Of a stretch of DNA of 64,000 nt, positions 1-64,000 are shown in pieces. Source of the DNA: Rhodococcus globerulus NBRC 14531 (GTDB lineage Bacteria; Actinomycetota; Actinomycetes; Mycobacteriales; Mycobacteriaceae); NCBI RefSeq assembly GCF_001894805.1, contig NZ_BCWX01000006.1:1-64000 (forward strand). Direction: 5' to 3'. The notes below the pieces were generated by a model. It did not search any database, was not told the origin of the DNA, and was given only the letters and a program-made list of their open reading frames with translations. The position numbers and the translations under genes were made by a program. Positions within the stretch are counted from its first letter, which is position 1; the number at the start of each line of letters is the position of its first letter.

Positions 1-44
1 CCCCCGGGATCGAGCGAACGGTACACCCGTCGCCTCGGATCGAC

Positions 45-59
45 CGAACGTACCGTTCG
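45..59. promoter_or_regulatory. Palindromic operator-like site
   Basis: A perfect 6-bp inverted repeat, CGAACG-TAC-CGTTCG. A related half-site with the same GATCGA-CGAACG context lies at 10-24, so two similar elements sit about 30 bp apart. This resembles a TetR- or MarR-type operator serving a gene left of the window or the gene starting near 153. The regulator is unknown. Confidence 0.4.
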
Positions 60-152
60 CACCATCGCGGGCGGGTTAAAACTCCGCAAACAGGGTACGT
101 AGCGACGACAAAACTCATGGGATGTCAGTAGTTCGTGGCATAGTGAACAGCT

Positions 153-1604
153 ATGGTTGGCCTCCGCAACTCCAGTGGCTCGCACCTGCGACTTGTGCCG
201 ACAGGATTGGATCAGCAAGAACCCGCTGCTTCACAGCAGACTCCCGCTGCTTCACAGCAGACTCCCGCTGTGCCCGAACATCCCTCGATGAACTCGCGTG
301 GACAGCGCCGTTCACTGCCGGCAGGTCTACGAATCTCGATTCGGCTTGAAGAGGTGTCCACGCAGATATCGCGGCGGTTGATTGTCGATTCCGATTTCAC
401 GCTCGACGATTTCCATGCCGTAGTTCAACGGGCAATGGGTTGGCACGATATGCATGGACATTCGTGGCGGAAGATCGGCACACGGTTTCCTGGTGATTTT
501 CTGGAATACGCTCCGCGTAATCGTGTGGCTGATCGTCGTAGCCGCGGCCAGAGCGCAGTCGCCGAGAACGAGGTCCACGTTCACGAAGTTCTGATATCTC
601 CCGGTGACATGATCCAGTACCGGTACGGACGAGCCGGTGCGTGGCGGCATTCTGTGACTCTCGAAGCGGTCGACGACGAGGCAGCGGATAAACCTGCGGT
701 GTGCGTCGAAGGTGTTGGTGCGTGCCCGCCCGAGGAATGCGCGGGACCTGAAGAATTCGAGCAACTGTTGAGGATGTTGCTTTCCGAGGAATTGCGCTCT
801 CGTGAGTGGACTCTGGAGTGGGCACAAACCGATTTCGAGCCGAATAAGTTTGTGTTGGAGGAGGTCAACGAGCGATTGGCTCATTGTGTCGGAACGGTGG
901 CGCGCGAGTCCGCGATAGCGTCGTTCCCACGCACCTTCGATATCTGGAATCTGTTCGAATTGCTCGCGCCGGCCAGCGCACCTGAGTTGCATGACGTCTT
1001 TGCGATGGCGCGACTCGATGATCGGTCCGAGTCTTCGTCGCAGATACGTGTTGCTGTGGGCGCGCGGCTGCAGATGTTGTTGACGTTGATCGGTGACGAT
1101 GGAATCGATGTCGAGTCATTTCTGTCGACGGTCGATGCGGCGCTGGACCAGCCGGAACTCGAGCCGGTTAATCTTCCCAAGGCTCAGCGTTTGTTTGTGC
1201 TGCTCCGAAGCTGGGGTTTGGCCAGGAAGCTGAAGGGCCGGATTGTCCTGACTCGTCGTGGGCGTTCAGCGAGTGCAGATGCAGACGCTTTGTGGAATTG
1301 CATTGTCGACGGGGTTCCCGTTGCGTCGGCGGGACCTGCGCGGGCGATTGAACTTCTTGTCCTGCTCGCTGTTGCCGCGGGGCTGGAGCCGTCGGATCGA
1401 CATCACCTTGTTGCGGGAACTCTTGGCCAGATCCGATCGTCCCCGGCGTTGGTTGCAGAGCCCGCGATTCCGGGCAAGTCTGCTGGCACCACGATCGAGG
1501 TTCTCGATCTGGTCGGCGCGATTGGATACGACCTGGTAGGGATGATCTCGACGTCGGATATGCCCTGGGCGCAGTATCTTGCGCGGGCAGTCCTTCAGCG
1601 CTAA
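153..1604 (+). CDS. Plasmid pRiA4b ORF-3 family protein (IS1096 passenger TnpR-like domain)
   Basis: A 483-aa protein. Residues about 50-205 match the pRiA4b ORF-3 domain: the RISIRLEEV strand, an HAVVQRAMGW helix, DMHGHSW, GDMIQYRYGRAGAWRHSV, and a Cys-containing segment CVEGVGACPPEECAGPEEF. The C-terminal 250 residues are not assigned. The family occurs on mobile elements and chromosomes and its biochemical role is not established; no transposase is nearby. The first ATG (153) has only a weak ribosome site. A later in-frame ATG at 288 would drop the Gln/Pro-rich repeated N-terminus but keep the whole domain, so the start is uncertain. Confidence 0.75.
   Translation: MVGLRNSSGSHLRLVPTGLDQQEPAASQQTPAASQQTPAVPEHPSMNSRGQRRSLPAGLRISIRLEEVSTQISRRLIVDSDFTLDDFHAVVQRAMGWHDMHGHSWRKIGTRFPGDFLEYAPRNRVADRRSRGQSAVAENEVHVHEVLISPGDMIQYRYGRAGAWRHSVTLEAVDDEAADKPAVCVEGVGACPPEECAGPEEFEQLLRMLLSEELRSREWTLEWAQTDFEPNKFVLEEVNERLAHCVGTVARESAIASFPRTFDIWNLFELLAPASAPELHDVFAMARLDDRSESSSQIRVAVGARLQMLLTLIGDDGIDVESFLSTVDAALDQPELEPVNLPKAQRLFVLLRSWGLARKLKGRIVLTRRGRSASADADALWNCIVDGVPVASAGPARAIELLVLLAVAAGLEPSDRHHLVAGTLGQIRSSPALVAEPAIPGKSAGTTIEVLDLVGAIGYDLVGMISTSDMPWAQYLARAVLQR
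222..270. repeat. 21-bp tandem repeat, 2.3 copies
   Basis: Two identical 21-bp units (222-242 and 243-263) followed by a 7-bp partial copy. In the overlapping gene they encode the repeated heptapeptide PAASQQT. Each unit carries a small ctgct/agcag inverted repeat. The copy number could vary between strains. Confidence 0.85.
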
Positions 1605-1618
1605 AAGTACAGCTGGAA

Positions 1619-1663
1619 CGAACATGGGGTCCGAGCCTGATTCAGGCTCGGACCCCATGTTCG
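1619..1663. terminator. Bidirectional intrinsic terminator-like hairpin
   Basis: A perfect 22-bp inverted repeat with a single central base sits between the convergent ends of the pRiA4b ORF-3 gene (stop at 1604) and the terD gene (stop at 1674). There is no strong T-run, as is common in actinobacteria. Confidence 0.85.
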
Positions 1664-1673
1664 TGGCGCGATG

Positions 1674-2249
1674 TCAGATGTTGACGCCGTAGTCACGGGC
1701 GATGCCTGCTAGGCCTGACGCGTATCCCTGGCCGATTGCCCGGAACTTCCACTCGTTGTTGTGCCGGTACACCTCACCGAAGAGCATGGCTGTCTCTGTG
1801 GACGCATCTTCGGACAGGTCGTAGCGAGCAAGCTCTGATCCGGTGGAGAGGTCGACCACGCGAATGTAGGCATTGGTGACCTGGCCGAAGGATTGGAGGC
1901 GCGCGTCGGCGTCGTGGATCGATACCGGGAAGAAGATGTTGGTGACGTTGGGCGGTACCGCCGGGAGGTCGATGTTGATTACCTCGTCGTCTCCGTCGCC
2001 TTCGCCGGTGAGGTTGTCGCCGGTGTGCTCGATGGCACCGTCAGGGGACCGTAGGTTGTTGTAGAACACGAAGTGAAGATCGGAAAGTACCTTGCGTTCC
2101 GGGCCGGTGACCAACGCACTGGCATCAAGGTCGAAGTCAGCGCCACTGGTACTTCGTGCGTCCCATCCAAGTCCGACAGCGATTTTGGTCAGATTGGGTG
2201 CTGCTTTCGACAGAGATACGTTGCCGCCCTTGGCAAGTGTGACGCCCAT
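1674..2249 (-). CDS. TerD family protein (canonical stand-alone TerD/TerE)
   Basis: 191 aa, the usual length of stand-alone TerD proteins. It has the canonical features: N-terminal [15 protein letters not shown], the DFDLDASA motif (residues 38-45), the LHFVFYNN strand, and the acidic calcium loop TGEGDGDDE (81-89). It ends in the typical [18 protein letters not shown]. TerD proteins are calcium-binding cytoplasmic proteins of tellurite-resistance and stress systems. The ATG at 2249 has an AGAGGA ribosome site. It lies 112 bp downstream of the SNF2 gene on the same strand. It retains the acidic loop that the two TerD domains fused to other proteins in this window lack. Confidence 0.95.
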
Positions 2250-2361
2250 TCAGGTTCCTCTCGTTCGAATGTGGTGATATCCGCATTCGTGAGTTCTGTG
2301 TTGTCCGTTCACAAATAACCATACCGTTCCCCGAGATCACGGGGTGGGACAAGCCTGGCGT

Positions 2362-5300
2362 TTACTCGAATAGCGAACGGATGTCTTCGGCGCCCAGAGT
2401 GGAACTGAGGAGCTCGTCGGAGTCCATCACGCTGGCGAACAGCGCGGATTTCTTGGCTTTGAGAGCCATCACCTTGTCTTCGATCGTGTCCTTGGCGATG
2501 AGGCGGTACACCATCACGTTCTTGGTTTGGCCGATGCGATGTGCTCGGTCCACGGCTTGAGCTTCGGTGGCGGGGTTCCACCACGGATCGAGAATGAAAC
2601 AGTAGTCGGCCTCGGTGAGGTTGAGCCCGAAGCCACCTGCTTTGAGACTGATCAAAAACACTGGCGCAGCACCGGTTTTGAACTTTTCCAACACGTCGCC
2701 GCGGTCGCGCGTGCTGCCGTCGAGATAGCAGTGCTCAATGTTATCGGCGTCGAGGCGGCGGCGAACGGCGTTGAGGAAACCGGTGAACTGACTGAAGATC
2801 AAGGCGCGGTGTCCGCCGGCGATGACGTCGTCCAATTGTTCGAGAAGTGCGTCGACTTTGGCTGACGGGATCGTGGCGTGCTTGTCGTCGATCAGCGAGG
2901 CGTCGAGGCTGAGTTGGCGAAGTAGTGTCAGTGACGCGAGGATGGTGAAACGGTTCTTGTCGACGTCGGACAGCAAGCCGAGGATCTTCTGGCGTTCGCG
3001 TTGGAGATGCGTGTCGTAGAGCGCGCGATGCTTGGGGTAGAGGTCGATCTCGAGTACTTGTTCTTGCTTTGCCGGTAGGTCGCGAACCACCTGCTCCTTG
3101 GTGCGTCTGATCATCAACGGTTTGACACGTCGGCGCAGTTGTTCCAATCGCTCTGTGTCCCCGCCATTTTCGATCGGCCGACGGTACAGCTCGGTGAAGT
3201 GGGCGGAATTTGGAAAGAGTCCGGGAGCCGTGATCGCAAGCAGTGACCACAGTTCGGAAAGGTTGTTCTCCATAGGTGTGCCGGTGATGGCGAGTTTGAA
3301 CGGCGTCTCGAGTCTTCGGGCGCACTGGTGGACTTTGGATTTGTGGTTCTTTGCGAACTGGGCTTCATCGAGGATGAGGCCGGACCAGCTGTTGGCAGAA
3401 TAGGCGTCGGAGTCGAGGCGGAGCAACGCGTACGACGTGATGACGATGTCGGCGCCGATAACGATGTCGGTGAGATCGAGGTTCTGTCGTTTGAGTGTCC
3501 CGGTGACGATGACCGTACTGAGTTCTGGTGTGAATCTGGCTATTTCGGATTTCCAGTTGGAGACGACGCTGGTCGGGGCAACGATCAGAAAAGGTGGTGC
3601 CACCGGATCGGATTGGCGTGCACGGGCAATCATCGCCAGTGTTTGAAGCGTCTTGCCGAGCCCCATGTCGTCGGCCAGTATTCCGCCGAGTCCGTGTTCC
3701 AGAAGGAAATTGAGCCACCGGAATCCGTCGACCTGATAGGGACGCAGCGTGGCCAGCAATGTCGACGGGACATCCACGTGGTCGATGGAGGCATGGGTGA
3801 GCAACCCGTCGACCTGCTTTTTCCACTGCGCTGCTTGATGTTCGACGATTCCGAGCGACGCGAGATCGTCCCAGAGGCCGGCTTGGAACTTGCTGATTCG
3901 CAGCGGACCGTTGGGGCGGTCGAGGAGTGAGCGTGCTTCCGCGATGAGGCGTTGCAGTTCACGGAGTTCGGGTTTGTCGAGGCTGAAGTATGCGCCGTCG
4001 GGCAACAGCAGTTCGGTGGCGCCGATGCTGAGGGCGGCAAAGATGTCGGCAAAGGGCACTTCTTGGCCGTCTGCGTTGACGGTGACCCCGAGGTCGAACC
4101 AGTCCGATCCGGCGCTGTCCGGCGAAGCGCTGGTGGAGAGCCCGATGACAAGCGAATCATCGGTGGCGCGATAGTTGGCGGGTGTCCCGTCGATGGTGAC
4201 GTCAGCATCTGGATGGTCACGGAGCAACGGAAGGACATCGAGTGTGAATCGCATCGTGTCCAGGCCCGCCAATGAACCGTGGACCAGTTCTCGCGTGTGT
4301 GGCCGAGTGGTGTCGGAGGGACCGAACAGGGAGCTCACGGTGTCGAGGATGGATTGTTCCTTGGCGGGAGAGCGGCCGTCGAGTGACCCGGGATGTTCAC
4401 CCACGCCGACGGCCAATCGATCGTTCCCGATGGTGTACTGCCACTCCCACGTCAGGTCAACACCATGATCATCGCCGTACTTCGCTCTCAGGTGAAGGAC
4501 CGGACCGCTGATCTCGGGTGACGCGTACGAATTGTCGCTGGAGACGATGTCGGCAATTGAGCTGAGTCTGACCGCGAAGCGGGAAGTGAAGGTTTCGCGG
4601 TGTTCTGCCGGCACGTCGATGGCGTCGCCTGCGTTGATGAAGTCCTTGAGGGCAGGGGAGACGGAGGTGTTCAGCGGTGCCAACCGGATTCTGCCGTCGT
4701 GGTCGACTGCGTAGATGCCGTGGGCAGTGCTACCGATTGTTCCCCAGATCGGTGGGGTTGGCTCTGATGTTCTCTCGCCGTCGTTCGTGAAAAATGGGCG
4801 CGGTGTGACCTGAAGTCCGTTGTCCGGACCATGCGTCACGTCGATGCACACGTCCACTCCGTCATCGATCATGACTGGTCCGAGGCTCGGCTTGGCGTGG
4901 AGGAGTGGGATACCGGCATTGCGCGCCTCGGCGAGCAACGCCCACAGGCCAGGACTGGGGAAGTCCGCCAGATCAAAATCGGTGGCGTTGTAGTGGCGGT
5001 ACGCCGTCCTGGCACTGATCAGTAGGTGGATGTCATTGAGTATCCGGATGTGTTGCGCCGGGTGTTGGTGGAAGCTGCCCAGCTTGTTCCACGCGAGGCC
5101 CCCGGAAATCCATCCCCGCGCGCCTGGTTGCACGGGTTTGACCAGTAGTTGGTTTCGTGGGCCGTTGGTGCGCAGAGTGAATTGAATGCCAAGATCACTG
5201 GCGCCTCGTTCGACAGGATTCGGCCGAAGTAACGCCCGGATCGAGTCTTCCCAGTTCTTGGGCGCCGGTGGTTGTGAGGACCTCGCCGCGGCAGCTATGA

Positions 5301-5589
5301 CCAGGGCAGCGACGTGCTTACAGTTCATGCGCACCGGGCACGTGCAAATGCCACGGAGGATCGTGGCGACGTTGGTGGTGTTGTTATGGGTGCGCCGGCT
5401 GAGGAAGACCGTAGATACGTACTCCTCGTTGCCGATTACCTCGCCTTCGAGAGTCTGGGTCGCCTCGTCCCACTCGAATTCGCGAACGGCTCCTTGGCGG
5501 AAATAGTCGAGTCCGCGTTGAAATGTGGTTGTGCCGACTACAGCGCGGATTTGGTCCAGGTCGAGGACTAGGACTGATTCCGGCTGCAT
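2362..5589 (-). CDS. SWIM zinc-finger SNF2-family helicase
   Basis: 1075 aa. The N-terminal SWIM motif is CTC (residues 82-84) followed by CKH (90-92). Walker A DDMGLGKT lies near residue 640, the Walker B box DEAQ near 740, and the C-terminal helicase half ends in AHRIGQ near 1018, the Swi2/Snf2 motif VI. Bacterial SWIM-SNF2 proteins are DNA-translocating ATPases that presumably remodel protein-DNA complexes; the exact role is unknown. The ATG has a GGGTGGAAAG ribosome site. The gene is divergent from the mycolyltransferase at 5700 and lies upstream of terD on the same strand, so co-transcription is possible. A weak 5-bp GC hairpin at 2329-2344 lies between them. Confidence 0.93.
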   Translation of the reverse strand: MQPESVLVLDLDQIRAVVGTTTFQRGLDYFRQGAVREFEWDEATQTLEGEVIGNEEYVSTVFLSRRTHNNTTNVATILRGICTCPVRMNCKHVAALVIAAAARSSQPPAPKNWEDSIRALLRPNPVERGASDLGIQFTLRTNGPRNQLLVKPVQPGARGWISGGLAWNKLGSFHQHPAQHIRILNDIHLLISARTAYRHYNATDFDLADFPSPGLWALLAEARNAGIPLLHAKPSLGPVMIDDGVDVCIDVTHGPDNGLQVTPRPFFTNDGERTSEPTPPIWGTIGSTAHGIYAVDHDGRIRLAPLNTSVSPALKDFINAGDAIDVPAEHRETFTSRFAVRLSSIADIVSSDNSYASPEISGPVLHLRAKYGDDHGVDLTWEWQYTIGNDRLAVGVGEHPGSLDGRSPAKEQSILDTVSSLFGPSDTTRPHTRELVHGSLAGLDTMRFTLDVLPLLRDHPDADVTIDGTPANYRATDDSLVIGLSTSASPDSAGSDWFDLGVTVNADGQEVPFADIFAALSIGATELLLPDGAYFSLDKPELRELQRLIAEARSLLDRPNGPLRISKFQAGLWDDLASLGIVEHQAAQWKKQVDGLLTHASIDHVDVPSTLLATLRPYQVDGFRWLNFLLEHGLGGILADDMGLGKTLQTLAMIARARQSDPVAPPFLIVAPTSVVSNWKSEIARFTPELSTVIVTGTLKRQNLDLTDIVIGADIVITSYALLRLDSDAYSANSWSGLILDEAQFAKNHKSKVHQCARRLETPFKLAITGTPMENNLSELWSLLAITAPGLFPNSAHFTELYRRPIENGGDTERLEQLRRRVKPLMIRRTKEQVVRDLPAKQEQVLEIDLYPKHRALYDTHLQRERQKILGLLSDVDKNRFTILASLTLLRQLSLDASLIDDKHATIPSAKVDALLEQLDDVIAGGHRALIFSQFTGFLNAVRRRLDADNIEHCYLDGSTRDRGDVLEKFKTGAAPVFLISLKAGGFGLNLTEADYCFILDPWWNPATEAQAVDRAHRIGQTKNVMVYRLIAKDTIEDKVMALKAKKSALFASVMDSDELLSSTLGAEDIRSLFE

Positions 5590-5699
5590 CTTTCCACCCT
5601 AATCCGCGAGTCCGACACCGCTGTGAAACAGCGGTAATGACCGCCGATTTTAAACTGGACGGTATGTTCACTTTGTCGGATTAGAAATTGGGAGTCTGG

Positions 5700-6794
5700 A
5701 TGAATGTCCATGTGAACACGCGTGCCCGGATTGGGAAGCTCGGGGCCGCGCTGATCGCGGCATGTGTCGCGACCGCGCCGCTGGTCGGTGCCGGTACGGC
5801 CAACGCGCAGCAGAGCACCGGGAGTATAGGAAGTTTCGATTTCGGATCGAGCGTTCCCGAGATATTTCGGGATGATCCCGGACCGCTTCCAGTTCTGCGC
5901 GACGACATAGTGGCACCGGCAATTGTGGGTGAAGTGCACACCGGAGCGCAGGCGTCGCGCCTGACTGTTGCGTCGCCGGCCTTGAAGCGTGAGGTTGGTG
6001 TCGAGGTGTTACTTCCGGCCGACAACTCGGTTCCGCGCCCGACGCTTTACATGCTGCAGGGCGTCGACGGTGGTGAGGGCTCGAACGGCTGGGTGACCAT
6101 GGGCGGCGCCCCCGCGTTTTTTGCTGACAAGAATGCCCATGTCGTCATGATCAACGGGGGATCAGCGAGCTTGTTCTCGGATTGGGAGAACGAGGATCCG
6201 GCGCTCGGATTGCACAAGTGGGAAACCTTCATCGCGAAGGAGTTGCCACCGTTGATCGACGCTCACTTCGGGACCAACGGCGTCAATGCAATCGCCGGGA
6301 CGTCGATGGGTGCGCAGGGCGCGATGATGCTCGCTCATCGGTATCCGGATCTGTATCGCGGCGTCGCGGTGTTCAGCGGTTGCTATTCGACGATGGATAC
6401 CTGGGGCCGAACCAGCGTGCAGGCGACGATTACCTCGCGCGGCGGTGATCCGGCCAATATGTGGGGAGCACTCGGTGGGGCCGAGTGGGAAGCACATGAT
6501 TCCGTGTTGAACGCAGAAAGCCTGCGCGGCAAGGAGATCTACATCTCCACTGCTAACGGCGCCCCCGGAGCGGATGAAACGCTGCAGACGCCGGAACTGC
6601 TGGAGCGACTGGTTGTCGGCGGCGGGATCGAGGCTGCCGCAAAGGTGTGCACCAAGTTGTTCGATCAGCGATTGCGTTCACTTGATATCGATGCCACCGT
6701 GGACTACGAGCCCAACGGCACCCATGCGTGGGCGTACTGGCGTGAGCGCTTGCCGAAGGCGTGGCCGACGCTGTCGAAGGCTCTGGGTGTCTGA
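5700..6794 (+). CDS. Mycolyltransferase / antigen 85-type esterase (copy 1)
   Basis: 364 aa with a Sec signal peptide (Ala-rich hydrophobic core, cleavage near TANAQQ), so exported to the cell envelope. It has an alpha/beta-hydrolase esterase-D/antigen-85 fold: the nucleophile elbow GTSMGAQG, the conserved HKWETFIAKELP segment, and the catalytic-His motif NGTHAWAYW near the C-terminus. Such enzymes transfer mycolic acids between trehalose and arabinogalactan in mycolate-containing actinobacteria. I chose the ATG at 5700 over an in-frame TTG at 5688 because GGGAG precedes it at normal spacing and the signal peptide follows directly. A paralogue of identical length follows at 6915. Confidence 0.93.
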   Translation: MNVHVNTRARIGKLGAALIAACVATAPLVGAGTANAQQSTGSIGSFDFGSSVPEIFRDDPGPLPVLRDDIVAPAIVGEVHTGAQASRLTVASPALKREVGVEVLLPADNSVPRPTLYMLQGVDGGEGSNGWVTMGGAPAFFADKNAHVVMINGGSASLFSDWENEDPALGLHKWETFIAKELPPLIDAHFGTNGVNAIAGTSMGAQGAMMLAHRYPDLYRGVAVFSGCYSTMDTWGRTSVQATITSRGGDPANMWGALGGAEWEAHDSVLNAESLRGKEIYISTANGAPGADETLQTPELLERLVVGGGIEAAAKVCTKLFDQRLRSLDIDATVDYEPNGTHAWAYWRERLPKAWPTLSKALGV

Positions 6795-6914
6795 CGGTAC
6801 GTGCGCAGCTGTCGTTTCGCCGCTGATCAGGCGTGGTGGGATGGGCCAGCGGGTGAGTGTGTCCGAATTACACGGTATCTTTCAAATGACTGTATTTAAT
6901 TGTTTGGGAGCCTG

Positions 6915-8009
6915 ATGTCGAAGTGCCTGACCCCGCTCACCCCCGTGAGGCGGGCGGGAATCGTTGTAACCACTGCGTGTGTGTTCGGACTGCAGGTGCT
7001 CAGTATCACTTCAGTAGGCGCGACGCCGATCTCCGACAGTCTCGAGACGTTGGAATACGGTTCGACTGTGCCCGGGTCCATGCAGGGCGACCCAGGGGCA
7101 CCAGCACAACTGTTGGACGGCATTACGGCCCCCGCAATTGTCGGAGAGAACGTGACTGGACCGCAGTCCGTTCGGCTGACGGTGGCATCTCCCGCCTTGC
7201 GACGTGACGTCGGCATCGAAGTTATCCTTCCCGCGGACAACTCTGCGCCGAGACCTACCCTGTATCTCCTGGATGGTGCCGACGCTCAGGAGAAGTCCAG
7301 TGGGTGGGTGCGGTACGGCGTCGCGCCGGATTTCTTTGCCGACAAGAACGTCAACGTCGTGATGATCAACGGCGGCAAGGCCGGCATGTACACGGATTGG
7401 GAGAACGAGGATCCGGCACTTGGACTGCACAAGTGGGAAACGTTCATTGCGAAAGAGTTGCCCTCGCTCCTGAACGCGAGATTGAACACCAACGGCGTCA
7501 ATGCAATTGCGGGCATTTCGATGGGCGCGCAGGGTGCGATGATGCTCGCCCACCGAAATCCGGGCCTGTACAAAGGTGTGGCGGGTTTCAGTGGGTGCTA
7601 CTCGACCACGGACACCTGGGGGCGCGCCAGCATCCAATCGACGGTCACGTCGCGCGGCGGAAACACCGACAACATGTGGGGGATTCCAGGCGGGCCGGAA
7701 TGGGAAGCGCACGATTCGCTCCTCAATGCCGAGCAACTCCGCGGAACGGAAATCTACTTGTCCGTCGCGACGGGCGTGGCGGGCGAGAACGAAAATTTGC
7801 AGACGCCTGATTTGGCCGATCGTCTGGTCGTCGGTGGCAGTATCGAGGCGGTTGCACACATGTGTACCAAGGCTTTCGACCAGCGTCTCACCGCACTCGG
7901 TATCGATGCCACGATCGACTACGAACCGACCGGCACGCACTCGTGGCCGTACTGGCGTGAGCGTTTCCCCAAAGTGTGGCCAACTTTGGCCAAGGCGCTC
8001 GGTATCTGA
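6915..8009 (+). CDS. Mycolyltransferase / antigen 85-type esterase (copy 2)
   Basis: 364 aa, clearly paralogous along its full length to the preceding gene and of the same length. It has an N-terminal signal peptide, the nucleophile elbow GISMGAQG, the SDWENEDPALGLHKWE-type block (here beginning TDW), and the C-terminal GTHSWPYW His motif. The role is export and mycolate transfer or related esterase activity in the envelope. The ATG at 6915 has GGGAG upstream; the region just before both copies has the same pattern (TTGGGAG, 5-6 nt, ATG), so the duplication included the ribosome site. The 120-bp gap between copies contains no obvious terminator. The hairpin at 8019 ends the pair. Confidence 0.93.
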   Translation: MSKCLTPLTPVRRAGIVVTTACVFGLQVLSITSVGATPISDSLETLEYGSTVPGSMQGDPGAPAQLLDGITAPAIVGENVTGPQSVRLTVASPALRRDVGIEVILPADNSAPRPTLYLLDGADAQEKSSGWVRYGVAPDFFADKNVNVVMINGGKAGMYTDWENEDPALGLHKWETFIAKELPSLLNARLNTNGVNAIAGISMGAQGAMMLAHRNPGLYKGVAGFSGCYSTTDTWGRASIQSTVTSRGGNTDNMWGIPGGPEWEAHDSLLNAEQLRGTEIYLSVATGVAGENENLQTPDLADRLVVGGSIEAVAHMCTKAFDQRLTALGIDATIDYEPTGTHSWPYWRERFPKVWPTLAKALGI

Positions 8010-8018
8010 CCAGAAAAA

Positions 8019-8050
8019 ATGTCCCCACACCGATCGCGGTGCGGGGACAT
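8019..8050. terminator. Terminator hairpin between convergent genes
   Basis: A 14-bp stem with one mismatch (atgtccccacaccg pairing with cggtgcggggacat) is flanked by AAAAAA on the left and TCTTTT on the right. It therefore works on both strands, ending the mycolyltransferase pair and the convergent symporter gene. Confidence 0.9.
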
Positions 8051-8067
8051 CTTTTGGTGTGGCCGAA

Positions 8068-9438
8068 TTATGCGTCGACGAGTTCTTCGGCAAACGGATT
8101 ACCGTTGCGAGGCGCGTTGAAGCGGGCCGTGTCGAGGATGCCTTCGCGCTTGGCCACGATCACCGGGACGAGTGCCTGCCCGGTGACGTTGACGGCCGTA
8201 CGGCCCATGTCGACGATCGGTTCGACGGCAAGCAGCAGACCGACGCCGGCAAGTGGCAGTCCGAGTGTCGAGAGCGTCAGGGTGAGCATGACTGTTGCAC
8301 CGGTAGTTCCAGCGGTAGCGGCCGAACCGATAACCGACACGACAACGATCAAGAGGTAGTCGGTGAAGTTGAGCGGAACGTCGTAGAAGCCGGCAACAAA
8401 GATGGCGGCGATTGCGGGATAGATTGCGGCGCAACCGTCCATTTTCGTGGTGGCACCCAGCGGCACGGCAAACGACGCGTATTCGCGCGGCACGCCGAGA
8501 TTGCGCTCGGTGACGCGTTCGGTCAGTGGGAGTGTGCCGATCGACGAGCGGGAAACGAAGCCGAGTTGAGTGGCAGGCCAGACGCCGGAGAAGAAGTTCC
8601 GAACCGAGAGGCCGTGTGCAGCAATGAGAGCCGGGTAGACGACAAAGAACACGATCGCCAGACCGATGTAGACCGCGGCGGTGAATACGCCGAGCGATCC
8701 GATGGCGTCCCAGCCGTAGGTTGCGACGGCGGTGGCGATCAGGCCGGCGGTGCCGATCGGCGCGAGGCGAATGATCCACCACAGCACCTTCTGGATGATT
8801 GCCAGGAGGGAAGCGTTGAACTCGAGGAACTTCTCTGCCTTGGCGCCGACCTTGAGCGCCGCGATTCCGATTGCCGCTGCGATGACAAGCAGCTGCAGAA
8901 CATTGAAGCTCAGTGAGGTTGTCGCGACGCCTTCGGTGACTGACGTCTTGGCACCCAGACCGAGGAAGTTGTTCGGCACCAGGCCGGTGATGAACGCCCA
9001 CCACGATCCGGAGCTCTTCGGTTCCTTGGCAGATTCGACGGCAACGTCGGTACGTGAACCTGGATCGGTGATCAGGCCGACGACGATGCCGATGATGACC
9101 GCGATGAATGCCGTGATCGCGAACCACAACAGAGTCTGCACAGCCAATCGAGCGGCATTGGCAACCTGACGCAGGTTTGCGATGGAACTGACGATGGCTG
9201 TGAACACCAGCGGAATGACCGCGACCGTCAGCAGTTTGACGTAGCTGCTGCCGATGGTCTGTACAGTTCCGACGAGCCAGTTCACATTGCCGTCTGCGGC
9301 GTCAGGCATCGCGCGGGCAACGAGACCGAGAATGACACCGATAACCAGACCGGCAACAATCTGAGGTCCGAATGACGTTGCCCACGAGGGGAACCGGGTT
9401 TTTGATTCCGGCACGCCGGTAGAGGTGGAGCTGGGCAT
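8068..9438 (-). CDS. Dicarboxylate/amino acid:cation symporter (DAACS family), probable L-cystine importer
   Basis: 456 aa, polytopic, with the DAACS hallmarks: a Ser-rich re-entrant loop (SRSSIGTLPLT), the segment SFAVPLGATTKMDGCA, and the C-terminal AATAGTTGATVMLTLTL region. Members import glutamate, C4-dicarboxylates or, in the TcyP branch, cystine. I infer cystine because a cysteine-type leader peptide lies just upstream (9535-9609). The ATG at 9438 has a GAAAGG ribosome site 7 nt upstream; the reading frame extends 14 codons further but without a comparable site. The 97-bp gap to the leader would carry the attenuation control. Confidence 0.88.
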   Translation of the reverse strand: MPSSTSTGVPESKTRFPSWATSFGPQIVAGLVIGVILGLVARAMPDAADGNVNWLVGTVQTIGSSYVKLLTVAVIPLVFTAIVSSIANLRQVANAARLAVQTLLWFAITAFIAVIIGIVVGLITDPGSRTDVAVESAKEPKSSGSWWAFITGLVPNNFLGLGAKTSVTEGVATTSLSFNVLQLLVIAAAIGIAALKVGAKAEKFLEFNASLLAIIQKVLWWIIRLAPIGTAGLIATAVATYGWDAIGSLGVFTAAVYIGLAIVFFVVYPALIAAHGLSVRNFFSGVWPATQLGFVSRSSIGTLPLTERVTERNLGVPREYASFAVPLGATTKMDGCAAIYPAIAAIFVAGFYDVPLNFTDYLLIVVVSVIGSAATAGTTGATVMLTLTLSTLGLPLAGVGLLLAVEPIVDMGRTAVNVTGQALVPVIVAKREGILDTARFNAPRNGNPFAEELVDA

Positions 9439-9534
9439 GACAATGCCTTTCAAAAAATTGAAGAGAGCGAAACGCGGCACGCCGTGAAGAAGTTCAGGCG
9501 GGGTTTCGTGAAAATGTTTCCTGGTACGCGTCTA

Positions 9535-9609
9535 TCAGGCCGAGCGCGGACACATTGCGCTCGCCTGCAGGCGAAGGTCGACGTAGCGTCGAGAGGTCAG
9601 GAACAACAC
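9535..9609 (-). CDS. Cysteine-type leader peptide (attenuation uORF)
   Basis: A 24-codon reading frame in the symporter leader. GTG at 9609 is the likely start (a TTG follows directly). The peptide contains TSRRYVDLRLQASAMC, matching the recurrent actinobacterial leader pattern (R-R-x-V-D-L ... Q/V-A-S-A-x-C) found before cysteine and sulfur-assimilation genes. The single Cys codon (TGT) lies near the end, as expected for a ribosome that slows when charged Cys-tRNA is scarce. The ribosome site is weak, so the exact start is uncertain. No coding gene otherwise fits the 319-bp gap between the symporter and the phosphodiesterase (9439-9757). Confidence 0.72.
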   Translation of the reverse strand: MLFLTSRRYVDLRLQASAMCPRSA

Positions 9610-9757
9610 TGCGAAGACTCTACTCGTAGCTTCAACTACCGATGATTCCGGGCGGTCCATGGGTGTGCGTGAACGAGGGCCGGAGACTCGATGACTACTG
9701 TCGAGGTTCGGTAGGTGCACCGGTACCTGCGCGTCGGCTAGCGGAAGCGAGAGACCG

Positions 9758-10675
9758 ATGAGCGTTCGACATGCCGAATATCCACGTCCGAAGCACTTCC
9801 TGGTGCATATAAGCGACACGCACCTCGTCGAGGGCGGGGACCTGTACGGCGCCGTCGACGCGACAGCTCGACTGCGGCAGATTCTTGCCGGCGTCGAGGC
9901 GTCAGGGGCGCGTCCGCGGGCGTTGGTGTTCACCGGCGATCTCACCGACAAAGGGGAGTCGGACGCGTACGAGACGCTGAAATCGATCGTGGAACCGGTG
10001 GCCGGCAGACTTGGTGCCGAGGTCATCTGGGTGATGGGTAACCACGACGATCGGGAACACTTCCGGACGCGGTTGTTGAACGAGTCACCGTCGACCCGGT
10101 CGGTCGATCGGGTCTACGACATCGACGGCCTCCGCATCATCACGCTCGACTCCACTGTTCCCGGCCACCACTACGGATCGATCAGCGACGCCCAGTTGGA
10201 TTGGCTGCGAACACAATTAGCGACTTCAGCGCCCGACGGAACGATTCTCGCCCTTCACCACCCGCCGATTCCCTGTATCCAGGATCTGGCTGTGCTGGTC
10301 GAACTACGAGATCAGCCGCGGTTGGCCGAAGTGCTCCGGGGAAGTGACGTGCGGGCAATTCTCGCGGGCCACCTGCATTACTCGACGACGGCGACGTTCG
10401 CGGGAATTCCCGTGTCTGTCGCATCGTCGGCCTGCTACACCCAGGACCTCAACGTAGCGGTCGGCGGACAGCGTGGCCGAGACAGCGCACAAGGCTGCAA
10501 TCTCGTCCACGTGTACGCCGACACGATTGTTCATTCGGTAGTGCCGCTCGAGCGCGACGACGTTGTCCGCGACGATACGGTGGGTGAGGCCGTCAGCGCC
10601 CGCGACGCTGCGGCGCGTCTGGCGGACGCAGGCATTCGCATCGGTGAGCACAACGATATTGCCGTCGCGCAGTAG
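9758..10675 (+). CDS. Class III cyclic-nucleotide phosphodiesterase (calcineurin-like, Rv0805-type)
   Basis: 305 aa. All dinuclear metallophosphoesterase motifs are present in order: [29 protein letters not shown], the LALHHPPI histidine, and LAGHLHYS. This layout matches Rv0805 of Mycobacterium tuberculosis, which hydrolyses cyclic nucleotides and other phosphodiesters. The Stealth/cpsY gene follows convergently only 6 bp away, the same pair as Rv0805-Rv0806c, which strengthens the assignment. The start ATG has a modest GAGAG element upstream. Confidence 0.93.
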
Positions 10676-10681
10676 TATGCG

Positions 10682-12208
10682 TCAGGCCTCCCACGGCGCT
10701 TTGACGGGATAGTAGTTCTCGAGGAATTCGGTGACCTTACGGGTACGTAGTTCGAGATCGATTTCCGGTTCACTACCGTCGTTGAGGCAGAAGAAATCCA
10801 TCGACCGGTCTTTGAGTAGTGAATTCATCTGTCGCAAACCGGCTTTGACAGTGGTGTCGACGTATTTGACGGTAGCCGACTTCTGTACGACGGAGCGGCC
10901 GCTCATCAGCGCGTAGTAGTGGTACAGCGAATTGGTGACCGAAATGTTGGTGCTTGCGCGGAAGGTACTCGCAGCGGTGGCCGCAAAATCGTCCGCGAAT
11001 TCGCGTTCCATTTCCGCCATGACACTTTTGCGTAGCGGGGTGGCGGCATGCTCGAGGTGCCGAGTTGTCATCAATCCGAATCGCTCTTGTAGTAGACGTC
11101 GATTGACCCGGGCCGCATTCTCGAATCCGCTGCGATCGTCGTCGTTGTGTCCCAAACCTATTCGCGTATCCGCCTCGATGAACATGCTGATTCCACCGGG
11201 CGAGAAGAACATGTCGGGGCCGACGGATCTGCCGAAGAACATGTCGTCGTTCGAATAGAGGAAATGTTCGGAGAGTCCGGGGATGTGATGCAGTTGGCAT
11301 TCGACCGCTTGAGAATTGTGAGTGGGCAGTACAGACGGGTCGGCAAAGAACTTTTCGCTGGGCATGAAAGTGACCCGAGGATCGTCGGCCAGCCAGGCCG
11401 GACGATCGGAATCGGTGGCGACAAAGATTCTTCGGATCCACGGCGCATACATGTGCACGGACCGTAGTGCGTACTTCAATTCGTCGATTTGACGGAATCG
11501 TGCTGCGGATTCGTCACCTTCACCGACAATGTAGTTCTGCATCCGAAGTGCGCGTTGCGCCTGAAATTCCTCGGACGAACCGTCCACCCAGGAAAAGACG
11601 AGGTCGATGTCGAAATTGATGTCGGAGGCATGGGCGGCAAACATGTTCTCGATCGTCGGCCACACCCGGCCGAAACGCTCCACCGTTCCACGAACTGCTT
11701 CTTCCGGACGCACCGTCCGCCGGGTCAGTGAATTTTCGATGGGCAGAACGATCTCTGAGTCGGACATCGACCACAGTTCGATCTGAAGACCGATATTCGC
11801 GCCGTAGTTCAGGCCACTCGCCAGATGAACACGCGGCCGAAAAAGACGAAAGATGCGGGCTTTTGGTGTGGAGGACAGTGCGCCGTCGGCTATCAAGAGC
11901 GCTGGACTCTTCTTCGCGTCGAGAGTCTTCGAATAGAAGGGTGTGTTCTGGCATCCGTCGATCAGCGCGCGGCGCAATTTCTTACGGTTGGCCCAATTGA
12001 CCGCGATGACTGCTCGTTCGTCGTTGCCGCGTACGAGGAGGTATTCGACACCGGCCGCGTCGAGAATATCGCGGATGAACAGCAGGTCCTCGATCATCGC
12101 TTCGAGCGGGGTTGTGGTGACGATAGGGAGGGCAAACCGATTCTTGAACCGCACAGTTTCCGGGCGGTCCTCCAATCGAGCGCGCACGGAGGACGAGACG
12201 GGTTTCAC
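10682..12208 (-). CDS. cpsY: Stealth-family hexose-1-phosphate transferase (CpsY-like exopolysaccharide phosphotransferase)
   Basis: 508 aa. The Stealth conserved regions are visible in order: DIDLVFSWVDGS followed by the RALRMQ segment, LKYALRSVHMYAPWIRRIFVATD, and a later block with HNSQAVECQLHHIPGLSEHFLYSNDDMFFG. These enzymes transfer sugar-1-phosphates to build capsule-like polymers. GTG at 12208 is the only usable start. The frame stays open another 57 codons upstream to a TAA at 12380-12382 and looks coding (HDIYFVPPE and similar) but has no ATG, GTG or TTG. Gene order with the phosphodiesterase matches mycobacteria. Confidence 0.9.
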   Translation of the reverse strand: MKPVSSSVRARLEDRPETVRFKNRFALPIVTTTPLEAMIEDLLFIRDILDAAGVEYLLVRGNDERAVIAVNWANRKKLRRALIDGCQNTPFYSKTLDAKKSPALLIADGALSSTPKARIFRLFRPRVHLASGLNYGANIGLQIELWSMSDSEIVLPIENSLTRRTVRPEEAVRGTVERFGRVWPTIENMFAAHASDINFDIDLVFSWVDGSSEEFQAQRALRMQNYIVGEGDESAARFRQIDELKYALRSVHMYAPWIRRIFVATDSDRPAWLADDPRVTFMPSEKFFADPSVLPTHNSQAVECQLHHIPGLSEHFLYSNDDMFFGRSVGPDMFFSPGGISMFIEADTRIGLGHNDDDRSGFENAARVNRRLLQERFGLMTTRHLEHAATPLRKSVMAEMEREFADDFAATAASTFRASTNISVTNSLYHYYALMSGRSVVQKSATVKYVDTTVKAGLRQMNSLLKDRSMDFFCLNDGSEPEIDLELRTRKVTEFLENYYPVKAPWEA

Positions 12209-12641
12209 TGTGTCAGTGGTGTCCTGCTCCGGGGGTACGAAGTAGATGTCGTGCGGAGCGGGAGATTGTGTGATGACGTGCCTTTCGATGACAGGGCGCG
12301 CAGAGGCGGCGTGGTTCCAGTCTAGTCGGGGCGTCGCGTCGTTTTGCAGATCAGTACTCGAGGCAACGGGGGAGGTGCTTTAGCGGGTCTTGAATGATGG
12401 GTCAGTGTGTGCTATCGGTGGCGAAATAGGCTAACTCCGTTATGTCGACTTGGCCCATTTTGAGGGCCAACGACGAAATTGTCCGACTCATGTGGTGATA
12501 TGTGTTCGTGCAAGTCGGGGCGGGGAAGATCCATCAGTCCTAATTGCATATGTAGCAAAGACCCATGATCGACCGAAATACACAATTAAGTGCACTCCGA
12601 GTTCTGGTTACCGTTTTACATCCCATTGCAAGGAGCGTTCC
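12209..12641. other. Intergenic region upstream of the large operon
   Basis: 433 bp between the cpsY start and the first operon gene. It should hold the divergent promoters. Visible structure: a 7-bp stem at 12450-12456/12464-12470 (ttggccc / gggccaa) and an AT-richer stretch at about 12540-12630 just before the first gene. I see no convincing gene on either strand. Confidence 0.6.
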
Positions 12642-13148
12642 TTGGTACGACCACCCGACCCATTCGACTTCAGTGACTATTCGCGCCCGCAGCCCGGACA
12701 TGGCGGTCCACCTGATCCGGGAGTCGGGGATTTCACCCGGTCTTCAGGCGGATTCAATACGCCGCCGGCACCGAATCAGCATCCGGGAATGCCGACCGGT
12801 GATTCGTTCAGCGGGGCAGGCGCCAGCACTGTCGTTCAGGTACGCACTGCACCGACCGCATGGCTCGCCGCCGCAGGCGCGGTCGCGACGATCGGATTGA
12901 TCGTGGCCGTTGTTGCCTTTGTAGTACTCGATTCGGGTCCGGTCGCAGTAGTCGCCTGGATTCTCGGTGGCCCAGTGGCAATTGGTTTGCTTGCGCTCTT
13001 TACGTATCGCGACACACAGGCGCGTGCCAGTGCGTTCTATACGGAGCCGCTGTGGGTGTCGTCGGTGACCCGTGTCGTACTCGCTATTTCATGCATTGCA
13101 GTGCTGATCAGTGCATGGAACATTGCTGATTGGATTGGACGACTGTGA
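12642..13148 (+). CDS. Small membrane protein, first gene of the large operon
   Basis: 168 aa, not recognised as a known family. The N-terminal 70 residues are rich in Pro, Gly and Ser (DPFDFSDYSRPQPGHGGPPDP), typical of a flexible cytoplasmic tail. They are followed by hydrophobic segments TAWLAAAGAVATIGLIVAVV, a second at AWILGGPVAIGLLALF, and a third near the C-terminus. The TTG at 12642 is preceded by AAGGAG at 6 nt; the longer frame to 12450 lacks such a site. Its stop overlaps the next start by 4 bp (GTGA), so the two are translationally coupled. Confidence 0.72.
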   Translation: MVRPPDPFDFSDYSRPQPGHGGPPDPGVGDFTRSSGGFNTPPAPNQHPGMPTGDSFSGAGASTVVQVRTAPTAWLAAAGAVATIGLIVAVVAFVVLDSGPVAVVAWILGGPVAIGLLALFTYRDTQARASAFYTEPLWVSSVTRVVLAISCIAVLISAWNIADWIGRL

Positions 13149-15892
13149 GCAGAATGCGCATCGGTGCGCTCTTCGTTTTCGGAATTCTGATGCTCAATGC
13201 GGTCGGCGGATTAAGCGTGGCCACCGCACAGACGGCCGCGAATGCGGGTTCTGCCGTTAGTGACTTCGGTTCGTGCCTGGCGTCGCAGCAGACGGGAGAT
13301 CTTCTTCTCCTCATTGACGAGTCCTCGAGTTTGCAGACCTCCGACCCGGACGCGGCGCGAGTGTCCGCGGCGAATTTCCTGCTGGATCGCCTTGCTGCTT
13401 TTGGTGAATCGGCAGCAGTCGACCTCAATGTCGCGATCGCGGGATTCTCGAGCGACTACACCGTCCATACCGAGTGGATTGCTCTGGATTCTGGGAGCGT
13501 GCCCACCCTCAAGAGCTCGATCGAACAGTTCCGTGGTCGGACAACTGGCGTCGACACCGACTACTGGGGTGCGATGAACGGTGCCCAGAACGATTTGAGA
13601 GACCGCCCGCAGAACGCCGACGGATCCAGTCGGTGCCAGGCAATTGCATGGTTCTCCGACGGGAAATTGGACTTCACCGAACGCGACGCCAGCAAGCCAT
13701 ACGCGCCGGGGATCGACTTGGGCTCGCCGGAAGGTGTCAAGCAGGTCGTCGCAGCTGCCACCGAGTCGATTTGCAGACCGGCTGGCATTGCAGATCAGGT
13801 CAGAAGTGCAGGAATCAAGATGTTCGGCATCGGTCTTGCGTCCGGAACCGCCGCTGCCGCCGACTTCGATCTGATGCATGCGATTACCTCCGGTGCATCT
13901 GGTGATGGCGCGTCGTGTGGCGCAGTACAGGCGCCATCCCCTGGGGAGTTCTTTCTCGCTCAGAACATCGACGATTTGTTGTTCGCGTTCGATTCCTTCA
14001 GTACCCCGGGGCAAGCGCCGCTCGAACGCGAGAGTGGTGTCTGCGTCCAACAGGTGTGTGAAGAAGGTAAGCATCGGTTTGTGCTGGACCGTTCGATCAG
14101 TGCCGTAAACGTGCTCGCGTTTGCCGACGCCGAAGGTCTGGTACCGACTGTGGTCGCCCCGAACGGTGCGCAATTGGCGTTGCCCTTGACCGCTCTGCGA
14201 ACGGATTCTCGCGGACAGCTCGCCGGTATCGAGATCAACTACCGCTGGGAGTCACCGAATTCGGTGTCGTTCTCGATGTCGGATGCCGGCTCGGATCAGT
14301 GGCAGGGTGTGTGGGCGCTGGCATTCGTCGATCCGACAGGAGCCGCAGCACAAGCGCGATCGAAGTCGAACATCCACATCTCAGGCAATTTGTTCCCCGC
14401 ATGGCTCGGCCAGAAAACAACCGCGGTTCACACGGGGGAGAAGACCAGTGCCATCGAACTCGGAATTGTGGGTGCAGATCGTGCGCCCATCGATCCAGCG
14501 TCGTTGCTGGGTACGGCCGTGCTCTCCGTCTCAGTCGTGGACTCGTCGGGGACAGTTCACGACGTGGCAGCTCCGTTGCCCAAGGATCGAATCGGCGAGT
14601 CGGTTGAACTCGATCTCACTGACGTGCCGCCGGGAGATGCGACGCTGCGCCTGACCCTGGATGTCACTACCGCGGACGCGACGCGTGTCGACGGTGGTGT
14701 CGAGCCGGGAACCGCGCTGACAGCTCAGTCGGTCGACATCGCGCTGCCGATTGCGCCGCCGATCGGTTACCCCTCGCTTCCCGCTCGCGTCGATTTCGGG
14801 ACTCTCGAAGGCGCCGGTATTTTCGAGCGCGATCTAGATGTCACCGGGGCAGGATGTGTTCGATTGGACTCGGGTCAGTCGGTGTCATTCACCGGTTCGC
14901 CGGACGGAATCGGATCGGTGGCCCTGACTGGTCCGGCTGAAGAGGCTCAGTGTCTCGAATCGGGTGGGACTCTCCCGGTGTCGATCGACATCGAAAATGC
15001 CGTCAACGGAACGGTCAGCGGAACGATGTCGCTGCTCGTGTCGCCGGTTGGTGAGAGTGATCGCGAGATTTCGGTTCCGGTGCAGTTCACCGCGGACGTC
15101 CAGAAGCCTGTCGACACCGGCACGTTCTGGTTGACGCTGATCGTGGCGCTGTTGCTCGGTCCGGGCATCCCGCTCTTGCTTCTGTATGTCGGTAAGTGGT
15201 TGACCGCCAAGATTCCGCCGGGTGGGCTCAAGGCTCAGCAATTTCCCATCGAGATCCGAAATGGTGAGATTCTCCGCGACGGGCGCCCCTTCGGATTGCG
15301 CGACCGCGATCTTGTCGATTCGGTGCGGGGAATGCATGAAGCTACCCGGATCCTCGACGCAGCCGGCGTCGAATTACGAACTCATGTAGGACTTTCGCCC
15401 GTTGGAGCCGGATACGTGAGCGCGCGTCTGCCGGGGATGCTGGGGGCGTCGGGTTCGAATCCGGCGACGGACAAGGCCGGTGACGCACAGCTTCCGTTGG
15501 CGGTGCACAACTCGTGGGCCGTGTTCCATGATCCGAACGGTTCGCCGGAGGTCGCGACCTTATTGCTGCTGATCAGTACGGATGCGGACAAAAATCGGGT
15601 GGAGCGGGTGCTCGACGATGCCCGGCGCAACGTGGCTAACGCGGTGTCCCAGCTGCGCGGGCGAGCCGTCGACACGTCGGGTGCAAGTGGGCCAAGTGAT
15701 TCTGGCACGCCTCCTGGTTCACCGATAGTCGACCCCTTCGGTAACTCACAGGTAGGTGCTCAGTCAGGTGGTTACCCGGCAGAAGGATCGGCCTGGGCGC
15801 CGCCGGGGACTTCCGCAGGCACCGCGGATCCGTTTGCGCCTCCGAGCGGATTCGATCCGTTCGGGCCACCGGACAGCCGAGGCAGGCAATGA
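13145..15892 (+). CDS. Secreted-facing, membrane-anchored vWA-domain protein
   Basis: 915 aa. A signal peptide (hydrophobic GALFVFGILMLNAVGGLSV, cleavage near ATAQT) is followed by a von Willebrand A domain with an intact MIDAS DESSS (residues 58-62) and FSDG further on. A beta-rich middle of Ig-like character runs to about residue 650, then a transmembrane helix at about 658-685 (WLTLIVALLLGPGIPLLLLY), and a cytoplasmic part ending in a Gly/Pro/Ser-rich tail. The vWA domain should lie outside the membrane and bind a partner through a metal. The GTG start overlaps the upstream stop. The paired small membrane protein and the tubulin-like protein downstream suggest a membrane complex. Confidence 0.85.
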   Translation: MSRMRIGALFVFGILMLNAVGGLSVATAQTAANAGSAVSDFGSCLASQQTGDLLLLIDESSSLQTSDPDAARVSAANFLLDRLAAFGESAAVDLNVAIAGFSSDYTVHTEWIALDSGSVPTLKSSIEQFRGRTTGVDTDYWGAMNGAQNDLRDRPQNADGSSRCQAIAWFSDGKLDFTERDASKPYAPGIDLGSPEGVKQVVAAATESICRPAGIADQVRSAGIKMFGIGLASGTAAAADFDLMHAITSGASGDGASCGAVQAPSPGEFFLAQNIDDLLFAFDSFSTPGQAPLERESGVCVQQVCEEGKHRFVLDRSISAVNVLAFADAEGLVPTVVAPNGAQLALPLTALRTDSRGQLAGIEINYRWESPNSVSFSMSDAGSDQWQGVWALAFVDPTGAAAQARSKSNIHISGNLFPAWLGQKTTAVHTGEKTSAIELGIVGADRAPIDPASLLGTAVLSVSVVDSSGTVHDVAAPLPKDRIGESVELDLTDVPPGDATLRLTLDVTTADATRVDGGVEPGTALTAQSVDIALPIAPPIGYPSLPARVDFGTLEGAGIFERDLDVTGAGCVRLDSGQSVSFTGSPDGIGSVALTGPAEEAQCLESGGTLPVSIDIENAVNGTVSGTMSLLVSPVGESDREISVPVQFTADVQKPVDTGTFWLTLIVALLLGPGIPLLLLYVGKWLTAKIPPGGLKAQQFPIEIRNGEILRDGRPFGLRDRDLVDSVRGMHEATRILDAAGVELRTHVGLSPVGAGYVSARLPGMLGASGSNPATDKAGDAQLPLAVHNSWAVFHDPNGSPEVATLLLLISTDADKNRVERVLDDARRNVANAVSQLRGRAVDTSGASGPSDSGTPPGSPIVDPFGNSQVGAQSGGYPAEGSAWAPPGTSAGTADPFAPPSGFDPFGPPDSRGRQ

Positions 15893-15929
15893 CTTTCAGC
15901 GTAGGCATCGTTATTTGGAGAGGACCGGC

Positions 15930-18900
15930 ATGAGGCGTTTTCTGGTAGTTGGTTGCGGCGGCTCGGGCGCTGTCACGTTGTCCTACATGATGGACCAGCT
16001 GCGATCGGACCTCGCGGCAGCCGGCGTCGAGAAGATCCCGTCCGGCTGGCAATTTGTGAGTCTCGATGTTCCGACCGCGCCCGAGACCGGGCCGGACGGA
16101 CTGAACAACGTTCGTGATCAGGGTGGTACGTACTTCGGCAGTGGGCCGCAGGGTGATTCGTACGCAGTACTCGACAACGCGCTCTCCAATCAACTCGCAG
16201 CTCGACAGCAGTTGAGCTCGATCGCCACCTGGGCGCCGCGAGATCCGCGGAACGTACCTGTGCCGATTGGTTCGGGGGCCGGTCAGTTCCGTGCACTCGG
16301 ACGGATGATCACACTGAGTAAGACGGCCGGTATCAGTGAAGTGCTGCAACGGGCTTGGGACGAATTGTTCACCGTCGCGACCGAGACCGAGATGCGGTCA
16401 CTCGACATTCCCGGCGGTGGTTCCTTCGATCCGGGGGAAGCGCCGATAGTTCTGGTGGTGTCTTCGATGGCCGGGGGCGCCGGTGCGTCGATGGCGTTGG
16501 ACATCTGCCGATTACTCACTCTCATACCGCGTTTGGATCCGAAGATGATGGGCGTGTTCATGGTTGCGCCCGATATTTTCGATGGATTGGGTAAGAGCGC
16601 TACCACTGGTGTCAGCGCCAACGCACTGGCGATGCTGGGTGAGATCGTCGCAAGTCAGATGGGTTCGGCGCGTGAACACGACGTCACCATCCTGAAGGCG
16701 CTGGGACAGCAGAATGGCGAAGGGGCAGAAGTGCCGTTCGCACGCGTATTCCCGGTTGGACGCCGTGTGGGTACCGAGGGTGCGCCGTTCGGTGACGGGT
16801 CGCAGAACGCGATCTATCGCGGGCTGGGGCGTGGGCTGTCGGGCTTGATGATGAGTGGCGCTGCAACTCGCCAATTCGTTCAGTACGACCTCACCAACGG
16901 TGGCGGTCTGGCGGGTCTACGCGAACACATCGGTTGGGGCGCAGGCGCCTGGGACAGCCTGCCCTGGGGCACTTTCGGATTCTCGAGCCTGAGTATGGGT
17001 CGTGACCGCTATGCGGAGTACGCTGCCCAGCGATTGGCTCGTAGTAGCGTCGACCGTCTGCTTGGCGGTCACCTGCAGCGCGGAAATCCGGCTTCGGATG
17101 AAGAACAGGTCAATGCCATTCTCGACAGCCAGTGGCCGTCGATTCTGGCGCGGGTCGGCCTGGCTGATCGCAATGCCGCGGGTGGAGCTTTACCGGCTAA
17201 TGTCGGCGGGTGGATCACCGGAACGGTTCTGCCATGGGACGAGATCGGGCGTATGTCGCGTCAGATCGTCGAGACACAGCTCCGTCCGTATATCCCGTCC
17301 GGCGACGGAATGAACGCGAAACAGTGGGTTCCTGATGTCCAACAAGCGATCCGCGGTCGTGGCCCCGCCCTGCGTGGCGCGTCGGACAGCGCAGCTCTCC
17401 TGCACGCTTTCGGTTGGCAGGATCGCATCGTATACAACATCGAGTCGATGGTGGCCGAAGCTGTAGCCAGCCTCGGGTTGCCTTATGCCACAGCAATTGT
17501 CAATCGCTTATCGGCATATCTGCGGGATGTCATCCGTCCGGCGGCAGAGGACCTGGCGAAGTTGGCGCCTGCAGATATTACGGCGCCGACACCTGGCGTC
17601 ACCGGAACGTTGGCCAGCCTCAACGGAACGATTCCGATGAGCGGTGCCGTCATCGACTCGGTTGTGGCCGAGTACCAGAACAACATCAATCGGCAGATCT
17701 ACTCGACCCTTTCGGGCAAGGTGCGCGACATCGTCGCTGCCTTGGTGCCGGAAATCTTGACGCCGTTGTTGGCTGCGCTCAACGAATCTCAGACCGTTCT
17801 TCGGATTGCCAGCAAGACGCCCGCAATCGACGTCGGTTTGGCGCGGTTGGAGACAGACCAGTATGCAGCCTGGCCGTCGGATGGGGCAGAACGCGTTCCG
17901 CAGCGTTTCGCGGAGGCCAACAACGAGGTGATGCTGACACCGTCAGCGGAGTTCCTCGCGCAGTATCGCAGTGATCTGCCGATGGCAGTAGCGGAGGATT
18001 CGTCCGTGCCTCCGCCATTCGATTCGGCCGTGCAGATCGCATCACAACGAGTTGTCACAGGTCTCTGGCCCACAACCGACGGATCACGCGCGCCGGGACA
18101 GGTCGTGCCACTGATCGAACGAACGGCGACGTGGCGGTCGAAGGCATTTCCGGTCAACCCCTCGACCAACGAGGCACTGATCCCGTCGGCTGCTCGTTAC
18201 GACGTTCATCTGCGCGCGGGTGAATTGCTTGACCGTGCCAGGGCGTACGTCTCACGAACCGGTGAGTCTTTCGACCGGTTCTGCAAGGTGACGTTGAGGG
18301 ATTACATCGTGGCGTCGGGAGCTCCAGAATACGAACTGCAACAGCGTACTTCGCTGCTGCTCTCGAAGTTCGGCGAGGCGTTGTCGCTAGCTCGCCCACT
18401 CGCGAGTGTCAATCAGCAGGCGATGGAGGCATTGCATCCGGGTCAGCAGATCGCATACCGATACAAGTTCTCGGCGGTGCCTTTCCTGAATCTTCCGGTA
18501 TCGGAACTTCTGGCACAGTCGATCAGCCACAATCCCAAGATCGATCGTGAGACCGGTGACGGTTTCGGGCGACTGCTCACCGACGAGGGCGGACTCAAAC
18601 GCCTGGACATCTTCGGTTCGTATCCGAACTATTCGCCGCTCGCCTACGATTCCGTGCTCAAACCCGCTGCGAAGCAATGGGCGGATTCCACTCCGTCACA
18701 GCAGGAGGCATTCTGGTCGATGCGACGGTCGCGCCCACTCGCTGCGTCGCTACCTATGCACGAGAACGAGCGTCGCGCCATGACGGCCGGGTGGTTCCTC
18801 GGACTGGTACTCGGACGGATTCGGATTCCAGCCCCGCCGTTCCTGGAACCGGTGCGAGTCTGGTCGGCGGCAGAGAGCGCGTGGCTTGATTTCCCGAATC

Positions 18901-19502
18901 CGTTGCTTACTCCGCCTGGTCGCTTCGGTGCCAACAACGACTGGTTGCCTGCAGTGCTCGAATCGGTTCTGCTGGCGATGGCTCAGTCTCATCAACAGCC
19001 GGTCATGTCCTCGATGCATCCGTACCGAGCGCTCCGCTCGATTTACGATGCGACACTGGAAGATCCGGCACGTGGAATCAATGAGATCTCGGCGAAGTCG
19101 GCGTTGACCGAGTGGTTGCGCACCGGTGACACGCAAACCGGATGGCCGTCAGCCATTCCGGATTCGGACGGTGTGTCCACCATCGAGGAGCGCAGCGCCA
19201 AGACCGTAGAGTGGCTGGAACGTTTGAATACGTTTGTGGGCCATCACTACCTGGCTCCAGGTCAGGATGGAGCGTCAGGTGGCGGAACCTTCTCGCAGAT
19301 TACCTCGCGAGGGCAGGCATCCAAGACGCCGATATTCCGTGACCTTGCACCTGACGTGTTCTGGGCCACTGCCGAGCTGTCGGTGATGGTCAAGGAATGC
19401 GAGGAAACCGCTCTGCGCCCCGTGCAAAGTAGCTTCCCCACAATGCCTTCAGCTGGATTCGGAGACAACGACATCGTGATTCCCGACCTAGGACAGTTCT
19501 GA
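15930..19502 (+). CDS. Tubulin-like domain protein (Tubulin_2-type GTPase)
   Basis: 1190 aa. The N-terminus MRRFLVVGCGGSGAVTLSYM and a G-rich signature MAGGAGAS (GGAGAS at residues 182-187) correspond to the nucleotide-binding loops of the tubulin/FtsZ fold; the usual GGTGSG is changed. The remaining ~800 residues are a long helical region not seen in FtsZ. Actinobacterial proteins of this kind are annotated as tubulin-like (Pfam Tubulin_2); polymerisation has not been shown here. The ATG at 15930 has GGAGAGGA upstream; the open frame from 15756 overlaps the preceding gene and is rejected as start. Stop and next ATG are separated by one base. Confidence 0.85.
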   Translation: MRRFLVVGCGGSGAVTLSYMMDQLRSDLAAAGVEKIPSGWQFVSLDVPTAPETGPDGLNNVRDQGGTYFGSGPQGDSYAVLDNALSNQLAARQQLSSIATWAPRDPRNVPVPIGSGAGQFRALGRMITLSKTAGISEVLQRAWDELFTVATETEMRSLDIPGGGSFDPGEAPIVLVVSSMAGGAGASMALDICRLLTLIPRLDPKMMGVFMVAPDIFDGLGKSATTGVSANALAMLGEIVASQMGSAREHDVTILKALGQQNGEGAEVPFARVFPVGRRVGTEGAPFGDGSQNAIYRGLGRGLSGLMMSGAATRQFVQYDLTNGGGLAGLREHIGWGAGAWDSLPWGTFGFSSLSMGRDRYAEYAAQRLARSSVDRLLGGHLQRGNPASDEEQVNAILDSQWPSILARVGLADRNAAGGALPANVGGWITGTVLPWDEIGRMSRQIVETQLRPYIPSGDGMNAKQWVPDVQQAIRGRGPALRGASDSAALLHAFGWQDRIVYNIESMVAEAVASLGLPYATAIVNRLSAYLRDVIRPAAEDLAKLAPADITAPTPGVTGTLASLNGTIPMSGAVIDSVVAEYQNNINRQIYSTLSGKVRDIVAALVPEILTPLLAALNESQTVLRIASKTPAIDVGLARLETDQYAAWPSDGAERVPQRFAEANNEVMLTPSAEFLAQYRSDLPMAVAEDSSVPPPFDSAVQIASQRVVTGLWPTTDGSRAPGQVVPLIERTATWRSKAFPVNPSTNEALIPSAARYDVHLRAGELLDRARAYVSRTGESFDRFCKVTLRDYIVASGAPEYELQQRTSLLLSKFGEALSLARPLASVNQQAMEALHPGQQIAYRYKFSAVPFLNLPVSELLAQSISHNPKIDRETGDGFGRLLTDEGGLKRLDIFGSYPNYSPLAYDSVLKPAAKQWADSTPSQQEAFWSMRRSRPLAASLPMHENERRAMTAGWFLGLVLGRIRIPAPPFLEPVRVWSAAESAWLDFPNPLLTPPGRFGANNDWLPAVLESVLLAMAQSHQQPVMSSMHPYRALRSIYDATLEDPARGINEISAKSALTEWLRTGDTQTGWPSAIPDSDGVSTIEERSAKTVEWLERLNTFVGHHYLAPGQDGASGGGTFSQITSRGQASKTPIFRDLAPDVFWATAELSVMVKECEETALRPVQSSFPTMPSAGFGDNDIVIPDLGQF

Positions 19503-19503
19503 C

Positions 19504-22239
19504 ATGAGTGTGTTGACGGTTTTCCTCGCGGCTCCCGGACCGGCAGACGGTGTGCGGGACGTCCTGACCGACCTTTCCTCGGCTGGGCTACTCGACCCAT
19601 TCCTGTGGATCGACGAGCGTGACGTGGCCTCGGGCCTGTCGGCTGTGAGCGCTACCGCCGTCGATGGCGGCGAAGTATCCACTGTCGCACTGCAGAACGT
19701 GTTGGCTTCGACCCGGGTCACTCGCGTGCGGCTCTGTGTTCTGGTCCCGTTTATCGAGGGGGCTCAGTCAGTTCGCGTCGAATCCGAACGAGCGATCGCG
19801 GATATGCTCGTCGCAAATTCGGGTAGCGCACAGCTCGTCCGGCTCCGGACGATCCTGACTCGGGGTGGGTCTACGGCACCGGCGTCGGCAGTTCCGGCAT
19901 TGGCGGGCTGGCACAATCTCTTGATTGCACCGGAAGATTCCAACGGTCCGGGTATGGGCCATGTTTCGCTCGCTGCCACCACCGATGCTGTCGTGATCGG
20001 GCGAAACGCGGCGCCGGTCGTGGCCGGTGTTGTCGGACTGTGGTCGCATGCTGCGCACACACCTTTTGACGATCTGCACGTAGTTCCCGGTGACGCGATT
20101 CGACTAGTGCGTTCCTTCTATCGTCGGCTCGAAACATCCGGGGCGGAGCATGATCTGCGTGAGCAGGTTCTCGATATCGGTGGACCGCTTCCCTTGCCGC
20201 TCGATGCCGGCGGAAGTGTGGTCTACGTCGAAGACGTTCCACTTGCTACCGGAACCATGGCCCAGAACCTGTGGGGCAAGCACCGTGGAATGCTGATCGG
20301 GTCGCGAGTGCCGATGCCGGCGGTTGGGGGTTCGCAAGCGATTGGCCTATGGCGGGCGCTGGTGATGTTCTTCAGCTTCATCGGTTCCGCTCTCCGCAAT
20401 GCCCCGATGGCGTTCTACAACCGGGTATCGAGGGGTGTCTCGGGCGCTGTGGCGTCGACTCTCAACGCCGCGGTTTTCGGCACTGATTCTTCGGCGTACA
20501 CAATCGTCGTCAACGGAGTCGGACCGGACGGGCGTTCGGTGAAGTGGTCAGAATTCACGGCCGCGTCGCATCAGATGATGACGGCATTGGATTCGGGAAC
20601 CGAGAGCCGCCATCACGCCGCGTCCACCGATCTGTCCCGACTGTGGAGCGATTACTCAGCCGGCGCACTCACTTTGGCAGATGCAGGGGAGCGTTCACAG
20701 GGTCTACCTCCGGTTCAGGTCGGTGCAAATCGAGCGGTGATTCGGATCGCCGGTGACATCGTTCCAGGCAAGGCTCAGCGGTTCACGGACGTCCCGGGAA
20801 TCATTGCCGCCAGTACGGGCGTGTCCGGGCTCGATGCACATGATGTTCTTGCGATTTCCGATTTTCGGGCTCAGTTGCGTGAACTCGAACAAGACCAGGT
20901 CCTAGGACTGGAAGCGCGTCGCACTGTGGGCGCGGTGGACGCCTGGGGGCAGACCATTCGTCGTTCCTACGGATTTGCGTTCGGCCAGCTTCTCGCCGAA
21001 GGAATGCATTCGACACGCTCCGAAGTGAGTGCGCTGCTTGGGAAGTTACGTGCTCATTCGGGGTTCGAAGATCAGTCGGAGGGTATTCGGAACCGTCAGC
21101 GGGGGCTGGCGCGGTGGGCTCAGATCATCACTCTCCTGGCAGTGCTGATCATCGGAGCTGCTGGCTACCTGACATACCGCGACATTATGGTGTGGTGGCA
21201 TTGCGCCGTGATCGTCGTTGTGGCGATCGCGGTGTGGTTCGTGAGTTTGTTCATCCTGTTCACCCGAAGTCAGCAAGAGTTGTTCCAGCTGATCAACCGG
21301 CAGCGAAGAGCCGCCGGTGAATTGGAAGCCGATCAGGCGAATCTGAGGACGGCACTGCGCGATCTGGATAGGTTGTCTGCGGCGTACCGTCAGCATGTCT
21401 CGTGGAGTGCGGCGTTGGGGACGTTCTTGGCGGAGCCGCTCGGAAAGGCACCTCAGCGCTCGGGTTCCACTCGCCAGGTCGAATGGGGGCTTCCGCGTTC
21501 GGCTGCCATCGGATCGGCACGTCCGGAGCCGGGCCGGATTCTCGAGGTTGCGGAACGGCTGCGCAGCGAATTGTTCACGGTGGGCTGGATGTCGTCACCT
21601 TGGGACGAATTGACGCGTGCCGCAGGCGATCATCTAGGGGCTTTGGGACTGGACGTGCGGCAGAGTCCAGAGTTGCTCTACACCAAGCAAGGGTGGGGAT
21701 CTGGCTCGGCGCTCGACGTGTGGTCGGACAAGCTGGCTGACGGAGAAATCGCTCTCGACGGCGCCGACGTTGTCTGGGAGAGGGCTCTCGCGGAGCTAGG
21801 AGGATCCAAGGTTTCGTTGCTCACGGAATTGGTGTCTTCGGTCGAGGTTCGGGATCTGGGACAGTCGCGTGTGCTGACTCTCGACGGATTCATGGCAGGC
21901 GTCGGTGCTGCGGGTGAGATTGCGCAGAGCGGGCACTTCGACAGGACTCTGTTGACCGATCTCGCAGTGACCAGTGGACGTGCGGCTGTGTGTGGAGGCC
22001 GAGCGGATCAGGTCCGCCTCGGACTGGGGTTGCTGTCGGTGACCACCCAGTTCAGCGAAGGCCTTGCCCGCGAGGAACTTCAGTTCGGCGGTGAAACGTC
22101 GGCGATCGTGGACGAGCATTCGTTCGAAATTCCGGTATCGCCGGACGCCGGCGCCCTCGGTGGTTTCGGAAAACAGTCCTCGGTGGCACCCGTTTCCGAT
22201 CCATTCCGTGCGCCGTCCATCGACGGCATGAACTTCTGA
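19504..22239 (+). CDS. Large membrane protein with two central transmembrane helices
   Basis: 911 aa, family not recognised. A ~530-residue N-terminal cytoplasmic region is followed by two hydrophobic helices at about 540-558 (IITLLAVLIIGAAGYLTY) and 566-588 (CAVIVVVAIAVWFVSLFILF). A coiled-coil-like stretch follows (QELFQLINRQRRAAGELEAD), then a C-terminal soluble region. With both termini on the same side, it could be a scaffold linking the tubulin-like protein to the membrane. The ATG lies immediately after the upstream stop (TGACATG), and the next gene starts 15 bp downstream with AAAGAGA as ribosome site. Confidence 0.8.
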   Translation: MSVLTVFLAAPGPADGVRDVLTDLSSAGLLDPFLWIDERDVASGLSAVSATAVDGGEVSTVALQNVLASTRVTRVRLCVLVPFIEGAQSVRVESERAIADMLVANSGSAQLVRLRTILTRGGSTAPASAVPALAGWHNLLIAPEDSNGPGMGHVSLAATTDAVVIGRNAAPVVAGVVGLWSHAAHTPFDDLHVVPGDAIRLVRSFYRRLETSGAEHDLREQVLDIGGPLPLPLDAGGSVVYVEDVPLATGTMAQNLWGKHRGMLIGSRVPMPAVGGSQAIGLWRALVMFFSFIGSALRNAPMAFYNRVSRGVSGAVASTLNAAVFGTDSSAYTIVVNGVGPDGRSVKWSEFTAASHQMMTALDSGTESRHHAASTDLSRLWSDYSAGALTLADAGERSQGLPPVQVGANRAVIRIAGDIVPGKAQRFTDVPGIIAASTGVSGLDAHDVLAISDFRAQLRELEQDQVLGLEARRTVGAVDAWGQTIRRSYGFAFGQLLAEGMHSTRSEVSALLGKLRAHSGFEDQSEGIRNRQRGLARWAQIITLLAVLIIGAAGYLTYRDIMVWWHCAVIVVVAIAVWFVSLFILFTRSQQELFQLINRQRRAAGELEADQANLRTALRDLDRLSAAYRQHVSWSAALGTFLAEPLGKAPQRSGSTRQVEWGLPRSAAIGSARPEPGRILEVAERLRSELFTVGWMSSPWDELTRAAGDHLGALGLDVRQSPELLYTKQGWGSGSALDVWSDKLADGEIALDGADVVWERALAELGGSKVSLLTELVSSVEVRDLGQSRVLTLDGFMAGVGAAGEIAQSGHFDRTLLTDLAVTSGRAAVCGGRADQVRLGLGLLSVTTQFSEGLAREELQFGGETSAIVDEHSFEIPVSPDAGALGGFGKQSSVAPVSDPFRAPSIDGMNF

Positions 22240-22254
22240 AAGAGACGTTGAGCG

Positions 22255-24240
22255 ATGAGCGCACAGGTACTCGAGGCACTTCAGCAATGGCGATCGGGCG
22301 CGATTGCCGCCGACCAACTGCAGATCGGCGTGATCAAGGATGCGCATCTCACGCAGATTGCGCGATCAAATCGTAGAACGAGCGCAGAAATCGAATCGAT
22401 GCTGCCGCGCACAGCCAGGCCGATGGCCGGGCACATTGCGAATGTCATTGCCGGACTGGGTGAGAAGGCTTCGGATCCGGCCGCGCCGAGAACAACTCCG
22501 GCCGACGCGGCGATTGTCGAGGACGTTGCGGTCTCACAGTCACCGGTTGCGGCAAATTTGGTAGATCTGAGCACCGACGATTTCTGCGAGTTCGACTATT
22601 CGACGGACGGAAACAGCGACACCAAGCTGACGGCGAAGAAGTCGCAGGGTGGACACCGCATCGAGTGGGAAGCACACGCTGCCGGCTCCGGCGCTGTTGT
22701 CCTCTATCGCGTCGTCTCAAGCGAGGAACATCCGGCATACAAGCCGGAGGTGGGTGAGCTACTCGGCGTCACGACGGATACGTCGTTGACTGATCTCCGT
22801 GGGCCGAGTTCGGCGGTGCGATTCGTTCAGGTGTGGTGCCACGTCGGGCGAACAATCGACGATGCGGCTTCTGAACAGCCAATTCTCCTCGGTACCGCTC
22901 AGATCATTAGTCCTGTAGTCGATTTGGCTATCTCGGAGGACGAGGGCACCGTCATCGGCCGTTGGGACACCTGGCCAGGAGTCAAGGTCGTCCGCGTGAT
23001 GCGGTTGGCGATTGCGGGTGGTCCAGGTGCCGGTGGTCAGGTTCGAATCCATCCCGACGATGACAATCTCGGCGGTTTCGTGGATTCGAGCGCGGAGCGT
23101 GGTCAGCGCTATCTCTATCGCGCGATCTGCGAGGTGCCAGTAGGCAATGGAACCGAACTCTCGCCACCCGTCGAAGAAGTAGTGCAAGTCTCAGTCGTAT
23201 TGTCTCCTGTGCACGATCTGTCGGTTGATACCTACGGTGACGCCGATGAGCCACGATTCGACCTGCGGTGGACTAGTCCACCGGTCGGTAAGGTTGTCAT
23301 CTACCGGACAGAAAGCGGACCGAAACCCGGTATCGAGGAGTCGGTTCTGGCAGAAGGCGCGTTGGAAGCGTCCGGCGGACTGCCGAATGATGCCCGCCTG
23401 ATTCATCCGATCAAGGGCGCTCAGACCGGGAACTGCCTGATGGCCGGGGTGTCGTGGCCACGAGGGTGGACACGCGCCTACTTCACGCCGGTGACGACGC
23501 TCGACAATACGGTTCAGGTCGGGAAGACGGTATCGGCTACCCGTCCGTTGGGTGCGGTTCGGCATCTGCGTGTTGTAGAGCGATGCGCAGAACAACTTCT
23601 CACGTTCGCCTGGCCCGACGGCGCAGCTGCCATCGAGGTATATGTCAGCACCCGCGACATGGATTCGGCGAGTGCATTGGCTCAGCCTGCGGGGCACGAG
23701 ATTTCGAGGAGCAAGTACGAGCGGGACGGTGGGCTGCATTTCCCGGCGCAGTTGCCGGCTATCGGTTGCTCGGTGCATGTGGTCCCCGTGTCGTACACCG
23801 CAGGAGCCAAGGTGCTCGGTGCTCCGAGTGTCGTGGATTATCCGGGATTGTTGCGCGTTCAGTACGACGTGGCGCTGCGTGATGCTGGTTCCACCGTCGA
23901 CATAACTCTTGCGCCGGAACGTGATACGAACGGTTCCCCGCCGTTTGTGTTGGTGTACAACGCACATCGTCTGCCTCTGAGCTCGACGGACGGAATTGCG
24001 GTGGATGTATGGTCGGCTGGATCCGAAGCCAACGGGCGTTCGAAGCAGTTTCAGCCTCACCAACTCAGTCGAGCAGATCGAGCAGCGACGTGGAGTGCTG
24101 ATGTACGGGGGCTCTGTGGATACATCCGCCTGTTCGCCGACCTCCGTCCGAGCCATCGAAGCACCTTCGCCCTGATCGATCCGTCTGTCGAGAAGCTCTG
24201 GGTCGACAACAGAGATCCGTCCGCCGGGCAGGCGGGATGA
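22255..24240 (+). CDS. Cytoplasmic protein with helical N-terminus and Fn3-like repeats
   Basis: 661 aa without signal peptide or membrane helix. Residues 1-75 are helical (LEALQQWRSGAIAADQLQIG). From about residue 105 the protein reads as successive beta-sandwich repeats resembling fibronectin type III. Repeat openings are VVDLAISEDEGTVIGRWDTW, VHDLSVDTYGDADEPRFDLR and VRHLRVVERCAEQLLTFAWP, each ending with an aromatic-rich strand. Intracellular Fn3 arrays are unusual in bacteria and suggest a scaffold or binding role. The stop overlaps the next start by 4 bp (ATGA). The assignment rests on repeat pattern only. Confidence 0.75.
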   Translation: MSAQVLEALQQWRSGAIAADQLQIGVIKDAHLTQIARSNRRTSAEIESMLPRTARPMAGHIANVIAGLGEKASDPAAPRTTPADAAIVEDVAVSQSPVAANLVDLSTDDFCEFDYSTDGNSDTKLTAKKSQGGHRIEWEAHAAGSGAVVLYRVVSSEEHPAYKPEVGELLGVTTDTSLTDLRGPSSAVRFVQVWCHVGRTIDDAASEQPILLGTAQIISPVVDLAISEDEGTVIGRWDTWPGVKVVRVMRLAIAGGPGAGGQVRIHPDDDNLGGFVDSSAERGQRYLYRAICEVPVGNGTELSPPVEEVVQVSVVLSPVHDLSVDTYGDADEPRFDLRWTSPPVGKVVIYRTESGPKPGIEESVLAEGALEASGGLPNDARLIHPIKGAQTGNCLMAGVSWPRGWTRAYFTPVTTLDNTVQVGKTVSATRPLGAVRHLRVVERCAEQLLTFAWPDGAAAIEVYVSTRDMDSASALAQPAGHEISRSKYERDGGLHFPAQLPAIGCSVHVVPVSYTAGAKVLGAPSVVDYPGLLRVQYDVALRDAGSTVDITLAPERDTNGSPPFVLVYNAHRLPLSSTDGIAVDVWSAGSEANGRSKQFQPHQLSRADRAATWSADVRGLCGYIRLFADLRPSHRSTFALIDPSVEKLWVDNRDPSAGQAG

Positions 24241-27143
24241 GTAGTGACTTCTTCTCCGGGAGCGATTTTCCGACGGTAGTCATCGCACGCGCGGACATTG
24301 CCGCACCTCGGTATGGCCAGTTGACGTACACGTCGTTCGACCGGCCAAGCGTCGGCCGCGGGCAGGTGCTCGGCGGCTGGCAGGTGAAAGATCTCGCAGG
24401 CGATCTGGACGAAAACGAGCAGGAGGCCGTGCGCGCGGGCGTCAACACTCGACTCGAGCCAGTTGTTGCGCCCCCACAGTTTCCAACGCAAGAACAGATC
24501 GATTCACGGCCGCGCCGGTTGCACTACGGACCTTTGCCGGCAGGTGCCGTTGCGTATTGGCATTCCGCACCGGCCGGTTCCGATGCTTCGGGTCGCCCCG
24601 GCAATGTGTTCGTCCACGCACTCGTAGATCGAACGCCGGATCTTCCGCCACTGCGTCGACCGATTTCCCTGTGGCACTCGACCGGGTGGCTGACGCCGTA
24701 CGGGGCCGATGTGGTTGCCGGTTCGACATTGGGCGCTACTGCGGATTTCCCCGAGGGCAAATCGGTGGCGCTGTCGCAGATCGTGAACTTCGTCCTCGAT
24801 CCCGAGGTCTGGAGGATCGGTGTGTTGTGTGTTCTGCTCGATGCGGTCAATCACGCAATGCACCACGGCGGCACGGTGATTCTCGGGGTTGAAGGTCCTG
24901 ACCGCGGCGCACAGTGGATCGGCGCGGTGAGTGCGCTGATGTCATCGTCGGCGGCATCCCACTTCTACTTCTCTACCTACGAACGCAGACCCAGCGCGGA
25001 GGATATCGACGCCCTGAATGCGCATGTGGTGTGTGTGCCGATCGAGGATCTGGCCGACTTGGAACTGCCGGAGAACACGGTTGTACTCAGCGAAGTCGAA
25101 ACTCCGTCCCTCGGCGAACTGGGCGCCGCCGACGGATCGAATCACGAATCGCATCGAACCGAGCGCAACGCCGAGGTTCAGGTATCGGAATGGTCGGTTC
25201 TGGCTCAGACGGTTCTCCTCGATGCTGAGACCGCACTCGGTGCGTTGGGGCAGCTCGACGAGATTGCGAAAACCGATCCCGTTCGCGGCGCCGAAATCGC
25301 TTGGCCTCTTGCTGCGCTCGTGTCCGAGAACAACAGTTTCAGTGATGCACACGTCGAAGCGCGAAGAGTGCTCGACGGTGCCCCCAAGCCGCTGCGACGG
25401 ATTCAGCTGCCGGAACCGGCGGCGGCGCTAGCAGTATCCGTTGCTCGCGCACCCGGGCATGTACCTGGAGCGACGGAGTCGGGAGAACCGAATCTGCACA
25501 ATATTCTTGCGATGCCGATCTCCACTCCTGCCGAGATCGACGCGCGGTGGACTGCGTTCCTGCACTTCGTCCGTAACAATCCGGGCTGGTCGATGGGATC
25601 CGGCACCCAACTCAAGTTGTTCGGCAACTTCGAATCGCACCCCTCACGGCGGCTTTTGGCGAATGTTCAGAAGACAGCGGAAGATTTCTTCGACCGCCTC
25701 GAGGGCAAGGATTCACCGGCCGATTCGGATACACCATTCCTCGTCGAGGTCGAAATACTTCGGTTTGCAGATCTGATCATGCACTCCGGCCGCGTGGATG
25801 ACGCGATCGTCAACGTCGTCCAGAAACTTGTCGACCTGGCGGTAGTGCCGCTTCTCTTGGACGATTCCGTGGCACCGCGGTTCGTGCGCGATGTTTTGTC
25901 GGTCGAGGCTCCGCTGAGGGCGCTGCTCCGGAGCTGCCTTACCGATGGCACGGGTGCGGCGTACTTAGTCAGTCGCCCGCTGGGTAGTCGTGTGCCCAAG
26001 GCGGTCATTGAATGGATGCTGCCAGTCGACGACCTTCCCACCGACGGGAGTATCCGGGAGAACGCAGAGGTAGTGGCAGAGTCCAGTGTGGCACTGGCTT
26101 CTGATCTGGTGATTCGGATGCTCGACAATTCTGATGAGCATGAGCTGAACGGGTGGGGACAGTTTGTGCCGCAGGCGTTGTGGCGGGTTCTGTGGGAGGC
26201 GCACAACGGCGGATTTGTGGTCGGTGATGCCAGCAAGCTTCTCACCTCGACGCACATACCGGAAGAAGATCTCGAAGAATTGGCTTGGCGCTTTCCCGGC
26301 ATCATCCCGCCGAGATTTCTTCAACGAATAGTTCTGTCACACACTGGTGATCAAGGTTCGGTCGATCTTGCTCGGTCTGCGGCTCATTTGCTGACGACCC
26401 AAGCCGATACGCGCCGCGACGGCAGCGTGATTGTGACGCCTCCCAATCAGCGCAAGGATGACTGTGCCGTGGCGTGGGCACGGTTGCGCTCTAGCGGCCG
26501 GTGGGCAGAGTTCGGTGCAGAGTTGCAGTTCGAGGTAACTCGGATGCGACCCGCTCTCGTCGACTTTTGCCGAATGAGCGCTGCGGAGATCGCTGCGCTG
26601 ACCGGCGACATGGTCGATCGAATGATGTTGTTGCTCTTCGCTTCCCGATGGGCTCGGGACAGATACGCTGCGCCATTTGTTCCGTTTGTAGGTGCCGCTC
26701 AGGCGGATGCTTTGAGACGGTCGGTCCTCGGATCGAGCGACTATGTCGGTGTCAATATCACTGAACTGATCACCTCGCGGATCATCGATCGTGAATGGCT
26801 CCTGGCGACAGTCATGCTCATGACGAGCGGCGCGCCGCGAAGTAAGCGGCTCAAAGCTGATGTGCTGACCCGCGTAGGTCTCGGTGCCGACAACGGGAAC
26901 GGTCTTCTCGAATCACTGGCACGGGAATCGCTGTCGGATCTCCGGGGCTTCGACCGAGAGGGTCCGTCTCCGATCGCCGACATGTTCCGCGACGAAGTGC
27001 GGCGTCGGCGCATCGTGGATTCACAGGCCGTGATCGATCAGTATCGGCCGCACGCCTGGAGTTGGTTCGATCATCTCGCGGTGGCAACACGTGCATCGAA
27101 GGAATATCAAAAGTTGTTCAATTTGGGAAAGAGGAAGCGCTGA
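24237..27143 (+). CDS. GTPase-associated protein 1 (GAP1)-type protein
   Basis: 968 aa. The N-terminus (GQLTYTSFD, GGWQVKDLAGDLDENEQEAV, LHYGPLPAGAVAYWHSAPAG, GRPGNVFVHALVDR) matches the GAP1 N-terminal domain known beside bacterial double-GTPase and vWA genes. A middle domain at about 188-365 (VWRIGVLCVLLDAVNHAMHH) follows, with a homologue in the gene at 29318. The C-terminal 500 residues are helical. No catalytic motif is evident; the family is thought to serve as a scaffold or effector partner of the GTPase. It overlaps its neighbours by 4 bp and 1 bp. The domain name comes from memory of Pfam and was not checked by search. Confidence 0.85.
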   Translation: MSSDFFSGSDFPTVVIARADIAAPRYGQLTYTSFDRPSVGRGQVLGGWQVKDLAGDLDENEQEAVRAGVNTRLEPVVAPPQFPTQEQIDSRPRRLHYGPLPAGAVAYWHSAPAGSDASGRPGNVFVHALVDRTPDLPPLRRPISLWHSTGWLTPYGADVVAGSTLGATADFPEGKSVALSQIVNFVLDPEVWRIGVLCVLLDAVNHAMHHGGTVILGVEGPDRGAQWIGAVSALMSSSAASHFYFSTYERRPSAEDIDALNAHVVCVPIEDLADLELPENTVVLSEVETPSLGELGAADGSNHESHRTERNAEVQVSEWSVLAQTVLLDAETALGALGQLDEIAKTDPVRGAEIAWPLAALVSENNSFSDAHVEARRVLDGAPKPLRRIQLPEPAAALAVSVARAPGHVPGATESGEPNLHNILAMPISTPAEIDARWTAFLHFVRNNPGWSMGSGTQLKLFGNFESHPSRRLLANVQKTAEDFFDRLEGKDSPADSDTPFLVEVEILRFADLIMHSGRVDDAIVNVVQKLVDLAVVPLLLDDSVAPRFVRDVLSVEAPLRALLRSCLTDGTGAAYLVSRPLGSRVPKAVIEWMLPVDDLPTDGSIRENAEVVAESSVALASDLVIRMLDNSDEHELNGWGQFVPQALWRVLWEAHNGGFVVGDASKLLTSTHIPEEDLEELAWRFPGIIPPRFLQRIVLSHTGDQGSVDLARSAAHLLTTQADTRRDGSVIVTPPNQRKDDCAVAWARLRSSGRWAEFGAELQFEVTRMRPALVDFCRMSAAEIAALTGDMVDRMMLLLFASRWARDRYAAPFVPFVGAAQADALRRSVLGSSDYVGVNITELITSRIIDREWLLATVMLMTSGAPRSKRLKADVLTRVGLGADNGNGLLESLARESLSDLRGFDREGPSPIADMFRDEVRRRRIVDSQAVIDQYRPHAWSWFDHLAVATRASKEYQKLFNLGKRKR

Positions 27144-28147
27144 TGCCCGCTTATGTGCTCGATGGAGCTGGGAGAGTAGATCTTCCGCGCCGACCGTTGG
27201 CCGTCAGCGCCGACGCCGGTGGAGTGGGCGTCGAGCTGTCCGCGACTGCGCAGCACGGTGAGTCGACGGGCGCTGTGCATCCACGTCCGGGTCTGATGAT
27301 TCTTCCTCGGATCGCGGACGTGACCACTGTGTCGGCAAGGCCTGCCAATGGGCAGATCGCGTTTCCTCAGGGAACGGTCCTGCGAGTCACGATCGGGGTC
27401 GACAGTCAGAACGATCTCGACCCGGATCGAGCGGAGCTTCGCCCGATGGACGTGTCGGGACTGCACCGTGCCGATTTGGCGACGATCACCCCTGGTGCCC
27501 AGTCGCTCGAGATCGCTGCGCGCAGAACAGAAGTTGACGTCGCGCTCGGCGAGCTGGCATCAGTTGCTCGGTCGAGTGCCCGCGGAATTCTGCGCACCGA
27601 TCGGCTTCGCGACGCAGATTGCTACTCGGTCGGCATCGATATCGACAGTTCCATGTCGATGGTGCATCGATTCGATGACTCGAGCGTTGCAACAGTCGTG
27701 GATCTGTTGGCGGGGGTGTCCACGGTGCTCGGCGACGCTGCACCGACTGTGTCGGTGCTCGGCGCCCGATCGACTCCGGTACCTGAGTGCGCGCTGCGGG
27801 ATCTGAAGCCTGTGGTTCAGGGCGTTCTGGACTCAGCCTCGATGGGTGTGGGCTTTCAGTCTGTGCCGTCCATGCCCGCGGCCGCCACGTCGAGGCACAT
27901 CAATTACACGATCACTGACGCGGTACCGGCTGATTTTGTTGCGGGGGTATCGAATTCGTCGACTATTCGCCAGTTGGTAGTGCTGTCGGATGTGGCACCG
28001 GCATCAATTCCGGCGGGTACGTACTGCGCTGTCATCTCTCCGCGCTCGGTGGCGAATCTCGAGGCCGACTCGAGTGAACTGTCTCGGATCGTTTCGCAGT
28101 TACTGTCTCCTGTTGTGTCCGACTCGACCACCGGTGGTTTCTCGTGA
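27143..28147 (+). CDS. Cytoplasmic vWA-domain protein
   Basis: 334 aa, no signal peptide. The C-terminal half has a vWA fold with the MIDAS motif DSSMS at residues 168-172 in the strand SVGIDIDSSMSM, and VVLSDV as a later strand. The N-terminal 150 residues look beta-rich and contain RTEVDVALGELA, like the region preceding vWA in TerY-type proteins. The ATG at 27143 overlaps the upstream stop by one base (TGATG) with GAGGAAG as ribosome site. Its stop overlaps the GTG of the GTPase gene. In related systems a vWA protein, a GTPase and GAP1 are encoded together, as here. Confidence 0.85.
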   Translation: MPAYVLDGAGRVDLPRRPLAVSADAGGVGVELSATAQHGESTGAVHPRPGLMILPRIADVTTVSARPANGQIAFPQGTVLRVTIGVDSQNDLDPDRAELRPMDVSGLHRADLATITPGAQSLEIAARRTEVDVALGELASVARSSARGILRTDRLRDADCYSVGIDIDSSMSMVHRFDDSSVATVVDLLAGVSTVLGDAAPTVSVLGARSTPVPECALRDLKPVVQGVLDSASMGVGFQSVPSMPAAATSRHINYTITDAVPADFVAGVSNSSTIRQLVVLSDVAPASIPAGTYCAVISPRSVANLEADSSELSRIVSQLLSPVVSDSTTGGFS

Positions 28148-29313
28148 GTAAGTGCCCGCGCTGTTTCGTCAGCCTGACCTCTGATCATTTTGCCTGGACA
28201 CAAGCGTCGGGTACGACAACCGAGGCCGATCCTGTTGCAAGCGCGTATCACGGTGGTCAGGTGCTCTCGCGCAAGATCATCGAGTTGCGCCGACCGGTGG
28301 ATGCACACGCTGGCTGGGCACCGCCGCCGCAACACGCAGAACTCGAGCTGGGTGGACCTGTTCGCGAAGTGTGCCCGACCTGCCATTACGTCCTTGTGGA
28401 CGGTTGGCGCAACGCACAGGTCACCTGCATCGCTATGGCGGGAGCGCGGGCCACGGGTAAGACCGTGTACATCGCGGTGTTGATCAAGCAGTTGCAATTG
28501 CTGGGTGAGAGTTGGGGTGCCGTTGTCGAACCCTTCGACAGCACCACTGAGGCGACATACCGCGACCATTACGAGACCCCGCTGTACGAGGCCCGAGGAA
28601 TTCTCGAGGCGACGCCCGCTGCGCACACCGGTAATCCCTATCAACGCGAACCCCTGATCTTCAGCCTTGGTCATTGGAACAACGTCTCGCAGATTCTCGT
28701 GATCCGTGACGTCGCGGGTGAGGACTTGGAGAACCCGGAAAACGCGCGGGCTCCCTGGTTGCAGTTCTTTGCGCACGCGGACGGCGTGCTCTTCATGTTC
28801 GATCCGTTGAAAGTCGAATCGGTCACCAACCAACTACACGATTTGGTGCCGACGCAGGAACGGGTCGGCGGAGATCCCCGAACAGTGCTGCGCACGGTCC
28901 TCGGCATCATCGGGTTGGGAACACCCAACCTCGCCATAATCTTGTCCAAATTTGATGCACTGCAGTCACTTCAGAGCGTCGAAGGAAGCGATTGGAGTCG
29001 GATCATGTCGAACCCCGGCGCCGCGTTCTCCCGGGATTTCAGCTTGCGATCGGCGCCCTATCACGACGGTGATGGTCAGCTTCTCAACCAAGAAGTCCGT
29101 AGTCTCCTCAAGAAGCTGGACGCAACTCCGATGGTGATGTCGGTGGACCAGCCGCATACCGGACGCCCACTGCCCAACCGATACTTCGCGGTATCGGCGT
29201 TGGGTGAATCCCCGGTAGGGGATCGCCTGCACGCCAGTGGGATCACGCCCTTCAGATGTCTCGATCCGGTTCGTTGGGTGCTCGCAACCCGTAGCGTGTG
29301 GCACTGGCAGTGA
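28144..29313 (+). CDS. Zinc-ribbon P-loop GTPase (double-GTPase 2-like)
   Basis: 389 aa. CPRC at 4-7 and CPTC at 77-80 suggest a zinc ribbon. The P-loop is GARATGKT (100-107), the Walker B/G3 region is RDVAGED near 190, and the G4-like motif is ILSKFDAL near 266, where the usual NKxD is SKFD. This combination matches the bacterial GTPases found with GAP1 and vWA partners (Pfam DO-GTPase2, from memory). The protein is soluble. It starts with GTG overlapping the upstream stop by 4 bp. It is one of two GTP-binding folds in the operon, the other being tubulin-like. Confidence 0.87.
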   Translation: MSKCPRCFVSLTSDHFAWTQASGTTTEADPVASAYHGGQVLSRKIIELRRPVDAHAGWAPPPQHAELELGGPVREVCPTCHYVLVDGWRNAQVTCIAMAGARATGKTVYIAVLIKQLQLLGESWGAVVEPFDSTTEATYRDHYETPLYEARGILEATPAAHTGNPYQREPLIFSLGHWNNVSQILVIRDVAGEDLENPENARAPWLQFFAHADGVLFMFDPLKVESVTNQLHDLVPTQERVGGDPRTVLRTVLGIIGLGTPNLAIILSKFDALQSLQSVEGSDWSRIMSNPGAAFSRDFSLRSAPYHDGDGQLLNQEVRSLLKKLDATPMVMSVDQPHTGRPLPNRYFAVSALGESPVGDRLHASGITPFRCLDPVRWVLATRSVWHWQ

Positions 29314-29317
29314 CGTC

Positions 29318-30676
29318 ATGACTCACTCGGTTCCGGGGGCGGGTATGGAAGCGCGGGCGGAGATCCTCGATTTCCTGCTCGAATCAGGCACCTGGCGAAC
29401 AGGATTGCTCAGTCTGCTCCTCGATGGGGTAGGTGCGGCGATCGATGGCGGTCCTGTTGTTGTCCTCGGAGTAGCTGACGAGCGCGTGGGGCGGCTATGG
29501 TTCGGCGCAGTGTCGATGCTGTGCGCACCCAGCGGCTCGGAAGTAATCCGGTACCAGCACGCGGAAGGCCGCGAACAGGTTCGCGAGGGCGCACACCTGA
29601 TCACGGTGTCCATGGCAAATCTGTACTTGTGGGCTGGATCCGGTGGTGTGGTGATCGGAGAGGACGACAACTGCAGTCTGGGGGAGATGTCGGTCGACCC
29701 GCATCAGAGCGAGCGAGGGACGTCGGTCGCTGTCACGCACTGGTCGCTCCTGGCTGAGGCGGTACTCGTTGACTCTGCGACAGCGCTCGCGGCATTCGAA
29801 CTGCAGGAGTCGATAGACAAGAAATTTGCGACCGGAACGCTGCATCGGTTGTGGCCCTTGGCGATGACAGTGGCGTCTAGGCCGGACATGCACGAATCGA
29901 TGAGCACGGCCGCAGAGGTTATCCGAGAGCACTCACCCTGGGAGCTGGTCGAGCAGGGCGAACTGTTCAACCTTGCCGTCGGTACTGTCGCGGGCGGTTG
30001 CGGCCGCGACGCGGCTGTAGAGTGGCGTGATCGCTTGACTGCGGGTCCTGCCCCTGAGCCTGCCCTACACGTCCCAGATCCGTTGATCCGATTGCCGGAA
30101 CCAGCGCAGGCCCCCACCCCGAATCCTGTTGTGGCTCAGCCGGAAATTCGAACCTTGCTGATGGGTGAAGCGGCAGATCTTTCCCCCGACACTGTGCGAT
30201 TGGGATGCTCTGTGTCGTGGACGCAGCCGATGTCGAATCAGTTGGAGGTTGATCTTGTGGCCTTCCTGCTCGATGAGAACCGCACAGTCAGCACCGACGA
30301 GGATTTTGTCTTCTACAACTCCGCGGTGGGAGGCGCAGGCGCGGTTGCGCTGTCCGTGCTGACACCTGAGGCGCAGCGCGTCGACATCGATTTCGGTGGG
30401 TTGGCCGCGCGGTATCACCGCGTTGCCTTGGGGGTCGTCATCACGGGGCCCGGGTCGTTCAGTCAGCTGAATCCTCTGCGAATGGTCCTGACCGACAATG
30501 AAGTTCCGATCGCCGATTCGATCTGTACGCACGGCACCACTGAACAGGCGATGATCGTGGGCGAGTTCTACATGCGGGCAGGTCGTTGGCGAGCGCGATC
30601 AGTTTGGCAAGGATACGACGGCGGCCTCGCGGAGTTGGCGACGTCGTACGGCGTTGTCGTGGACGGCCCAGGGTGA
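29318..30676 (+). CDS. Fusion of GAP1 middle domain and TerD domain
   Basis: 452 aa. Residues about 20-195 align by eye with the middle domain of the GAP1-type protein at 24237: GTWRTGLLSLLLDG against EVWRIGVLCVLLDA, VVVLGV against VILGV, WFGAVSML against WIGAVSAL, and HWSLLAEAVLVDSATAL against EWSVLAQTVLLDAETAL. A Pro-rich linker follows, then a TerD domain at about 281-452 (VDLVAFLLDEN, DFVFYNS, and the ending WQGYDGGLAELATSYGV). The acidic calcium loop of classical TerD is absent. The start may be ATG 29318 or ATG 29345; the second has a better purine-rich site. The stop overlaps the next GTG. Confidence 0.88.
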   Translation: MTHSVPGAGMEARAEILDFLLESGTWRTGLLSLLLDGVGAAIDGGPVVVLGVADERVGRLWFGAVSMLCAPSGSEVIRYQHAEGREQVREGAHLITVSMANLYLWAGSGGVVIGEDDNCSLGEMSVDPHQSERGTSVAVTHWSLLAEAVLVDSATALAAFELQESIDKKFATGTLHRLWPLAMTVASRPDMHESMSTAAEVIREHSPWELVEQGELFNLAVGTVAGGCGRDAAVEWRDRLTAGPAPEPALHVPDPLIRLPEPAQAPTPNPVVAQPEIRTLLMGEAADLSPDTVRLGCSVSWTQPMSNQLEVDLVAFLLDENRTVSTDEDFVFYNSAVGGAGAVALSVLTPEAQRVDIDFGGLAARYHRVALGVVITGPGSFSQLNPLRMVLTDNEVPIADSICTHGTTEQAMIVGEFYMRAGRWRARSVWQGYDGGLAELATSYGVVVDGPG

Positions 30677-31287
30677 TCGATCTTGCTAGCCGCCGCATCG
30701 TCGATGTACGAGGTCACCTGACCGATCCTTACGCTGCGTCGTTGTTGGTGGTGACGATGATGCCGGTCCTTTCGGCGATAGCGTTCGGGTCGATCCTGTG
30801 GCGTCCGCTCGGGTACGTCGTCGCGGTTGCCTCACTCTTCTACGTGCAGAGATTGCACCGCTGGATCGGATCTGGATTGCGAGGCATCAGTTCGGGGGTG
30901 CCGAATAGTCGGATATACCGCGCTACAACCTATCTCGTGATCGTTCTTTTCTCCGCGATGCTGTCTATCCCCGTCGTACAAGTCTTCTTTCGAGGTGATC
31001 TCGCGGCGATGGCCGCTCCGACGGTGGTGGCGGAAATGACGGACGGTTGGCAAGGGGCGACGGCGCCGGAAGCGATCTTCGGATCCACACCCTCGTGGCC
31101 GTCGTACGCGCCATGCCAGTTCGTTCAAGGATGGACCGGACCCACCGTAGCGAACTCGTGTTACTCGGCAGTGGGGTACCTGCGGATGTGGCAGATGCCC
31201 ACCGCGTTACCGATGTTGTGTTCTCTCACCATGATTTACATCCTCTTTCCCCTCACCCTGGCCAGATTCGGTCGGTTGAACAAATAG
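30673..31287 (+). CDS. Membrane protein of the operon, about four helices
   Basis: 204 aa, no recognised family. Hydrophobic segments are SLLVVTMMPVLSAIAFGSIL, PLGYVVAVASLFYVQ, a third at TYLVIVLFSAMLSIPVVQV, and a C-terminal one at ALPMLCSLTMIYILFPL. A loop between the third and fourth contains two Cys residues (PCQFV and NSCYS). This loop could face outside and form a disulfide. The GTG start at 30673 overlaps the upstream stop in a GTGA; earlier in-frame starts lie inside the TerD fusion gene. It precedes another integral membrane protein, so the two may form a membrane module. Confidence 0.75.
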   Translation: MIDLASRRIVDVRGHLTDPYAASLLVVTMMPVLSAIAFGSILWRPLGYVVAVASLFYVQRLHRWIGSGLRGISSGVPNSRIYRATTYLVIVLFSAMLSIPVVQVFFRGDLAAMAAPTVVAEMTDGWQGATAPEAIFGSTPSWPSYAPCQFVQGWTGPTVANSCYSAVGYLRMWQMPTALPMLCSLTMIYILFPLTLARFGRLNK

Positions 31288-31324
31288 CCTTCGACTTCCC
31301 TCGAAGGCATTGAAATGGATCGGT

Positions 31325-32947
31325 ATGACGAAGAAGTATTATCTTGCGCGCCTGGCGGGCTCACGCGTCGATGTTCTGGAGAGACTTCCAGGCTCGGTCG
31401 CCAAGCAGACGGCAATGGGTTCGGTTCTGCTGACGACGGCTGGTTTTGCTACAATCTCGGCCGCCTACGCATTGTCGATCACAGGGATTGCAACAGGCTG
31501 GGCCGCCATCGCCGGTGGTCTGGTGTGGGGTCTCGCGATTCTCAACCTCGACAGGTTGTTGGTGATCGGACTCTCCGGCGAAAAGAGTATTCGACGCAGT
31601 GTAATGATGGCGTTGCCGCGAGTGTTCTTGGCGATTGTCATCGGATTCGTCATATCGACGCCGTTGATGCTCAAGGTTTTCGAGAGTGAAATCGAGACAC
31701 AGCTCAACCGCAATATCCTTGCATCGCAAGAGCAGTTGAGGACCGACCTCAAGGACTCGACGTTGAGTTCCGACCTCACCGAGGCGGAAACCGAGTTGGC
31801 TCAGATGCGTGCGTTGATCAACGCCGGCCCCACAGCAGACCCGGCAGCCAACCCGGAAGTTGGACTGGTCCAGACCGAGATCGAAAAGCTCGAGGCGACG
31901 GCAGCGAAACAAAAAGCTGATTACGACGCCGCAATGACCAGGGCGCTCGAGGAAGAGGAAGGCACGGCCGGTACCGGCGTGCCGGGCTGTGCTGCGCTGT
32001 GTGTCGAGAAGAAGCGGCTTGCAGGCGAGGCAGAGAAACTATGGCAGGGAACGCTCGAGCAGATCAGGGCGAAGGAAGCCGAAAAGGCGACTGTCGTAGC
32101 CACACTCAAGGACGTTCTGCTGCAGGAGAGTGAGAAAGCCGTCGCCGACGCGGAACGTGATTTGCCTGCCGTCGAGCAGAATGTCGAGACATTGCGCGCC
32201 CAAGTTGACGGCGCCCAGAACGGGTCGTACGCGCTAGAGCAGGCCAACAAGGGAATCATCGCGCGACTCAAGGCGCTCAACGACCTCACGGAGGGCGACG
32301 GGACAGCGGGCATGGCCCACCTGGCGGTTTCCGTTCTGTTCATGCTGATGGAACTCCTTCCGGTCCTCTTCAAGGTGATGGCCAACGCGGGCACCCGCAC
32401 GCCGTACGACGAGCTGGTCGAAGCCTTCGAGGAGGAAGAGAAGCGAGATGCGACGGAGGAAATCGATACCCGCAAACGGGTGTCGGAGTTCCGCCGAGAT
32501 GCCGAGTTCGACGCCGAGCAGGACCGCATCAGCAAGCAGCAGGAAACAGTACTCAAGGTCAATGAGACTGTGGTTGCGCACCAATCCGAGGTAGTCGACG
32601 AAGCACTCGAGCAATGGAGTCGGCATGCAAAACGTGTGTCGACCGAACGTCTACGTGAATGGGAACGTGGTCTGATCGCTGAGGCCCGCGTAAGTCCCGA
32701 CAGCGGGGCGAGGGACGTGGAGACCCGTCGACCGGAGCCGGTACCGACGTCAAGGTCGTCAGCGCCTGGTGTGGTATTGGACAAGCCGCGAAACCCGGTG
32801 ACGGCTCCGTATATCGGCGGAGGGTATCCGCAGAGTCCGGCCACAGGCAGCGCGCCCGCCGGCCCGTTGCCGCATTGGATGTCCGAGACGACCTGGGCCG
32901 ACGGGCCGGCTTCACACCTGCAGCCACCGGAGTCGATGCAGCAATGA
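31325..32947 (+). CDS. DUF4407-family membrane coiled-coil protein
   Basis: 540 aa. The N-terminus carries hydrophobic segments GSVLLTTAGFATISAAYALS, WAAIAGGLVWGLAILNL followed by the DUF4407-typical NLDRLLV, and PRVFLAIVIGFVISTPL. A ~190-residue charged coiled coil follows (TEAETELAQMRALI onwards), with a short CAALC pair, then a further hydrophobic segment (AVSVLFMLMELLPVLFKVM), a second coiled coil, and a Pro/Gly-rich tail. The start is ambiguous: ATG 31325 or TTG 31310, neither with a strong ribosome site. The stop overlaps the next gene by 4 bp (ATGA). The family is structural in appearance, with no known enzymatic role. Confidence 0.85.
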   Translation: MTKKYYLARLAGSRVDVLERLPGSVAKQTAMGSVLLTTAGFATISAAYALSITGIATGWAAIAGGLVWGLAILNLDRLLVIGLSGEKSIRRSVMMALPRVFLAIVIGFVISTPLMLKVFESEIETQLNRNILASQEQLRTDLKDSTLSSDLTEAETELAQMRALINAGPTADPAANPEVGLVQTEIEKLEATAAKQKADYDAAMTRALEEEEGTAGTGVPGCAALCVEKKRLAGEAEKLWQGTLEQIRAKEAEKATVVATLKDVLLQESEKAVADAERDLPAVEQNVETLRAQVDGAQNGSYALEQANKGIIARLKALNDLTEGDGTAGMAHLAVSVLFMLMELLPVLFKVMANAGTRTPYDELVEAFEEEEKRDATEEIDTRKRVSEFRRDAEFDAEQDRISKQQETVLKVNETVVAHQSEVVDEALEQWSRHAKRVSTERLREWERGLIAEARVSPDSGARDVETRRPEPVPTSRSSAPGVVLDKPRNPVTAPYIGGGYPQSPATGSAPAGPLPHWMSETTWADGPASHLQPPESMQQ

Positions 32948-33528
32948 GCACCGAGCTCGAGATCGAGCGGATTGTTCGCTCGCACATCGACGTTCGTGTT
33001 GTGGTCGACGACGACGCGAAGGAGCTGGCTCGGGATCTTCTCGAACAGCTGACGCAGTGGATAGCCGACGAATGTGCACGGCGCCCGATCCTCTCGGACA
33101 TGTTTGCTGCCAGCGTCACTCACGTCGGTGGACATGTGTCCTTCAACAGCCTGGTCGACTGTGCCCACGGCAAAGTGGGTCGGCCGTTCCTGGAGCGACC
33201 TTCTCGAACCGTGGTGTCGGTGGTTGTCGGTTCGGCTGCGGCCATCCTCGCTCAACCAGGCAGCACTGAAATCTCCACGGCACCTGCGATGTTGGTGTGG
33301 CTGATCGGGGATGATGCGACGTCAGCGTTGCTGAAGGTGCACGATCGGATGGGGCCGAGAGGTCGTAGGACGGTCGCTGACAGCTCGCTGACGCCGGAGC
33401 TCTTTCTCACTACCTGTCAGACGGTCGTGCGAGGAGTACTCGAACGCCCGGGGGAATGGTGCGGCGAATTAGTCGGAAGTGTAGGCGTGAGCGCAGCGAT
33501 GCGAGGTGTGGGATATGCGGTGTCGTAA
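32944..33528 (+). CDS. Unrecognised soluble protein in the operon
   Basis: 194 aa, no recognised family, signal peptide or membrane helix. It opens with an acidic helical region (TELEIERIVRSHIDVRVVVDDDAKELARD), followed by a central mixed segment (HVGGHVSFNSLVDCAHGKVG). The ATG overlaps the DUF4407 stop by 4 bp, so it is almost certainly translationally coupled to it, and a small cytoplasmic partner of that membrane protein is a reasonable guess. Confidence 0.72.
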   Translation: MSTELEIERIVRSHIDVRVVVDDDAKELARDLLEQLTQWIADECARRPILSDMFAASVTHVGGHVSFNSLVDCAHGKVGRPFLERPSRTVVSVVVGSAAAILAQPGSTEISTAPAMLVWLIGDDATSALLKVHDRMGPRGRRTVADSSLTPELFLTTCQTVVRGVLERPGEWCGELVGSVGVSAAMRGVGYAVS

Positions 33529-33555
33529 CGGTGTGCAATTCCTGGTGGGGCGGAC

Positions 33556-35109
33556 ATGAGCGTTGATGTCACTGCCCTGAGCATTCTCCGCGATGTTGAA
33601 TCACCAGAAGGTCTTCCGGCCTTCGAGGTGAAGTCTCCGAAGGGCGTCGGACGTGGCTTCCGCTCTCTCTTCCGCACGTTCGAGGACGCGAGCGACGTTG
33701 TTGCCGCAAATGTGCGCTGGCTGATCGATTTTCGTGCGCATCTGACTCCTGAGGATCGCTCGACGCTCGACGCGTCATTTCTGTGGCCGCTCGAACTTGT
33801 CGAGTCGGACGGCGTCGCCGTGGGATATTTGACCGGTGTGGTTCCGGCGCGATTCGAGGAGCGAGTGCAGACACCCCATTCGGGGGTCGTGACGGTAGCT
33901 CGAACTTTGGACTGGCTGAACAATCCCGCGCACGCAAGGGATGTGGGTGCATCGGTGATTGTCGAACCGGATGACATTATCGTGCGCTCGGCTTACTGTG
34001 CTCAGATCGCGCGCGCGACGGCGTTCCTCCATTCTCGAGGCGTCGTGTTCGGCGATATCGGGCCCTTGCGCGTGGTCACGAGCGATTCACCCATCGACGT
34101 TGTGATGATCGGTTCCGAGTTCATGCACGCCGCCGAGTCTCCGTGGCGTGGACCCGGAGTGCATTCGCACGGGATGACACCACCGGAATGTGTTGACGAG
34201 GCGAGAGTTCAAGACGTCGGCACTGATCTCTTCAAACTGGCGTTGATATTTCGCGACGTACTCGGTGCGGCGCCGGCGAAGGCGTCGGAGATTTCGTCGT
34301 TGGCGGGTTTGGTCGGACGCGTTGACCACCGTGGAATCGAGATGTTCGAGCGGGGGCTGGGGTCGGATCCGGGAGCGCGCCCGTCGGCCGTCGAGTGGTA
34401 CGCGTATCTGTACTCGGAGACCATCGCGCATTCGGCTCCGCCGGTGATCGAGATGTTCGGTGCGGTTCCTGAACACGGGATTCGAAATCAATCCATCGAA
34501 TTCACCTGGAACGTCCAGGGACACCGCAGGCTGAACCTCGAAACGCCGTGGGGCGAGGTTCAAGAACTCGACATCAGTGCGTCGAGGTACAGAGTGACGT
34601 TGAAACAGTCCGGGCAGTTCCGTTTGATCGCGTCTAATCCGAGTGGAACTACCGAGCGGCCCAGCGACATCGTGTATGCCTTCGATCCTCCCGCTGTGCG
34701 TTTCGTCGAGGTTCCCGAGTTGGGCGGGGTTGCGCAGGCTATGACCGGTCTTGATTCGACGGTGCTGTCCGACCGAGTGGTGCAAGGACCCGAGTTCAAT
34801 TGGCTGTATGGCAGTTTCGACGCAATTGCATCGCCGGAGTTGCCACCGCTACTGGAGCTTCCGCAGTTCGATTCCCCGGGTGTGCCACTGCACCAAATTG
34901 ATTGGACGGCGCTGACATCGATTATCAACGATACGATGCGGGCGGCCGATGCCGAGGTACGTCAGGGAGCGCTCGGCCGCGGGAACATCGTGGACAGGGC
35001 CGGATTGCTAGTTTCCCGCGTGCGATTGCGCACCGATAGGGTTACCAGCGGCCTTCGTCGATCGCGAACTCGTCGGAGTAGCTCGAAGCGCCGCTCCGAC
35101 GAGTCGTAG
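33556..35109 (+). CDS. Degenerate protein-kinase-like protein with beta-rich C-terminal domain
   Basis: 517 aa. Residues about 25-290 have the layout of a protein kinase fold, similar to kinases seen in TerY/vWA systems: a hinge-like VAVGYLTGVVPARFEE, the helix YCAQIARATAFLHSRGVVFG, then FGDIGPLRVV at the place of the catalytic loop HxDxKxxN, and a C-lobe with DVGTDLFKLALIFRDVL. A clear Gly-rich loop, VAIK lysine and DFG are not visible, so it is probably a pseudokinase. Residues 295-390 are an Ig/Fn3-like beta domain. The Arg/Ser-rich last 24 residues read through the opposite strand of a broken SnoaL gene. It starts 27 bp after the previous stop. Confidence 0.75.
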   Translation: MSVDVTALSILRDVESPEGLPAFEVKSPKGVGRGFRSLFRTFEDASDVVAANVRWLIDFRAHLTPEDRSTLDASFLWPLELVESDGVAVGYLTGVVPARFEERVQTPHSGVVTVARTLDWLNNPAHARDVGASVIVEPDDIIVRSAYCAQIARATAFLHSRGVVFGDIGPLRVVTSDSPIDVVMIGSEFMHAAESPWRGPGVHSHGMTPPECVDEARVQDVGTDLFKLALIFRDVLGAAPAKASEISSLAGLVGRVDHRGIEMFERGLGSDPGARPSAVEWYAYLYSETIAHSAPPVIEMFGAVPEHGIRNQSIEFTWNVQGHRRLNLETPWGEVQELDISASRYRVTLKQSGQFRLIASNPSGTTERPSDIVYAFDPPAVRFVEVPELGGVAQAMTGLDSTVLSDRVVQGPEFNWLYGSFDAIASPELPPLLELPQFDSPGVPLHQIDWTALTSIINDTMRAADAEVRQGALGRGNIVDRAGLLVSRVRLRTDRVTSGLRRSRTRRSSSKRRSDES

Positions 35110-35122
35110 CTGTGTCGAGGTA
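35045..35122 (-). pseudogene. Remnant of a SnoaL/NTF2-like gene (C-terminal fragment)
   Basis: Reading the minus strand gives 26 codons of which 17 match the C-terminal part of the intact SnoaL-like protein at 38420-38845: YLDTATTRRSGASSYSDEF against YVDTATTPRLSGVGSYADEF, and both finish with GRW. In the remnant a TAA follows the Trp codon, and no matching sequence is seen before the Tyr. The first 65 bp overlap the 3' end of the kinase-like gene. Confidence 0.7.
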
Positions 35123-35271
35123 GATGTCCCTTGTATGTCCCGATCTAGGTTTTTGAATCTTTGAGAATGAAAAGATTCGGCGGGGTGTTGTGGCAGGTGG
35201 TTCATGGTTTCTGCCCTCTGGTGGCAATTCGGGTCGATCGTGGGCGGGCTGCGGAACCGATACCGTCACGG

Positions 35272-35375
35272 TAGGTGCAGAGTTCCAGCGACAAGGACCG
35301 GCTAGCTGGACGGCAACCCTTCATGCCGATGGGGTGCCCCGGGATCACACCTGGCGACACGCGTGGTGTGTGTCG
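35272..35375 (+). promoter_or_regulatory. SAM-I/SAM-IV clan riboswitch
   Basis: The sequence has the SAM riboswitch core: ccagcgacaaggaccggcta, gctggacggcaaccct, and the ggggtgccccggg junction. A closing helix pairs aggtg (35273-35277) with cacct (35348-35352). The following cgacac...gtgtcg stem (35355-35375) could be the extra stem or part of the expression platform; another stem at 35399-35421 (ccgtcag/ctgacgg) follows. The overall form is that of actinobacterial SAM-IV RNAs. It lies about 100 bp before the first monooxygenase gene, so these genes should be repressed when S-adenosylmethionine is abundant. Confidence 0.82.
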
Positions 35376-35476
35376 CAAGCGGCAGTTGCGGCACTACCCG
35401 TCAGTGAAAGAGGGCTGACGGTTCTGCGGCCGGCACTGTGCGCTCCCGAGTAGTCCTCGAACAGGAGTAGAAGCCG

Positions 35477-36703
35477 ATGACCTCCACCCTTCCCATCCAC
35501 CTCGCCGTAGCGCTTGACGGCGCCGGCTGGCACCCGGCGGCCTGGCGAGAACCCCATTCGCGTCCGAGTGAGCTGTTCACCGCGTCGTACTGGACAGATC
35601 TCGTGACTACAGCCGAACGCGGTCTGCTCGACTTCGTGAGTATCGAGGACAGCCTCTCCGTGCCGGGCAACCCATTCGAGCCCGTCGGTGACGCGGTCGA
35701 TCGTGTGCGCGCTCGACTGGACGCGCATCTCGTGGCGGCCAGGCTGGCACCGGTGACGCGCAATATCGGATTGATTCCGACGATCACCACGACGCATACC
35801 GAGCCGTTCCATGTCTCCAAAGCTGTTGCAACGCTCGACTACACGTCGCGAGGCCGCGCTGGGTGGCAGGTGAAAGTCTCAGCGTCCGAAGCGGAGGCCA
35901 CGCATTTCGGCCGGCGCGATATCCCCGCGTTGACCGAAGATGATCGGGCGTTGCTGGTATCAGGCAACCTTCCCGATTTCGTGCGTGATCTGTTCGACGA
36001 GTCAGCAGAGGCCGTCGACGTGGTTCGGCGTCTCTGGGACAGCTGGGAGGATGACGCCGAAATTCGTGACGTGGAGCGACGACGATTCATCGATCGAGAC
36101 AAGTTGCACTACATCGACTTCGAGGGCAAGTACCTATCCGTCCGTGGACCGTCGGTCACTCCGCGGCCGCCGCAGGGGCAGCCCATCATCGCAGCGTTGG
36201 CGCACCAGCGCGTTCCGTACGAGCTGGCTGCTCGAACAGCCGATCTGGTGTTTGTGACTCCTCTCGACGATGGTCAGGTGCCCTTGATTCTCGCCGAAGT
36301 GCGTGCGGCGCAGGAACGGGTGGAGCGCTCGGGTGAACCGCTCCGGGTTTACGGCGACATTGTTGTGTTCTTCGATGCAGCAGGGGAATCGGGTCGAGAA
36401 CGACTCGAACGCCTCGACAATGCGTCGGGTACCCAGTACCGCTCTGATGCACTGATCTTCACCGGCACGCCGGCTGAATTGGCCGATCACCTTCTCCGCT
36501 GGCAGCAGTTGGGGATCGACGGCTTCCGTTTGCGACCCGGTGTTGCCGTGGACGATCTGGACACGCTTGTGAATGGGCTGGTACCAGAACTGCAGAAGCG
36601 CAACGTATTCCGTACCGCGTATCCAGATACGAATCTTCGCGGACTTCTCGGATTGCCGATCGACGTCCCCAACCGCTACGCCGCCGGCACTCCGGCTGCC
36701 TGA
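35477..36703 (+). CDS. FMN-dependent luciferase-like monooxygenase
   Basis: 408 aa, LLM-class flavin-dependent oxidoreductase. Family features: HLAVALDGAGWHPAAWRE at the N-terminus, the TTAERGLLDFVSIED segment, DYTSRGRAGWQVKVSAS (the conserved S-x-GRxGWN-like flavin loop), and YLSVRGPSVTPRPPQGQP with the PQG(R/Q)P turn. These enzymes use reduced FMN from a separate reductase to oxygenate substrates, in this subgroup often organosulfur or chelating compounds. AGGAG precedes the ATG at 9 nt. It sits behind the SAM riboswitch and pairs with the monooxygenase that follows 19 bp downstream, which points to sulfur scavenging. The substrate is unknown. Confidence 0.9.
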   Translation: MTSTLPIHLAVALDGAGWHPAAWREPHSRPSELFTASYWTDLVTTAERGLLDFVSIEDSLSVPGNPFEPVGDAVDRVRARLDAHLVAARLAPVTRNIGLIPTITTTHTEPFHVSKAVATLDYTSRGRAGWQVKVSASEAEATHFGRRDIPALTEDDRALLVSGNLPDFVRDLFDESAEAVDVVRRLWDSWEDDAEIRDVERRRFIDRDKLHYIDFEGKYLSVRGPSVTPRPPQGQPIIAALAHQRVPYELAARTADLVFVTPLDDGQVPLILAEVRAAQERVERSGEPLRVYGDIVVFFDAAGESGRERLERLDNASGTQYRSDALIFTGTPAELADHLLRWQQLGIDGFRLRPGVAVDDLDTLVNGLVPELQKRNVFRTAYPDTNLRGLLGLPIDVPNRYAAGTPAA

Positions 36704-36722
36704 ACAGACGAGGAATACTTTC

Positions 36723-38090
36723 ATGAGTTCTCAGCAGCGTAAGCAGGTCATCTTGGGTGCCTACCTGGGCGGCGTCAACCATCACACGGCGTGGTGGGAT
36801 CCGCAGGCGGGCAGCCAGATCGAATTCGACTCCTTCGAACACACCGCTAGAACCGCCGAGCGCGGAAAATTCGACTTCTTCTTCCTGGCAGAAGGACTGG
36901 CACTTCGCGAACGCGCGGGACAGATCTTCGATCAGGACATCATCGGCAGGCCGGATACCTTCACGGTGCTCGCCTCATTGGCGGCAGTAACCGAACACCT
37001 CGGATTGGCCGGCACCATCAACTCGACGTTCAACGAACCGTACGAATTGGCCAGACAGTTCGCGACACTCGATCAACTGTCCGGTGGCCGTGCGGCCTGG
37101 AACGTCGTGACGTCGTTCGATGCCTTCACCGGGCAGAACTTCCGTCGCGGCGGTTACCTCGATCGCGCGCAGCGGTACGAGCGCGCCGAGGAAACCGTCG
37201 CACTCGTCCGTGAAATCTGGGATTCGTGGCGCAGCGACGACATCGTCGCAGACAAGGATTCCGGTCGTTTCCTCGCGCGAGTAGAGGCTGGTGAATTCGC
37301 TTTCCACGGATCACAATTCGATGTGAACGGTCGGTTCACTGTTCCGCGCAGTCCGCAGGGTCGCCCGGTCATTCTTCAAGCTGGTGTCTCGCCGCAGGGG
37401 CGGGATTTTGCGGCCGGCAATGCCGACGCGATATTCTCGCCGTACGGGCAACTGCCTGAGGCGTCGGACTTCTATCGGGACATCAAGACCCGTGCTGTTG
37501 CAGCCGGGCGTGATCCGGGTGACATCAAGATTCTGCCGTCGGCGAGCTTTGTGCTCGGCACGTCCGAGGCTGATGCTATCGAGAAGTACCGTGACATTCG
37601 CGATCAGCAAGTAACAGGCCAGACTGCGTTGATCCTGCTCGAGCAGATCTGGAATCTCGATCTTTCGGGTTACGACCCGGAAGGACCGCTACCTGATATC
37701 GCACCGGATCCCGAAGCATCCCCGATCATTCAAGGACGGGCATTCATCCATCAGGACCGATTCGAGACCGTCGCGAAGTTGCGCGCTGTGGCCGAGAACA
37801 AGAAGCTGAATCTGCGTGAGGTCGTGATCGATCAGTTCGAGCGCGGGCCGATAGTCGGTACTGCGCAACAGATTGCCGAAAAGATCGATTCGTTTGTGCA
37901 GAACGACGGTTCGGATGGATTCATCCTCGGTTCGCACCTTGTACCAACAGGATTGGACGAGTTTGTCGACGACGTAGTACCGCTGCTGCAGGATCGTGGC
38001 GTTCTGCGCGCCGACTACGAAGGAACGACGCTACGAGACAACCTTGGTCTGGCAATTCCGGCTGATCGTGCTCTTGTGGCGCCGCGATGA
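36723..38090 (+). CDS. NtaA/SnaA/DszA-type FMN-dependent monooxygenase
   Basis: 455 aa. It has the full-length features of the NtaA/SnaA/DszA family: ILGAYLGGVNHHTAWW, RGKFDFFFLAEGL, DQLSGGRAAWNVVTSFD, FTVPRSPQGRPVILQAGVS, and the C-terminal DEFVDDVVPLLQDRGVLRADYEG. Family members oxidise nitrilotriacetate, pristinamycin precursors, dibenzothiophene sulfone and dimethyl sulfide. Here the riboswitch upstream and the ABC importer plus TauD-type dioxygenase downstream favour an organosulfur substrate. The ATG at 36723 follows the previous stop by 19 bp; the longer open frame reaching back to 36573 lies inside the upstream gene. Confidence 0.92.
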   Translation: MSSQQRKQVILGAYLGGVNHHTAWWDPQAGSQIEFDSFEHTARTAERGKFDFFFLAEGLALRERAGQIFDQDIIGRPDTFTVLASLAAVTEHLGLAGTINSTFNEPYELARQFATLDQLSGGRAAWNVVTSFDAFTGQNFRRGGYLDRAQRYERAEETVALVREIWDSWRSDDIVADKDSGRFLARVEAGEFAFHGSQFDVNGRFTVPRSPQGRPVILQAGVSPQGRDFAAGNADAIFSPYGQLPEASDFYRDIKTRAVAAGRDPGDIKILPSASFVLGTSEADAIEKYRDIRDQQVTGQTALILLEQIWNLDLSGYDPEGPLPDIAPDPEASPIIQGRAFIHQDRFETVAKLRAVAENKKLNLREVVIDQFERGPIVGTAQQIAEKIDSFVQNDGSDGFILGSHLVPTGLDEFVDDVVPLLQDRGVLRADYEGTTLRDNLGLAIPADRALVAPR

Positions 38091-38170
38091 CATGGGCGAA
38101 TAGCGCGTGGGGATCGGGGTACTCCGAAAACGTCGGCACCTAACGTCGACAGTCCTGGAGGAGGAAGACC

Positions 38171-38416
38171 ATGCGTGTGAAAAGCCTGGTCGGAGCCGGT
38201 GCAGTGGCAGTTGCACTGGTTGCCGGTCCCCTTGCCCAAGCGTCTGCCCAAGCGTCCGCGGAGGGCTCGGTTGCTCCGGGCTCGGATAGCCTGCCGAACA
38301 CGCTGACCTGCGAGAGTGTCTTCGATGCCTTGGAGGATCAGAGCCCGGAGTGGACGGAGGAGGGGATCGACCAGGTCGAAGACTGGTGTGAGTCGATCAC
38401 CGGTGAAGAGGATTGA
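38171..38416 (+). CDS. Small secreted acidic protein
   Basis: 81 aa, no recognised family. A clear signal peptide (MRVKSLVGAGAVAVALVAG, cleavage near ASA) leaves a mature acidic peptide of about 55 residues with two Cys (LTCESVF and DWCESI) that could form a disulfide. A strong ribosome site, GGAGGAGGA, sits just upstream of the ATG, which supports a real gene. It lies 80 bp after the monooxygenase and converges with the SnoaL-like gene, the two stops being 3 bp apart. Confidence 0.72.
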   Translation: MRVKSLVGAGAVAVALVAGPLAQASAQASAEGSVAPGSDSLPNTLTCESVFDALEDQSPEWTEEGIDQVEDWCESITGEED

Positions 38417-38419
38417 CCG

Positions 38420-38845
38420 TCAGCCGCGAGCGATGACGCGCCGTGACAATCGCCAGCGACCGTCTTCGAGTTCGAACTCGTCTGCGTAACTTCCGACGCC
38501 ACTGAGACGAGGCGTCGTGGCAGTGTCGACGTAAAACGTCCACACCGCTTCGGCGCGGGCCGAAGTGTCCGACGTGATCTCGACGGCGATTGCGGTGGTG
38601 ACGTGGCGCGTGAAGGTGCCCGGTCCTTGGATTCCCGCAGCGCGGCGTTCGCGAACACCGGCAGCGATTTCCTCGCGGCCGCGTCGTACCTGGAGCGGCA
38701 ACCCACGGTCGGGGTTGGCCGGCATTGTCCATTCGGCCTGGCGAGTGAATTGTTCGACGTAATCGTCGACTGTTCCCGTATCGGCGAGGTGAGCGATCCG
38801 CGCGAGTGCGGTTCGGATCTGCTCGGCTGGGCTTTCGGGCTGCAT
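38420..38845 (-). CDS. SnoaL/NTF2-like protein
   Basis: 141 aa, the usual length for a nuclear-transport-factor-2-like (SnoaL) cone fold. It has an N-terminal helical region (AEQIRTALARIAHLADTGTV), the DDYVEQFTRQAEWTMP strand, and the C-terminal ending SYADEFELEDGRWRLSRRVI typical of this fold. Members include isomerases, dehydratases and ring-hydroxylating dioxygenase subunits; no specific activity can be assigned. It is on the strand opposite the sulfur operon. A broken copy of its C-terminus lies at 35045-35122. Confidence 0.85.
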   Translation of the reverse strand: MQPESPAEQIRTALARIAHLADTGTVDDYVEQFTRQAEWTMPANPDRGLPLQVRRGREEIAAGVRERRAAGIQGPGTFTRHVTTAIAVEITSDTSARAEAVWTFYVDTATTPRLSGVGSYADEFELEDGRWRLSRRVIARG

Positions 38846-38964
38846 CTGTCTCCTTGGTATTAGGGCGGACTTTCCGGATGCTACCGCGGTGAGCTGGGAA
38901 TAGTAGGTCCGGTCTCGTTGAGCGGGCCTATTATTCGTGAGTTCGAATCACCGTGAGTCCAACT

Positions 38965-38987
38965 ATTTCCCCAACATAAGGGGAAAT
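38965..38987. promoter_or_regulatory. Inverted repeat upstream of the ABC importer genes
   Basis: A perfect 8-bp stem, atttcccc / ggggaaat, with a 7-nt loop, in the 378-bp region between the divergent SnoaL-like and substrate-binding-protein genes. It could be an operator or an RNA hairpin. It lies about 55 bp before the short reading frame at 39041. Confidence 0.45.
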
Positions 38988-39040
38988 GATTAAGTGTGTT
39001 CACGAAGGCAAGCGCCTTGAATCTGACCGGAAGGTTTACC

Positions 39041-39070
39041 GTGTCCGTCCCTCTGCGATGTCTGCGCTGA
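39041..39070 (+). CDS. Candidate 9-codon leader peptide before the ABC importer
   Basis: GTG followed by eight codons and TGA, encoding V-S-V-P-L-R-C-L-R. GGAAGG sits 6 nt before the GTG, an unusually good ribosome site for a random short frame, and one Cys codon lies near the end. The 150 bp downstream contain small stems such as acacc/ggtgt near 39088. It could be a cysteine-responsive leader for the transporter operon, but it does not show the R-R-x-V-D-L pattern of the one at 9535. The rest of 38846-39223 has no recognisable gene. Confidence 0.35.
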   Translation: MSVPLRCLR

Positions 39071-39223
39071 CTTCTTCAGCGCCACACCGGCTGGTGTAGC
39101 CCTCATTGCCCACTGAACTTCACGGTTCGGGTTCTTCGAGGCCACCAGGACGACCACTTTCCCTTTTGCGTGCCGCGCTCAGCGCGCGTCGCTGCGCACC
39201 CTCATACGAAGGACCACACCTCC

Positions 39224-40828
39224 GTGAACTCGTCATTTCCGACGGCTGGGCTTGATCGCCGTGCCTTTTTCCGTGGCAGCGCTATTGCCGCATTCGCAAT
39301 TCTTGGTACCGGATCGCTCGCTGCGTGCTCCTCTGCCGTTGGTGAACAGCGTTCCGATGCAGGGGAATCGGTGGAACCAGTGCCCGGCGGCACGCTCACC
39401 CTGGCAATTCCGGACGATGTCAGCCCATCTGCTCTTTTGACCAGCACAACAATTGCCGGCACTACCATCTCCGGGCTTGTCTTCGAGACATTGACCCGCT
39501 ACCCGATCGATTCCGTAGTGCCGCAACCTCTTCTCGCCAAGGACTGGAAGCTCTCGGACGACGGTCTGACGTTGACGCTGAATCTGCGCGACGACGTCAC
39601 CTTCCACACCGGCCGCCCGTTCACCTCTGCGGATGCGGAGTTTTCGCTGCGTACGTACGCCGATCCCAAGTTCTCCGCACAGCTGCGCAGCACAGCGGCC
39701 ACCATCACGGGCTTCGACTCCTCGGATCCGAAAAAGCTGGTGCTGACGCTCGCACACCGAACCGGTAACATCTTCGACTTGCTGGACCTGGCGCCGATCT
39801 TCGACTCGGAGACCTTCGACAAGGCGGTCAGCGGTGAATCCTTCATCGGGACAGGACCGTTCGTCTTCGCCTCGCGCACCCCGAACAGCTCGATCTCCTT
39901 CGATCGCAATCCGAACTACTGGGTTGCGGAGCGTCCCTTCCTCGACCGCGTCGAGGCTCGTATCGTCCCCGATTCACAAGCCCGTCTGACGTCTCTCAAA
40001 TCAGGTCAGGTTGCGCTCGTCGCCCCGGGATCGTTGACCTTCCGTGATTCTCAGACAGTTGGCAAGACAAGCGGTTTCGCAACTTCAGCTCTCGACGGGG
40101 CGGAACTGCAGACGTATCTGGGCGCCAACGTCACGGCTGAGGGATTGACCGATGTACGAACCCGGAAAGCCGTGGCGTATGCCATCGATCGGGATCGCAT
40201 CATGAGTGAGGTGTACCGCGACGCAGGCTACGCCGTGAACCTGCCGTGGCCGAAGTCGTCGCCCGCATACGACGCGGCCAAGAACTCCACGTATACGCGT
40301 GACGTTGCCAAGGCTCGGTCACTGGTGAGTGAGGTGGGAACACTGCCGACCATTCCGTTGACGTACACGGGTGCCAGCCCGGACTTCGAAGCGGCAGCCC
40401 AGATCGTGCAGGCCAATCTTGCTGAAGCGGGAATTCGCGTCGAGTTGGACCCAGTCGAAGCGACTATCTTCTTCAAGCAGTTGATCGGCGCAGAGTTCAA
40501 GGGGCTGTGGCTGACCAGTCACACCTTTGCGCAGTATGTTCCGTCGACGCTGACCGTCAGCGCCTACCCTTTCAATGCCGCGCACAATGCGTCGAAGTTC
40601 AGTTCGCCGGCATACTCCGCGGCCGCCGACTCAGCGTGGCAGGTGCCCGACGGCTCGAGCGACGTTGCAAAGAAGCTGTACGCGGACCTCGGCACCCAAC
40701 TGTTGGAAGAGTTGTTCCTGATCGAGATCGGTGTGGTGGTTCCGCAGGTATCGGCTGCTTCCACCGTGCATGATCTTGCGTGGACCAAGGGCCGTCAGCC
40801 GCAGTTCGCCAACACCTTCCTGGCTTAG
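39224..40828 (+). CDS. ABC transporter substrate-binding lipoprotein (SBP family 5, Tat signal)
   Basis: 534 aa. The N-terminus has a twin-arginine motif (DRRAFF), a hydrophobic stretch and a lipobox ending LAAC, so it is a Tat-exported lipoprotein anchored outside the membrane. The body has the family-5 pattern: PGGTLTLAIPDDV, TLTLNLRDDVTFHTGRPFTS, SFDRNPNYW, and TRKAVAYAIDRDRI. Family 5 binds oligopeptides, nickel chelates, glutathione and similar ligands. The GTG at 39224 has AAGGA upstream; an upstream in-frame frame to 39170 has no ribosome site. It is the first gene of a complete importer; the riboswitch-linked monooxygenases suggest a sulfur-containing ligand. Confidence 0.9.
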   Translation: MNSSFPTAGLDRRAFFRGSAIAAFAILGTGSLAACSSAVGEQRSDAGESVEPVPGGTLTLAIPDDVSPSALLTSTTIAGTTISGLVFETLTRYPIDSVVPQPLLAKDWKLSDDGLTLTLNLRDDVTFHTGRPFTSADAEFSLRTYADPKFSAQLRSTAATITGFDSSDPKKLVLTLAHRTGNIFDLLDLAPIFDSETFDKAVSGESFIGTGPFVFASRTPNSSISFDRNPNYWVAERPFLDRVEARIVPDSQARLTSLKSGQVALVAPGSLTFRDSQTVGKTSGFATSALDGAELQTYLGANVTAEGLTDVRTRKAVAYAIDRDRIMSEVYRDAGYAVNLPWPKSSPAYDAAKNSTYTRDVAKARSLVSEVGTLPTIPLTYTGASPDFEAAAQIVQANLAEAGIRVELDPVEATIFFKQLIGAEFKGLWLTSHTFAQYVPSTLTVSAYPFNAAHNASKFSSPAYSAAADSAWQVPDGSSDVAKKLYADLGTQLLEELFLIEIGVVVPQVSAASTVHDLAWTKGRQPQFANTFLA

Positions 40829-40836
40829 GGGAGAAC

Positions 40837-41793
40837 ATGTTTCGCTATGTTGTCGGCCGACTACCGTCGGCGGTAGTGGTTCTCTTTCTTGCGTCGTTGT
40901 TGATTTTCTCGGTAATGCGACTGGTTCCCGGTGATCCGGCCTTGGCGCTGGCCGGTCCCGATGCCACGCCGGAAGCGATTGAGGCGATTCGTCATTCGCT
41001 TGGTCTCGACAAGTCGGTCCCCGCTCAGTACCTGTCGTGGATCGGCGACGTTTTGACATTGGATCTGGGTCGGTCGTTTGTCCTCGGTGGCCAGATCTCG
41101 GATCTAGTGCTGGCCGGGTTGGGCAATACTGCGGTGCTTGCCGGCAGCGCATTGCTGTTAGCGGTAACGTTGAGCCTGATTCTCAGTGTGGCCGTGGTGG
41201 TCTGGCCGAAGAAGTGGCTGACCAGTGTGGTGAACGTGCTCAACACGCTCTCTGTCGCGCTGCCCAATTTTGTGACGGGTGTTCTACTGGTCCTGGTGTT
41301 TGCGGTGCTGATCCCGGTGCTGCCTTCCGGTGGTGTTCCTCCGGGCGGGTACCTGGCTCGCCCCGACATCACGCTGCAGTATTTGGTGCTTCCGGCACTG
41401 TGCTTGGCCTTGCCGGTCACAGCCGCTCTGACCAGATTTCTCTCGGAGGCCCTGCGCACCGAGATGGCGCAGCAGTATGTGATCACCGCTCAGGCTGCGG
41501 GAGTCACGCGCTGGAACCTGGTGACCCGCAGCGCTTTACGCAACGCGCTGCCGACCATGTTGACTGTCCTCGGAATTCAGACCGGGCATCTCCTTGGTGG
41601 AGCCGTGCTGGTCGAGGCCATCTTTGCCTGGCCGGGAATCGGTCAACTGATTCAGCAGGGAATCGGTCGGCGCGACTACCCGGTGGTGCAGGTGCTTCTG
41701 CTGCTCTCGGTCACGATCTTCGTGCTGATTCAGTTGCTGACAGACATCGTGCACGCCTACCTCGATCCGCGTATCCGCATTGGAGGACAGTAA
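40837..41793 (+). CDS. ABC transporter permease, DppB/GsiC type
   Basis: 318 aa with six membrane helices expected. It has the family N-terminus FRYVVGRLPSAVVVLFLASL, MRLVPGDPALAL and LGLDKSVPAQYL. The EAA loop reads RTEMAQQYVITAQAAG, and the C-terminus ends in VHAYLDPRIRIG. It forms the membrane channel with the next permease. GGGGAG lies just upstream of the ATG at 40837. Its stop shares one base with the next start (TAATG), so the two permeases are translationally coupled. Confidence 0.93.
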   Translation: MFRYVVGRLPSAVVVLFLASLLIFSVMRLVPGDPALALAGPDATPEAIEAIRHSLGLDKSVPAQYLSWIGDVLTLDLGRSFVLGGQISDLVLAGLGNTAVLAGSALLLAVTLSLILSVAVVVWPKKWLTSVVNVLNTLSVALPNFVTGVLLVLVFAVLIPVLPSGGVPPGGYLARPDITLQYLVLPALCLALPVTAALTRFLSEALRTEMAQQYVITAQAAGVTRWNLVTRSALRNALPTMLTVLGIQTGHLLGGAVLVEAIFAWPGIGQLIQQGIGRRDYPVVQVLLLLSVTIFVLIQLLTDIVHAYLDPRIRIGGQ

Positions 41794-42647
41794 TGACTGT
41801 CGTTGATCAACGCCAGGACACGCAGACTCGACGTTCGCACCCGGTTCGTGACGCGCTGACTCACGGCCAGGGACTTGCGGGTGTCCTGATCGTGCTGGTC
41901 ATCGCAGCGGCGGGCATCGCGGCACCGCTGTTGACGAACTACGGACCCAACGAACAGATCGAGGGCGCAAACCTGTTGGGCGCCAGCGCACAACACTGGT
42001 TCGGCACTGATCAGGTGAACCGCGACGTCTTCACTCGCTCGCTGTACGGCATCCGCATCAACCTGGTCATCGTCCTTGTTGCGGTGCCGTTGGGTGCGAT
42101 CATCGGCTCGCTTGCCGGCTTGATCTCGAGCATCAACCCGGTTGCCGATGTCATCGCTCAACGTATTTTCGATGTGATCCTTGCTTTTCCGCTGCTCATT
42201 CTCGCGATCACGCTGGTGGCGATTACCGGTCCCGGTATCTTTCCGGTGGTCGCGGTGATCGTGGCCGCCGAGATCCCTATGTTCGGGCGGCTCGTACGTA
42301 CCAGCGTGCTGAAAGTTCGTGAGCTACCGTTCGTGGAATCGGCTGAAGTGATCGGGGCCGGCCGTTGGTGGGTACTGCGTAAACATGTGCTGCCCAACGT
42401 GGTCGAACCGTTGAGCGTGCAGATCGCCCTGTCGATGTCGGTGGCCGTATTTGCCGAAAGTGCGATGAGCTTCCTGGGTATCGGCGTGCGACCGCCGGAT
42501 CCGTCACTGGGGTCCATCATCTCCGATGCCATCCCCAATCTCGACGTCAATCCCGCTTACGCCGTCGGGCCGCTGATCATCGTCTCCGCCTTGGTCTTGA
42601 GTTTCCTCCTGATCGCCCAGGCGCTCGGCAAAGCTCGTCGGATCTGA
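41793..42647 (+). CDS. ABC transporter permease, DppC/GsiD type
   Basis: 284 aa. After a hydrophilic N-terminus, the first helix is GLAGVLIVLVIAAAGIAAPL, followed by the DppC signature HWFGTDQVNRDVFTRSLYG, a permease EAA loop (LPFVESAEVIGAGRWWVLRKHVLPN), and SFLGIGVRPPDPSLGSII near the end. It pairs with the DppB-type permease. GGAGGA lies before the ATG at 41793. A longer open frame reaching back to 41037 is the other frame of the upstream permease and is not real coding sequence. Confidence 0.94.
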   Translation: MTVVDQRQDTQTRRSHPVRDALTHGQGLAGVLIVLVIAAAGIAAPLLTNYGPNEQIEGANLLGASAQHWFGTDQVNRDVFTRSLYGIRINLVIVLVAVPLGAIIGSLAGLISSINPVADVIAQRIFDVILAFPLLILAITLVAITGPGIFPVVAVIVAAEIPMFGRLVRTSVLKVRELPFVESAEVIGAGRWWVLRKHVLPNVVEPLSVQIALSMSVAVFAESAMSFLGIGVRPPDPSLGSIISDAIPNLDVNPAYAVGPLIIVSALVLSFLLIAQALGKARRI

Positions 42648-42680
42648 CGCCGCCTAAACGACCACTTCAAGGACACAAGC

Positions 42681-44381
42681 ATGAACGCAGTAAAGCAGCA
42701 GGCGGTCCTCGCCATCGAGGATCTGGTGATCCGGTTCGGTACCGCGGATAGCCGACATGAATCAACCACCGTTGTCGATCAGGTGAATCTCGAAGTGGCA
42801 CAGGGTGAAATTCTGGCACTGGTCGGAGAATCCGGATCGGGTAAGTCGCTCACAGCGCGTGCAGTCCTCGGCTTGCTGCCGGAAGGGGCTCAGGCAAGCG
42901 GCTCGATCGAACTCGGTGGTCAGCAGGTTCTCGGAGCTGACGAGGCAACCTTGAACAAGGTGCGCGGCACCCGCGCCGCAATGGTGTTTCAGGAACCCCA
43001 GACCGCACTCAACCCCGTCCAGAAGGTGGGGTGGCAGATTGCTCAGGTTCTGCGGGCGCACGGCAAGATATCCCGTGCCGACGCTCGGGCCCGCGCCGTC
43101 GAACTGCTGCGGATGGTGGAGATTCCGGAACCGGAGCGTCGGGTCGATTGGTATCCGCATCAGCTGTCGGGCGGCCAGAAGCAGCGCGTAGTTATTGCGC
43201 TGGCTCTGTCGGGTTCGCCGGATCTGCTGATCGCAGATGAGCCGACGACTGCGCTCGATGTGACGGTGCAGGCCGAAATCCTGCAGTTGTTGCGGGATCT
43301 GCGCGATCGGTCGGAGACGGCGATTCTGTTGATCACACACAACATGGGAGTCGTTGCGGATATCGCCGATCGCGTGCTGGTGATGAAATCCGGTCAGGTG
43401 GTGGAACAGCAGTCGGTTTTCGATCTGTTTGCGTCACCGCGGGCGAGCTACACGCAGGCTCTACTGGCAGCGGTGCCTCGGCTGCCGGAAGCCGAGCACG
43501 CCAAACCAGCAGTTGCGCTGGTCGATGATGTCGAGCGCGCGCTCACCGAGCCCATTCTCCGGTTCGACGACGTCTCGATCGTGTACCCGGCCCGTCTGGG
43601 TAACAAGGCGTTTCGGGCTGTTGATCAGGTGAGCCTGAGTGTGCGGCCTGGTGAAGTAGTGGGTCTGGTCGGTGAGTCGGGCTCGGGGAAAACAACTCTC
43701 GGGCGCAGCGCGCTGGGTGTCATTCGGGCCAGCAGTGGCACCGTGAGCTTCGACGGAACCGACCTGGGCACGATATCCGCAGCGAATCTTCGAGGTCTGC
43801 GTAAGGGTATGGCACTTGTCCATCAGGATCCGGCGGCGTCACTCGATCCCCGGCGGACCGTCGGGCAGAGCATCGGTGAACCCCTCGAAGTCCACCGCTT
43901 TGCTACCGGGGCCCTGCTTCGGAACAAGGTCGAGGAGTTGCTCGAATCCGTTCGTCTCCCCAAGTCATTTGCTCACCGGGCACCGGGAGAGCTGTCCGGT
44001 GGTCAGCGCCAGCGGGTGGCGCTGGCGCGAGCACTCGCACTCGGACCACGACTGTTGGTTGCCGACGAGCCGACCAGTGCGCTCGACGTTTCAGTCCAAG
44101 CCGACGTTCTTTCACTATTTGCCGACCTACGAGAGGAATACAAGTTCGCATGCCTGTTCATCAGCCACGACTTGGCCGTCGTCCATCAGGTGGCCGACCG
44201 GGTAGCGGTGCTGCGCAGCGGGGAATTGGTCGAAGATGGCCCCGCTGCGGAGGTATTCAGCTCACCGCGCCAGGACTACACCAGGAGATTGGTTGCAGCG
44301 GTGCCGCTTCCGGACCCGCTGCGCCAGCGCGAAGGACGGGGAACTACTCGAGTGGAGCCAAGCCTGACTGTTGCTGTCTGA
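42681..44381 (+). CDS. ABC transporter double ATPase, DppD-DppF fusion type
   Basis: 566 aa with two complete ABC domains in one chain. The first has Walker A GESGSGKS (about residue 52), LSGGQKQRV and LIADEPTTALDV. The second has GESGSGKTT, LSGGQRQRV and LLVADEPTSALDV. Each half carries the extra C-terminal segment typical of the oligopeptide family (RASYTQALLAAVPRLP and RQDYTRRLVAAVPLP). It powers the importer encoded just upstream. The gene follows the permease by 33 bp with AAGGA before the ATG. Fused ATPase pairs of this kind are common in actinobacteria. Confidence 0.94.
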   Translation: MNAVKQQAVLAIEDLVIRFGTADSRHESTTVVDQVNLEVAQGEILALVGESGSGKSLTARAVLGLLPEGAQASGSIELGGQQVLGADEATLNKVRGTRAAMVFQEPQTALNPVQKVGWQIAQVLRAHGKISRADARARAVELLRMVEIPEPERRVDWYPHQLSGGQKQRVVIALALSGSPDLLIADEPTTALDVTVQAEILQLLRDLRDRSETAILLITHNMGVVADIADRVLVMKSGQVVEQQSVFDLFASPRASYTQALLAAVPRLPEAEHAKPAVALVDDVERALTEPILRFDDVSIVYPARLGNKAFRAVDQVSLSVRPGEVVGLVGESGSGKTTLGRSALGVIRASSGTVSFDGTDLGTISAANLRGLRKGMALVHQDPAASLDPRRTVGQSIGEPLEVHRFATGALLRNKVEELLESVRLPKSFAHRAPGELSGGQRQRVALARALALGPRLLVADEPTSALDVSVQADVLSLFADLREEYKFACLFISHDLAVVHQVADRVAVLRSGELVEDGPAAEVFSSPRQDYTRRLVAAVPLPDPLRQREGRGTTRVEPSLTVAV

Positions 44382-44435
44382 CCGATACGCTCGCACGACA
44401 CACAACCCTTCACTCTCACTTCACAGGAGAATTTC

Positions 44436-45410
44436 ATGTCTATCACCGAACTCGAACGCGTCGCACTCACCCCTGAAGAGATCTACGCCGCAGGCGGAAT
44501 CACCGTCCACAAGGTGGGTGAGCTGATTGGCGCACGCATCGACGGCGTTCACCTTTCGGGTGACCTGTCCGCGGAGACCGCGTACGCAATCAACTACGCA
44601 CTCGCCGCCCACAAGGTTGTATTCTTCCGCGGTCAGCAGCATCTCGATGACGTGTCGCAGTACGAATTTGCCGGCACACTTGGCACGCAGACCACCACCC
44701 ACCCGACGCTGAAGTCTGCCGACAACAAGCTGTTGGTTCTCGACGGGGCGGCCAGCAGCTGGCACACCGACGTCACATTCATCGACCGTATCCCGAAGGC
44801 ATCGATCCTGCGCCCCACGACGATTCCCGAGTACGGCGGAGCAACAACGTGGGCGTCCACGACCGCCGCCTACAACCAGCTCCCGCATTCGCTCAAGGTT
44901 CTGGTCGAGAACCTACGGGCCGTGCACACCAATGCGTACGACTACTCCGAAATTGTCGACAAGGTGAAGCAGGGCGAGGGCGAGCGTCTGACCAACTACG
45001 GAGAGTTCACTCGCGAGATCTACGAAACGGAGCACCCGGTGGTTCGCATCCACCCGGCAACCGGGGAGAAGACCCTGCTGCTGGGTCACTTCGTGAAGGA
45101 GTTCGTCGGACTCAAGCCGTCGGAGTCGGTTGCGCTGTTCCAGCTACTGCAGGCACGAGTTATCAAGTTGGAAAACACAGTTCGTTGGGCCTGGGAGGCC
45201 GGGGATCTGGCGATCTGGGACAACCAGGCCACCCAGCACTACGGCGTCTCCGATTACGGAACCCAGGCGCGCAGCGTGCACCGAGTGACGTTGGCCGGGG
45301 ACGTCCCGGTGGACGTCCACGGTGAATCCAGCCGCATCATCAAGGGCGACGCGTCCGAGTTCTCGATCGTCGCGGACATCGAGCGGCTCCCCGGGTTTGC
45401 CGCGAACTGA
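44436..45410 (+). CDS. TauD/TfdA-family Fe(II)/2-oxoglutarate dioxygenase
   Basis: 324 aa. The iron site is visible as WHTDVTF (His and Asp of the HxD motif) and the distal His in [11 protein letters not shown], with the 2-oxoglutarate-binding Arg nearby. [14 protein letters not shown] at the N-terminus and [15 protein letters not shown] in the middle are family blocks. Members such as taurine dioxygenase and alkylsulfatase AtsK release sulfite or sulfate from organosulfur compounds. It is the last gene of the importer run, 54 bp after the ATPase, with ACAGGAG before the ATG, and ends at the hairpin at 45436. Confidence 0.92.
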
Positions 45411-45435
45411 TCTGATGTAGAGCGTCTGACAACGA

Positions 45436-45475
45436 AGCGCGTTTGGTGGCCGATTGTGCGGTCACCAAACGCGCT
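45436..45475. terminator. Bidirectional terminator overlapping a gene end
   Basis: A perfect 13-bp inverted repeat, agcgcgtttggtg / caccaaacgcgct, with a 14-nt loop. It ends the sulfur operon and, on the minus strand, includes the last codons and stop (45462-45464) of the zinc-protein gene. Confidence 0.88.
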
Positions 45476-46316
45476 CGTCGAGTTCAGGGGGCAGCTCGAA
45501 CATCTTTCCCCACGAGTGGTGGCACTTAAGGCAACTCCATTGGGGAGTGTTCGGGCCTACGACGCAACCGGTGACCGAGATCCAGGGTCTTTCGTTGTGG
45601 AGGTAGGCCGGCATTCCCGGGGAACAGCGCGAGGTCCAGCGAGCCCGGCACTGCGGGCATGGCGGGTGTGTCGAGACCATGTATTCGACAAGGTTCGTGT
45701 AAGCGGATGACGCAATTCTGCCCGCGCATTTTCGGCACAGAACGGCCGGACAGTCGTCTCCGGGCTCGAATTGTCTGAAGCTGCGCGGCGCCGAGTGAAA
45801 ATGCATCGAATCCCCGGCTGTGAACTTATTCAAACGTAGCGGCGCATCACAAGCGGTGCATGAGCCGTAGCTGCCGAGTAGGGTGCGGGCGTGCGCAGCG
45901 GTTGACGTTGGGTCCGTGGTGTCGATTTCGAAGGAATCGAGACCGACGGCGGAGTGGAGCGCCCACAGGATGCGGTCACCGAGTGCGTCGTCGATTTGAC
46001 CTGTCTCGCTGGGGAATTGGATTGATATTGCCTTTTCGATGTCCGGAACCAGCGGAAGTCGAGAGAAAGTGTCGTAGTTTTCGCTCACTTCCAGGCGAGC
46101 CATGCCGTCGGCGAACGGCGCTGTCAGGGTTTCCGCGCAAAGGACAGTTCGGGGATCGGCGTCCAAGACGGTGATCAGGACGTCGCCGGCCGCCATATCG
46201 CCGTGAAAGCTCCACGGATCGACTTTGGCCTTGGGTTCGAGAAATGCCACCACGGCGTCGAGCCAGGGTGTACCGAGAGCGATAAATACGTGCTGACCTG
46301 CGCTGCGCGTAATCAT
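45462..46316 (-). CDS. Multi-Cys-pair (zinc-ribbon-like) protein of unknown function
   Basis: 284 aa, family not recognised. The N-terminal ~100 residues are mixed alpha/beta and contain WSFHGDMAAGDVLITVLDAD, loosely reminiscent of PUA/EVE-type domains, but this is weak. The C-terminal half carries at least four Cys pairs: CTAC, CRKC (preceded by CPAVL), CPQC and CLKC, suggesting two zinc-binding ribbons. The coding end is part of the terminator hairpin. The gene lies 88 bp downstream of the MBL-fold gene on the same strand but is separated by a hairpin, so it probably has its own promoter. Confidence 0.75.
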   Translation of the reverse strand: MITRSAGQHVFIALGTPWLDAVVAFLEPKAKVDPWSFHGDMAAGDVLITVLDADPRTVLCAETLTAPFADGMARLEVSENYDTFSRLPLVPDIEKAISIQFPSETGQIDDALGDRILWALHSAVGLDSFEIDTTDPTSTAAHARTLLGSYGSCTACDAPLRLNKFTAGDSMHFHSAPRSFRQFEPGDDCPAVLCRKCAGRIASSAYTNLVEYMVSTHPPCPQCRARWTSRCSPGMPAYLHNERPWISVTGCVVGPNTPQWSCLKCHHSWGKMFELPPELDERVW

Positions 46317-46365
46317 CTGCGAAGTATTGCAGGGGGTGCCGACAGGGCTCGGCTATCGAGACACT

Positions 46366-46397
46366 GGTCAGGGCCGGCTGTGCTGTCGGCCCTGACC
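46366..46397 (-). terminator. Terminator of the MBL-fold hydrolase gene
   Basis: A perfect 11-bp GC-rich stem, ggtcagggccg / cggccctgacc, 7 bp after the MBL-fold stop and upstream of the zinc-protein gene, followed on the minus strand by a weak T-containing stretch. Confidence 0.8.
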
Positions 46398-46404
46398 GGT
46401 CATT

Positions 46405-47406
46405 TCAGTACGTACGGGCGAACAACGCCGGTTCCGTATCGGAAACCTGCGTAACCTGCTCGCGCGCAACCAGATGACGTAAATGTGCGGCACCCTCGGA
46501 CAGTGCCATGGTCTTGCCCAGCGGAGAGATATCCGACCACGGCTTGTACCACTTCATATGTGCCGCAACATCCCACACCGTCAGCTTCTGATCGCCGAAT
46601 GCCTCGAGTAGGTGATCCAGGCGCTCCTCGTGGTGCTCGATCAGCTCACCCGCGCGGCCACCCACGCTGTCGATGGGGATGCCGTGTGCGCCGAGTCCAC
46701 GCGTGATGTCCATGGTCTGGACGCGTCGTAGAGACGCGAAGAAATCGGCCAGGGCGTCGCGTTCCTCGAGGGGGTACGTGAAGTTGCCGACGTGCGGCGT
46801 TGTCTTCTGCAGGACGTGGTCGCCGGTGAACATGACGTTTGCGTCGTCGAGATAGAAGCAGACATGCCCGGGGGTATGGCCTGGTGTGTAGACAACGCGG
46901 AGTCCGCGGCCGGTGAGGCTGATGATCTCGTTGTCCGAGAGGATCCTGTCGGGAGCGGAGTCCGCGCTCGTCGGTGGGTTTCCGTCGGCTGCCTGCCGGA
47001 ATGCTTCGCGATCGGCCTCAGGGGCTCCGGCCTTGGCCATATTGGACAGCTGGTAGGCCATCCACTCTTCGCCCTTGCTGCTGGCCATCTTGTTGAACAG
47101 GTCGTGATCGTCCTCATGCATCGCGATCCAGGCACCCGACGCCTCACGCACGCGACCACACAACCCGGTGTGATCCGGATGGAAATGGGTCACAACAACG
47201 CCTTCGATATCGGTGACCGAATGACCGATCTCCGCCAACCCGGCATTGAGGCCCTGCCAGCCGTTGTCGTCGTCCCAACCCGCATCAACCAGGATCAGGC
47301 CGTTCGGGGACTCCATCGCGTACACCAGCGTTGCACCGAGTGGGTTGTCGGTGATGGGCACCGGAATCTGGAATATGCCATCGCCGATGGCAGCTGCACC
47401 GTTCAT
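46405..47406 (-). CDS. MBL-fold metallo-hydrolase
   Basis: 333 aa. The metallo-beta-lactamase metal site is complete: THFHPDHTG (HxHxDH), the later His in TPGHTPGH, and the bridging Asp in MFTGDHVL. The C-terminal ~100 residues are helical with the EHHEERLDHLLEAF segment common in the lactamase_B plus winged-helix class. Such enzymes hydrolyse thioesters, lactones or related bonds; the substrate is unknown. GAGGT precedes the ATG. It is divergent from the luciferase-like gene at 47707, sharing a 300-bp control region. Confidence 0.9.
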   Translation of the reverse strand: MNGAAAIGDGIFQIPVPITDNPLGATLVYAMESPNGLILVDAGWDDDNGWQGLNAGLAEIGHSVTDIEGVVVTHFHPDHTGLCGRVREASGAWIAMHEDDHDLFNKMASSKGEEWMAYQLSNMAKAGAPEADREAFRQAADGNPPTSADSAPDRILSDNEIISLTGRGLRVVYTPGHTPGHVCFYLDDANVMFTGDHVLQKTTPHVGNFTYPLEERDALADFFASLRRVQTMDITRGLGAHGIPIDSVGGRAGELIEHHEERLDHLLEAFGDQKLTVWDVAAHMKWYKPWSDISPLGKTMALSEGAAHLRHLVAREQVTQVSDTEPALFARTY

Positions 47407-47706
47407 CTGTAGTACCTCGTTTACCGATTAAGGAATCTGTTTCTATGTCCTTCATGTTTACCGTGCGCTCGATTAGCCCGTGACGCAGGTCCTACCTGGC
47501 GGGAATGTGTGACCGTCGGAGTGCATTTCGGATCGGCGAGAGTTTAACCTTCCTACTTGTCGGTATTTGTGGAGAACTGTTGAAGCAGTGCATGTTTCGT
47601 TGTTCTTCCGGCTTGAGGGTTGCGCTGCCACGGCGGTTCGCTGGAGGCAAGCGAACTAGCGTGTCGAGGGACAGGCGCCGTGCGGCGGTCTCGAGAAAGA
47701 CGGGTC
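47407..47706. promoter_or_regulatory. Divergent intergenic region with an inverted repeat
   Basis: 300 bp between the divergent MBL-fold and luciferase-like genes. It contains a short perfect inverted repeat CAGGT-CCT-ACCTG at 47486-47498, a plausible operator. Open frames extending upstream from the luciferase-like start cross this region but lack ribosome sites. No gene is called here. Confidence 0.45.
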
Positions 47707-48807
47707 ATGCGTTTTCAGGTTCTGGACATCATCTTCAACCCACCCCATCCAGTGACCGGAGAGGAAGTAGCACCCTCTGACCGACTCAATCGCGTGGTCG
47801 AACTCGCCGTTCTCGCCGAAGAGCTGGGCATCGACTCCTTCTCGGTGGGGGAGCGTCACGCCGGCCCGGTGCTGTCCTCTGCGCCGACGGTTATCTTGGG
47901 TGCAATTGCGCAGGCCACAGATCGAATTCTGCTCTCGACAGGCGTCACCGTCCTGTCTTTGCTGGACCCGATTCGGGTGGCCGAGGACTTCGGAACCATC
48001 GACCAGCTCAGCCGCGGGCGCCTCGAAATCGTGATCGGCAAGGGAAACGAGGTGCTGCAGTACCCGCTGCTCGGACTCGATATCTCCAAGCAGTACGAAT
48101 ACCTGACCGAGAACTACGAACTCCTCAAACTGCTGATCAGCGAGGAAAACGTCAAGTGGGTGGGTACCCACCGGCCCTCCCTCGAGGACGCAACGACGCT
48201 ACCGCGTCCGTACGACGGGCCTTTCCGCATCTGGCACGGGTCCGCGACCTCCTTCGAGGCAGTGGAACTTGCAGCGAAGTGGGGAGATCCCATCGTTACG
48301 GCCAATGCGCTCCAGCCCCGCGAGAACTACAAGGTGCTCATCGACCACTATCGAGAGCAGTATCTCGCTCACGGCCACGATCCCTCCCGTGCGTACGTCG
48401 GCTCCGGCTCGGGTGGGCTGTTCCTCGCTGACACGACCGAACAAGCCGTCGAGGAATTCCGTCCCATCTACGAGGGTGCTGTCGCGCAGGCTGACAAGCG
48501 TAAGCACGACCCCAAAGCGGTCGGTAAGTCCACGAGCTTCCGGACCATCGAGGAAGCCGTCGACCGTGGCCCCGCTTTGGTGGGCTCCTCGGAGCGCGTC
48601 GCCGAGAAGATCCTGGACTACTACGAGAGTTACGGTCACGACTTCCAATCCGTATCCGTCAATCACGTCCTCGACTTCGAGCAGCAGAAGGATACGTTGC
48701 GCCGTTTTGCCGAAGAAGTGATTCCCCTCGTGAAAGCGGAAGTGTCGACCAACCTGTGGAGCGTCGGCGACGAGGATCGGGCGAAGGGTTTCACCGCAGT
48801 CGACTGA
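47707..48807 (+). CDS. Luciferase-like FMN-dependent oxidoreductase
   Basis: 366 aa with the bacterial luciferase-like TIM-barrel pattern: RVVELAVLAEELGIDSFSVGERH, RILLSTGVTVLSLLDPIRVAEDF, IDQLSRGRLEIVIGKGN, and FRIWHGSATSFEAVELAAKW. It likely oxidises a small organic substrate with reduced flavin, but is not closely similar to the two monooxygenases behind the riboswitch. The ATG at 47707 follows GAAAGACGGG; the longer frame back to 47620 has no ribosome site. It is divergent from the MBL-fold gene, which suggests joint control, with the MBL enzyme possibly acting on a product. Confidence 0.9.
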   Translation: MRFQVLDIIFNPPHPVTGEEVAPSDRLNRVVELAVLAEELGIDSFSVGERHAGPVLSSAPTVILGAIAQATDRILLSTGVTVLSLLDPIRVAEDFGTIDQLSRGRLEIVIGKGNEVLQYPLLGLDISKQYEYLTENYELLKLLISEENVKWVGTHRPSLEDATTLPRPYDGPFRIWHGSATSFEAVELAAKWGDPIVTANALQPRENYKVLIDHYREQYLAHGHDPSRAYVGSGSGGLFLADTTEQAVEEFRPIYEGAVAQADKRKHDPKAVGKSTSFRTIEEAVDRGPALVGSSERVAEKILDYYESYGHDFQSVSVNHVLDFEQQKDTLRRFAEEVIPLVKAEVSTNLWSVGDEDRAKGFTAVD

Positions 48808-49223
48808 GCAGGTGAGCGTAGTCAGGTCCGACGCTGCGACGAGTCACAGCCTGCAGTAGCTTATTACCGACATCGTGGTCGGTTTTACACTGCAATGAAA
48901 GTTCTGTGAGTGGGAGTAGTGCGTTGACGTTGGGTGTGAACTCGCTACCCGCGACAGAACTGTCGGACACGCCATTGGTGTTCCGGCTGATGGATCAACT
49001 CCTGTAGTAGCTGCATTGCACCGACACAGCATCGTTGGGTAGCGGCGCCGGAGGTTAGGCGCAGACCGAGGGTGTTCGACCCGCACGACCTTTTCAAGGT
49101 TGGTGCGGTAGGAGTCTGGACTGAGAAATCAGCGGAACGTGCTCACCTCGAAATTGAGTGCATTCCGCTGATTTCGCTTTACGCTTGGGCGTCTTGATTC
49201 TTCCCCGGCATTGGAGACAAACA
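48808..49223. other. Non-coding region with a terminator-like hairpin
   Basis: 416 bp without a supported gene. At 49125-49175 lies an inverted repeat with perfect 13-bp outer arms (gaaatcagcggaa / ttccgctgatttc) and a partly paired inner section, probably a terminator or a leader structure for the following gene. Lower GC from about 48840 onward hints at the border of the nuclease/helicase island. Confidence 0.6.
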
Positions 49224-50030
49224 GTGATCGACTTCCAGCTGAATACCGACGAATACACGCTTTATCAAGCATTGCCTGAGGACGGATCTGCCCAGGGGAA
49301 CATCACTACCCGAAAAGCGCTGCGTTGGAGGAAGGCAAAATACTGGGAAACCCGTGAAGGGTTGATCCGAAAACAGGCCGCGATTGCGGGGCTTGGGGGT
49401 GGGGGAACCCTGCGCCGCGCGCCAGACCAGGTAGACGGAACTGAACTTGTAGGCCAGGTCGTTGAATCGGTTGGTGGGGTCCGGATTCCCCCACGGGTCA
49501 GAGAGCGTCACTTGTATGGCCCGCTCGTCGATACGCTGCGTGAATCATGGAGTAGAGAGACTCGATCGAATTCGATAGTTGTCGAAGACACCTCGGACCA
49601 AGGGAGGCGCATCACGGGTGGTCGATGGACTCGCCCTGACATTGTTGCTATCAATCTGAAGGAGTACGACTATCTTCCAGGAAAGTATATCGAAGTAGTT
49701 TCATTTGAGGTCAAGCCTGCTGATCAGATTAATGTGACGGCCGTTTACGAGGCGCTGGCTCACAGGAGAAGCGCTACCCATGCCTACGTATTGCTGCATA
49801 TTCCACAGGTGCGCAGGGATTCCTTGGCAGATGACTTGTTGTCAGTGCGAAGTGTTGCAGCGGAGCACGGAGTCGGTGTCATAACTTTCGGAGAACAAGA
49901 TAACTACGACACATGGTCGATCCTGGAAGTTGCGCTCCGTGTCGAAACCACGCCGGAACGATTGAACGACTTCATCGAGACTCAGCTGTCGTCTGACTCC
50001 AAACGCAAGATTGCGATGAGTGTTCGTTAG
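49224..50030 (+). CDS. Candidate winged-helix / PD-(D/E)XK nuclease-like protein
   Basis: 268 aa, no named family recognised. The N-terminal ~60 residues look like a small helical DNA-binding domain (QLNTDEYTLYQALPEDGSAQ, then RKALRWRKAKYWETREGLIRK). The second half contains RPDIVAINLKEY, then, 17 residues on, SFEVKPADQ: the spacing and strands of a PD-(D/E)XK nuclease core (P-D ... E-V-K), and a third helix with ALAHRRSATHAYVLL. GTG 49224 follows GGAG at 7 nt; the longer frame back to 49158 runs through the hairpin. The gene is 162 bp before the exonuclease-TerD fusion on the same strand. Confidence 0.65.
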   Translation: MIDFQLNTDEYTLYQALPEDGSAQGNITTRKALRWRKAKYWETREGLIRKQAAIAGLGGGGTLRRAPDQVDGTELVGQVVESVGGVRIPPRVRERHLYGPLVDTLRESWSRETRSNSIVVEDTSDQGRRITGGRWTRPDIVAINLKEYDYLPGKYIEVVSFEVKPADQINVTAVYEALAHRRSATHAYVLLHIPQVRRDSLADDLLSVRSVAAEHGVGVITFGEQDNYDTWSILEVALRVETTPERLNDFIETQLSSDSKRKIAMSVR

Positions 50031-50192
50031 TTCAGTTTGAGGGGACTGATTCGAACGTTTCGAGAGGTTTTCGATCGGTCCAACAGACTGTCAGTGCTTC
50101 GTAATACGATTTGTCAGACAGTTCGGGAATGATGTCGATGACAATCGACCGCCGAGCCGATCGTTTTCATGGTTTCTGATGGAGGAATTTCG

Positions 50193-52097
50193 ATGACTAG
50201 TGCGTTGAGCCACGCCGAGACGCTTCGACTGCCTGCGGACCACCGCTGGGTCGTTCTCGACGTCGAGACGTCAGGGATGCGGTCGGCATCGCACCGTGTA
50301 CTCAGTATCGCCGCATTAGTACTGCGTGAGGACGGTTCCGTAGAGCGTCAGTTCTCGACTCTGCTCAATCCGGGATGCGATCCGGGGCCCGTCCACGTTC
50401 ACAACCTGACTCCCGATCGCTTGGCTGGTGCGCCGCGTTTCGAAGACATTGCTGAGGAATTCGCCGACTTGCTCTCGGGCCGGACCATGGTGGCGCACAA
50501 CGCGTCGTTCGACTACGGCTTTCTCGACGCAGAGTTTCAACGTGCCGGTTTCGGTACCCCGATCGAGAAGCGACTGTGCACGTTGGCGCTCTCGCGGCGC
50601 TTGGAGCTCGATGTGCCCAATCATCGGCTCGCAACGTTGGCTGAGTACTGGAAGATCGAGCAGCTCAACGCGCATGACGCGTACGACGATGCTCGCGTAC
50701 TCGTCGAGGTTTTCGGGCGGAGCGCATCACTTGCTGACACTCTGCAACTTCCACTTCCGGTAGTCGGCTGTAAGGACCGCCGGGTCACGGCTCACCCACA
50801 ACAGATCAAGCGCGTACCGTCGTCATTCGCGAATCCTGGACGTCTCGATCTGACGCGTGGGCTGGTTCAGGGCATGAAGGTAGTAATCAGCGGTCCGACC
50901 CGTACACCTCGGATTTCGCTGGCAGCCCGCCTCACAGACGCGGGTTTCGACGTAATGAACACCGTGAGCCGACAGACGAGTGTTGTGGTGTGCGACAACG
51001 CCGCATCACAGAGCGGGAAAGTGCGAAAGGCCGCATCCGACGGGATTCCCATCATCTCGGAGCAGCAGCTCGAAGACTTGTTGGTCCGTTCGGTGCCCGG
51101 TGAGATCAAGAACGAGGGTGCCCCGGCGGTGGTGTCCACGGTCGTTCCAGAGCCCGAAACGCCGACGGTGCCTGTGGTTATCGAGGTCGAGCGTGGGGCG
51201 GTCCTAGTGCCGGAGATTGTCGTACCTGCGCAACCTCGTCCCGTCATCCGTCCATCGACCATCGCGACGGCATCGCCACTTGCGAATCGAAAGGCAAAAG
51301 CGTGGCAGGGACGCCGTGTTCTGATTCTCGGCGGCAGTCATCTCGACGGCGTGATTATGCGGTCGCGCATCCTGCAGCTCGGTGCTCGTCCGTCACTCAA
51401 CTTCACAACCGCGGTCACCGAAGTTTTGGTGTTGGAGGGCGGTGAATCCGACAAGCGAATGGCACGGGTGATCGAACGAGGGCTTCCACAGATCAAGGAA
51501 TCCGATGTTAACGAGTCCCTGGTTTCAGGCGCTGTTCCGGCGCACATGAAGCTCGAATCGCGCTTGTCTGCACCGATTTTGATGCGCGGTGAGGTCGTCG
51601 ATCTTCCTGCAACTCAGTCGTCGTGGTCGATCAACGTTGCGTGGCGGGCAGAGAACGTTGGAGACGAATTCGACGTCGATGTGGTTGCGTTTCTCCTGGA
51701 CGGAACCAACAAGGTCGATTCGGATCAGGATTTCGTTTTCTACAACAACACCGTGGATGAGGATGGGGCGGTCGAGCTTTCCGTCGACGGTGACAGTGAG
51801 CAGAGTGTCCGCGCAGATCTCGATGCTCTGCCTGCGGAATGTCAACGTGTTGTCATCGCAGCAGCAGTCGACGGCGACAAGACCTTCGGCGACATAGGAG
51901 CAGTCTCAGTCAGCATTGATGGTCCCGACGGAACATTTGCCACATTTGTACTCGATCTCGGAACGGTCGAACGAACCATGGTTCTCGCCGAGATCTACCG
52001 CCGCGGAGATGTTTGGCGCCTTCGGGCGGTAGGTCAGGGGCATAACCACGGACTTGGCGCTATGGCTGTCGGCTACGGTGTCGAGGTGGACGACTGA
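50193..52097 (+). CDS. DEDDh exonuclease - BRCT - BRCT - TerD fusion
   Basis: 634 aa. Exonuclease domain at about 17-170 like DNA polymerase III epsilon: DVE with D23 and E25, AHNASFDY with D107, and HDAYDD with H161 and D166, so the catalytic set is complete. BRCT-like domains follow at about 225-310 (GMKVVISGPTRTPRISLAAR) and 365-440 (GRRVLILGGSHLDGVIM). A TerD domain is at about 465-634 (VDVVAFLLDGTNKVDSDQDF, ending GQGHNHGLGAMAVGYGVEV) and lacks the acidic calcium loop. The architecture suggests DNA end processing tied to a TerD stress system. GGAGGA precedes the ATG. The stop overlaps the convergent helicase gene by 25 bp. Confidence 0.92.
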   Translation: MTSALSHAETLRLPADHRWVVLDVETSGMRSASHRVLSIAALVLREDGSVERQFSTLLNPGCDPGPVHVHNLTPDRLAGAPRFEDIAEEFADLLSGRTMVAHNASFDYGFLDAEFQRAGFGTPIEKRLCTLALSRRLELDVPNHRLATLAEYWKIEQLNAHDAYDDARVLVEVFGRSASLADTLQLPLPVVGCKDRRVTAHPQQIKRVPSSFANPGRLDLTRGLVQGMKVVISGPTRTPRISLAARLTDAGFDVMNTVSRQTSVVVCDNAASQSGKVRKAASDGIPIISEQQLEDLLVRSVPGEIKNEGAPAVVSTVVPEPETPTVPVVIEVERGAVLVPEIVVPAQPRPVIRPSTIATASPLANRKAKAWQGRRVLILGGSHLDGVIMRSRILQLGARPSLNFTTAVTEVLVLEGGESDKRMARVIERGLPQIKESDVNESLVSGAVPAHMKLESRLSAPILMRGEVVDLPATQSSWSINVAWRAENVGDEFDVDVVAFLLDGTNKVDSDQDFVFYNNTVDEDGAVELSVDGDSEQSVRADLDALPAECQRVVIAAAVDGDKTFGDIGAVSVSIDGPDGTFATFVLDLGTVERTMVLAEIYRRGDVWRLRAVGQGHNHGLGAMAVGYGVEVDD

Positions 52098-55000
52098 CCT
52101 CGATTTCTCTCTCTAAAAGGTGGAGTGAGGTCCAGCCGCATGGCGGCCGCTGCTTCTGCGTCGACATCCCGATGCTGGAGTAGTTCGATTAGGTCTTCTT
52201 GTCGGGGTTGCCCAAAAGCCAGGCGGTAGAGGGCAACTCCGGCTTTGGATTTCTCCAGTCGAGGGCCGTCGATGCTCAACTCATAGGGCATCAGTTCGCG
52301 AATCACCTTGTGAGATCCAGAGTAGATCCAATCCGGTACGAGTCCGCCGAGATCTTCATCTGGGATGACGTACGCGGCCGTCCAGGGGTGGACGTCGTGA
52401 GCGCCCAAAATGCTGATCCGGTGGCGCTCGACTAGGTTGCGCCGCACAGCATGGCCACGGAACCGGTTGACGCGACCGTCGCGTTGTTCGAAGTCAACGG
52501 GGTTCGACGGTGTATTCCAATGCACCACATGGTGACACCAAGGGTGGAAGTCGATTCCCTCCTGGCCGGCGCTGGTCGAGATCACGATGAACGGCCAGAA
52601 CGGACTGTTGAATGCATGGCGAATGTGGGCCGGCCGCAACGACTCGTCGCTCTCCGATTTCCCGCCGTACTGAACGGCAAGGTGGGTCCGGAAGCGGATG
52701 TCGTCGGCTTCGTCGACTGGGTCATGCGAAAGACTCTGGCCGACTCGAAGTGACATTGCCTCGGCTGCAGAATTGGCGATCACGTAGAGCTGATCGACGT
52801 CGAGAGGCTCGCTCTCGTGGGTCGGCGTCAGTTGCCCGAGATACTCGTCGAGGACTGCCTGGAGATTGCCGTCGGCGCAGTACTGCAGAACTTGTCGCCA
52901 ATACGGTAAGTCAGGGTAGAGCTGTCGCAGTAGCAGTGCAGATTGCCAACGATTGAACGTTGATCGAAGTCCCGACGCGATAGTGGCAGCGGCTCCCCAG
53001 ATGTCGCCATCAGCAACATCCGGGGCAATGCGCAATCGTTTCAGCGACCGCCACGCGCAGTTCGCCGGAGAGTGTGCCGCCAGTTTGGCGGTCACCTCCA
53101 CGAGGTCGGGCGGGATCCGACCGTCGGTCAGCGTTGTAGTGGTCTCGGCGAGGGTCAGGAATGGATCGAGATTAGTTGCCTCGTCAGTCGCCTCGGCATC
53201 TGAGTCATGATGCGACTGTAGGACATTGCGTAGCCATCCTTGATCGTGCGAGCTGAAATCGAACACGTCGAAATGCTCACGATCGATGTGGATTGGCCAT
53301 GACCAGTAGAAGTGTTGTGCCCCAGTCGCAGTGGAAGTCTCGCGATCATGAGGAATAGTCGACTTAAGGCGCTCTGCCACTGTGGTTTCGAAAGACGCGG
53401 TATTAACCGGGTCGACGTGGTCTCGAGCAAGTGCCAGTGGATCCGACATCGCTGCGAGGTGTGGCATTGGCCAGAACAAGGCAAGCGTGGTCATCTGTGG
53501 ATTGGAACCGCTGTATTCGAGCGGTGAACCGATGGCCCGGAGGCTACCCGAATCATTGGGGACGATTGAAGAATGTCCTTGCATCAAACGATGTTCCGCG
53601 TGATAGCTCAGAACCGAAGCGACGGCCGGAGGCGTTGACGACCAGCTGGAGAACACGAGACGCTTGGTGATTTGCGCCAGATGTGGATCGGCAAATGGAC
53701 CGTTGGGCGTCAGGTACGGAAGGCTGGGCGGGATCCACAGCAGTTTCTCCCAGCCTTTATCGACGGTTCCGTCGCGGAAACTTCGAGTTCGAGCGTTGCC
53801 CGCTTCGATCGCACCAAACTTTCTGACAGCAGCGGTGTCGATGCGGCTGATGTCCAGTAGTCGCGACTCGTCATTACTAGCGGTTGCAGCGTACTTCCGG
53901 CCGAATTGGTAGTTACTCATGAAGTTGATGAAGTAGGGAACGGACTTCCAGTAGTCCACACTGAACTGGGCCTCGAGTTCCCTGGCGAGGCGACGCAGGG
54001 CCGCGTAGCCGAGTAGTTCTCGAAGTTCGATTCCGGTGATCGTGGACAGTTGTTCTCGAACCATCGTGCTATCTGAATCTGCCGGGCGTTCCACTCGACA
54101 CATCAAGGACAAGAGAAGGTTTCGTAGATCTGTTATAGTCTGCGTGGCTTCTCGATCCTCGACTACGGCAGATCGGAACTGTTCGAGCAGTGTCATGATG
54201 TCACTGGATTTGACCAGCGTCGATCCTTCGGCGAGGAAGTTGATCGTCTTGGTGAAATCGGAGTAGTGATCGGTATTCGACTCGTCGGCCTCGGTAAACG
54301 GCTTGTATGGCGTTGCGGAGAGAAGCAGAACCCGTGTCCCGTGATGGCCGAACAGGTGGCGTGCCAGGTCGCCGGCGGCTGTTGTCTCGTCCATCAGTTC
54401 TGTGAACCGCTGGAACTCATCCATGATCACGAGATCCGGTGCGAGCGAATTCACGCTGGCATGAGCAAGTTCGTACCGCATATCTGCGATGAGATTCGTG
54501 ACGGCTGGATCTCGATCGGGATCGTCGATCGGTCTTTTCATCAGGTCGAATAGTCTGTCGGCGATGGACGGTTCGCCAGCGTTGATCGTGGCAGCAAACG
54601 CCTCCAAGATCGACGCGTCAATTGAGTCGCCGAACTTCTTCTCGAAAACTGCGACGTCCCTTTCGAAGGTATCCAATGAGGCGACGGAACCCTGCAGAAT
54701 CGTCAGCGCGGCCACGCATTGAGTCGGGGAGAACTGGAACTCGCGATCGAGCAGCAAAAACAGCAGTTGCCGCTCATCGGAACGGCCGGTCCGTTGCCCG
54801 GTCTTGAACGATGTATCCGGTGTTAGTGAAACAAGATTGACAGGTACGCGCAGGTTGTCCCGCTCCGAGTCCAGTCTGCGGTTATGGGTAGCAAGTAGCG
54901 TCAACCGGCTGGTATGGGTGATGTCTTTGTTGCCGGTGACATTGAGACGTTCGAGATTCTGTCGTGCTAGGTCGATGTTGGAGCAGATGTAGACGATGTT

Positions 55001-55216
55001 GATCTCGGTGCCTGGTAGACCCTGTTGGAGGTGTTCGATTGTGCGGGCGATGATTCCGCGGGCCACCATCGATTTGCCGAGACCGGTTTCGTCTGCGACG
55101 AGGAAGTGGCGACTGGGATCAGGTTTGTAGAACTGCTCGAATACATGGTCAACGGTGTCTCGTTGAAAGTCGCGTAGTCCCGCAAGAACTGTCTCGGCAC
55201 GAAATTCCTGGTTCAT
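52073..55216 (-). CDS. SNF2/DEAD-like helicase of a candidate defence operon
   Basis: 1047 aa. Walker A DETGLGKS (42-49), Walker B IMDEFQRF (~265), LLLSATPYKPF (motif III) and, in the C-terminal half, ISTSAGQEGIDF and QRDGRVNRFRGH (motif VI). It is therefore a superfamily 2 helicase with a long inserted region. It is the last gene of a three-gene minus-strand operon (DUF6361, PLD, helicase); its ATG overlaps the PLD stop by 4 bp. Helicase plus PLD nuclease pairs occur in DISARM-like defence systems, but no DUF1998 gene is seen here. Its 3' end overlaps the convergent exonuclease-TerD gene by 25 bp. Confidence 0.87.
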   Translation of the reverse strand: MNQEFRAETVLAGLRDFQRDTVDHVFEQFYKPDPSRHFLVADETGLGKSMVARGIIARTIEHLQQGLPGTEINIVYICSNIDLARQNLERLNVTGNKDITHTSRLTLLATHNRRLDSERDNLRVPVNLVSLTPDTSFKTGQRTGRSDERQLLFLLLDREFQFSPTQCVAALTILQGSVASLDTFERDVAVFEKKFGDSIDASILEAFAATINAGEPSIADRLFDLMKRPIDDPDRDPAVTNLIADMRYELAHASVNSLAPDLVIMDEFQRFTELMDETTAAGDLARHLFGHHGTRVLLLSATPYKPFTEADESNTDHYSDFTKTINFLAEGSTLVKSSDIMTLLEQFRSAVVEDREATQTITDLRNLLLSLMCRVERPADSDSTMVREQLSTITGIELRELLGYAALRRLARELEAQFSVDYWKSVPYFINFMSNYQFGRKYAATASNDESRLLDISRIDTAAVRKFGAIEAGNARTRSFRDGTVDKGWEKLLWIPPSLPYLTPNGPFADPHLAQITKRLVFSSWSSTPPAVASVLSYHAEHRLMQGHSSIVPNDSGSLRAIGSPLEYSGSNPQMTTLALFWPMPHLAAMSDPLALARDHVDPVNTASFETTVAERLKSTIPHDRETSTATGAQHFYWSWPIHIDREHFDVFDFSSHDQGWLRNVLQSHHDSDAEATDEATNLDPFLTLAETTTTLTDGRIPPDLVEVTAKLAAHSPANCAWRSLKRLRIAPDVADGDIWGAAATIASGLRSTFNRWQSALLLRQLYPDLPYWRQVLQYCADGNLQAVLDEYLGQLTPTHESEPLDVDQLYVIANSAAEAMSLRVGQSLSHDPVDEADDIRFRTHLAVQYGGKSESDESLRPAHIRHAFNSPFWPFIVISTSAGQEGIDFHPWCHHVVHWNTPSNPVDFEQRDGRVNRFRGHAVRRNLVERHRISILGAHDVHPWTAAYVIPDEDLGGLVPDWIYSGSHKVIRELMPYELSIDGPRLEKSKAGVALYRLAFGQPRQEDLIELLQHRDVDAEAAAAMRLDLTPPFRERNRGQSSTSTP

Positions 55217-56979
55217 GAGTTTCTCCCGTTTAGAACGGTTGCGGCAGAGTGAATATCTGTCCAGAGTGCGGAGAATCCTGGAGGCAACAGGTCGCGACGT
55301 GCGTCGTCACGATGGAGGCGGCGAATGAAGCCGTCCATATCTGTCAGGACAGCCGGGGCTGTAGCTAGTGCCAGTAATAGTGCTTCGAGAATCCCCGGGA
55401 GCGGTCCGGATTGGGATCCTTGGCCGCGGACTATCTGGTCGAAGGTTTCGCCTGCGCTGTCCCCGCCATTGGAGATGGTGAGCATCAGGGCAATGAAGCG
55501 CAGGACATCCTCGGGTTTCTTGAGCTGTGATGCGAGGATTTCGTCGAGGCGCTCGTCGGGTTCGTCGATCAGATTGGCAACAACTACTGTTGAGCCGGTC
55601 AATCCGCCAGGTTCTGTGACACGAACTGCAAGGAACGGCATGACGTCGACCAGCGTCAGCCCCGGGCTGACGAAGTCGACTGGTTGGTCGGCCGTCATGG
55701 CTACTGCAGACCCGGGGCGAGTAGTGAGTTCAATCGTGGCTGTGAAACCACCGGGAAGTGGCATGGGCAAGGCAGTTTCAATCAGTAAGTCGAAGTATTC
55801 TCCAGCGGGTTGGACGGTCGCAGCAAACGGAGTCGACGCAATAGCTTGCAAGACCTTGTCGAGTTCGCGTCGAACGGCGTCGGCTTCATCGGGTTCCGCG
55901 CCGCCTGAGGCTTCGTACGGGCTGATGATGGATCCGAGCCCACTGCTCCCGAGCATGGCGTCGATTCCGAATTTCTTCTTAGCACCGGTCATTTCAACCA
56001 GAATCTCGACATTCTTGTTGAACGCCGCAGCGGTGGCATTGGCTGAACCTATGAAAAGTCTTGCCCAGTGGTTGTATTCAACGATGTACGCCTTGGCGTG
56101 CAATCCGCCTAGTACATTCGCCGAGTCTGATTCAGGATTAGGAATTCCAGCATCAGAGTTGAGTACGTACGACGCGTTGAACCACTTCAGAGTTTGCGGG
56201 CGGAGCTGTTCGAGGGCTTCCGCGCGGCTAATGACATCTGCGATTACACGTTCGCCCGGAATCGCAGTGTCGAAGCCGTCGTCGCCCAGGAATGGTGAAA
56301 TCGCGAGGTGCCGGGTGCCTTCGAAATTGGGCGATGGCTTGTGACCTGGTACACCGAACACGTGAAATTCGATATCCGAGAGTCCCTCGGGTGCGGTCCA
56401 TTCGGCATACCTGACGTCGTCGGCCAGCGTGTGCATGCGTCCGCGCCGAGTCGGCTCCAACGGCGAGATAGTGGCATCGTCGGCTAGGTATTGAAGCAAT
56501 GCCCTCAGCGGCTTGTTGGTCTTATTTCGTGCGCTACCCATAGTGCCGTCGAGTGCAACAACCATGTCCCAGGAATTGTCCCGCGTCAGGTTTCGGCTCT
56601 GAACGAGGAGCCGGAAACTGACAACTTCCTCGTCGTCGACGTACTTTGCCAACCAAATTTTCGGGTGAAAGAGAGTGCCTGGGCGACTGCGGACGGCATG
56701 CACTGCGGGCTCGAGGAAGGCCATCAGTGCATTGGTTCGCTCAGGAACTCGGATGTGTCCGGCCTGATGAAATATGTCGATAGTGTTGGCGCAGATACGA
56801 ATAGACGCAAGCATGGCAAGCGGATCGGTCGCATGGGACTGCGGAGCAAAAGCGAGTGCAGGTAACAGCGCGGACTGTAGATCAAGGGTGAACGTGGTCC
56901 CCATCAGATGGACGAGCTTTGAGCCGGCCGGTGGCCGAAGTTGATCCACCAGTGTGGCTCGTTCGTCAGGCGCCAGCAT
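55213..56979 (-). CDS. Phospholipase D-like (HKD) protein
   Basis: 588 aa with two HKD-type half-sites: FHPKIWLAK followed by LLVQSRNLT (residues ~104-132), and LHAKAYIVE followed by LFIGSANAT (~293-317). The usual Asp after HxK is replaced in both, which is typical of the nuclease-like PLD branch found in defence operons. It most likely cuts or binds nucleic acid rather than lipids. It overlaps the DUF6361 gene by 14 bp upstream and the helicase by 4 bp downstream, so the three genes are translationally coupled. Confidence 0.88.
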   Translation of the reverse strand: MLAPDERATLVDQLRPPAGSKLVHLMGTTFTLDLQSALLPALAFAPQSHATDPLAMLASIRICANTIDIFHQAGHIRVPERTNALMAFLEPAVHAVRSRPGTLFHPKIWLAKYVDDEEVVSFRLLVQSRNLTRDNSWDMVVALDGTMGSARNKTNKPLRALLQYLADDATISPLEPTRRGRMHTLADDVRYAEWTAPEGLSDIEFHVFGVPGHKPSPNFEGTRHLAISPFLGDDGFDTAIPGERVIADVISRAEALEQLRPQTLKWFNASYVLNSDAGIPNPESDSANVLGGLHAKAYIVEYNHWARLFIGSANATAAAFNKNVEILVEMTGAKKKFGIDAMLGSSGLGSIISPYEASGGAEPDEADAVRRELDKVLQAIASTPFAATVQPAGEYFDLLIETALPMPLPGGFTATIELTTRPGSAVAMTADQPVDFVSPGLTLVDVMPFLAVRVTEPGGLTGSTVVVANLIDEPDERLDEILASQLKKPEDVLRFIALMLTISNGGDSAGETFDQIVRGQGSQSGPLPGILEALLLALATAPAVLTDMDGFIRRLHRDDARRDLLPPGFSALWTDIHSAATVLNGRNS

Positions 56980-58144
56980 GGTTCAGTCCTTCGGAGATGT
57001 CGCTCAGTATTTGTGATGCTTGTGGCCAACGGAATTGGAGTCGACCGGCGCCGGACGCGCCTTGCCAGAGTCGTAGTTGCTTCTCGTTTGTCAGACGTGA
57101 CTGCGCGCCCTTGTTCTGAAACTCACGATCGCCGATGAGTCTTCGCAGCTCGACGGAATCCGTCGGCGCTCCCGCCCCGAGGGCATTGACGCCGTCGATC
57201 CAGGTTTCGACGAACTGTTGAGTTCGCGATGGTATCGCCGGGAACCTGCGCCACAGGCGCGACCGATCCCAGGTTGGTACGAGAGGATGATTCCAGTACC
57301 GCGCGCTCCACTGCTCGAGTTCTTCTCGGTAATGCTGGGCGGGCGCCTCTACACTCGTCAGCTCATGGCGCTCGTACGCTTCGCCAACCATAAAGTTGTA
57401 GAGCAGTGCCGCGCCGTGCAGCGCAAGGGAGAACAGCTCGGTGTCTTCGACCAGGTCACGAAGTTTCTGCGGTGCTGCATCCAGATCGAGATCCCAGAGG
57501 TTATGGACGTCGAGGTCGGCCATCGTCGGTTGGCTCAGCAGGTGCGCGAGCAATGAACCTTCGCAGGTCACGACCATTCGCTCGCGAAGCCAGTTCGCCT
57601 CCGCCGCAGAAAGATCGAATCCTTGCTCTGTCACGTCCGTCGGGAACGATTCGGGTGGGGGGAGTGTCGACCACGGTAAGCCGTCGCGTATCTCGTCGTC
57701 GTTTGAGGCAGCCTTCCGTGTTTGCGGCAGGTGCTGTGGGCGGGTGTCTTGGCGCAGGATCTTGTAGGTCTGCAGTGCATTCCAGTAGATCGTGGAGGGG
57801 AGTACCCGCACAGCTGCGCCGGCGACGCGTCCAATCAGGCCTTGGGTGTGGCCAGCTTCTCGAAGGGCGAGCAGTATCTCTCGTTGTTCGCGGTCTGCAG
57901 CCTTCACCAGCGCTGCACCCGACTTGCCCAGCGCTGCTCGTTGGAACGTCCACGGAATGAGCACGAGGTAGCGTGCCCGTGTCTGGACCGTGGAGATCCC
58001 GGGGAACAAGAGGTCTGCGAGTCCGTCCCTGATCTGGCCGATTCCGAGATTGTCGAGAGTTCCAGGTTCGCTGAATAGCGCAACCAGCTCGCGCATTCGT
58101 CGTTCTTCTTCAGAGGACGTATCAAGCCAGGCGATTAAGGACAT
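56966..58144 (-). CDS. DUF6361 family protein
   Basis: 392 aa. The N-terminus matches DUF6361 closely: IAWLDTSSEEERRMRELVAL, GIGQIRDGLADLLFPG, STVQTRARYLVLIPW. No catalytic motif is evident. DUF6361 is repeatedly found with PLD and helicase genes in bacterial genomes, and its function is unknown; context suggests a recognition or regulatory subunit. It is the first gene of the operon, divergent from the large helicase gene at 58424, and its 3' end overlaps the PLD gene by 14 bp. Confidence 0.85.
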   Translation of the reverse strand: MSLIAWLDTSSEEERRMRELVALFSEPGTLDNLGIGQIRDGLADLLFPGISTVQTRARYLVLIPWTFQRAALGKSGAALVKAADREQREILLALREAGHTQGLIGRVAGAAVRVLPSTIYWNALQTYKILRQDTRPQHLPQTRKAASNDDEIRDGLPWSTLPPPESFPTDVTEQGFDLSAAEANWLRERMVVTCEGSLLAHLLSQPTMADLDVHNLWDLDLDAAPQKLRDLVEDTELFSLALHGAALLYNFMVGEAYERHELTSVEAPAQHYREELEQWSARYWNHPLVPTWDRSRLWRRFPAIPSRTQQFVETWIDGVNALGAGAPTDSVELRRLIGDREFQNKGAQSRLTNEKQLRLWQGASGAGRLQFRWPQASQILSDISEGLNHAGA

Positions 58145-58423
58145 GGGTAATGCACGGCTGCTTTCACTTCAGTGGCGACACGGGACGATTGCTGTCAGGT
58201 TACTGCAGGTGTACCGCGTATGAAGCATCGTGCTTTCGGTTTAGGTTCTTCTACAAAGCATGAATGATTGACGATGCGTTCGACGGGCAGGACTAGTGCA
58301 CGGTTCGCTAACGCGCATTTGATGAGGTGCACCTATTTCACGCTGGGCGGTGGGTGTCCTGGAAGATGATGTCGACATAGCTGTCTAGAGTTGGTTTCGA
58401 TTTTGCTATCGAAGGGGACAAAT
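58145..58423. promoter_or_regulatory. Divergent promoter region between the defence-like operons
   Basis: 279 bp between the divergent DUF6361 and DUF4011-helicase starts. It is AT-richer than its surroundings, with several TA-rich hexamers, but no single promoter can be pinned down. No gene is supported in it. Confidence 0.5.
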
Positions 58424-61400
58424 ATGGCGTACGAGTCAAATGATGAACAGTCTGACATCGACGGGAGCGAATTGCCCGCCGATGTGGCCGTTCGGCTCGA
58501 TCGTCAGCTTGTGTCCTGGCGAGAGAAGCTTCTCGCACTTGATCGGCGTCAGCGATTGCTCTATTTCAAGCACACGAAGAGCGCATCTCTCGAGATTCTG
58601 CTGGGAGGGACCGAGGGACTTCTCGAGATGGTCACCGCCGGTGACGTGCCTGTCAGACCTCAGCCCGAAACTGGTGAGGCCGTACCAGCACGGTCGATCG
58701 TCGTGAGTAACAAAACGAGTGACACTCTGAAGACAGCGCTTAGTCGACTCGACCAGCAGTCTCAGCAGTCGTATGCCGACAGAGGCGTTTGGACCCTGCA
58801 TTTGGGTCTCGGGATGCTTCGTTGGAAAGACGCAGGCGACGATGCTCTGGTCGAGAGTCCAATCCTCATGGTCCCGGTGCAGCTCAAGCGGACAGGTGCA
58901 GACTCACCGTATGTCCTCTTCCGCGCTGAGGACGATATTACGGTCAACCCGGCTCTCAAGCTGAAGATGGAGGAGTATGGGGTCACGTTGCCTGACGTGG
59001 ATCCTGATTCGCCGGACGTTGGTGCTCTGACGTCGGAGATCGCCCGAGCGATCCAAGGGCGTGAGGGTTGGTCCACAGTTGATCGTGCGGTGTGCTCGAG
59101 TTTCACATTCCATAAGGAAGCCATTTATCGAGACCTTCTTGCGAATTCAGAAGCAGTTGCAGCGCATCCGATGGTGCAGCTCCTAGCAGTCGGCCCCGAC
59201 GCACCGTCGGCGGGAGAATTTGCATTCGATCCGACTCCAATCGAACGCTTGGACCAAGTATTTCCGCCTGAACAAATGTTCAGCATTCTGGATGCAGATT
59301 CCAGTCAGCGTCGTTGCATCCTCGCTGCCACTGACGGGCAAAGTTTCGTCATGGATGGGCCTCCCGGTACGGGAAAGAGCCAAACTATTGCCAACATGAT
59401 CGCCGAGTTGATCGCGCTAGGAAAGACGGTGCTTTTCGTCAGTGAAAAGGCCGCGGCTCTCGACGTAGTTCGGGATCGGTTGAAAGGCGCAGGCCTGCAG
59501 CAGTTCCTTCTCGAATTGCACAGCCATGCTGCCACCCGAAAGCAAGTGGTGCAGGAGCTCGCCACGACGCTGACAACTCGGGTATCTGCTCATCGAACAT
59601 TTTCCGGAGGTGACGAGGGCCGCCTCGTCGGAATTCGCGAAGAACTGACCGGATATACCGAGGCTCTGAACGAAACGCGCTCGCCGCTCGGGTTATCTGT
59701 GTTTGAAGTGCTGGGGCGGCTCGAACAGCTTTCTGACCATGTCGATGCATCGGCAGATCGGGGTATTAGCTGGAGCAGCCTAGATGCACGTGCACTGTCC
59801 CAACTTGGTGAGGTTGCCACGAGACTTGGCAACCTATGGCATGTCTCCGAACGTGGCGATGATTTCCTGTGGCGAGGGTTGTCTCGGCGGGATCTCGGCG
59901 CCCCTGAGGCTCGCGAACTCAAACGGGTTGCTACGCGTGCAGCTGAGACGGCGAGTGCCCTAGCGGTAAGGCTTGACACCGTGGATACTGCCACCGGCCT
60001 GAGATTGACCCGGAACTTGGATGGAGTGAGGAAGCGGTCGGCTTTGTTGGCGTTGCTTGAGGGCTCGTATGCGGTTCCAGCTGAGTGGTTTTCACGCCTT
60101 TCCTTGCAGCCGGTTCGCGTTCGGTTGTCTGAGGCAAAGGCAGCTGTCGAGAATATCGTTTCAAAGTCGAACGAACTCGATCGCGTGGTTGGACCGAGAT
60201 GGAATGAGCTGGACGAGGCTCATTTGTTGGTTCTCGAGAACGGCCTCAAAGACTCACTTCTCGACGGTCGGATGGGTCCGACTGCGATTGAAGCTCTGGA
60301 GCGACAGCTAGCTGAGGTACCGGTACAACTTGCAGCAATACAGGACGACGCAATCCAGCTGGCTGCGCTCCTAGGCGTTCCATCTGCAGGACTTACCACT
60401 GCCCGCGCGGCTGAACTCGCAGAACTCGCCTCCTTGGGTGGCGTTGTAGAACGCCCAGAAGGGCATTGGCTTAATGCGGCGTTGCAGAGTCAAGTTGCAG
60501 AGTCGATCCTCGCCATGGACAAGATGGTGGATCACGCGAGGCGCCGCCAGGAGGCCATGCGCGAATACTTCACTCCCGCTGCGCTCGAACAGGATCTAGG
60601 TGCACTGGCAGTTCGATTCCGAGATGTGTACAAGGGGTTTGGAAAGTTCTCCAAGGCAGCTCGGGCCGACAAGAAATCCCTTAGAGACGTAACGGTGTCC
60701 GGCAAGTTGGACAAGGCTCTCGTCGCGCGCTTGGAGGAGGCCGCGAGCTGGCAACAGGCTGTACAAGAGCTTGGTGCTGGTGAGCAGTCTCACGCACCAC
60801 GGTTGGGTAGTGCCTATCAAGGCTTGTCAACAGATTTCGACAGTCTGCGAGTTGCGCTGGGAAATGCGCGGCGTGCCGCGACTCTCGCCGGTATTGAGGT
60901 AGATCCGGATCGGCTGGCTAAGCAGCTGGCGAGTGGTGGCGAACCGGACCCCGCGTTGATTCTGATTGCCGACCGACTGAAGGCGGCGTTGATCCAGTGG
61001 GGCCGGACCGTTGCGGCATTGTCTGGCCACCTTGAGGATTCGGCCGCACACTCCAGACCAATGGAGAGCATTAGTCAGTGGGCAATCGCCGGTGTAGCTC
61101 GACTGACCCCGGTACGCAATGCCCTAGTGCACGTTTCCACAATTGCACAGCGGGAAGTTGGATTGCATGAAGGCGTCTCGCTGATCGCAGCCGCGCGGAG
61201 CGTGCGAATTAGCCTCGCGGACCTTGAATCGGACGCCGCAGCGGATCCTGCGCTTTTCGGAGATATAGACCTCGATCTCTCTACCGACTTCGAACTAGTT
61301 GAGCAGCAGCTAGATTGGGCAGAGGCTGTGCGTCGTTCCGTTGGGGTTCCGATTTCTGTTGGGGTTGCGAAGAGACTGGAGTACGTGACGGTTCCGGCCA

Positions 61401-63901
61401 GTGAACTAACTGGCGTTGCCACGAAGTGGGAACAGGTCAGCGCGGAGCTGGTTTCGCATTTCTCCACCGGACGTAGCGCCGAGTTGGAGGTCGATCTGCT
61501 CGAGGATGTCGACGGAGCTGCGGAGCTACTGGCAGATATGGAAAGCACCGCGATTCCCGATATCGAGAACTGGTGCAACTATTTGCGAGATCGCGAATGG
61601 ATGCAGGAGAAGGGTTTCGGAAACGTTCTTGCCGAACTCGAGAAGAGTCCCAGATCACCCGAGATTGTCGCGCATTCGCTCGAGTACGCGGCGTTGGAAG
61701 TTTGGGTGGACGAGGTTGTCCGAAGTGACAGCCGATTGGCTGGCTATCAGGCCGAAAATCGAGATGCCTTGGTTGCAGGCTTCAAGAGCCTCGATCAAAC
61801 CCAGGTGCACGATGCCCACGCGAGGGTTATTGAGATGTGCAACGCACGGGCGCCGCGTTCCATCATTGGTCGACCGGCGCAGGTAATTATTCGCGAGGCC
61901 CAGAAGAAGACTCGACACAAGCCGGTTCGACAGCTACTGGAGGAGTCAGGTTCCCTCGTACAGGAACTTAAGCCCTGCTTCATGATGAGTCCGCTGTCCG
62001 TCTCGCAGTACCTTCCGACGGGAATCAAGTTCGATGTGGTGATCTTTGACGAGGCGTCGCAGGTGCTCCCTTCGGACGCCGTCAACTGTGTATACCGCGG
62101 TAATCAATTGATCGTTGCAGGGGATCAGAAGCAGCTACCGCCCACGAGTTTCTTCTCGGTTAGTGATGACGCTGCGGGCGAAGACGAAGATGATGAGATT
62201 GATGTGTTCGAGTCGGTTCTTGATATCGCCAAGGGCGCCGGTGGGCTGACGTCTCTGCCATTGAACTGGCACTATCGCAGCCGTCACGAAGATCTCATCA
62301 CCTATTCGAATTATCGCTTCTACGGCGGAAGCCTGCACACATTTCCGGGCGCTGTGTTCGACGCCCCAAATCTGGGCGTTGAGCTGGTCCCTGTCAAAGG
62401 TACGTATCGCCGTGGAACAACGAGGGATAATCCCGTCGAGGCCGCCAAAGTTGTTGAGCGCGTGCTCTATTTCGCTCAGTCCTTTCCATCGGAGTCGATC
62501 GGCGTGGTGACGTTCTCGTCTGCGCAAGCTGATGCGGTAACAGCGGAGTTGGAACTACAGTCGGCGGCACATCCGGTCCTGGCAGGCCTGCTCAGTGACC
62601 ACGATCGACTGGACGGATTCTTCGTCAAAAGCCTTGAGAATGTGCAGGGTGATGAACGCGACATCATCATCTTCTCCCTCGGATATGGGCCTGACGAGAA
62701 CGGGAAGTTCACGATGAACTTCGGCCCACTCAACAGGGAGGGCGGCTGGCGCAGACTCAATGTCGCAATTACCCGCGCAAGAAAACGTGTGGAGGTCGTA
62801 TCCTCGTTCCGTGCATCCGAGATGTCCGCGACGGTTAACGAGGGCCTACGCCACTTGAGGAACTACCTAGACTTCGCGGAACGTGGGCAAAAGGCGCTGG
62901 CACTTGATCTGGACGAGGGCGATGGTGATGTGGAAAGCGTTTTCGAAGAACAAGTTATCAATGTCATTCGAGGTTGGGGGTACGACGTAGTACCTCAGGT
63001 CGGTGTTGCGGGCTACCGGATCGACATGGCCGTGCGGCACCCCGACCGTCCTGGTCAGTATGTGATCGGTATCGAATGTGATGGTGCGGCTTATCATTCG
63101 GCAAAGACAGCCCGCGATCGAGATCGCCTTCGTGAATCGGTTCTCCGCAATCTCGGTTGGGAGCTGCACCGAATCTGGGGGCTGAGCTGGTGGCGTGATC
63201 GCGAGGTACAGGAGAAGCGACTGCGAGAGGCGATCGAGGTCGCGATAGCTGAGAGCGATCGTCCGATAGCCCCAACGGCAATTCCGGAGATGGTTGCCCC
63301 ACCAATTGCGGTCGAGGAAGTGGATTTTGATATCCGGCCGGATTGGGCAACGGAATACACGATGGTAGGTACACCGAGGTGCCTCAGGCGCGATCCCAAA
63401 ACTCTTGAGGGGCAGCAGGATCTACGAGCGTACTTCGTTCAAGTTGTCGAGGCCGAGGCGCCGGTTCACCGCGACGTACTCTATGAGCGCTTCAAGCAGG
63501 CGTGGGGAATTCAGCGGCTCGGCGCCGTCGCGAAGCGAAGTGCTGAGAATGCGCTCGCTGCAGCCAACATCAAGGGGCGTTCGGTTTCGCCGATGAGTGA
63601 CGGCGTATGCCGATTGCCGGATCATGCATTGTCTGTAGTACGGATACCGGGTGCTGATCAACCGCCCCGTAAGTTGGTACACATCCCGGAGGAGGAACTC
63701 GACCTCGCTGTCACACGCTTGATCGAGGATGCGCGCTTGCTGGACGGAGACACTCTCGCGCAGCAGGTATCCAAGTTGTTCGGCTGGCAGCGTGCAACGG
63801 AAGAAAACCGTTCGGTGACAGAGCTTTCCGTTGACCGATTGATCGGACGTGGTGAAGTGGAGCGTGTTCGCGGAGGCGAACTGGCTTTGGTGACGGAATA
63901 A
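58424..63901 (+). CDS. DUF4011 - superfamily I helicase - Vsr-like endonuclease - DUF3320 protein (Hhe-type)
   Basis: 1825 aa. The N-terminal DUF4011 region is SWREKLLALDRRQRLLYF. Superfamily I helicase motifs: Walker A GPPGTGKS (~311), followed by TVLFVSEKAAALDVV, Walker B FDEASQ (~1208), GDQKQLPPTSFF, and C-terminal NVQGDERD, GGWRRLNVAITRARKRVE. A Vsr/MTES_1575-type endonuclease at ~1505-1600 has IECDGAAYHSAKTARDRDRL and LGWELHRIWGLSWW. A DUF3320-like end follows. About 890 residues lie between Walker A and B, an unusually large helical insert. Such proteins are regarded as single-gene anti-phage candidates. ATG 58424 has AAGGGGAC upstream. The 99 bp after the stop hold no supported feature. 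Confidence 0.92.
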   Translation: MAYESNDEQSDIDGSELPADVAVRLDRQLVSWREKLLALDRRQRLLYFKHTKSASLEILLGGTEGLLEMVTAGDVPVRPQPETGEAVPARSIVVSNKTSDTLKTALSRLDQQSQQSYADRGVWTLHLGLGMLRWKDAGDDALVESPILMVPVQLKRTGADSPYVLFRAEDDITVNPALKLKMEEYGVTLPDVDPDSPDVGALTSEIARAIQGREGWSTVDRAVCSSFTFHKEAIYRDLLANSEAVAAHPMVQLLAVGPDAPSAGEFAFDPTPIERLDQVFPPEQMFSILDADSSQRRCILAATDGQSFVMDGPPGTGKSQTIANMIAELIALGKTVLFVSEKAAALDVVRDRLKGAGLQQFLLELHSHAATRKQVVQELATTLTTRVSAHRTFSGGDEGRLVGIREELTGYTEALNETRSPLGLSVFEVLGRLEQLSDHVDASADRGISWSSLDARALSQLGEVATRLGNLWHVSERGDDFLWRGLSRRDLGAPEARELKRVATRAAETASALAVRLDTVDTATGLRLTRNLDGVRKRSALLALLEGSYAVPAEWFSRLSLQPVRVRLSEAKAAVENIVSKSNELDRVVGPRWNELDEAHLLVLENGLKDSLLDGRMGPTAIEALERQLAEVPVQLAAIQDDAIQLAALLGVPSAGLTTARAAELAELASLGGVVERPEGHWLNAALQSQVAESILAMDKMVDHARRRQEAMREYFTPAALEQDLGALAVRFRDVYKGFGKFSKAARADKKSLRDVTVSGKLDKALVARLEEAASWQQAVQELGAGEQSHAPRLGSAYQGLSTDFDSLRVALGNARRAATLAGIEVDPDRLAKQLASGGEPDPALILIADRLKAALIQWGRTVAALSGHLEDSAAHSRPMESISQWAIAGVARLTPVRNALVHVSTIAQREVGLHEGVSLIAAARSVRISLADLESDAAADPALFGDIDLDLSTDFELVEQQLDWAEAVRRSVGVPISVGVAKRLEYVTVPASELTGVATKWEQVSAELVSHFSTGRSAELEVDLLEDVDGAAELLADMESTAIPDIENWCNYLRDREWMQEKGFGNVLAELEKSPRSPEIVAHSLEYAALEVWVDEVVRSDSRLAGYQAENRDALVAGFKSLDQTQVHDAHARVIEMCNARAPRSIIGRPAQVIIREAQKKTRHKPVRQLLEESGSLVQELKPCFMMSPLSVSQYLPTGIKFDVVIFDEASQVLPSDAVNCVYRGNQLIVAGDQKQLPPTSFFSVSDDAAGEDEDDEIDVFESVLDIAKGAGGLTSLPLNWHYRSRHEDLITYSNYRFYGGSLHTFPGAVFDAPNLGVELVPVKGTYRRGTTRDNPVEAAKVVERVLYFAQSFPSESIGVVTFSSAQADAVTAELELQSAAHPVLAGLLSDHDRLDGFFVKSLENVQGDERDIIIFSLGYGPDENGKFTMNFGPLNREGGWRRLNVAITRARKRVEVVSSFRASEMSATVNEGLRHLRNYLDFAERGQKALALDLDEGDGDVESVFEEQVINVIRGWGYDVVPQVGVAGYRIDMAVRHPDRPGQYVIGIECDGAAYHSAKTARDRDRLRESVLRNLGWELHRIWGLSWWRDREVQEKRLREAIEVAIAESDRPIAPTAIPEMVAPPIAVEEVDFDIRPDWATEYTMVGTPRCLRRDPKTLEGQQDLRAYFVQVVEAEAPVHRDVLYERFKQAWGIQRLGAVAKRSAENALAAANIKGRSVSPMSDGVCRLPDHALSVVRIPGADQPPRKLVHIPEEELDLAVTRLIEDARLLDGDTLAQQVSKLFGWQRATEENRSVTELSVDRLIGRGEVERVRGGELALVTE

Positions 63902-64000
63902 GGATTCCGCCCTGCTTGATAGTTCCGCTGGCAGCTTGTCGGTTGTCTATGCACTTCTGCTAGCTTTTGATTGCACAAGGTCGAAATTCTCATGAACGAG

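Follow-up and report, generated by a model that had tools for sequence, protein, structure and literature searches.

Do the 13 consecutive genes of this Rhodococcus locus encode one machine, and what might such a machine do? The sequence-only reading of the window (the whole 64,000-nucleotide stretch of DNA analysed) had placed them in a single large membrane-associated assembly of the GTPase-vWA-GAP1 type. Comparison across genomes indicated that the unit very probably consists of two modules, the g1–g8 core and module B, comprising g10–g13.

Layout and boundaries of the 13-gene unit

The 22.5 kb between positions 12642 and 35109 are filled by 13 ORFs, all on the + strand, with intergenic gaps of at most 37 bp, and the ORF check thus bore out the earlier description of a one-strand unit. 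With homology-supported start choices, overlaps of 1–4 bp occur at six junctions (g1/g2, g5/g6, g6/g7, g7/g8, g9/g10, and g11/g12) rather than the seven or more counted previously; g3 and g4 are separated by a 1-bp gap instead, and g8 and g9 by 4 bp. A hydropathy scan gave five clear membrane proteins (g1, g2, g4, g10, and g11) where four had been predicted, together with a marginal hydrophobic segment in g6. Pfam matches to GAP1-N2, GAP1-M, DO-GTPase2, and VWA_2, combined with hydropathy, confirmed the assignment to a membrane-associated GTPase-vWA-GAP1 type. The features are as follows.

g1, 12642–13148, +, small protein with a Pro/Gly-rich N-terminus and a hydrophobic C-terminal half of about three membrane segments (hydropathy)
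g2, 13145–15892, +, N-terminal signal/TM segment, vWA domain with DxSxS, and C-terminal TM segment plus tail (VWA_2, 6.6e-6)
g3, 15930–19502, +, tubulin-like protein with a GGAGAS box and a C-terminal extension of ~800 residues (Tubulin_2 PF13809, 3.2e-45)
g4, 19504–22239, +, conserved membrane protein of no known family (model pLDDT 84; present in 56/56 usable loci)
g5, 22255–24240, +, putative HRDC-like N-terminus plus FnIII-like repeats (weak Pfam signals in orthologues)
g6, 24237–27143, +, GAP1 protein with GAP1-N2, GAP1-M, and a variable helical C-terminal region (Pfam; model pLDDT 81)
g7, 27143–28147, +, TerF-like vWA protein without a TM segment, DxSxS present (PF10138, 0.0024, under its cut-off)
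g8, 28144–29313, +, DO-GTPase with two CxxC pairs, Walker A GARATGKT, and SKFD (DO-GTPase2, 1.3e-6)
g9, 29318–30676, +, GAP1-M-like N half fused to a C-terminal TerD domain (TerD, 9.8e-24; TerD relatives in the PDB)
g10, 30673–31287, +, membrane protein with three hydrophobic segments that opens module B (hydropathy)
g11, 31310–32947, +, DUF4407 membrane protein (Pfam, 2.4e-63; two clear TM segments)
g12, 32944–33528, +, fast-evolving protein of 194 residues (homologue of the same-position gene in standalone modules)
g13, 33556–35109, +, predicted pseudokinase domain plus an Ig-like beta domain, the latter recognized by eye (alignment with standalone kinases)

In the Pfam searches no family was obtained for g1, g5, g10, and g13, and none that was convincing for g4 and g12, while no NCBIfam model matched any operon protein at or above its cut-off, with only weak kinase-like matches on g13. 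Promoter- and terminator-like sites were no commoner than in shuffled sequences, a comparison that is little informative in a high-GC actinobacterium. A 208-kb contig begins with the window, and the genome measures 6.7 Mb.

The identical 13-gene order is found in four further genomes, giving five Rhodococcus in total, which correspond to 5 of the 10 tubulin-positive genomes among 28 congeners; in G215, the order of g1–g5 was read from locus L041 and the rest from its module B locus. In the congener G097 the flanks are conserved (TerD, SNF2 helicase, phosphoesterase, and a Stealth gene on one side, then d3, a SnoaL-like gene, and an ABC transporter), and the matches to the Stealth gene and d3 lie ~0.3 kb apart, forming an empty site. 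Neither g1–g8 nor g10–g13 was matched at this site, and g9 matched only the TerD gene of the flank. The shared order in four other genomes and the joint absence of g1–g8 and g10–g13 from the syntenic site indicate that the 13-gene grouping is not due to chance, and g1–g13 has been gained or lost as one unit. Two luciferase-like genes 3' of g13 had no match in the sibling regions compared and are located elsewhere in G097, and we therefore take the unit to end at g13.

The g1–g8 core and its TerD neighbour

The g1–g8 core is the actinobacterial tubulin type of the GAP1-N2/DO-GTPase conflict systems described in the survey text of Kaur et al. 2020 (PMC7159879), where the linked genes of GAP1-N2 systems are divided among three themes without overlap, namely tubulin, HSP70, and kinase/PP2C/vWA. 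The text of that survey gives, for the actinobacterial tubulin theme, a tubulin with a long extension, a membrane vWA protein, GAP1-N2, and a Zn-ribbon DO-GTPase, which are shared with the present core, and an HRDC/FnIII protein, to which g5 may correspond. Since tubulin genes mark ~52% of the GAP1-N2 neighbourhoods published there, the tubulin-like member is not the new addition that it had appeared to be. The passage on this theme names neither g1, g4, the TerF-like vWA protein g7, nor TerD; in the survey text, DUF4407 has no occurrence and TerD a sole mention, in section 13.

Analysis of the best 80 of 91 loci in named genomes, 56 of which were usable in having enough flank, revealed the same order and strand for all detected g1–g8 genes in 56/56 and the complete set of eight in 46; g1 was detected in 51, g2 in 55, g7 in 48, and g8 in 55. 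The taxa include Rhodococcus, Williamsia, Gordonia, mycobacteria, Corynebacterium, Propionibacteriaceae, and others. A control genome of Corynebacterium glutamicum likewise gave matches to Tubulin_2 and GAP1-N2. Tubulin_2 was found in 17 of 151 family genomes, three of them with only short partial matches. In the 10 compared of the 13 other full-match family genomes, g1–g6 and g8 are collinear (10/10), and g7 has a BLAST match in eight, the remaining two carrying an ORF of the same cluster in its place; g10–g13 matched in none of the 10. This set and the 80-locus set overlap, with at least seven of the 10 shared. In a phylum-wide sample GAP1-N2 is rare (3 of 246 genomes, the window's included), and at the other two loci, from another family, GTPase and kinase matches lie nearby and tubulin and DUF4407 have no match.

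The proteins g2, g7, and g8 retain the motifs expected in working vWA and GTPase domains. The TTG start of g1 is preceded by AAGGAG. The vWA domain of g2, identified by Pfam, TM segments, and motif, is probably extracytoplasmic and represents the membrane-bound vWA feature of the actinobacterial tubulin theme. Tubulin_2 matched over the full length of the domain in g3, a protein of 1190 residues, and the label of a putative tubulin rests on this Pfam match; the presumably helical C-terminal extension agrees with the tubulin of that theme. A profile of 11 g3-family members, compared with the PDB, hit neither tubulin nor FtsZ chains, the best hit being unrelated (E 0.1). Tubulin_2 proteins are described in the text of a 2023 survey (PMC9871819) as divergent and sparse relatives of the FtsZ-like type. 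The closest named tubulin genes among the best 80 of 91 loci are those of Rhodococcus sp. ARC_M6 and IEGM 1379 (93% identity).

The model of g4 suggests an N-terminal alpha/beta domain, a long helical middle with a hydrophobic hairpin, and a C-terminal mixed domain, and it had no PDB match at E<=0.001. The top match, the helical toxin MakA, is not credible (E 0.01, TM 0.10/0.18), and for this reason we do not call g4 a pore former. Among 28 orthologues of g5, fn3 was matched in three and HRDC in one at E<=0.1, with none in the window copy, in agreement with the HRDC/FnIII component in the text of PMC7159879.

In g6, both GAP1-N2 (2.5e-20) and GAP1-M (4e-8) score above their Pfam cut-offs. The order of strands and helices in the modelled GAP1-N2 domain (two strands, helices, three strands, and a helix) presumably reflects a resemblance to a longin/roadblock domain, a usual partner fold for small GTPases. 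The leading Foldseek matches of the GAP1 model are mainly helical-repeat solenoids with a TM of about 0.1; at rank 7, the type VI secretion regulator TagF (PDB 9t0n; probability 0.96, TM by target 0.40, E 0.054) is a structural lead only, and the PDB profile search gave no sequence match. PF10138 was matched at E<=0.1 in 12 of 20 members of the g7 alignment. In g8, DO-GTPase2 scores 28.7 bits against a cut-off of 27, with the Walker A motif at residue 100 and CxxC pairs at residues 4 and 77 forming putative zinc ribbons, and the protein was matched in all 50 genomes chosen for the core.

A TerD gene often lies close to this core. TerD was matched in 27 of the 50 core genomes; in at least 23 of the 27 it lies within 20 kb of the GTPase gene and in at least 14 within 3.5 kb, the 23 including two window siblings whose nearest TerD is g9 and the unlinked counts being upper bounds. 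By a hand calculation from at most 13 TerD copies per ~6 Mb, under one in ten would fall within range by chance. In G161, G166, G167, and G192, the genome's sole TerD match is listed 0.6–1.8 kb from the GTPase gene. The core does not require TerD, since the other 23 genomes have no TerD match. Where TerD genes adjoin the core or module B elsewhere, their matches to g9 start no earlier than residue 248, in the TerD half and just before it. The fusion of GAP1 and TerD proposed for g9 held up: the TerD domain is clear in Pfam, and BLAST relates the N half to GAP1-M, for which Pfam gives no match. With g9 the locus continues the habit of a neighbouring TerD, here fused to a GAP1-M-like half.

Module B and the decay of its kinase

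At E<=0.001, relatives of g13 are present in 27 of 301 family genomes, comprising five congeners (window included), six clear cases (E 2e-47 or better), and 16 weaker ones. The six clear cases outside the congeners correspond to standalone loci (L163–L168), each consisting of g10, DUF4407, a g12-like gene, and a kinase, with an extra ORF between g10 and DUF4407 in L164. No match to g1–g8 was found in the 20 kb examined at these loci, and Tubulin_2 was absent from G036, G084, and G130, the three of the six genomes searched. Just upstream of g10, a vWA and a PP2C gene are located in five of the six (G226, G084, G246, G036, and G270), as judged by Pfam for L164 (PP2C also for L167) and by BLAST for the others; TerD and TerC/DUF475 lie within a few kb in three. 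The g12 protein is related to the same-position standalone gene (hhalign probability 98.6), with dN/dS of 0.29–0.40 in three pairs. Homologues of g10 adjoin DUF4407 in L138 and L163–L168, and the region between the two clear TM segments of g11 is probably extracytoplasmic.

Outside the five joined Rhodococcus, module B lies beside the core in no other genome inspected, and in the DUF4407 tree the five joined copies form a single clade (100/100). The claim of a single 13-gene machine therefore stands in part: g1–g8 is widespread and linked, whereas g10–g13 is a separate module that is attached in one Rhodococcus clade and unlinked elsewhere. DUF4407 as a general partner of the core was rejected, as 13 of the 50 core genomes carry it (12 with a score above the cut-off) and linkage is seen in only two, both siblings; most remaining copies are on separate contigs, which does not strictly exclude linkage. 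Among 41 class-level DUF4407 matches, the 13 inspected gave no g10, PP2C, or vWA match, and a kinase match lay near one.

Alignment with the standalone kinases supported the earlier call of g13 as a degenerate kinase, a predicted pseudokinase. The five standalone kinases accompanied by PP2C and vWA keep the lysine, GD..N, DxD, and the glycine loop, of which G270 lacks the first Gly. All five joined g13 copies lack the glycine loop, the lysine, the asparagine, and the DFG-type aspartate but retain the catalytic-loop aspartate. The G130 kinase has lost the lysine, catalytic-loop aspartate, asparagine, and DFG-type aspartate and partly keeps the glycine loop. Neither G130 nor the five joined copies gave a PP2C or module-type vWA match, the search in G302, G254, and G263 covering the piece from g6 onward. 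In G162 (L138), the ORF that comes after g10 and DUF4407 shows only the beta domain, recognized by eye; no kinase or PP2C match was found on this contig, which begins ~1.4 kb upstream of g10. In the DUF4407 tree, in which four forks are open, G162 pairs with the intact G036 (100/100) and G130 is unplaced nearby. Because G162 groups with an intact locus, the kinase has been lost at least twice. The association between kinase loss and PP2C loss comprises 12 loci and two or three events.

Two known arrangements resemble module B. In the text of PMC7159879, the kinase/PP2C/vWA theme of GAP1-N2 systems places a kinase with a beta-rich domain beside PP2C and vWA, an arrangement also seen in the standalone relatives of g10–g13; unlike that theme, the standalone loci have no match to g6 or g8. 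By comparison with the theme as given there, the window has a degenerate kinase and neither PP2C nor the module's vWA, and the module lies within a tubulin system. Standalone module B also shares vWA, PP2C, and kinase (five of six loci) and nearby TerD and TerC (three loci) with Ter systems, whereas the window copy lacks PP2C and that module's vWA. Ter systems with a TerY vWA protein, PP2C, and a kinase were reportedly described by Anantharaman et al. in 2012.

Allele mosaic and possible roles of the hybrid

Third-position differences among G254, G263, and G215 amount to 10–21% per gene in g1–g5 and g7–g10. Comparison of G254 with G263 gave local values of 5–30% outside two blocks, the second of which, from DUF4407 codon 200 through g13, reaches 38–61% in this pair. 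Against G263 or G215, G254 differs by 40–53% in GAP1 codons 100–500, dropping back at codon 500, and by 35–62% from DUF4407 codon 200 through the end of g13. GAP1 is unusually alike between the window and G302 (9%, against 16–31% in other genes) and between G263 and G215 (6%, against 10–31% elsewhere). The two blocks look like allele replacement by recombination, as judged from these alignments. Across three pairs, dN/dS is below 0.4 for all genes and highest in g12 and g6.

On the basis of composition, linkage, motif loss, presence or absence as one unit, and mosaic alleles, we lean slightly toward a hybrid, in which a GTP-switched membrane surveillance machine has taken over a kinase/phosphatase module and left the pseudokinase as an adaptor. 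The vWA protein and the other membrane proteins of g1–g8 would face the envelope, GAP1 together with the Zn-ribbon GTPase would constitute the GTP switch, and the tubulin-like g3 would be the assembling component. A Rhodococcus ancestor would have gained, downstream of this core, the membrane half of a second signalling module, namely g10, DUF4407, g12, and a kinase with an Ig-like domain. Control may then have moved from phosphorylation to the GTPase/GAP1 switch with loss of the module's PP2C and vWA, and g13 may serve as an adaptor linking the DUF4407 sensor to GAP1. The variable surfaces of DUF4407, g12, g13, and GAP1 would sense a disturbed envelope or a phage product, and this would trip the GTPase and lead to assembly of the tubulin-like protein at the membrane, which is the presumed direction of signalling. 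The hand-over from kinase to GTPase is, in our judgement, evenly balanced, and an anti-phage purpose can be proposed tentatively; protection against invaders is a prediction in the text of PMC7159879 as well. We consider it unlikely that g6 and the segment from mid-g11 to g13 form a cognate pair of recombining specificity cassettes within a single recognition machine, with a fixed tubulin/GTPase engine and allele swaps as in self/non-self or phage-recognition loci, the machine having arisen when a kinase/phosphatase switch was replaced by a GTPase/tubulin switch; the comparison behind this idea spans five genomes.

The dN/dS of 0.02–0.06 for g3 and g8 indicates strong purifying selection, and several Gordonia and Corynebacterium cores adjoin ribosomal, rpoA, fusA, or groEL genes (by eye). 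The latter leaves a defence-island origin of the whole operon unsupported as a general rule, and both observations fit a resident apparatus in which the tubulin-like/GTPase core positions a membrane complex during normal envelope assembly and growth, with DUF4407 and the pseudokinase as lineage add-ons and no role in conflict. In a PADLOC (2023) scan of seven of the 13 operon proteins there was no system match; the six core or TerD proteins included matched nothing, which favours that reading, and g13 gave a weak match to MkoA (2.4e-4). On mobile records, the tubulin was found on two plasmids, both from Rhodococcus, and a g13 relative on one; no phage record matched the GTPase. The patchy spread of Tubulin_2 in the family and of the g3 protein among congeners (10 of 28), the clean empty site in G097, and the allele replacement in GAP1 and g11–g13 nevertheless make such a stable envelope function a rather doubtful explanation.

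The TerD linkage, the TerF-like g7, the TerD and TerC/DUF475 genes beside standalone module B, and further TerD genes in the window (1674–2249, and an exonuclease fusion at 50169–52097) would suit a Ter-type stress pathway, in which a TerD-bound ligand or a calcium signal would be the input of the operon and protection from chemical or envelope stress its output; we regard this as improbable, given the core genomes without a TerD match. It is very improbable that g9–g13 or g10–g13 simply landed downstream of a complete g1–g8 as an adjoining operon with no functional tie. That module B adjoins the core in no other genome inspected would be expected of such a landing, but the 4-bp g8/g9 gap and overlapping junctions, the order held in five genomes, the joint absence of both modules in G097, and the GAP1-M-like half carried by g9 itself argue against it. 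Weighed against these alternatives, the hybrid surveillance machine is the reading that we retain, and the unit has the appearance of a rapidly evolving machine for sensing or defence.

Within the open-licence literature, one paper describes the core and others mention single parts, with none seen on the hybrid. The locus highlights two components that go unnamed in the survey text, g4 and TerD, one constant and the other frequent, and it indicates where specificity is probably encoded, in a soil bacterium whose genus is engineerable. As a tubulin system joined to a decaying kinase module, it is a natural experiment on whether the same effectors can be driven interchangeably by a GTPase/tubulin switch and by a kinase/phosphatase switch.

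Core operons in mycobacteria

A short GAP1 gene was observed in the mycobacterial core operons L055, L072, and L093, with GAP1 open reading frames of approximately 400 aa in L055 and L072, while that of L093 was judged short from gene spacing only. Two close GTPase homologues per genome were found in the mycobacterial genomes G168, G172, G174, and G188; in G172, they lie 14 kb apart, and a second g5-g6-g8 set (HRDC/FnIII-like, GAP1, and GTPase) is present. Downstream of the GTPase gene in the mycobacterial loci L195-L197, there are tandem small-protein genes, the N-termini of which are rich in DPFG/PFGQ by eye.

Genes within and beside module B in other genomes

In L164, a standalone module B locus, an open reading frame (13189-14754) separates g10 from the DUF4407 gene, and inspection by eye suggests that it is possibly an inserted transposase. 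Genes at 4724-14948 of L138, adjoining its kinase-less module B, resemble by eye a helicase/ATPase defence cluster.

Genes flanking the operon in the window

1674-5589, TerD gene and SNF2 helicase gene
35477-38090, two luciferase-like monooxygenase genes
50169-52097, Exonuclease-BRCT-TerD fusion protein
52073-58144, - strand, ZacA/B/C defence genes (PADLOC, strong matches)
58391-63901, 1836-aa DUF4011/AAA/MTES_1575 nuclease/DUF3320 protein (domain content)

In G097, the congener lacking the operon, the TerD/SNF2 helicase pair is kept at the same site, and both luciferase-like monooxygenase genes are located elsewhere. No match to the latter pair was found in the retrieved regions of the joined-operon Rhodococcus siblings. 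These monooxygenase genes appear to be a moved or inserted pair. The ZacA/B/C genes lie 17 kb from the operon, and the 1836-aa product, by its domains, would be a conflict-type helicase-nuclease.
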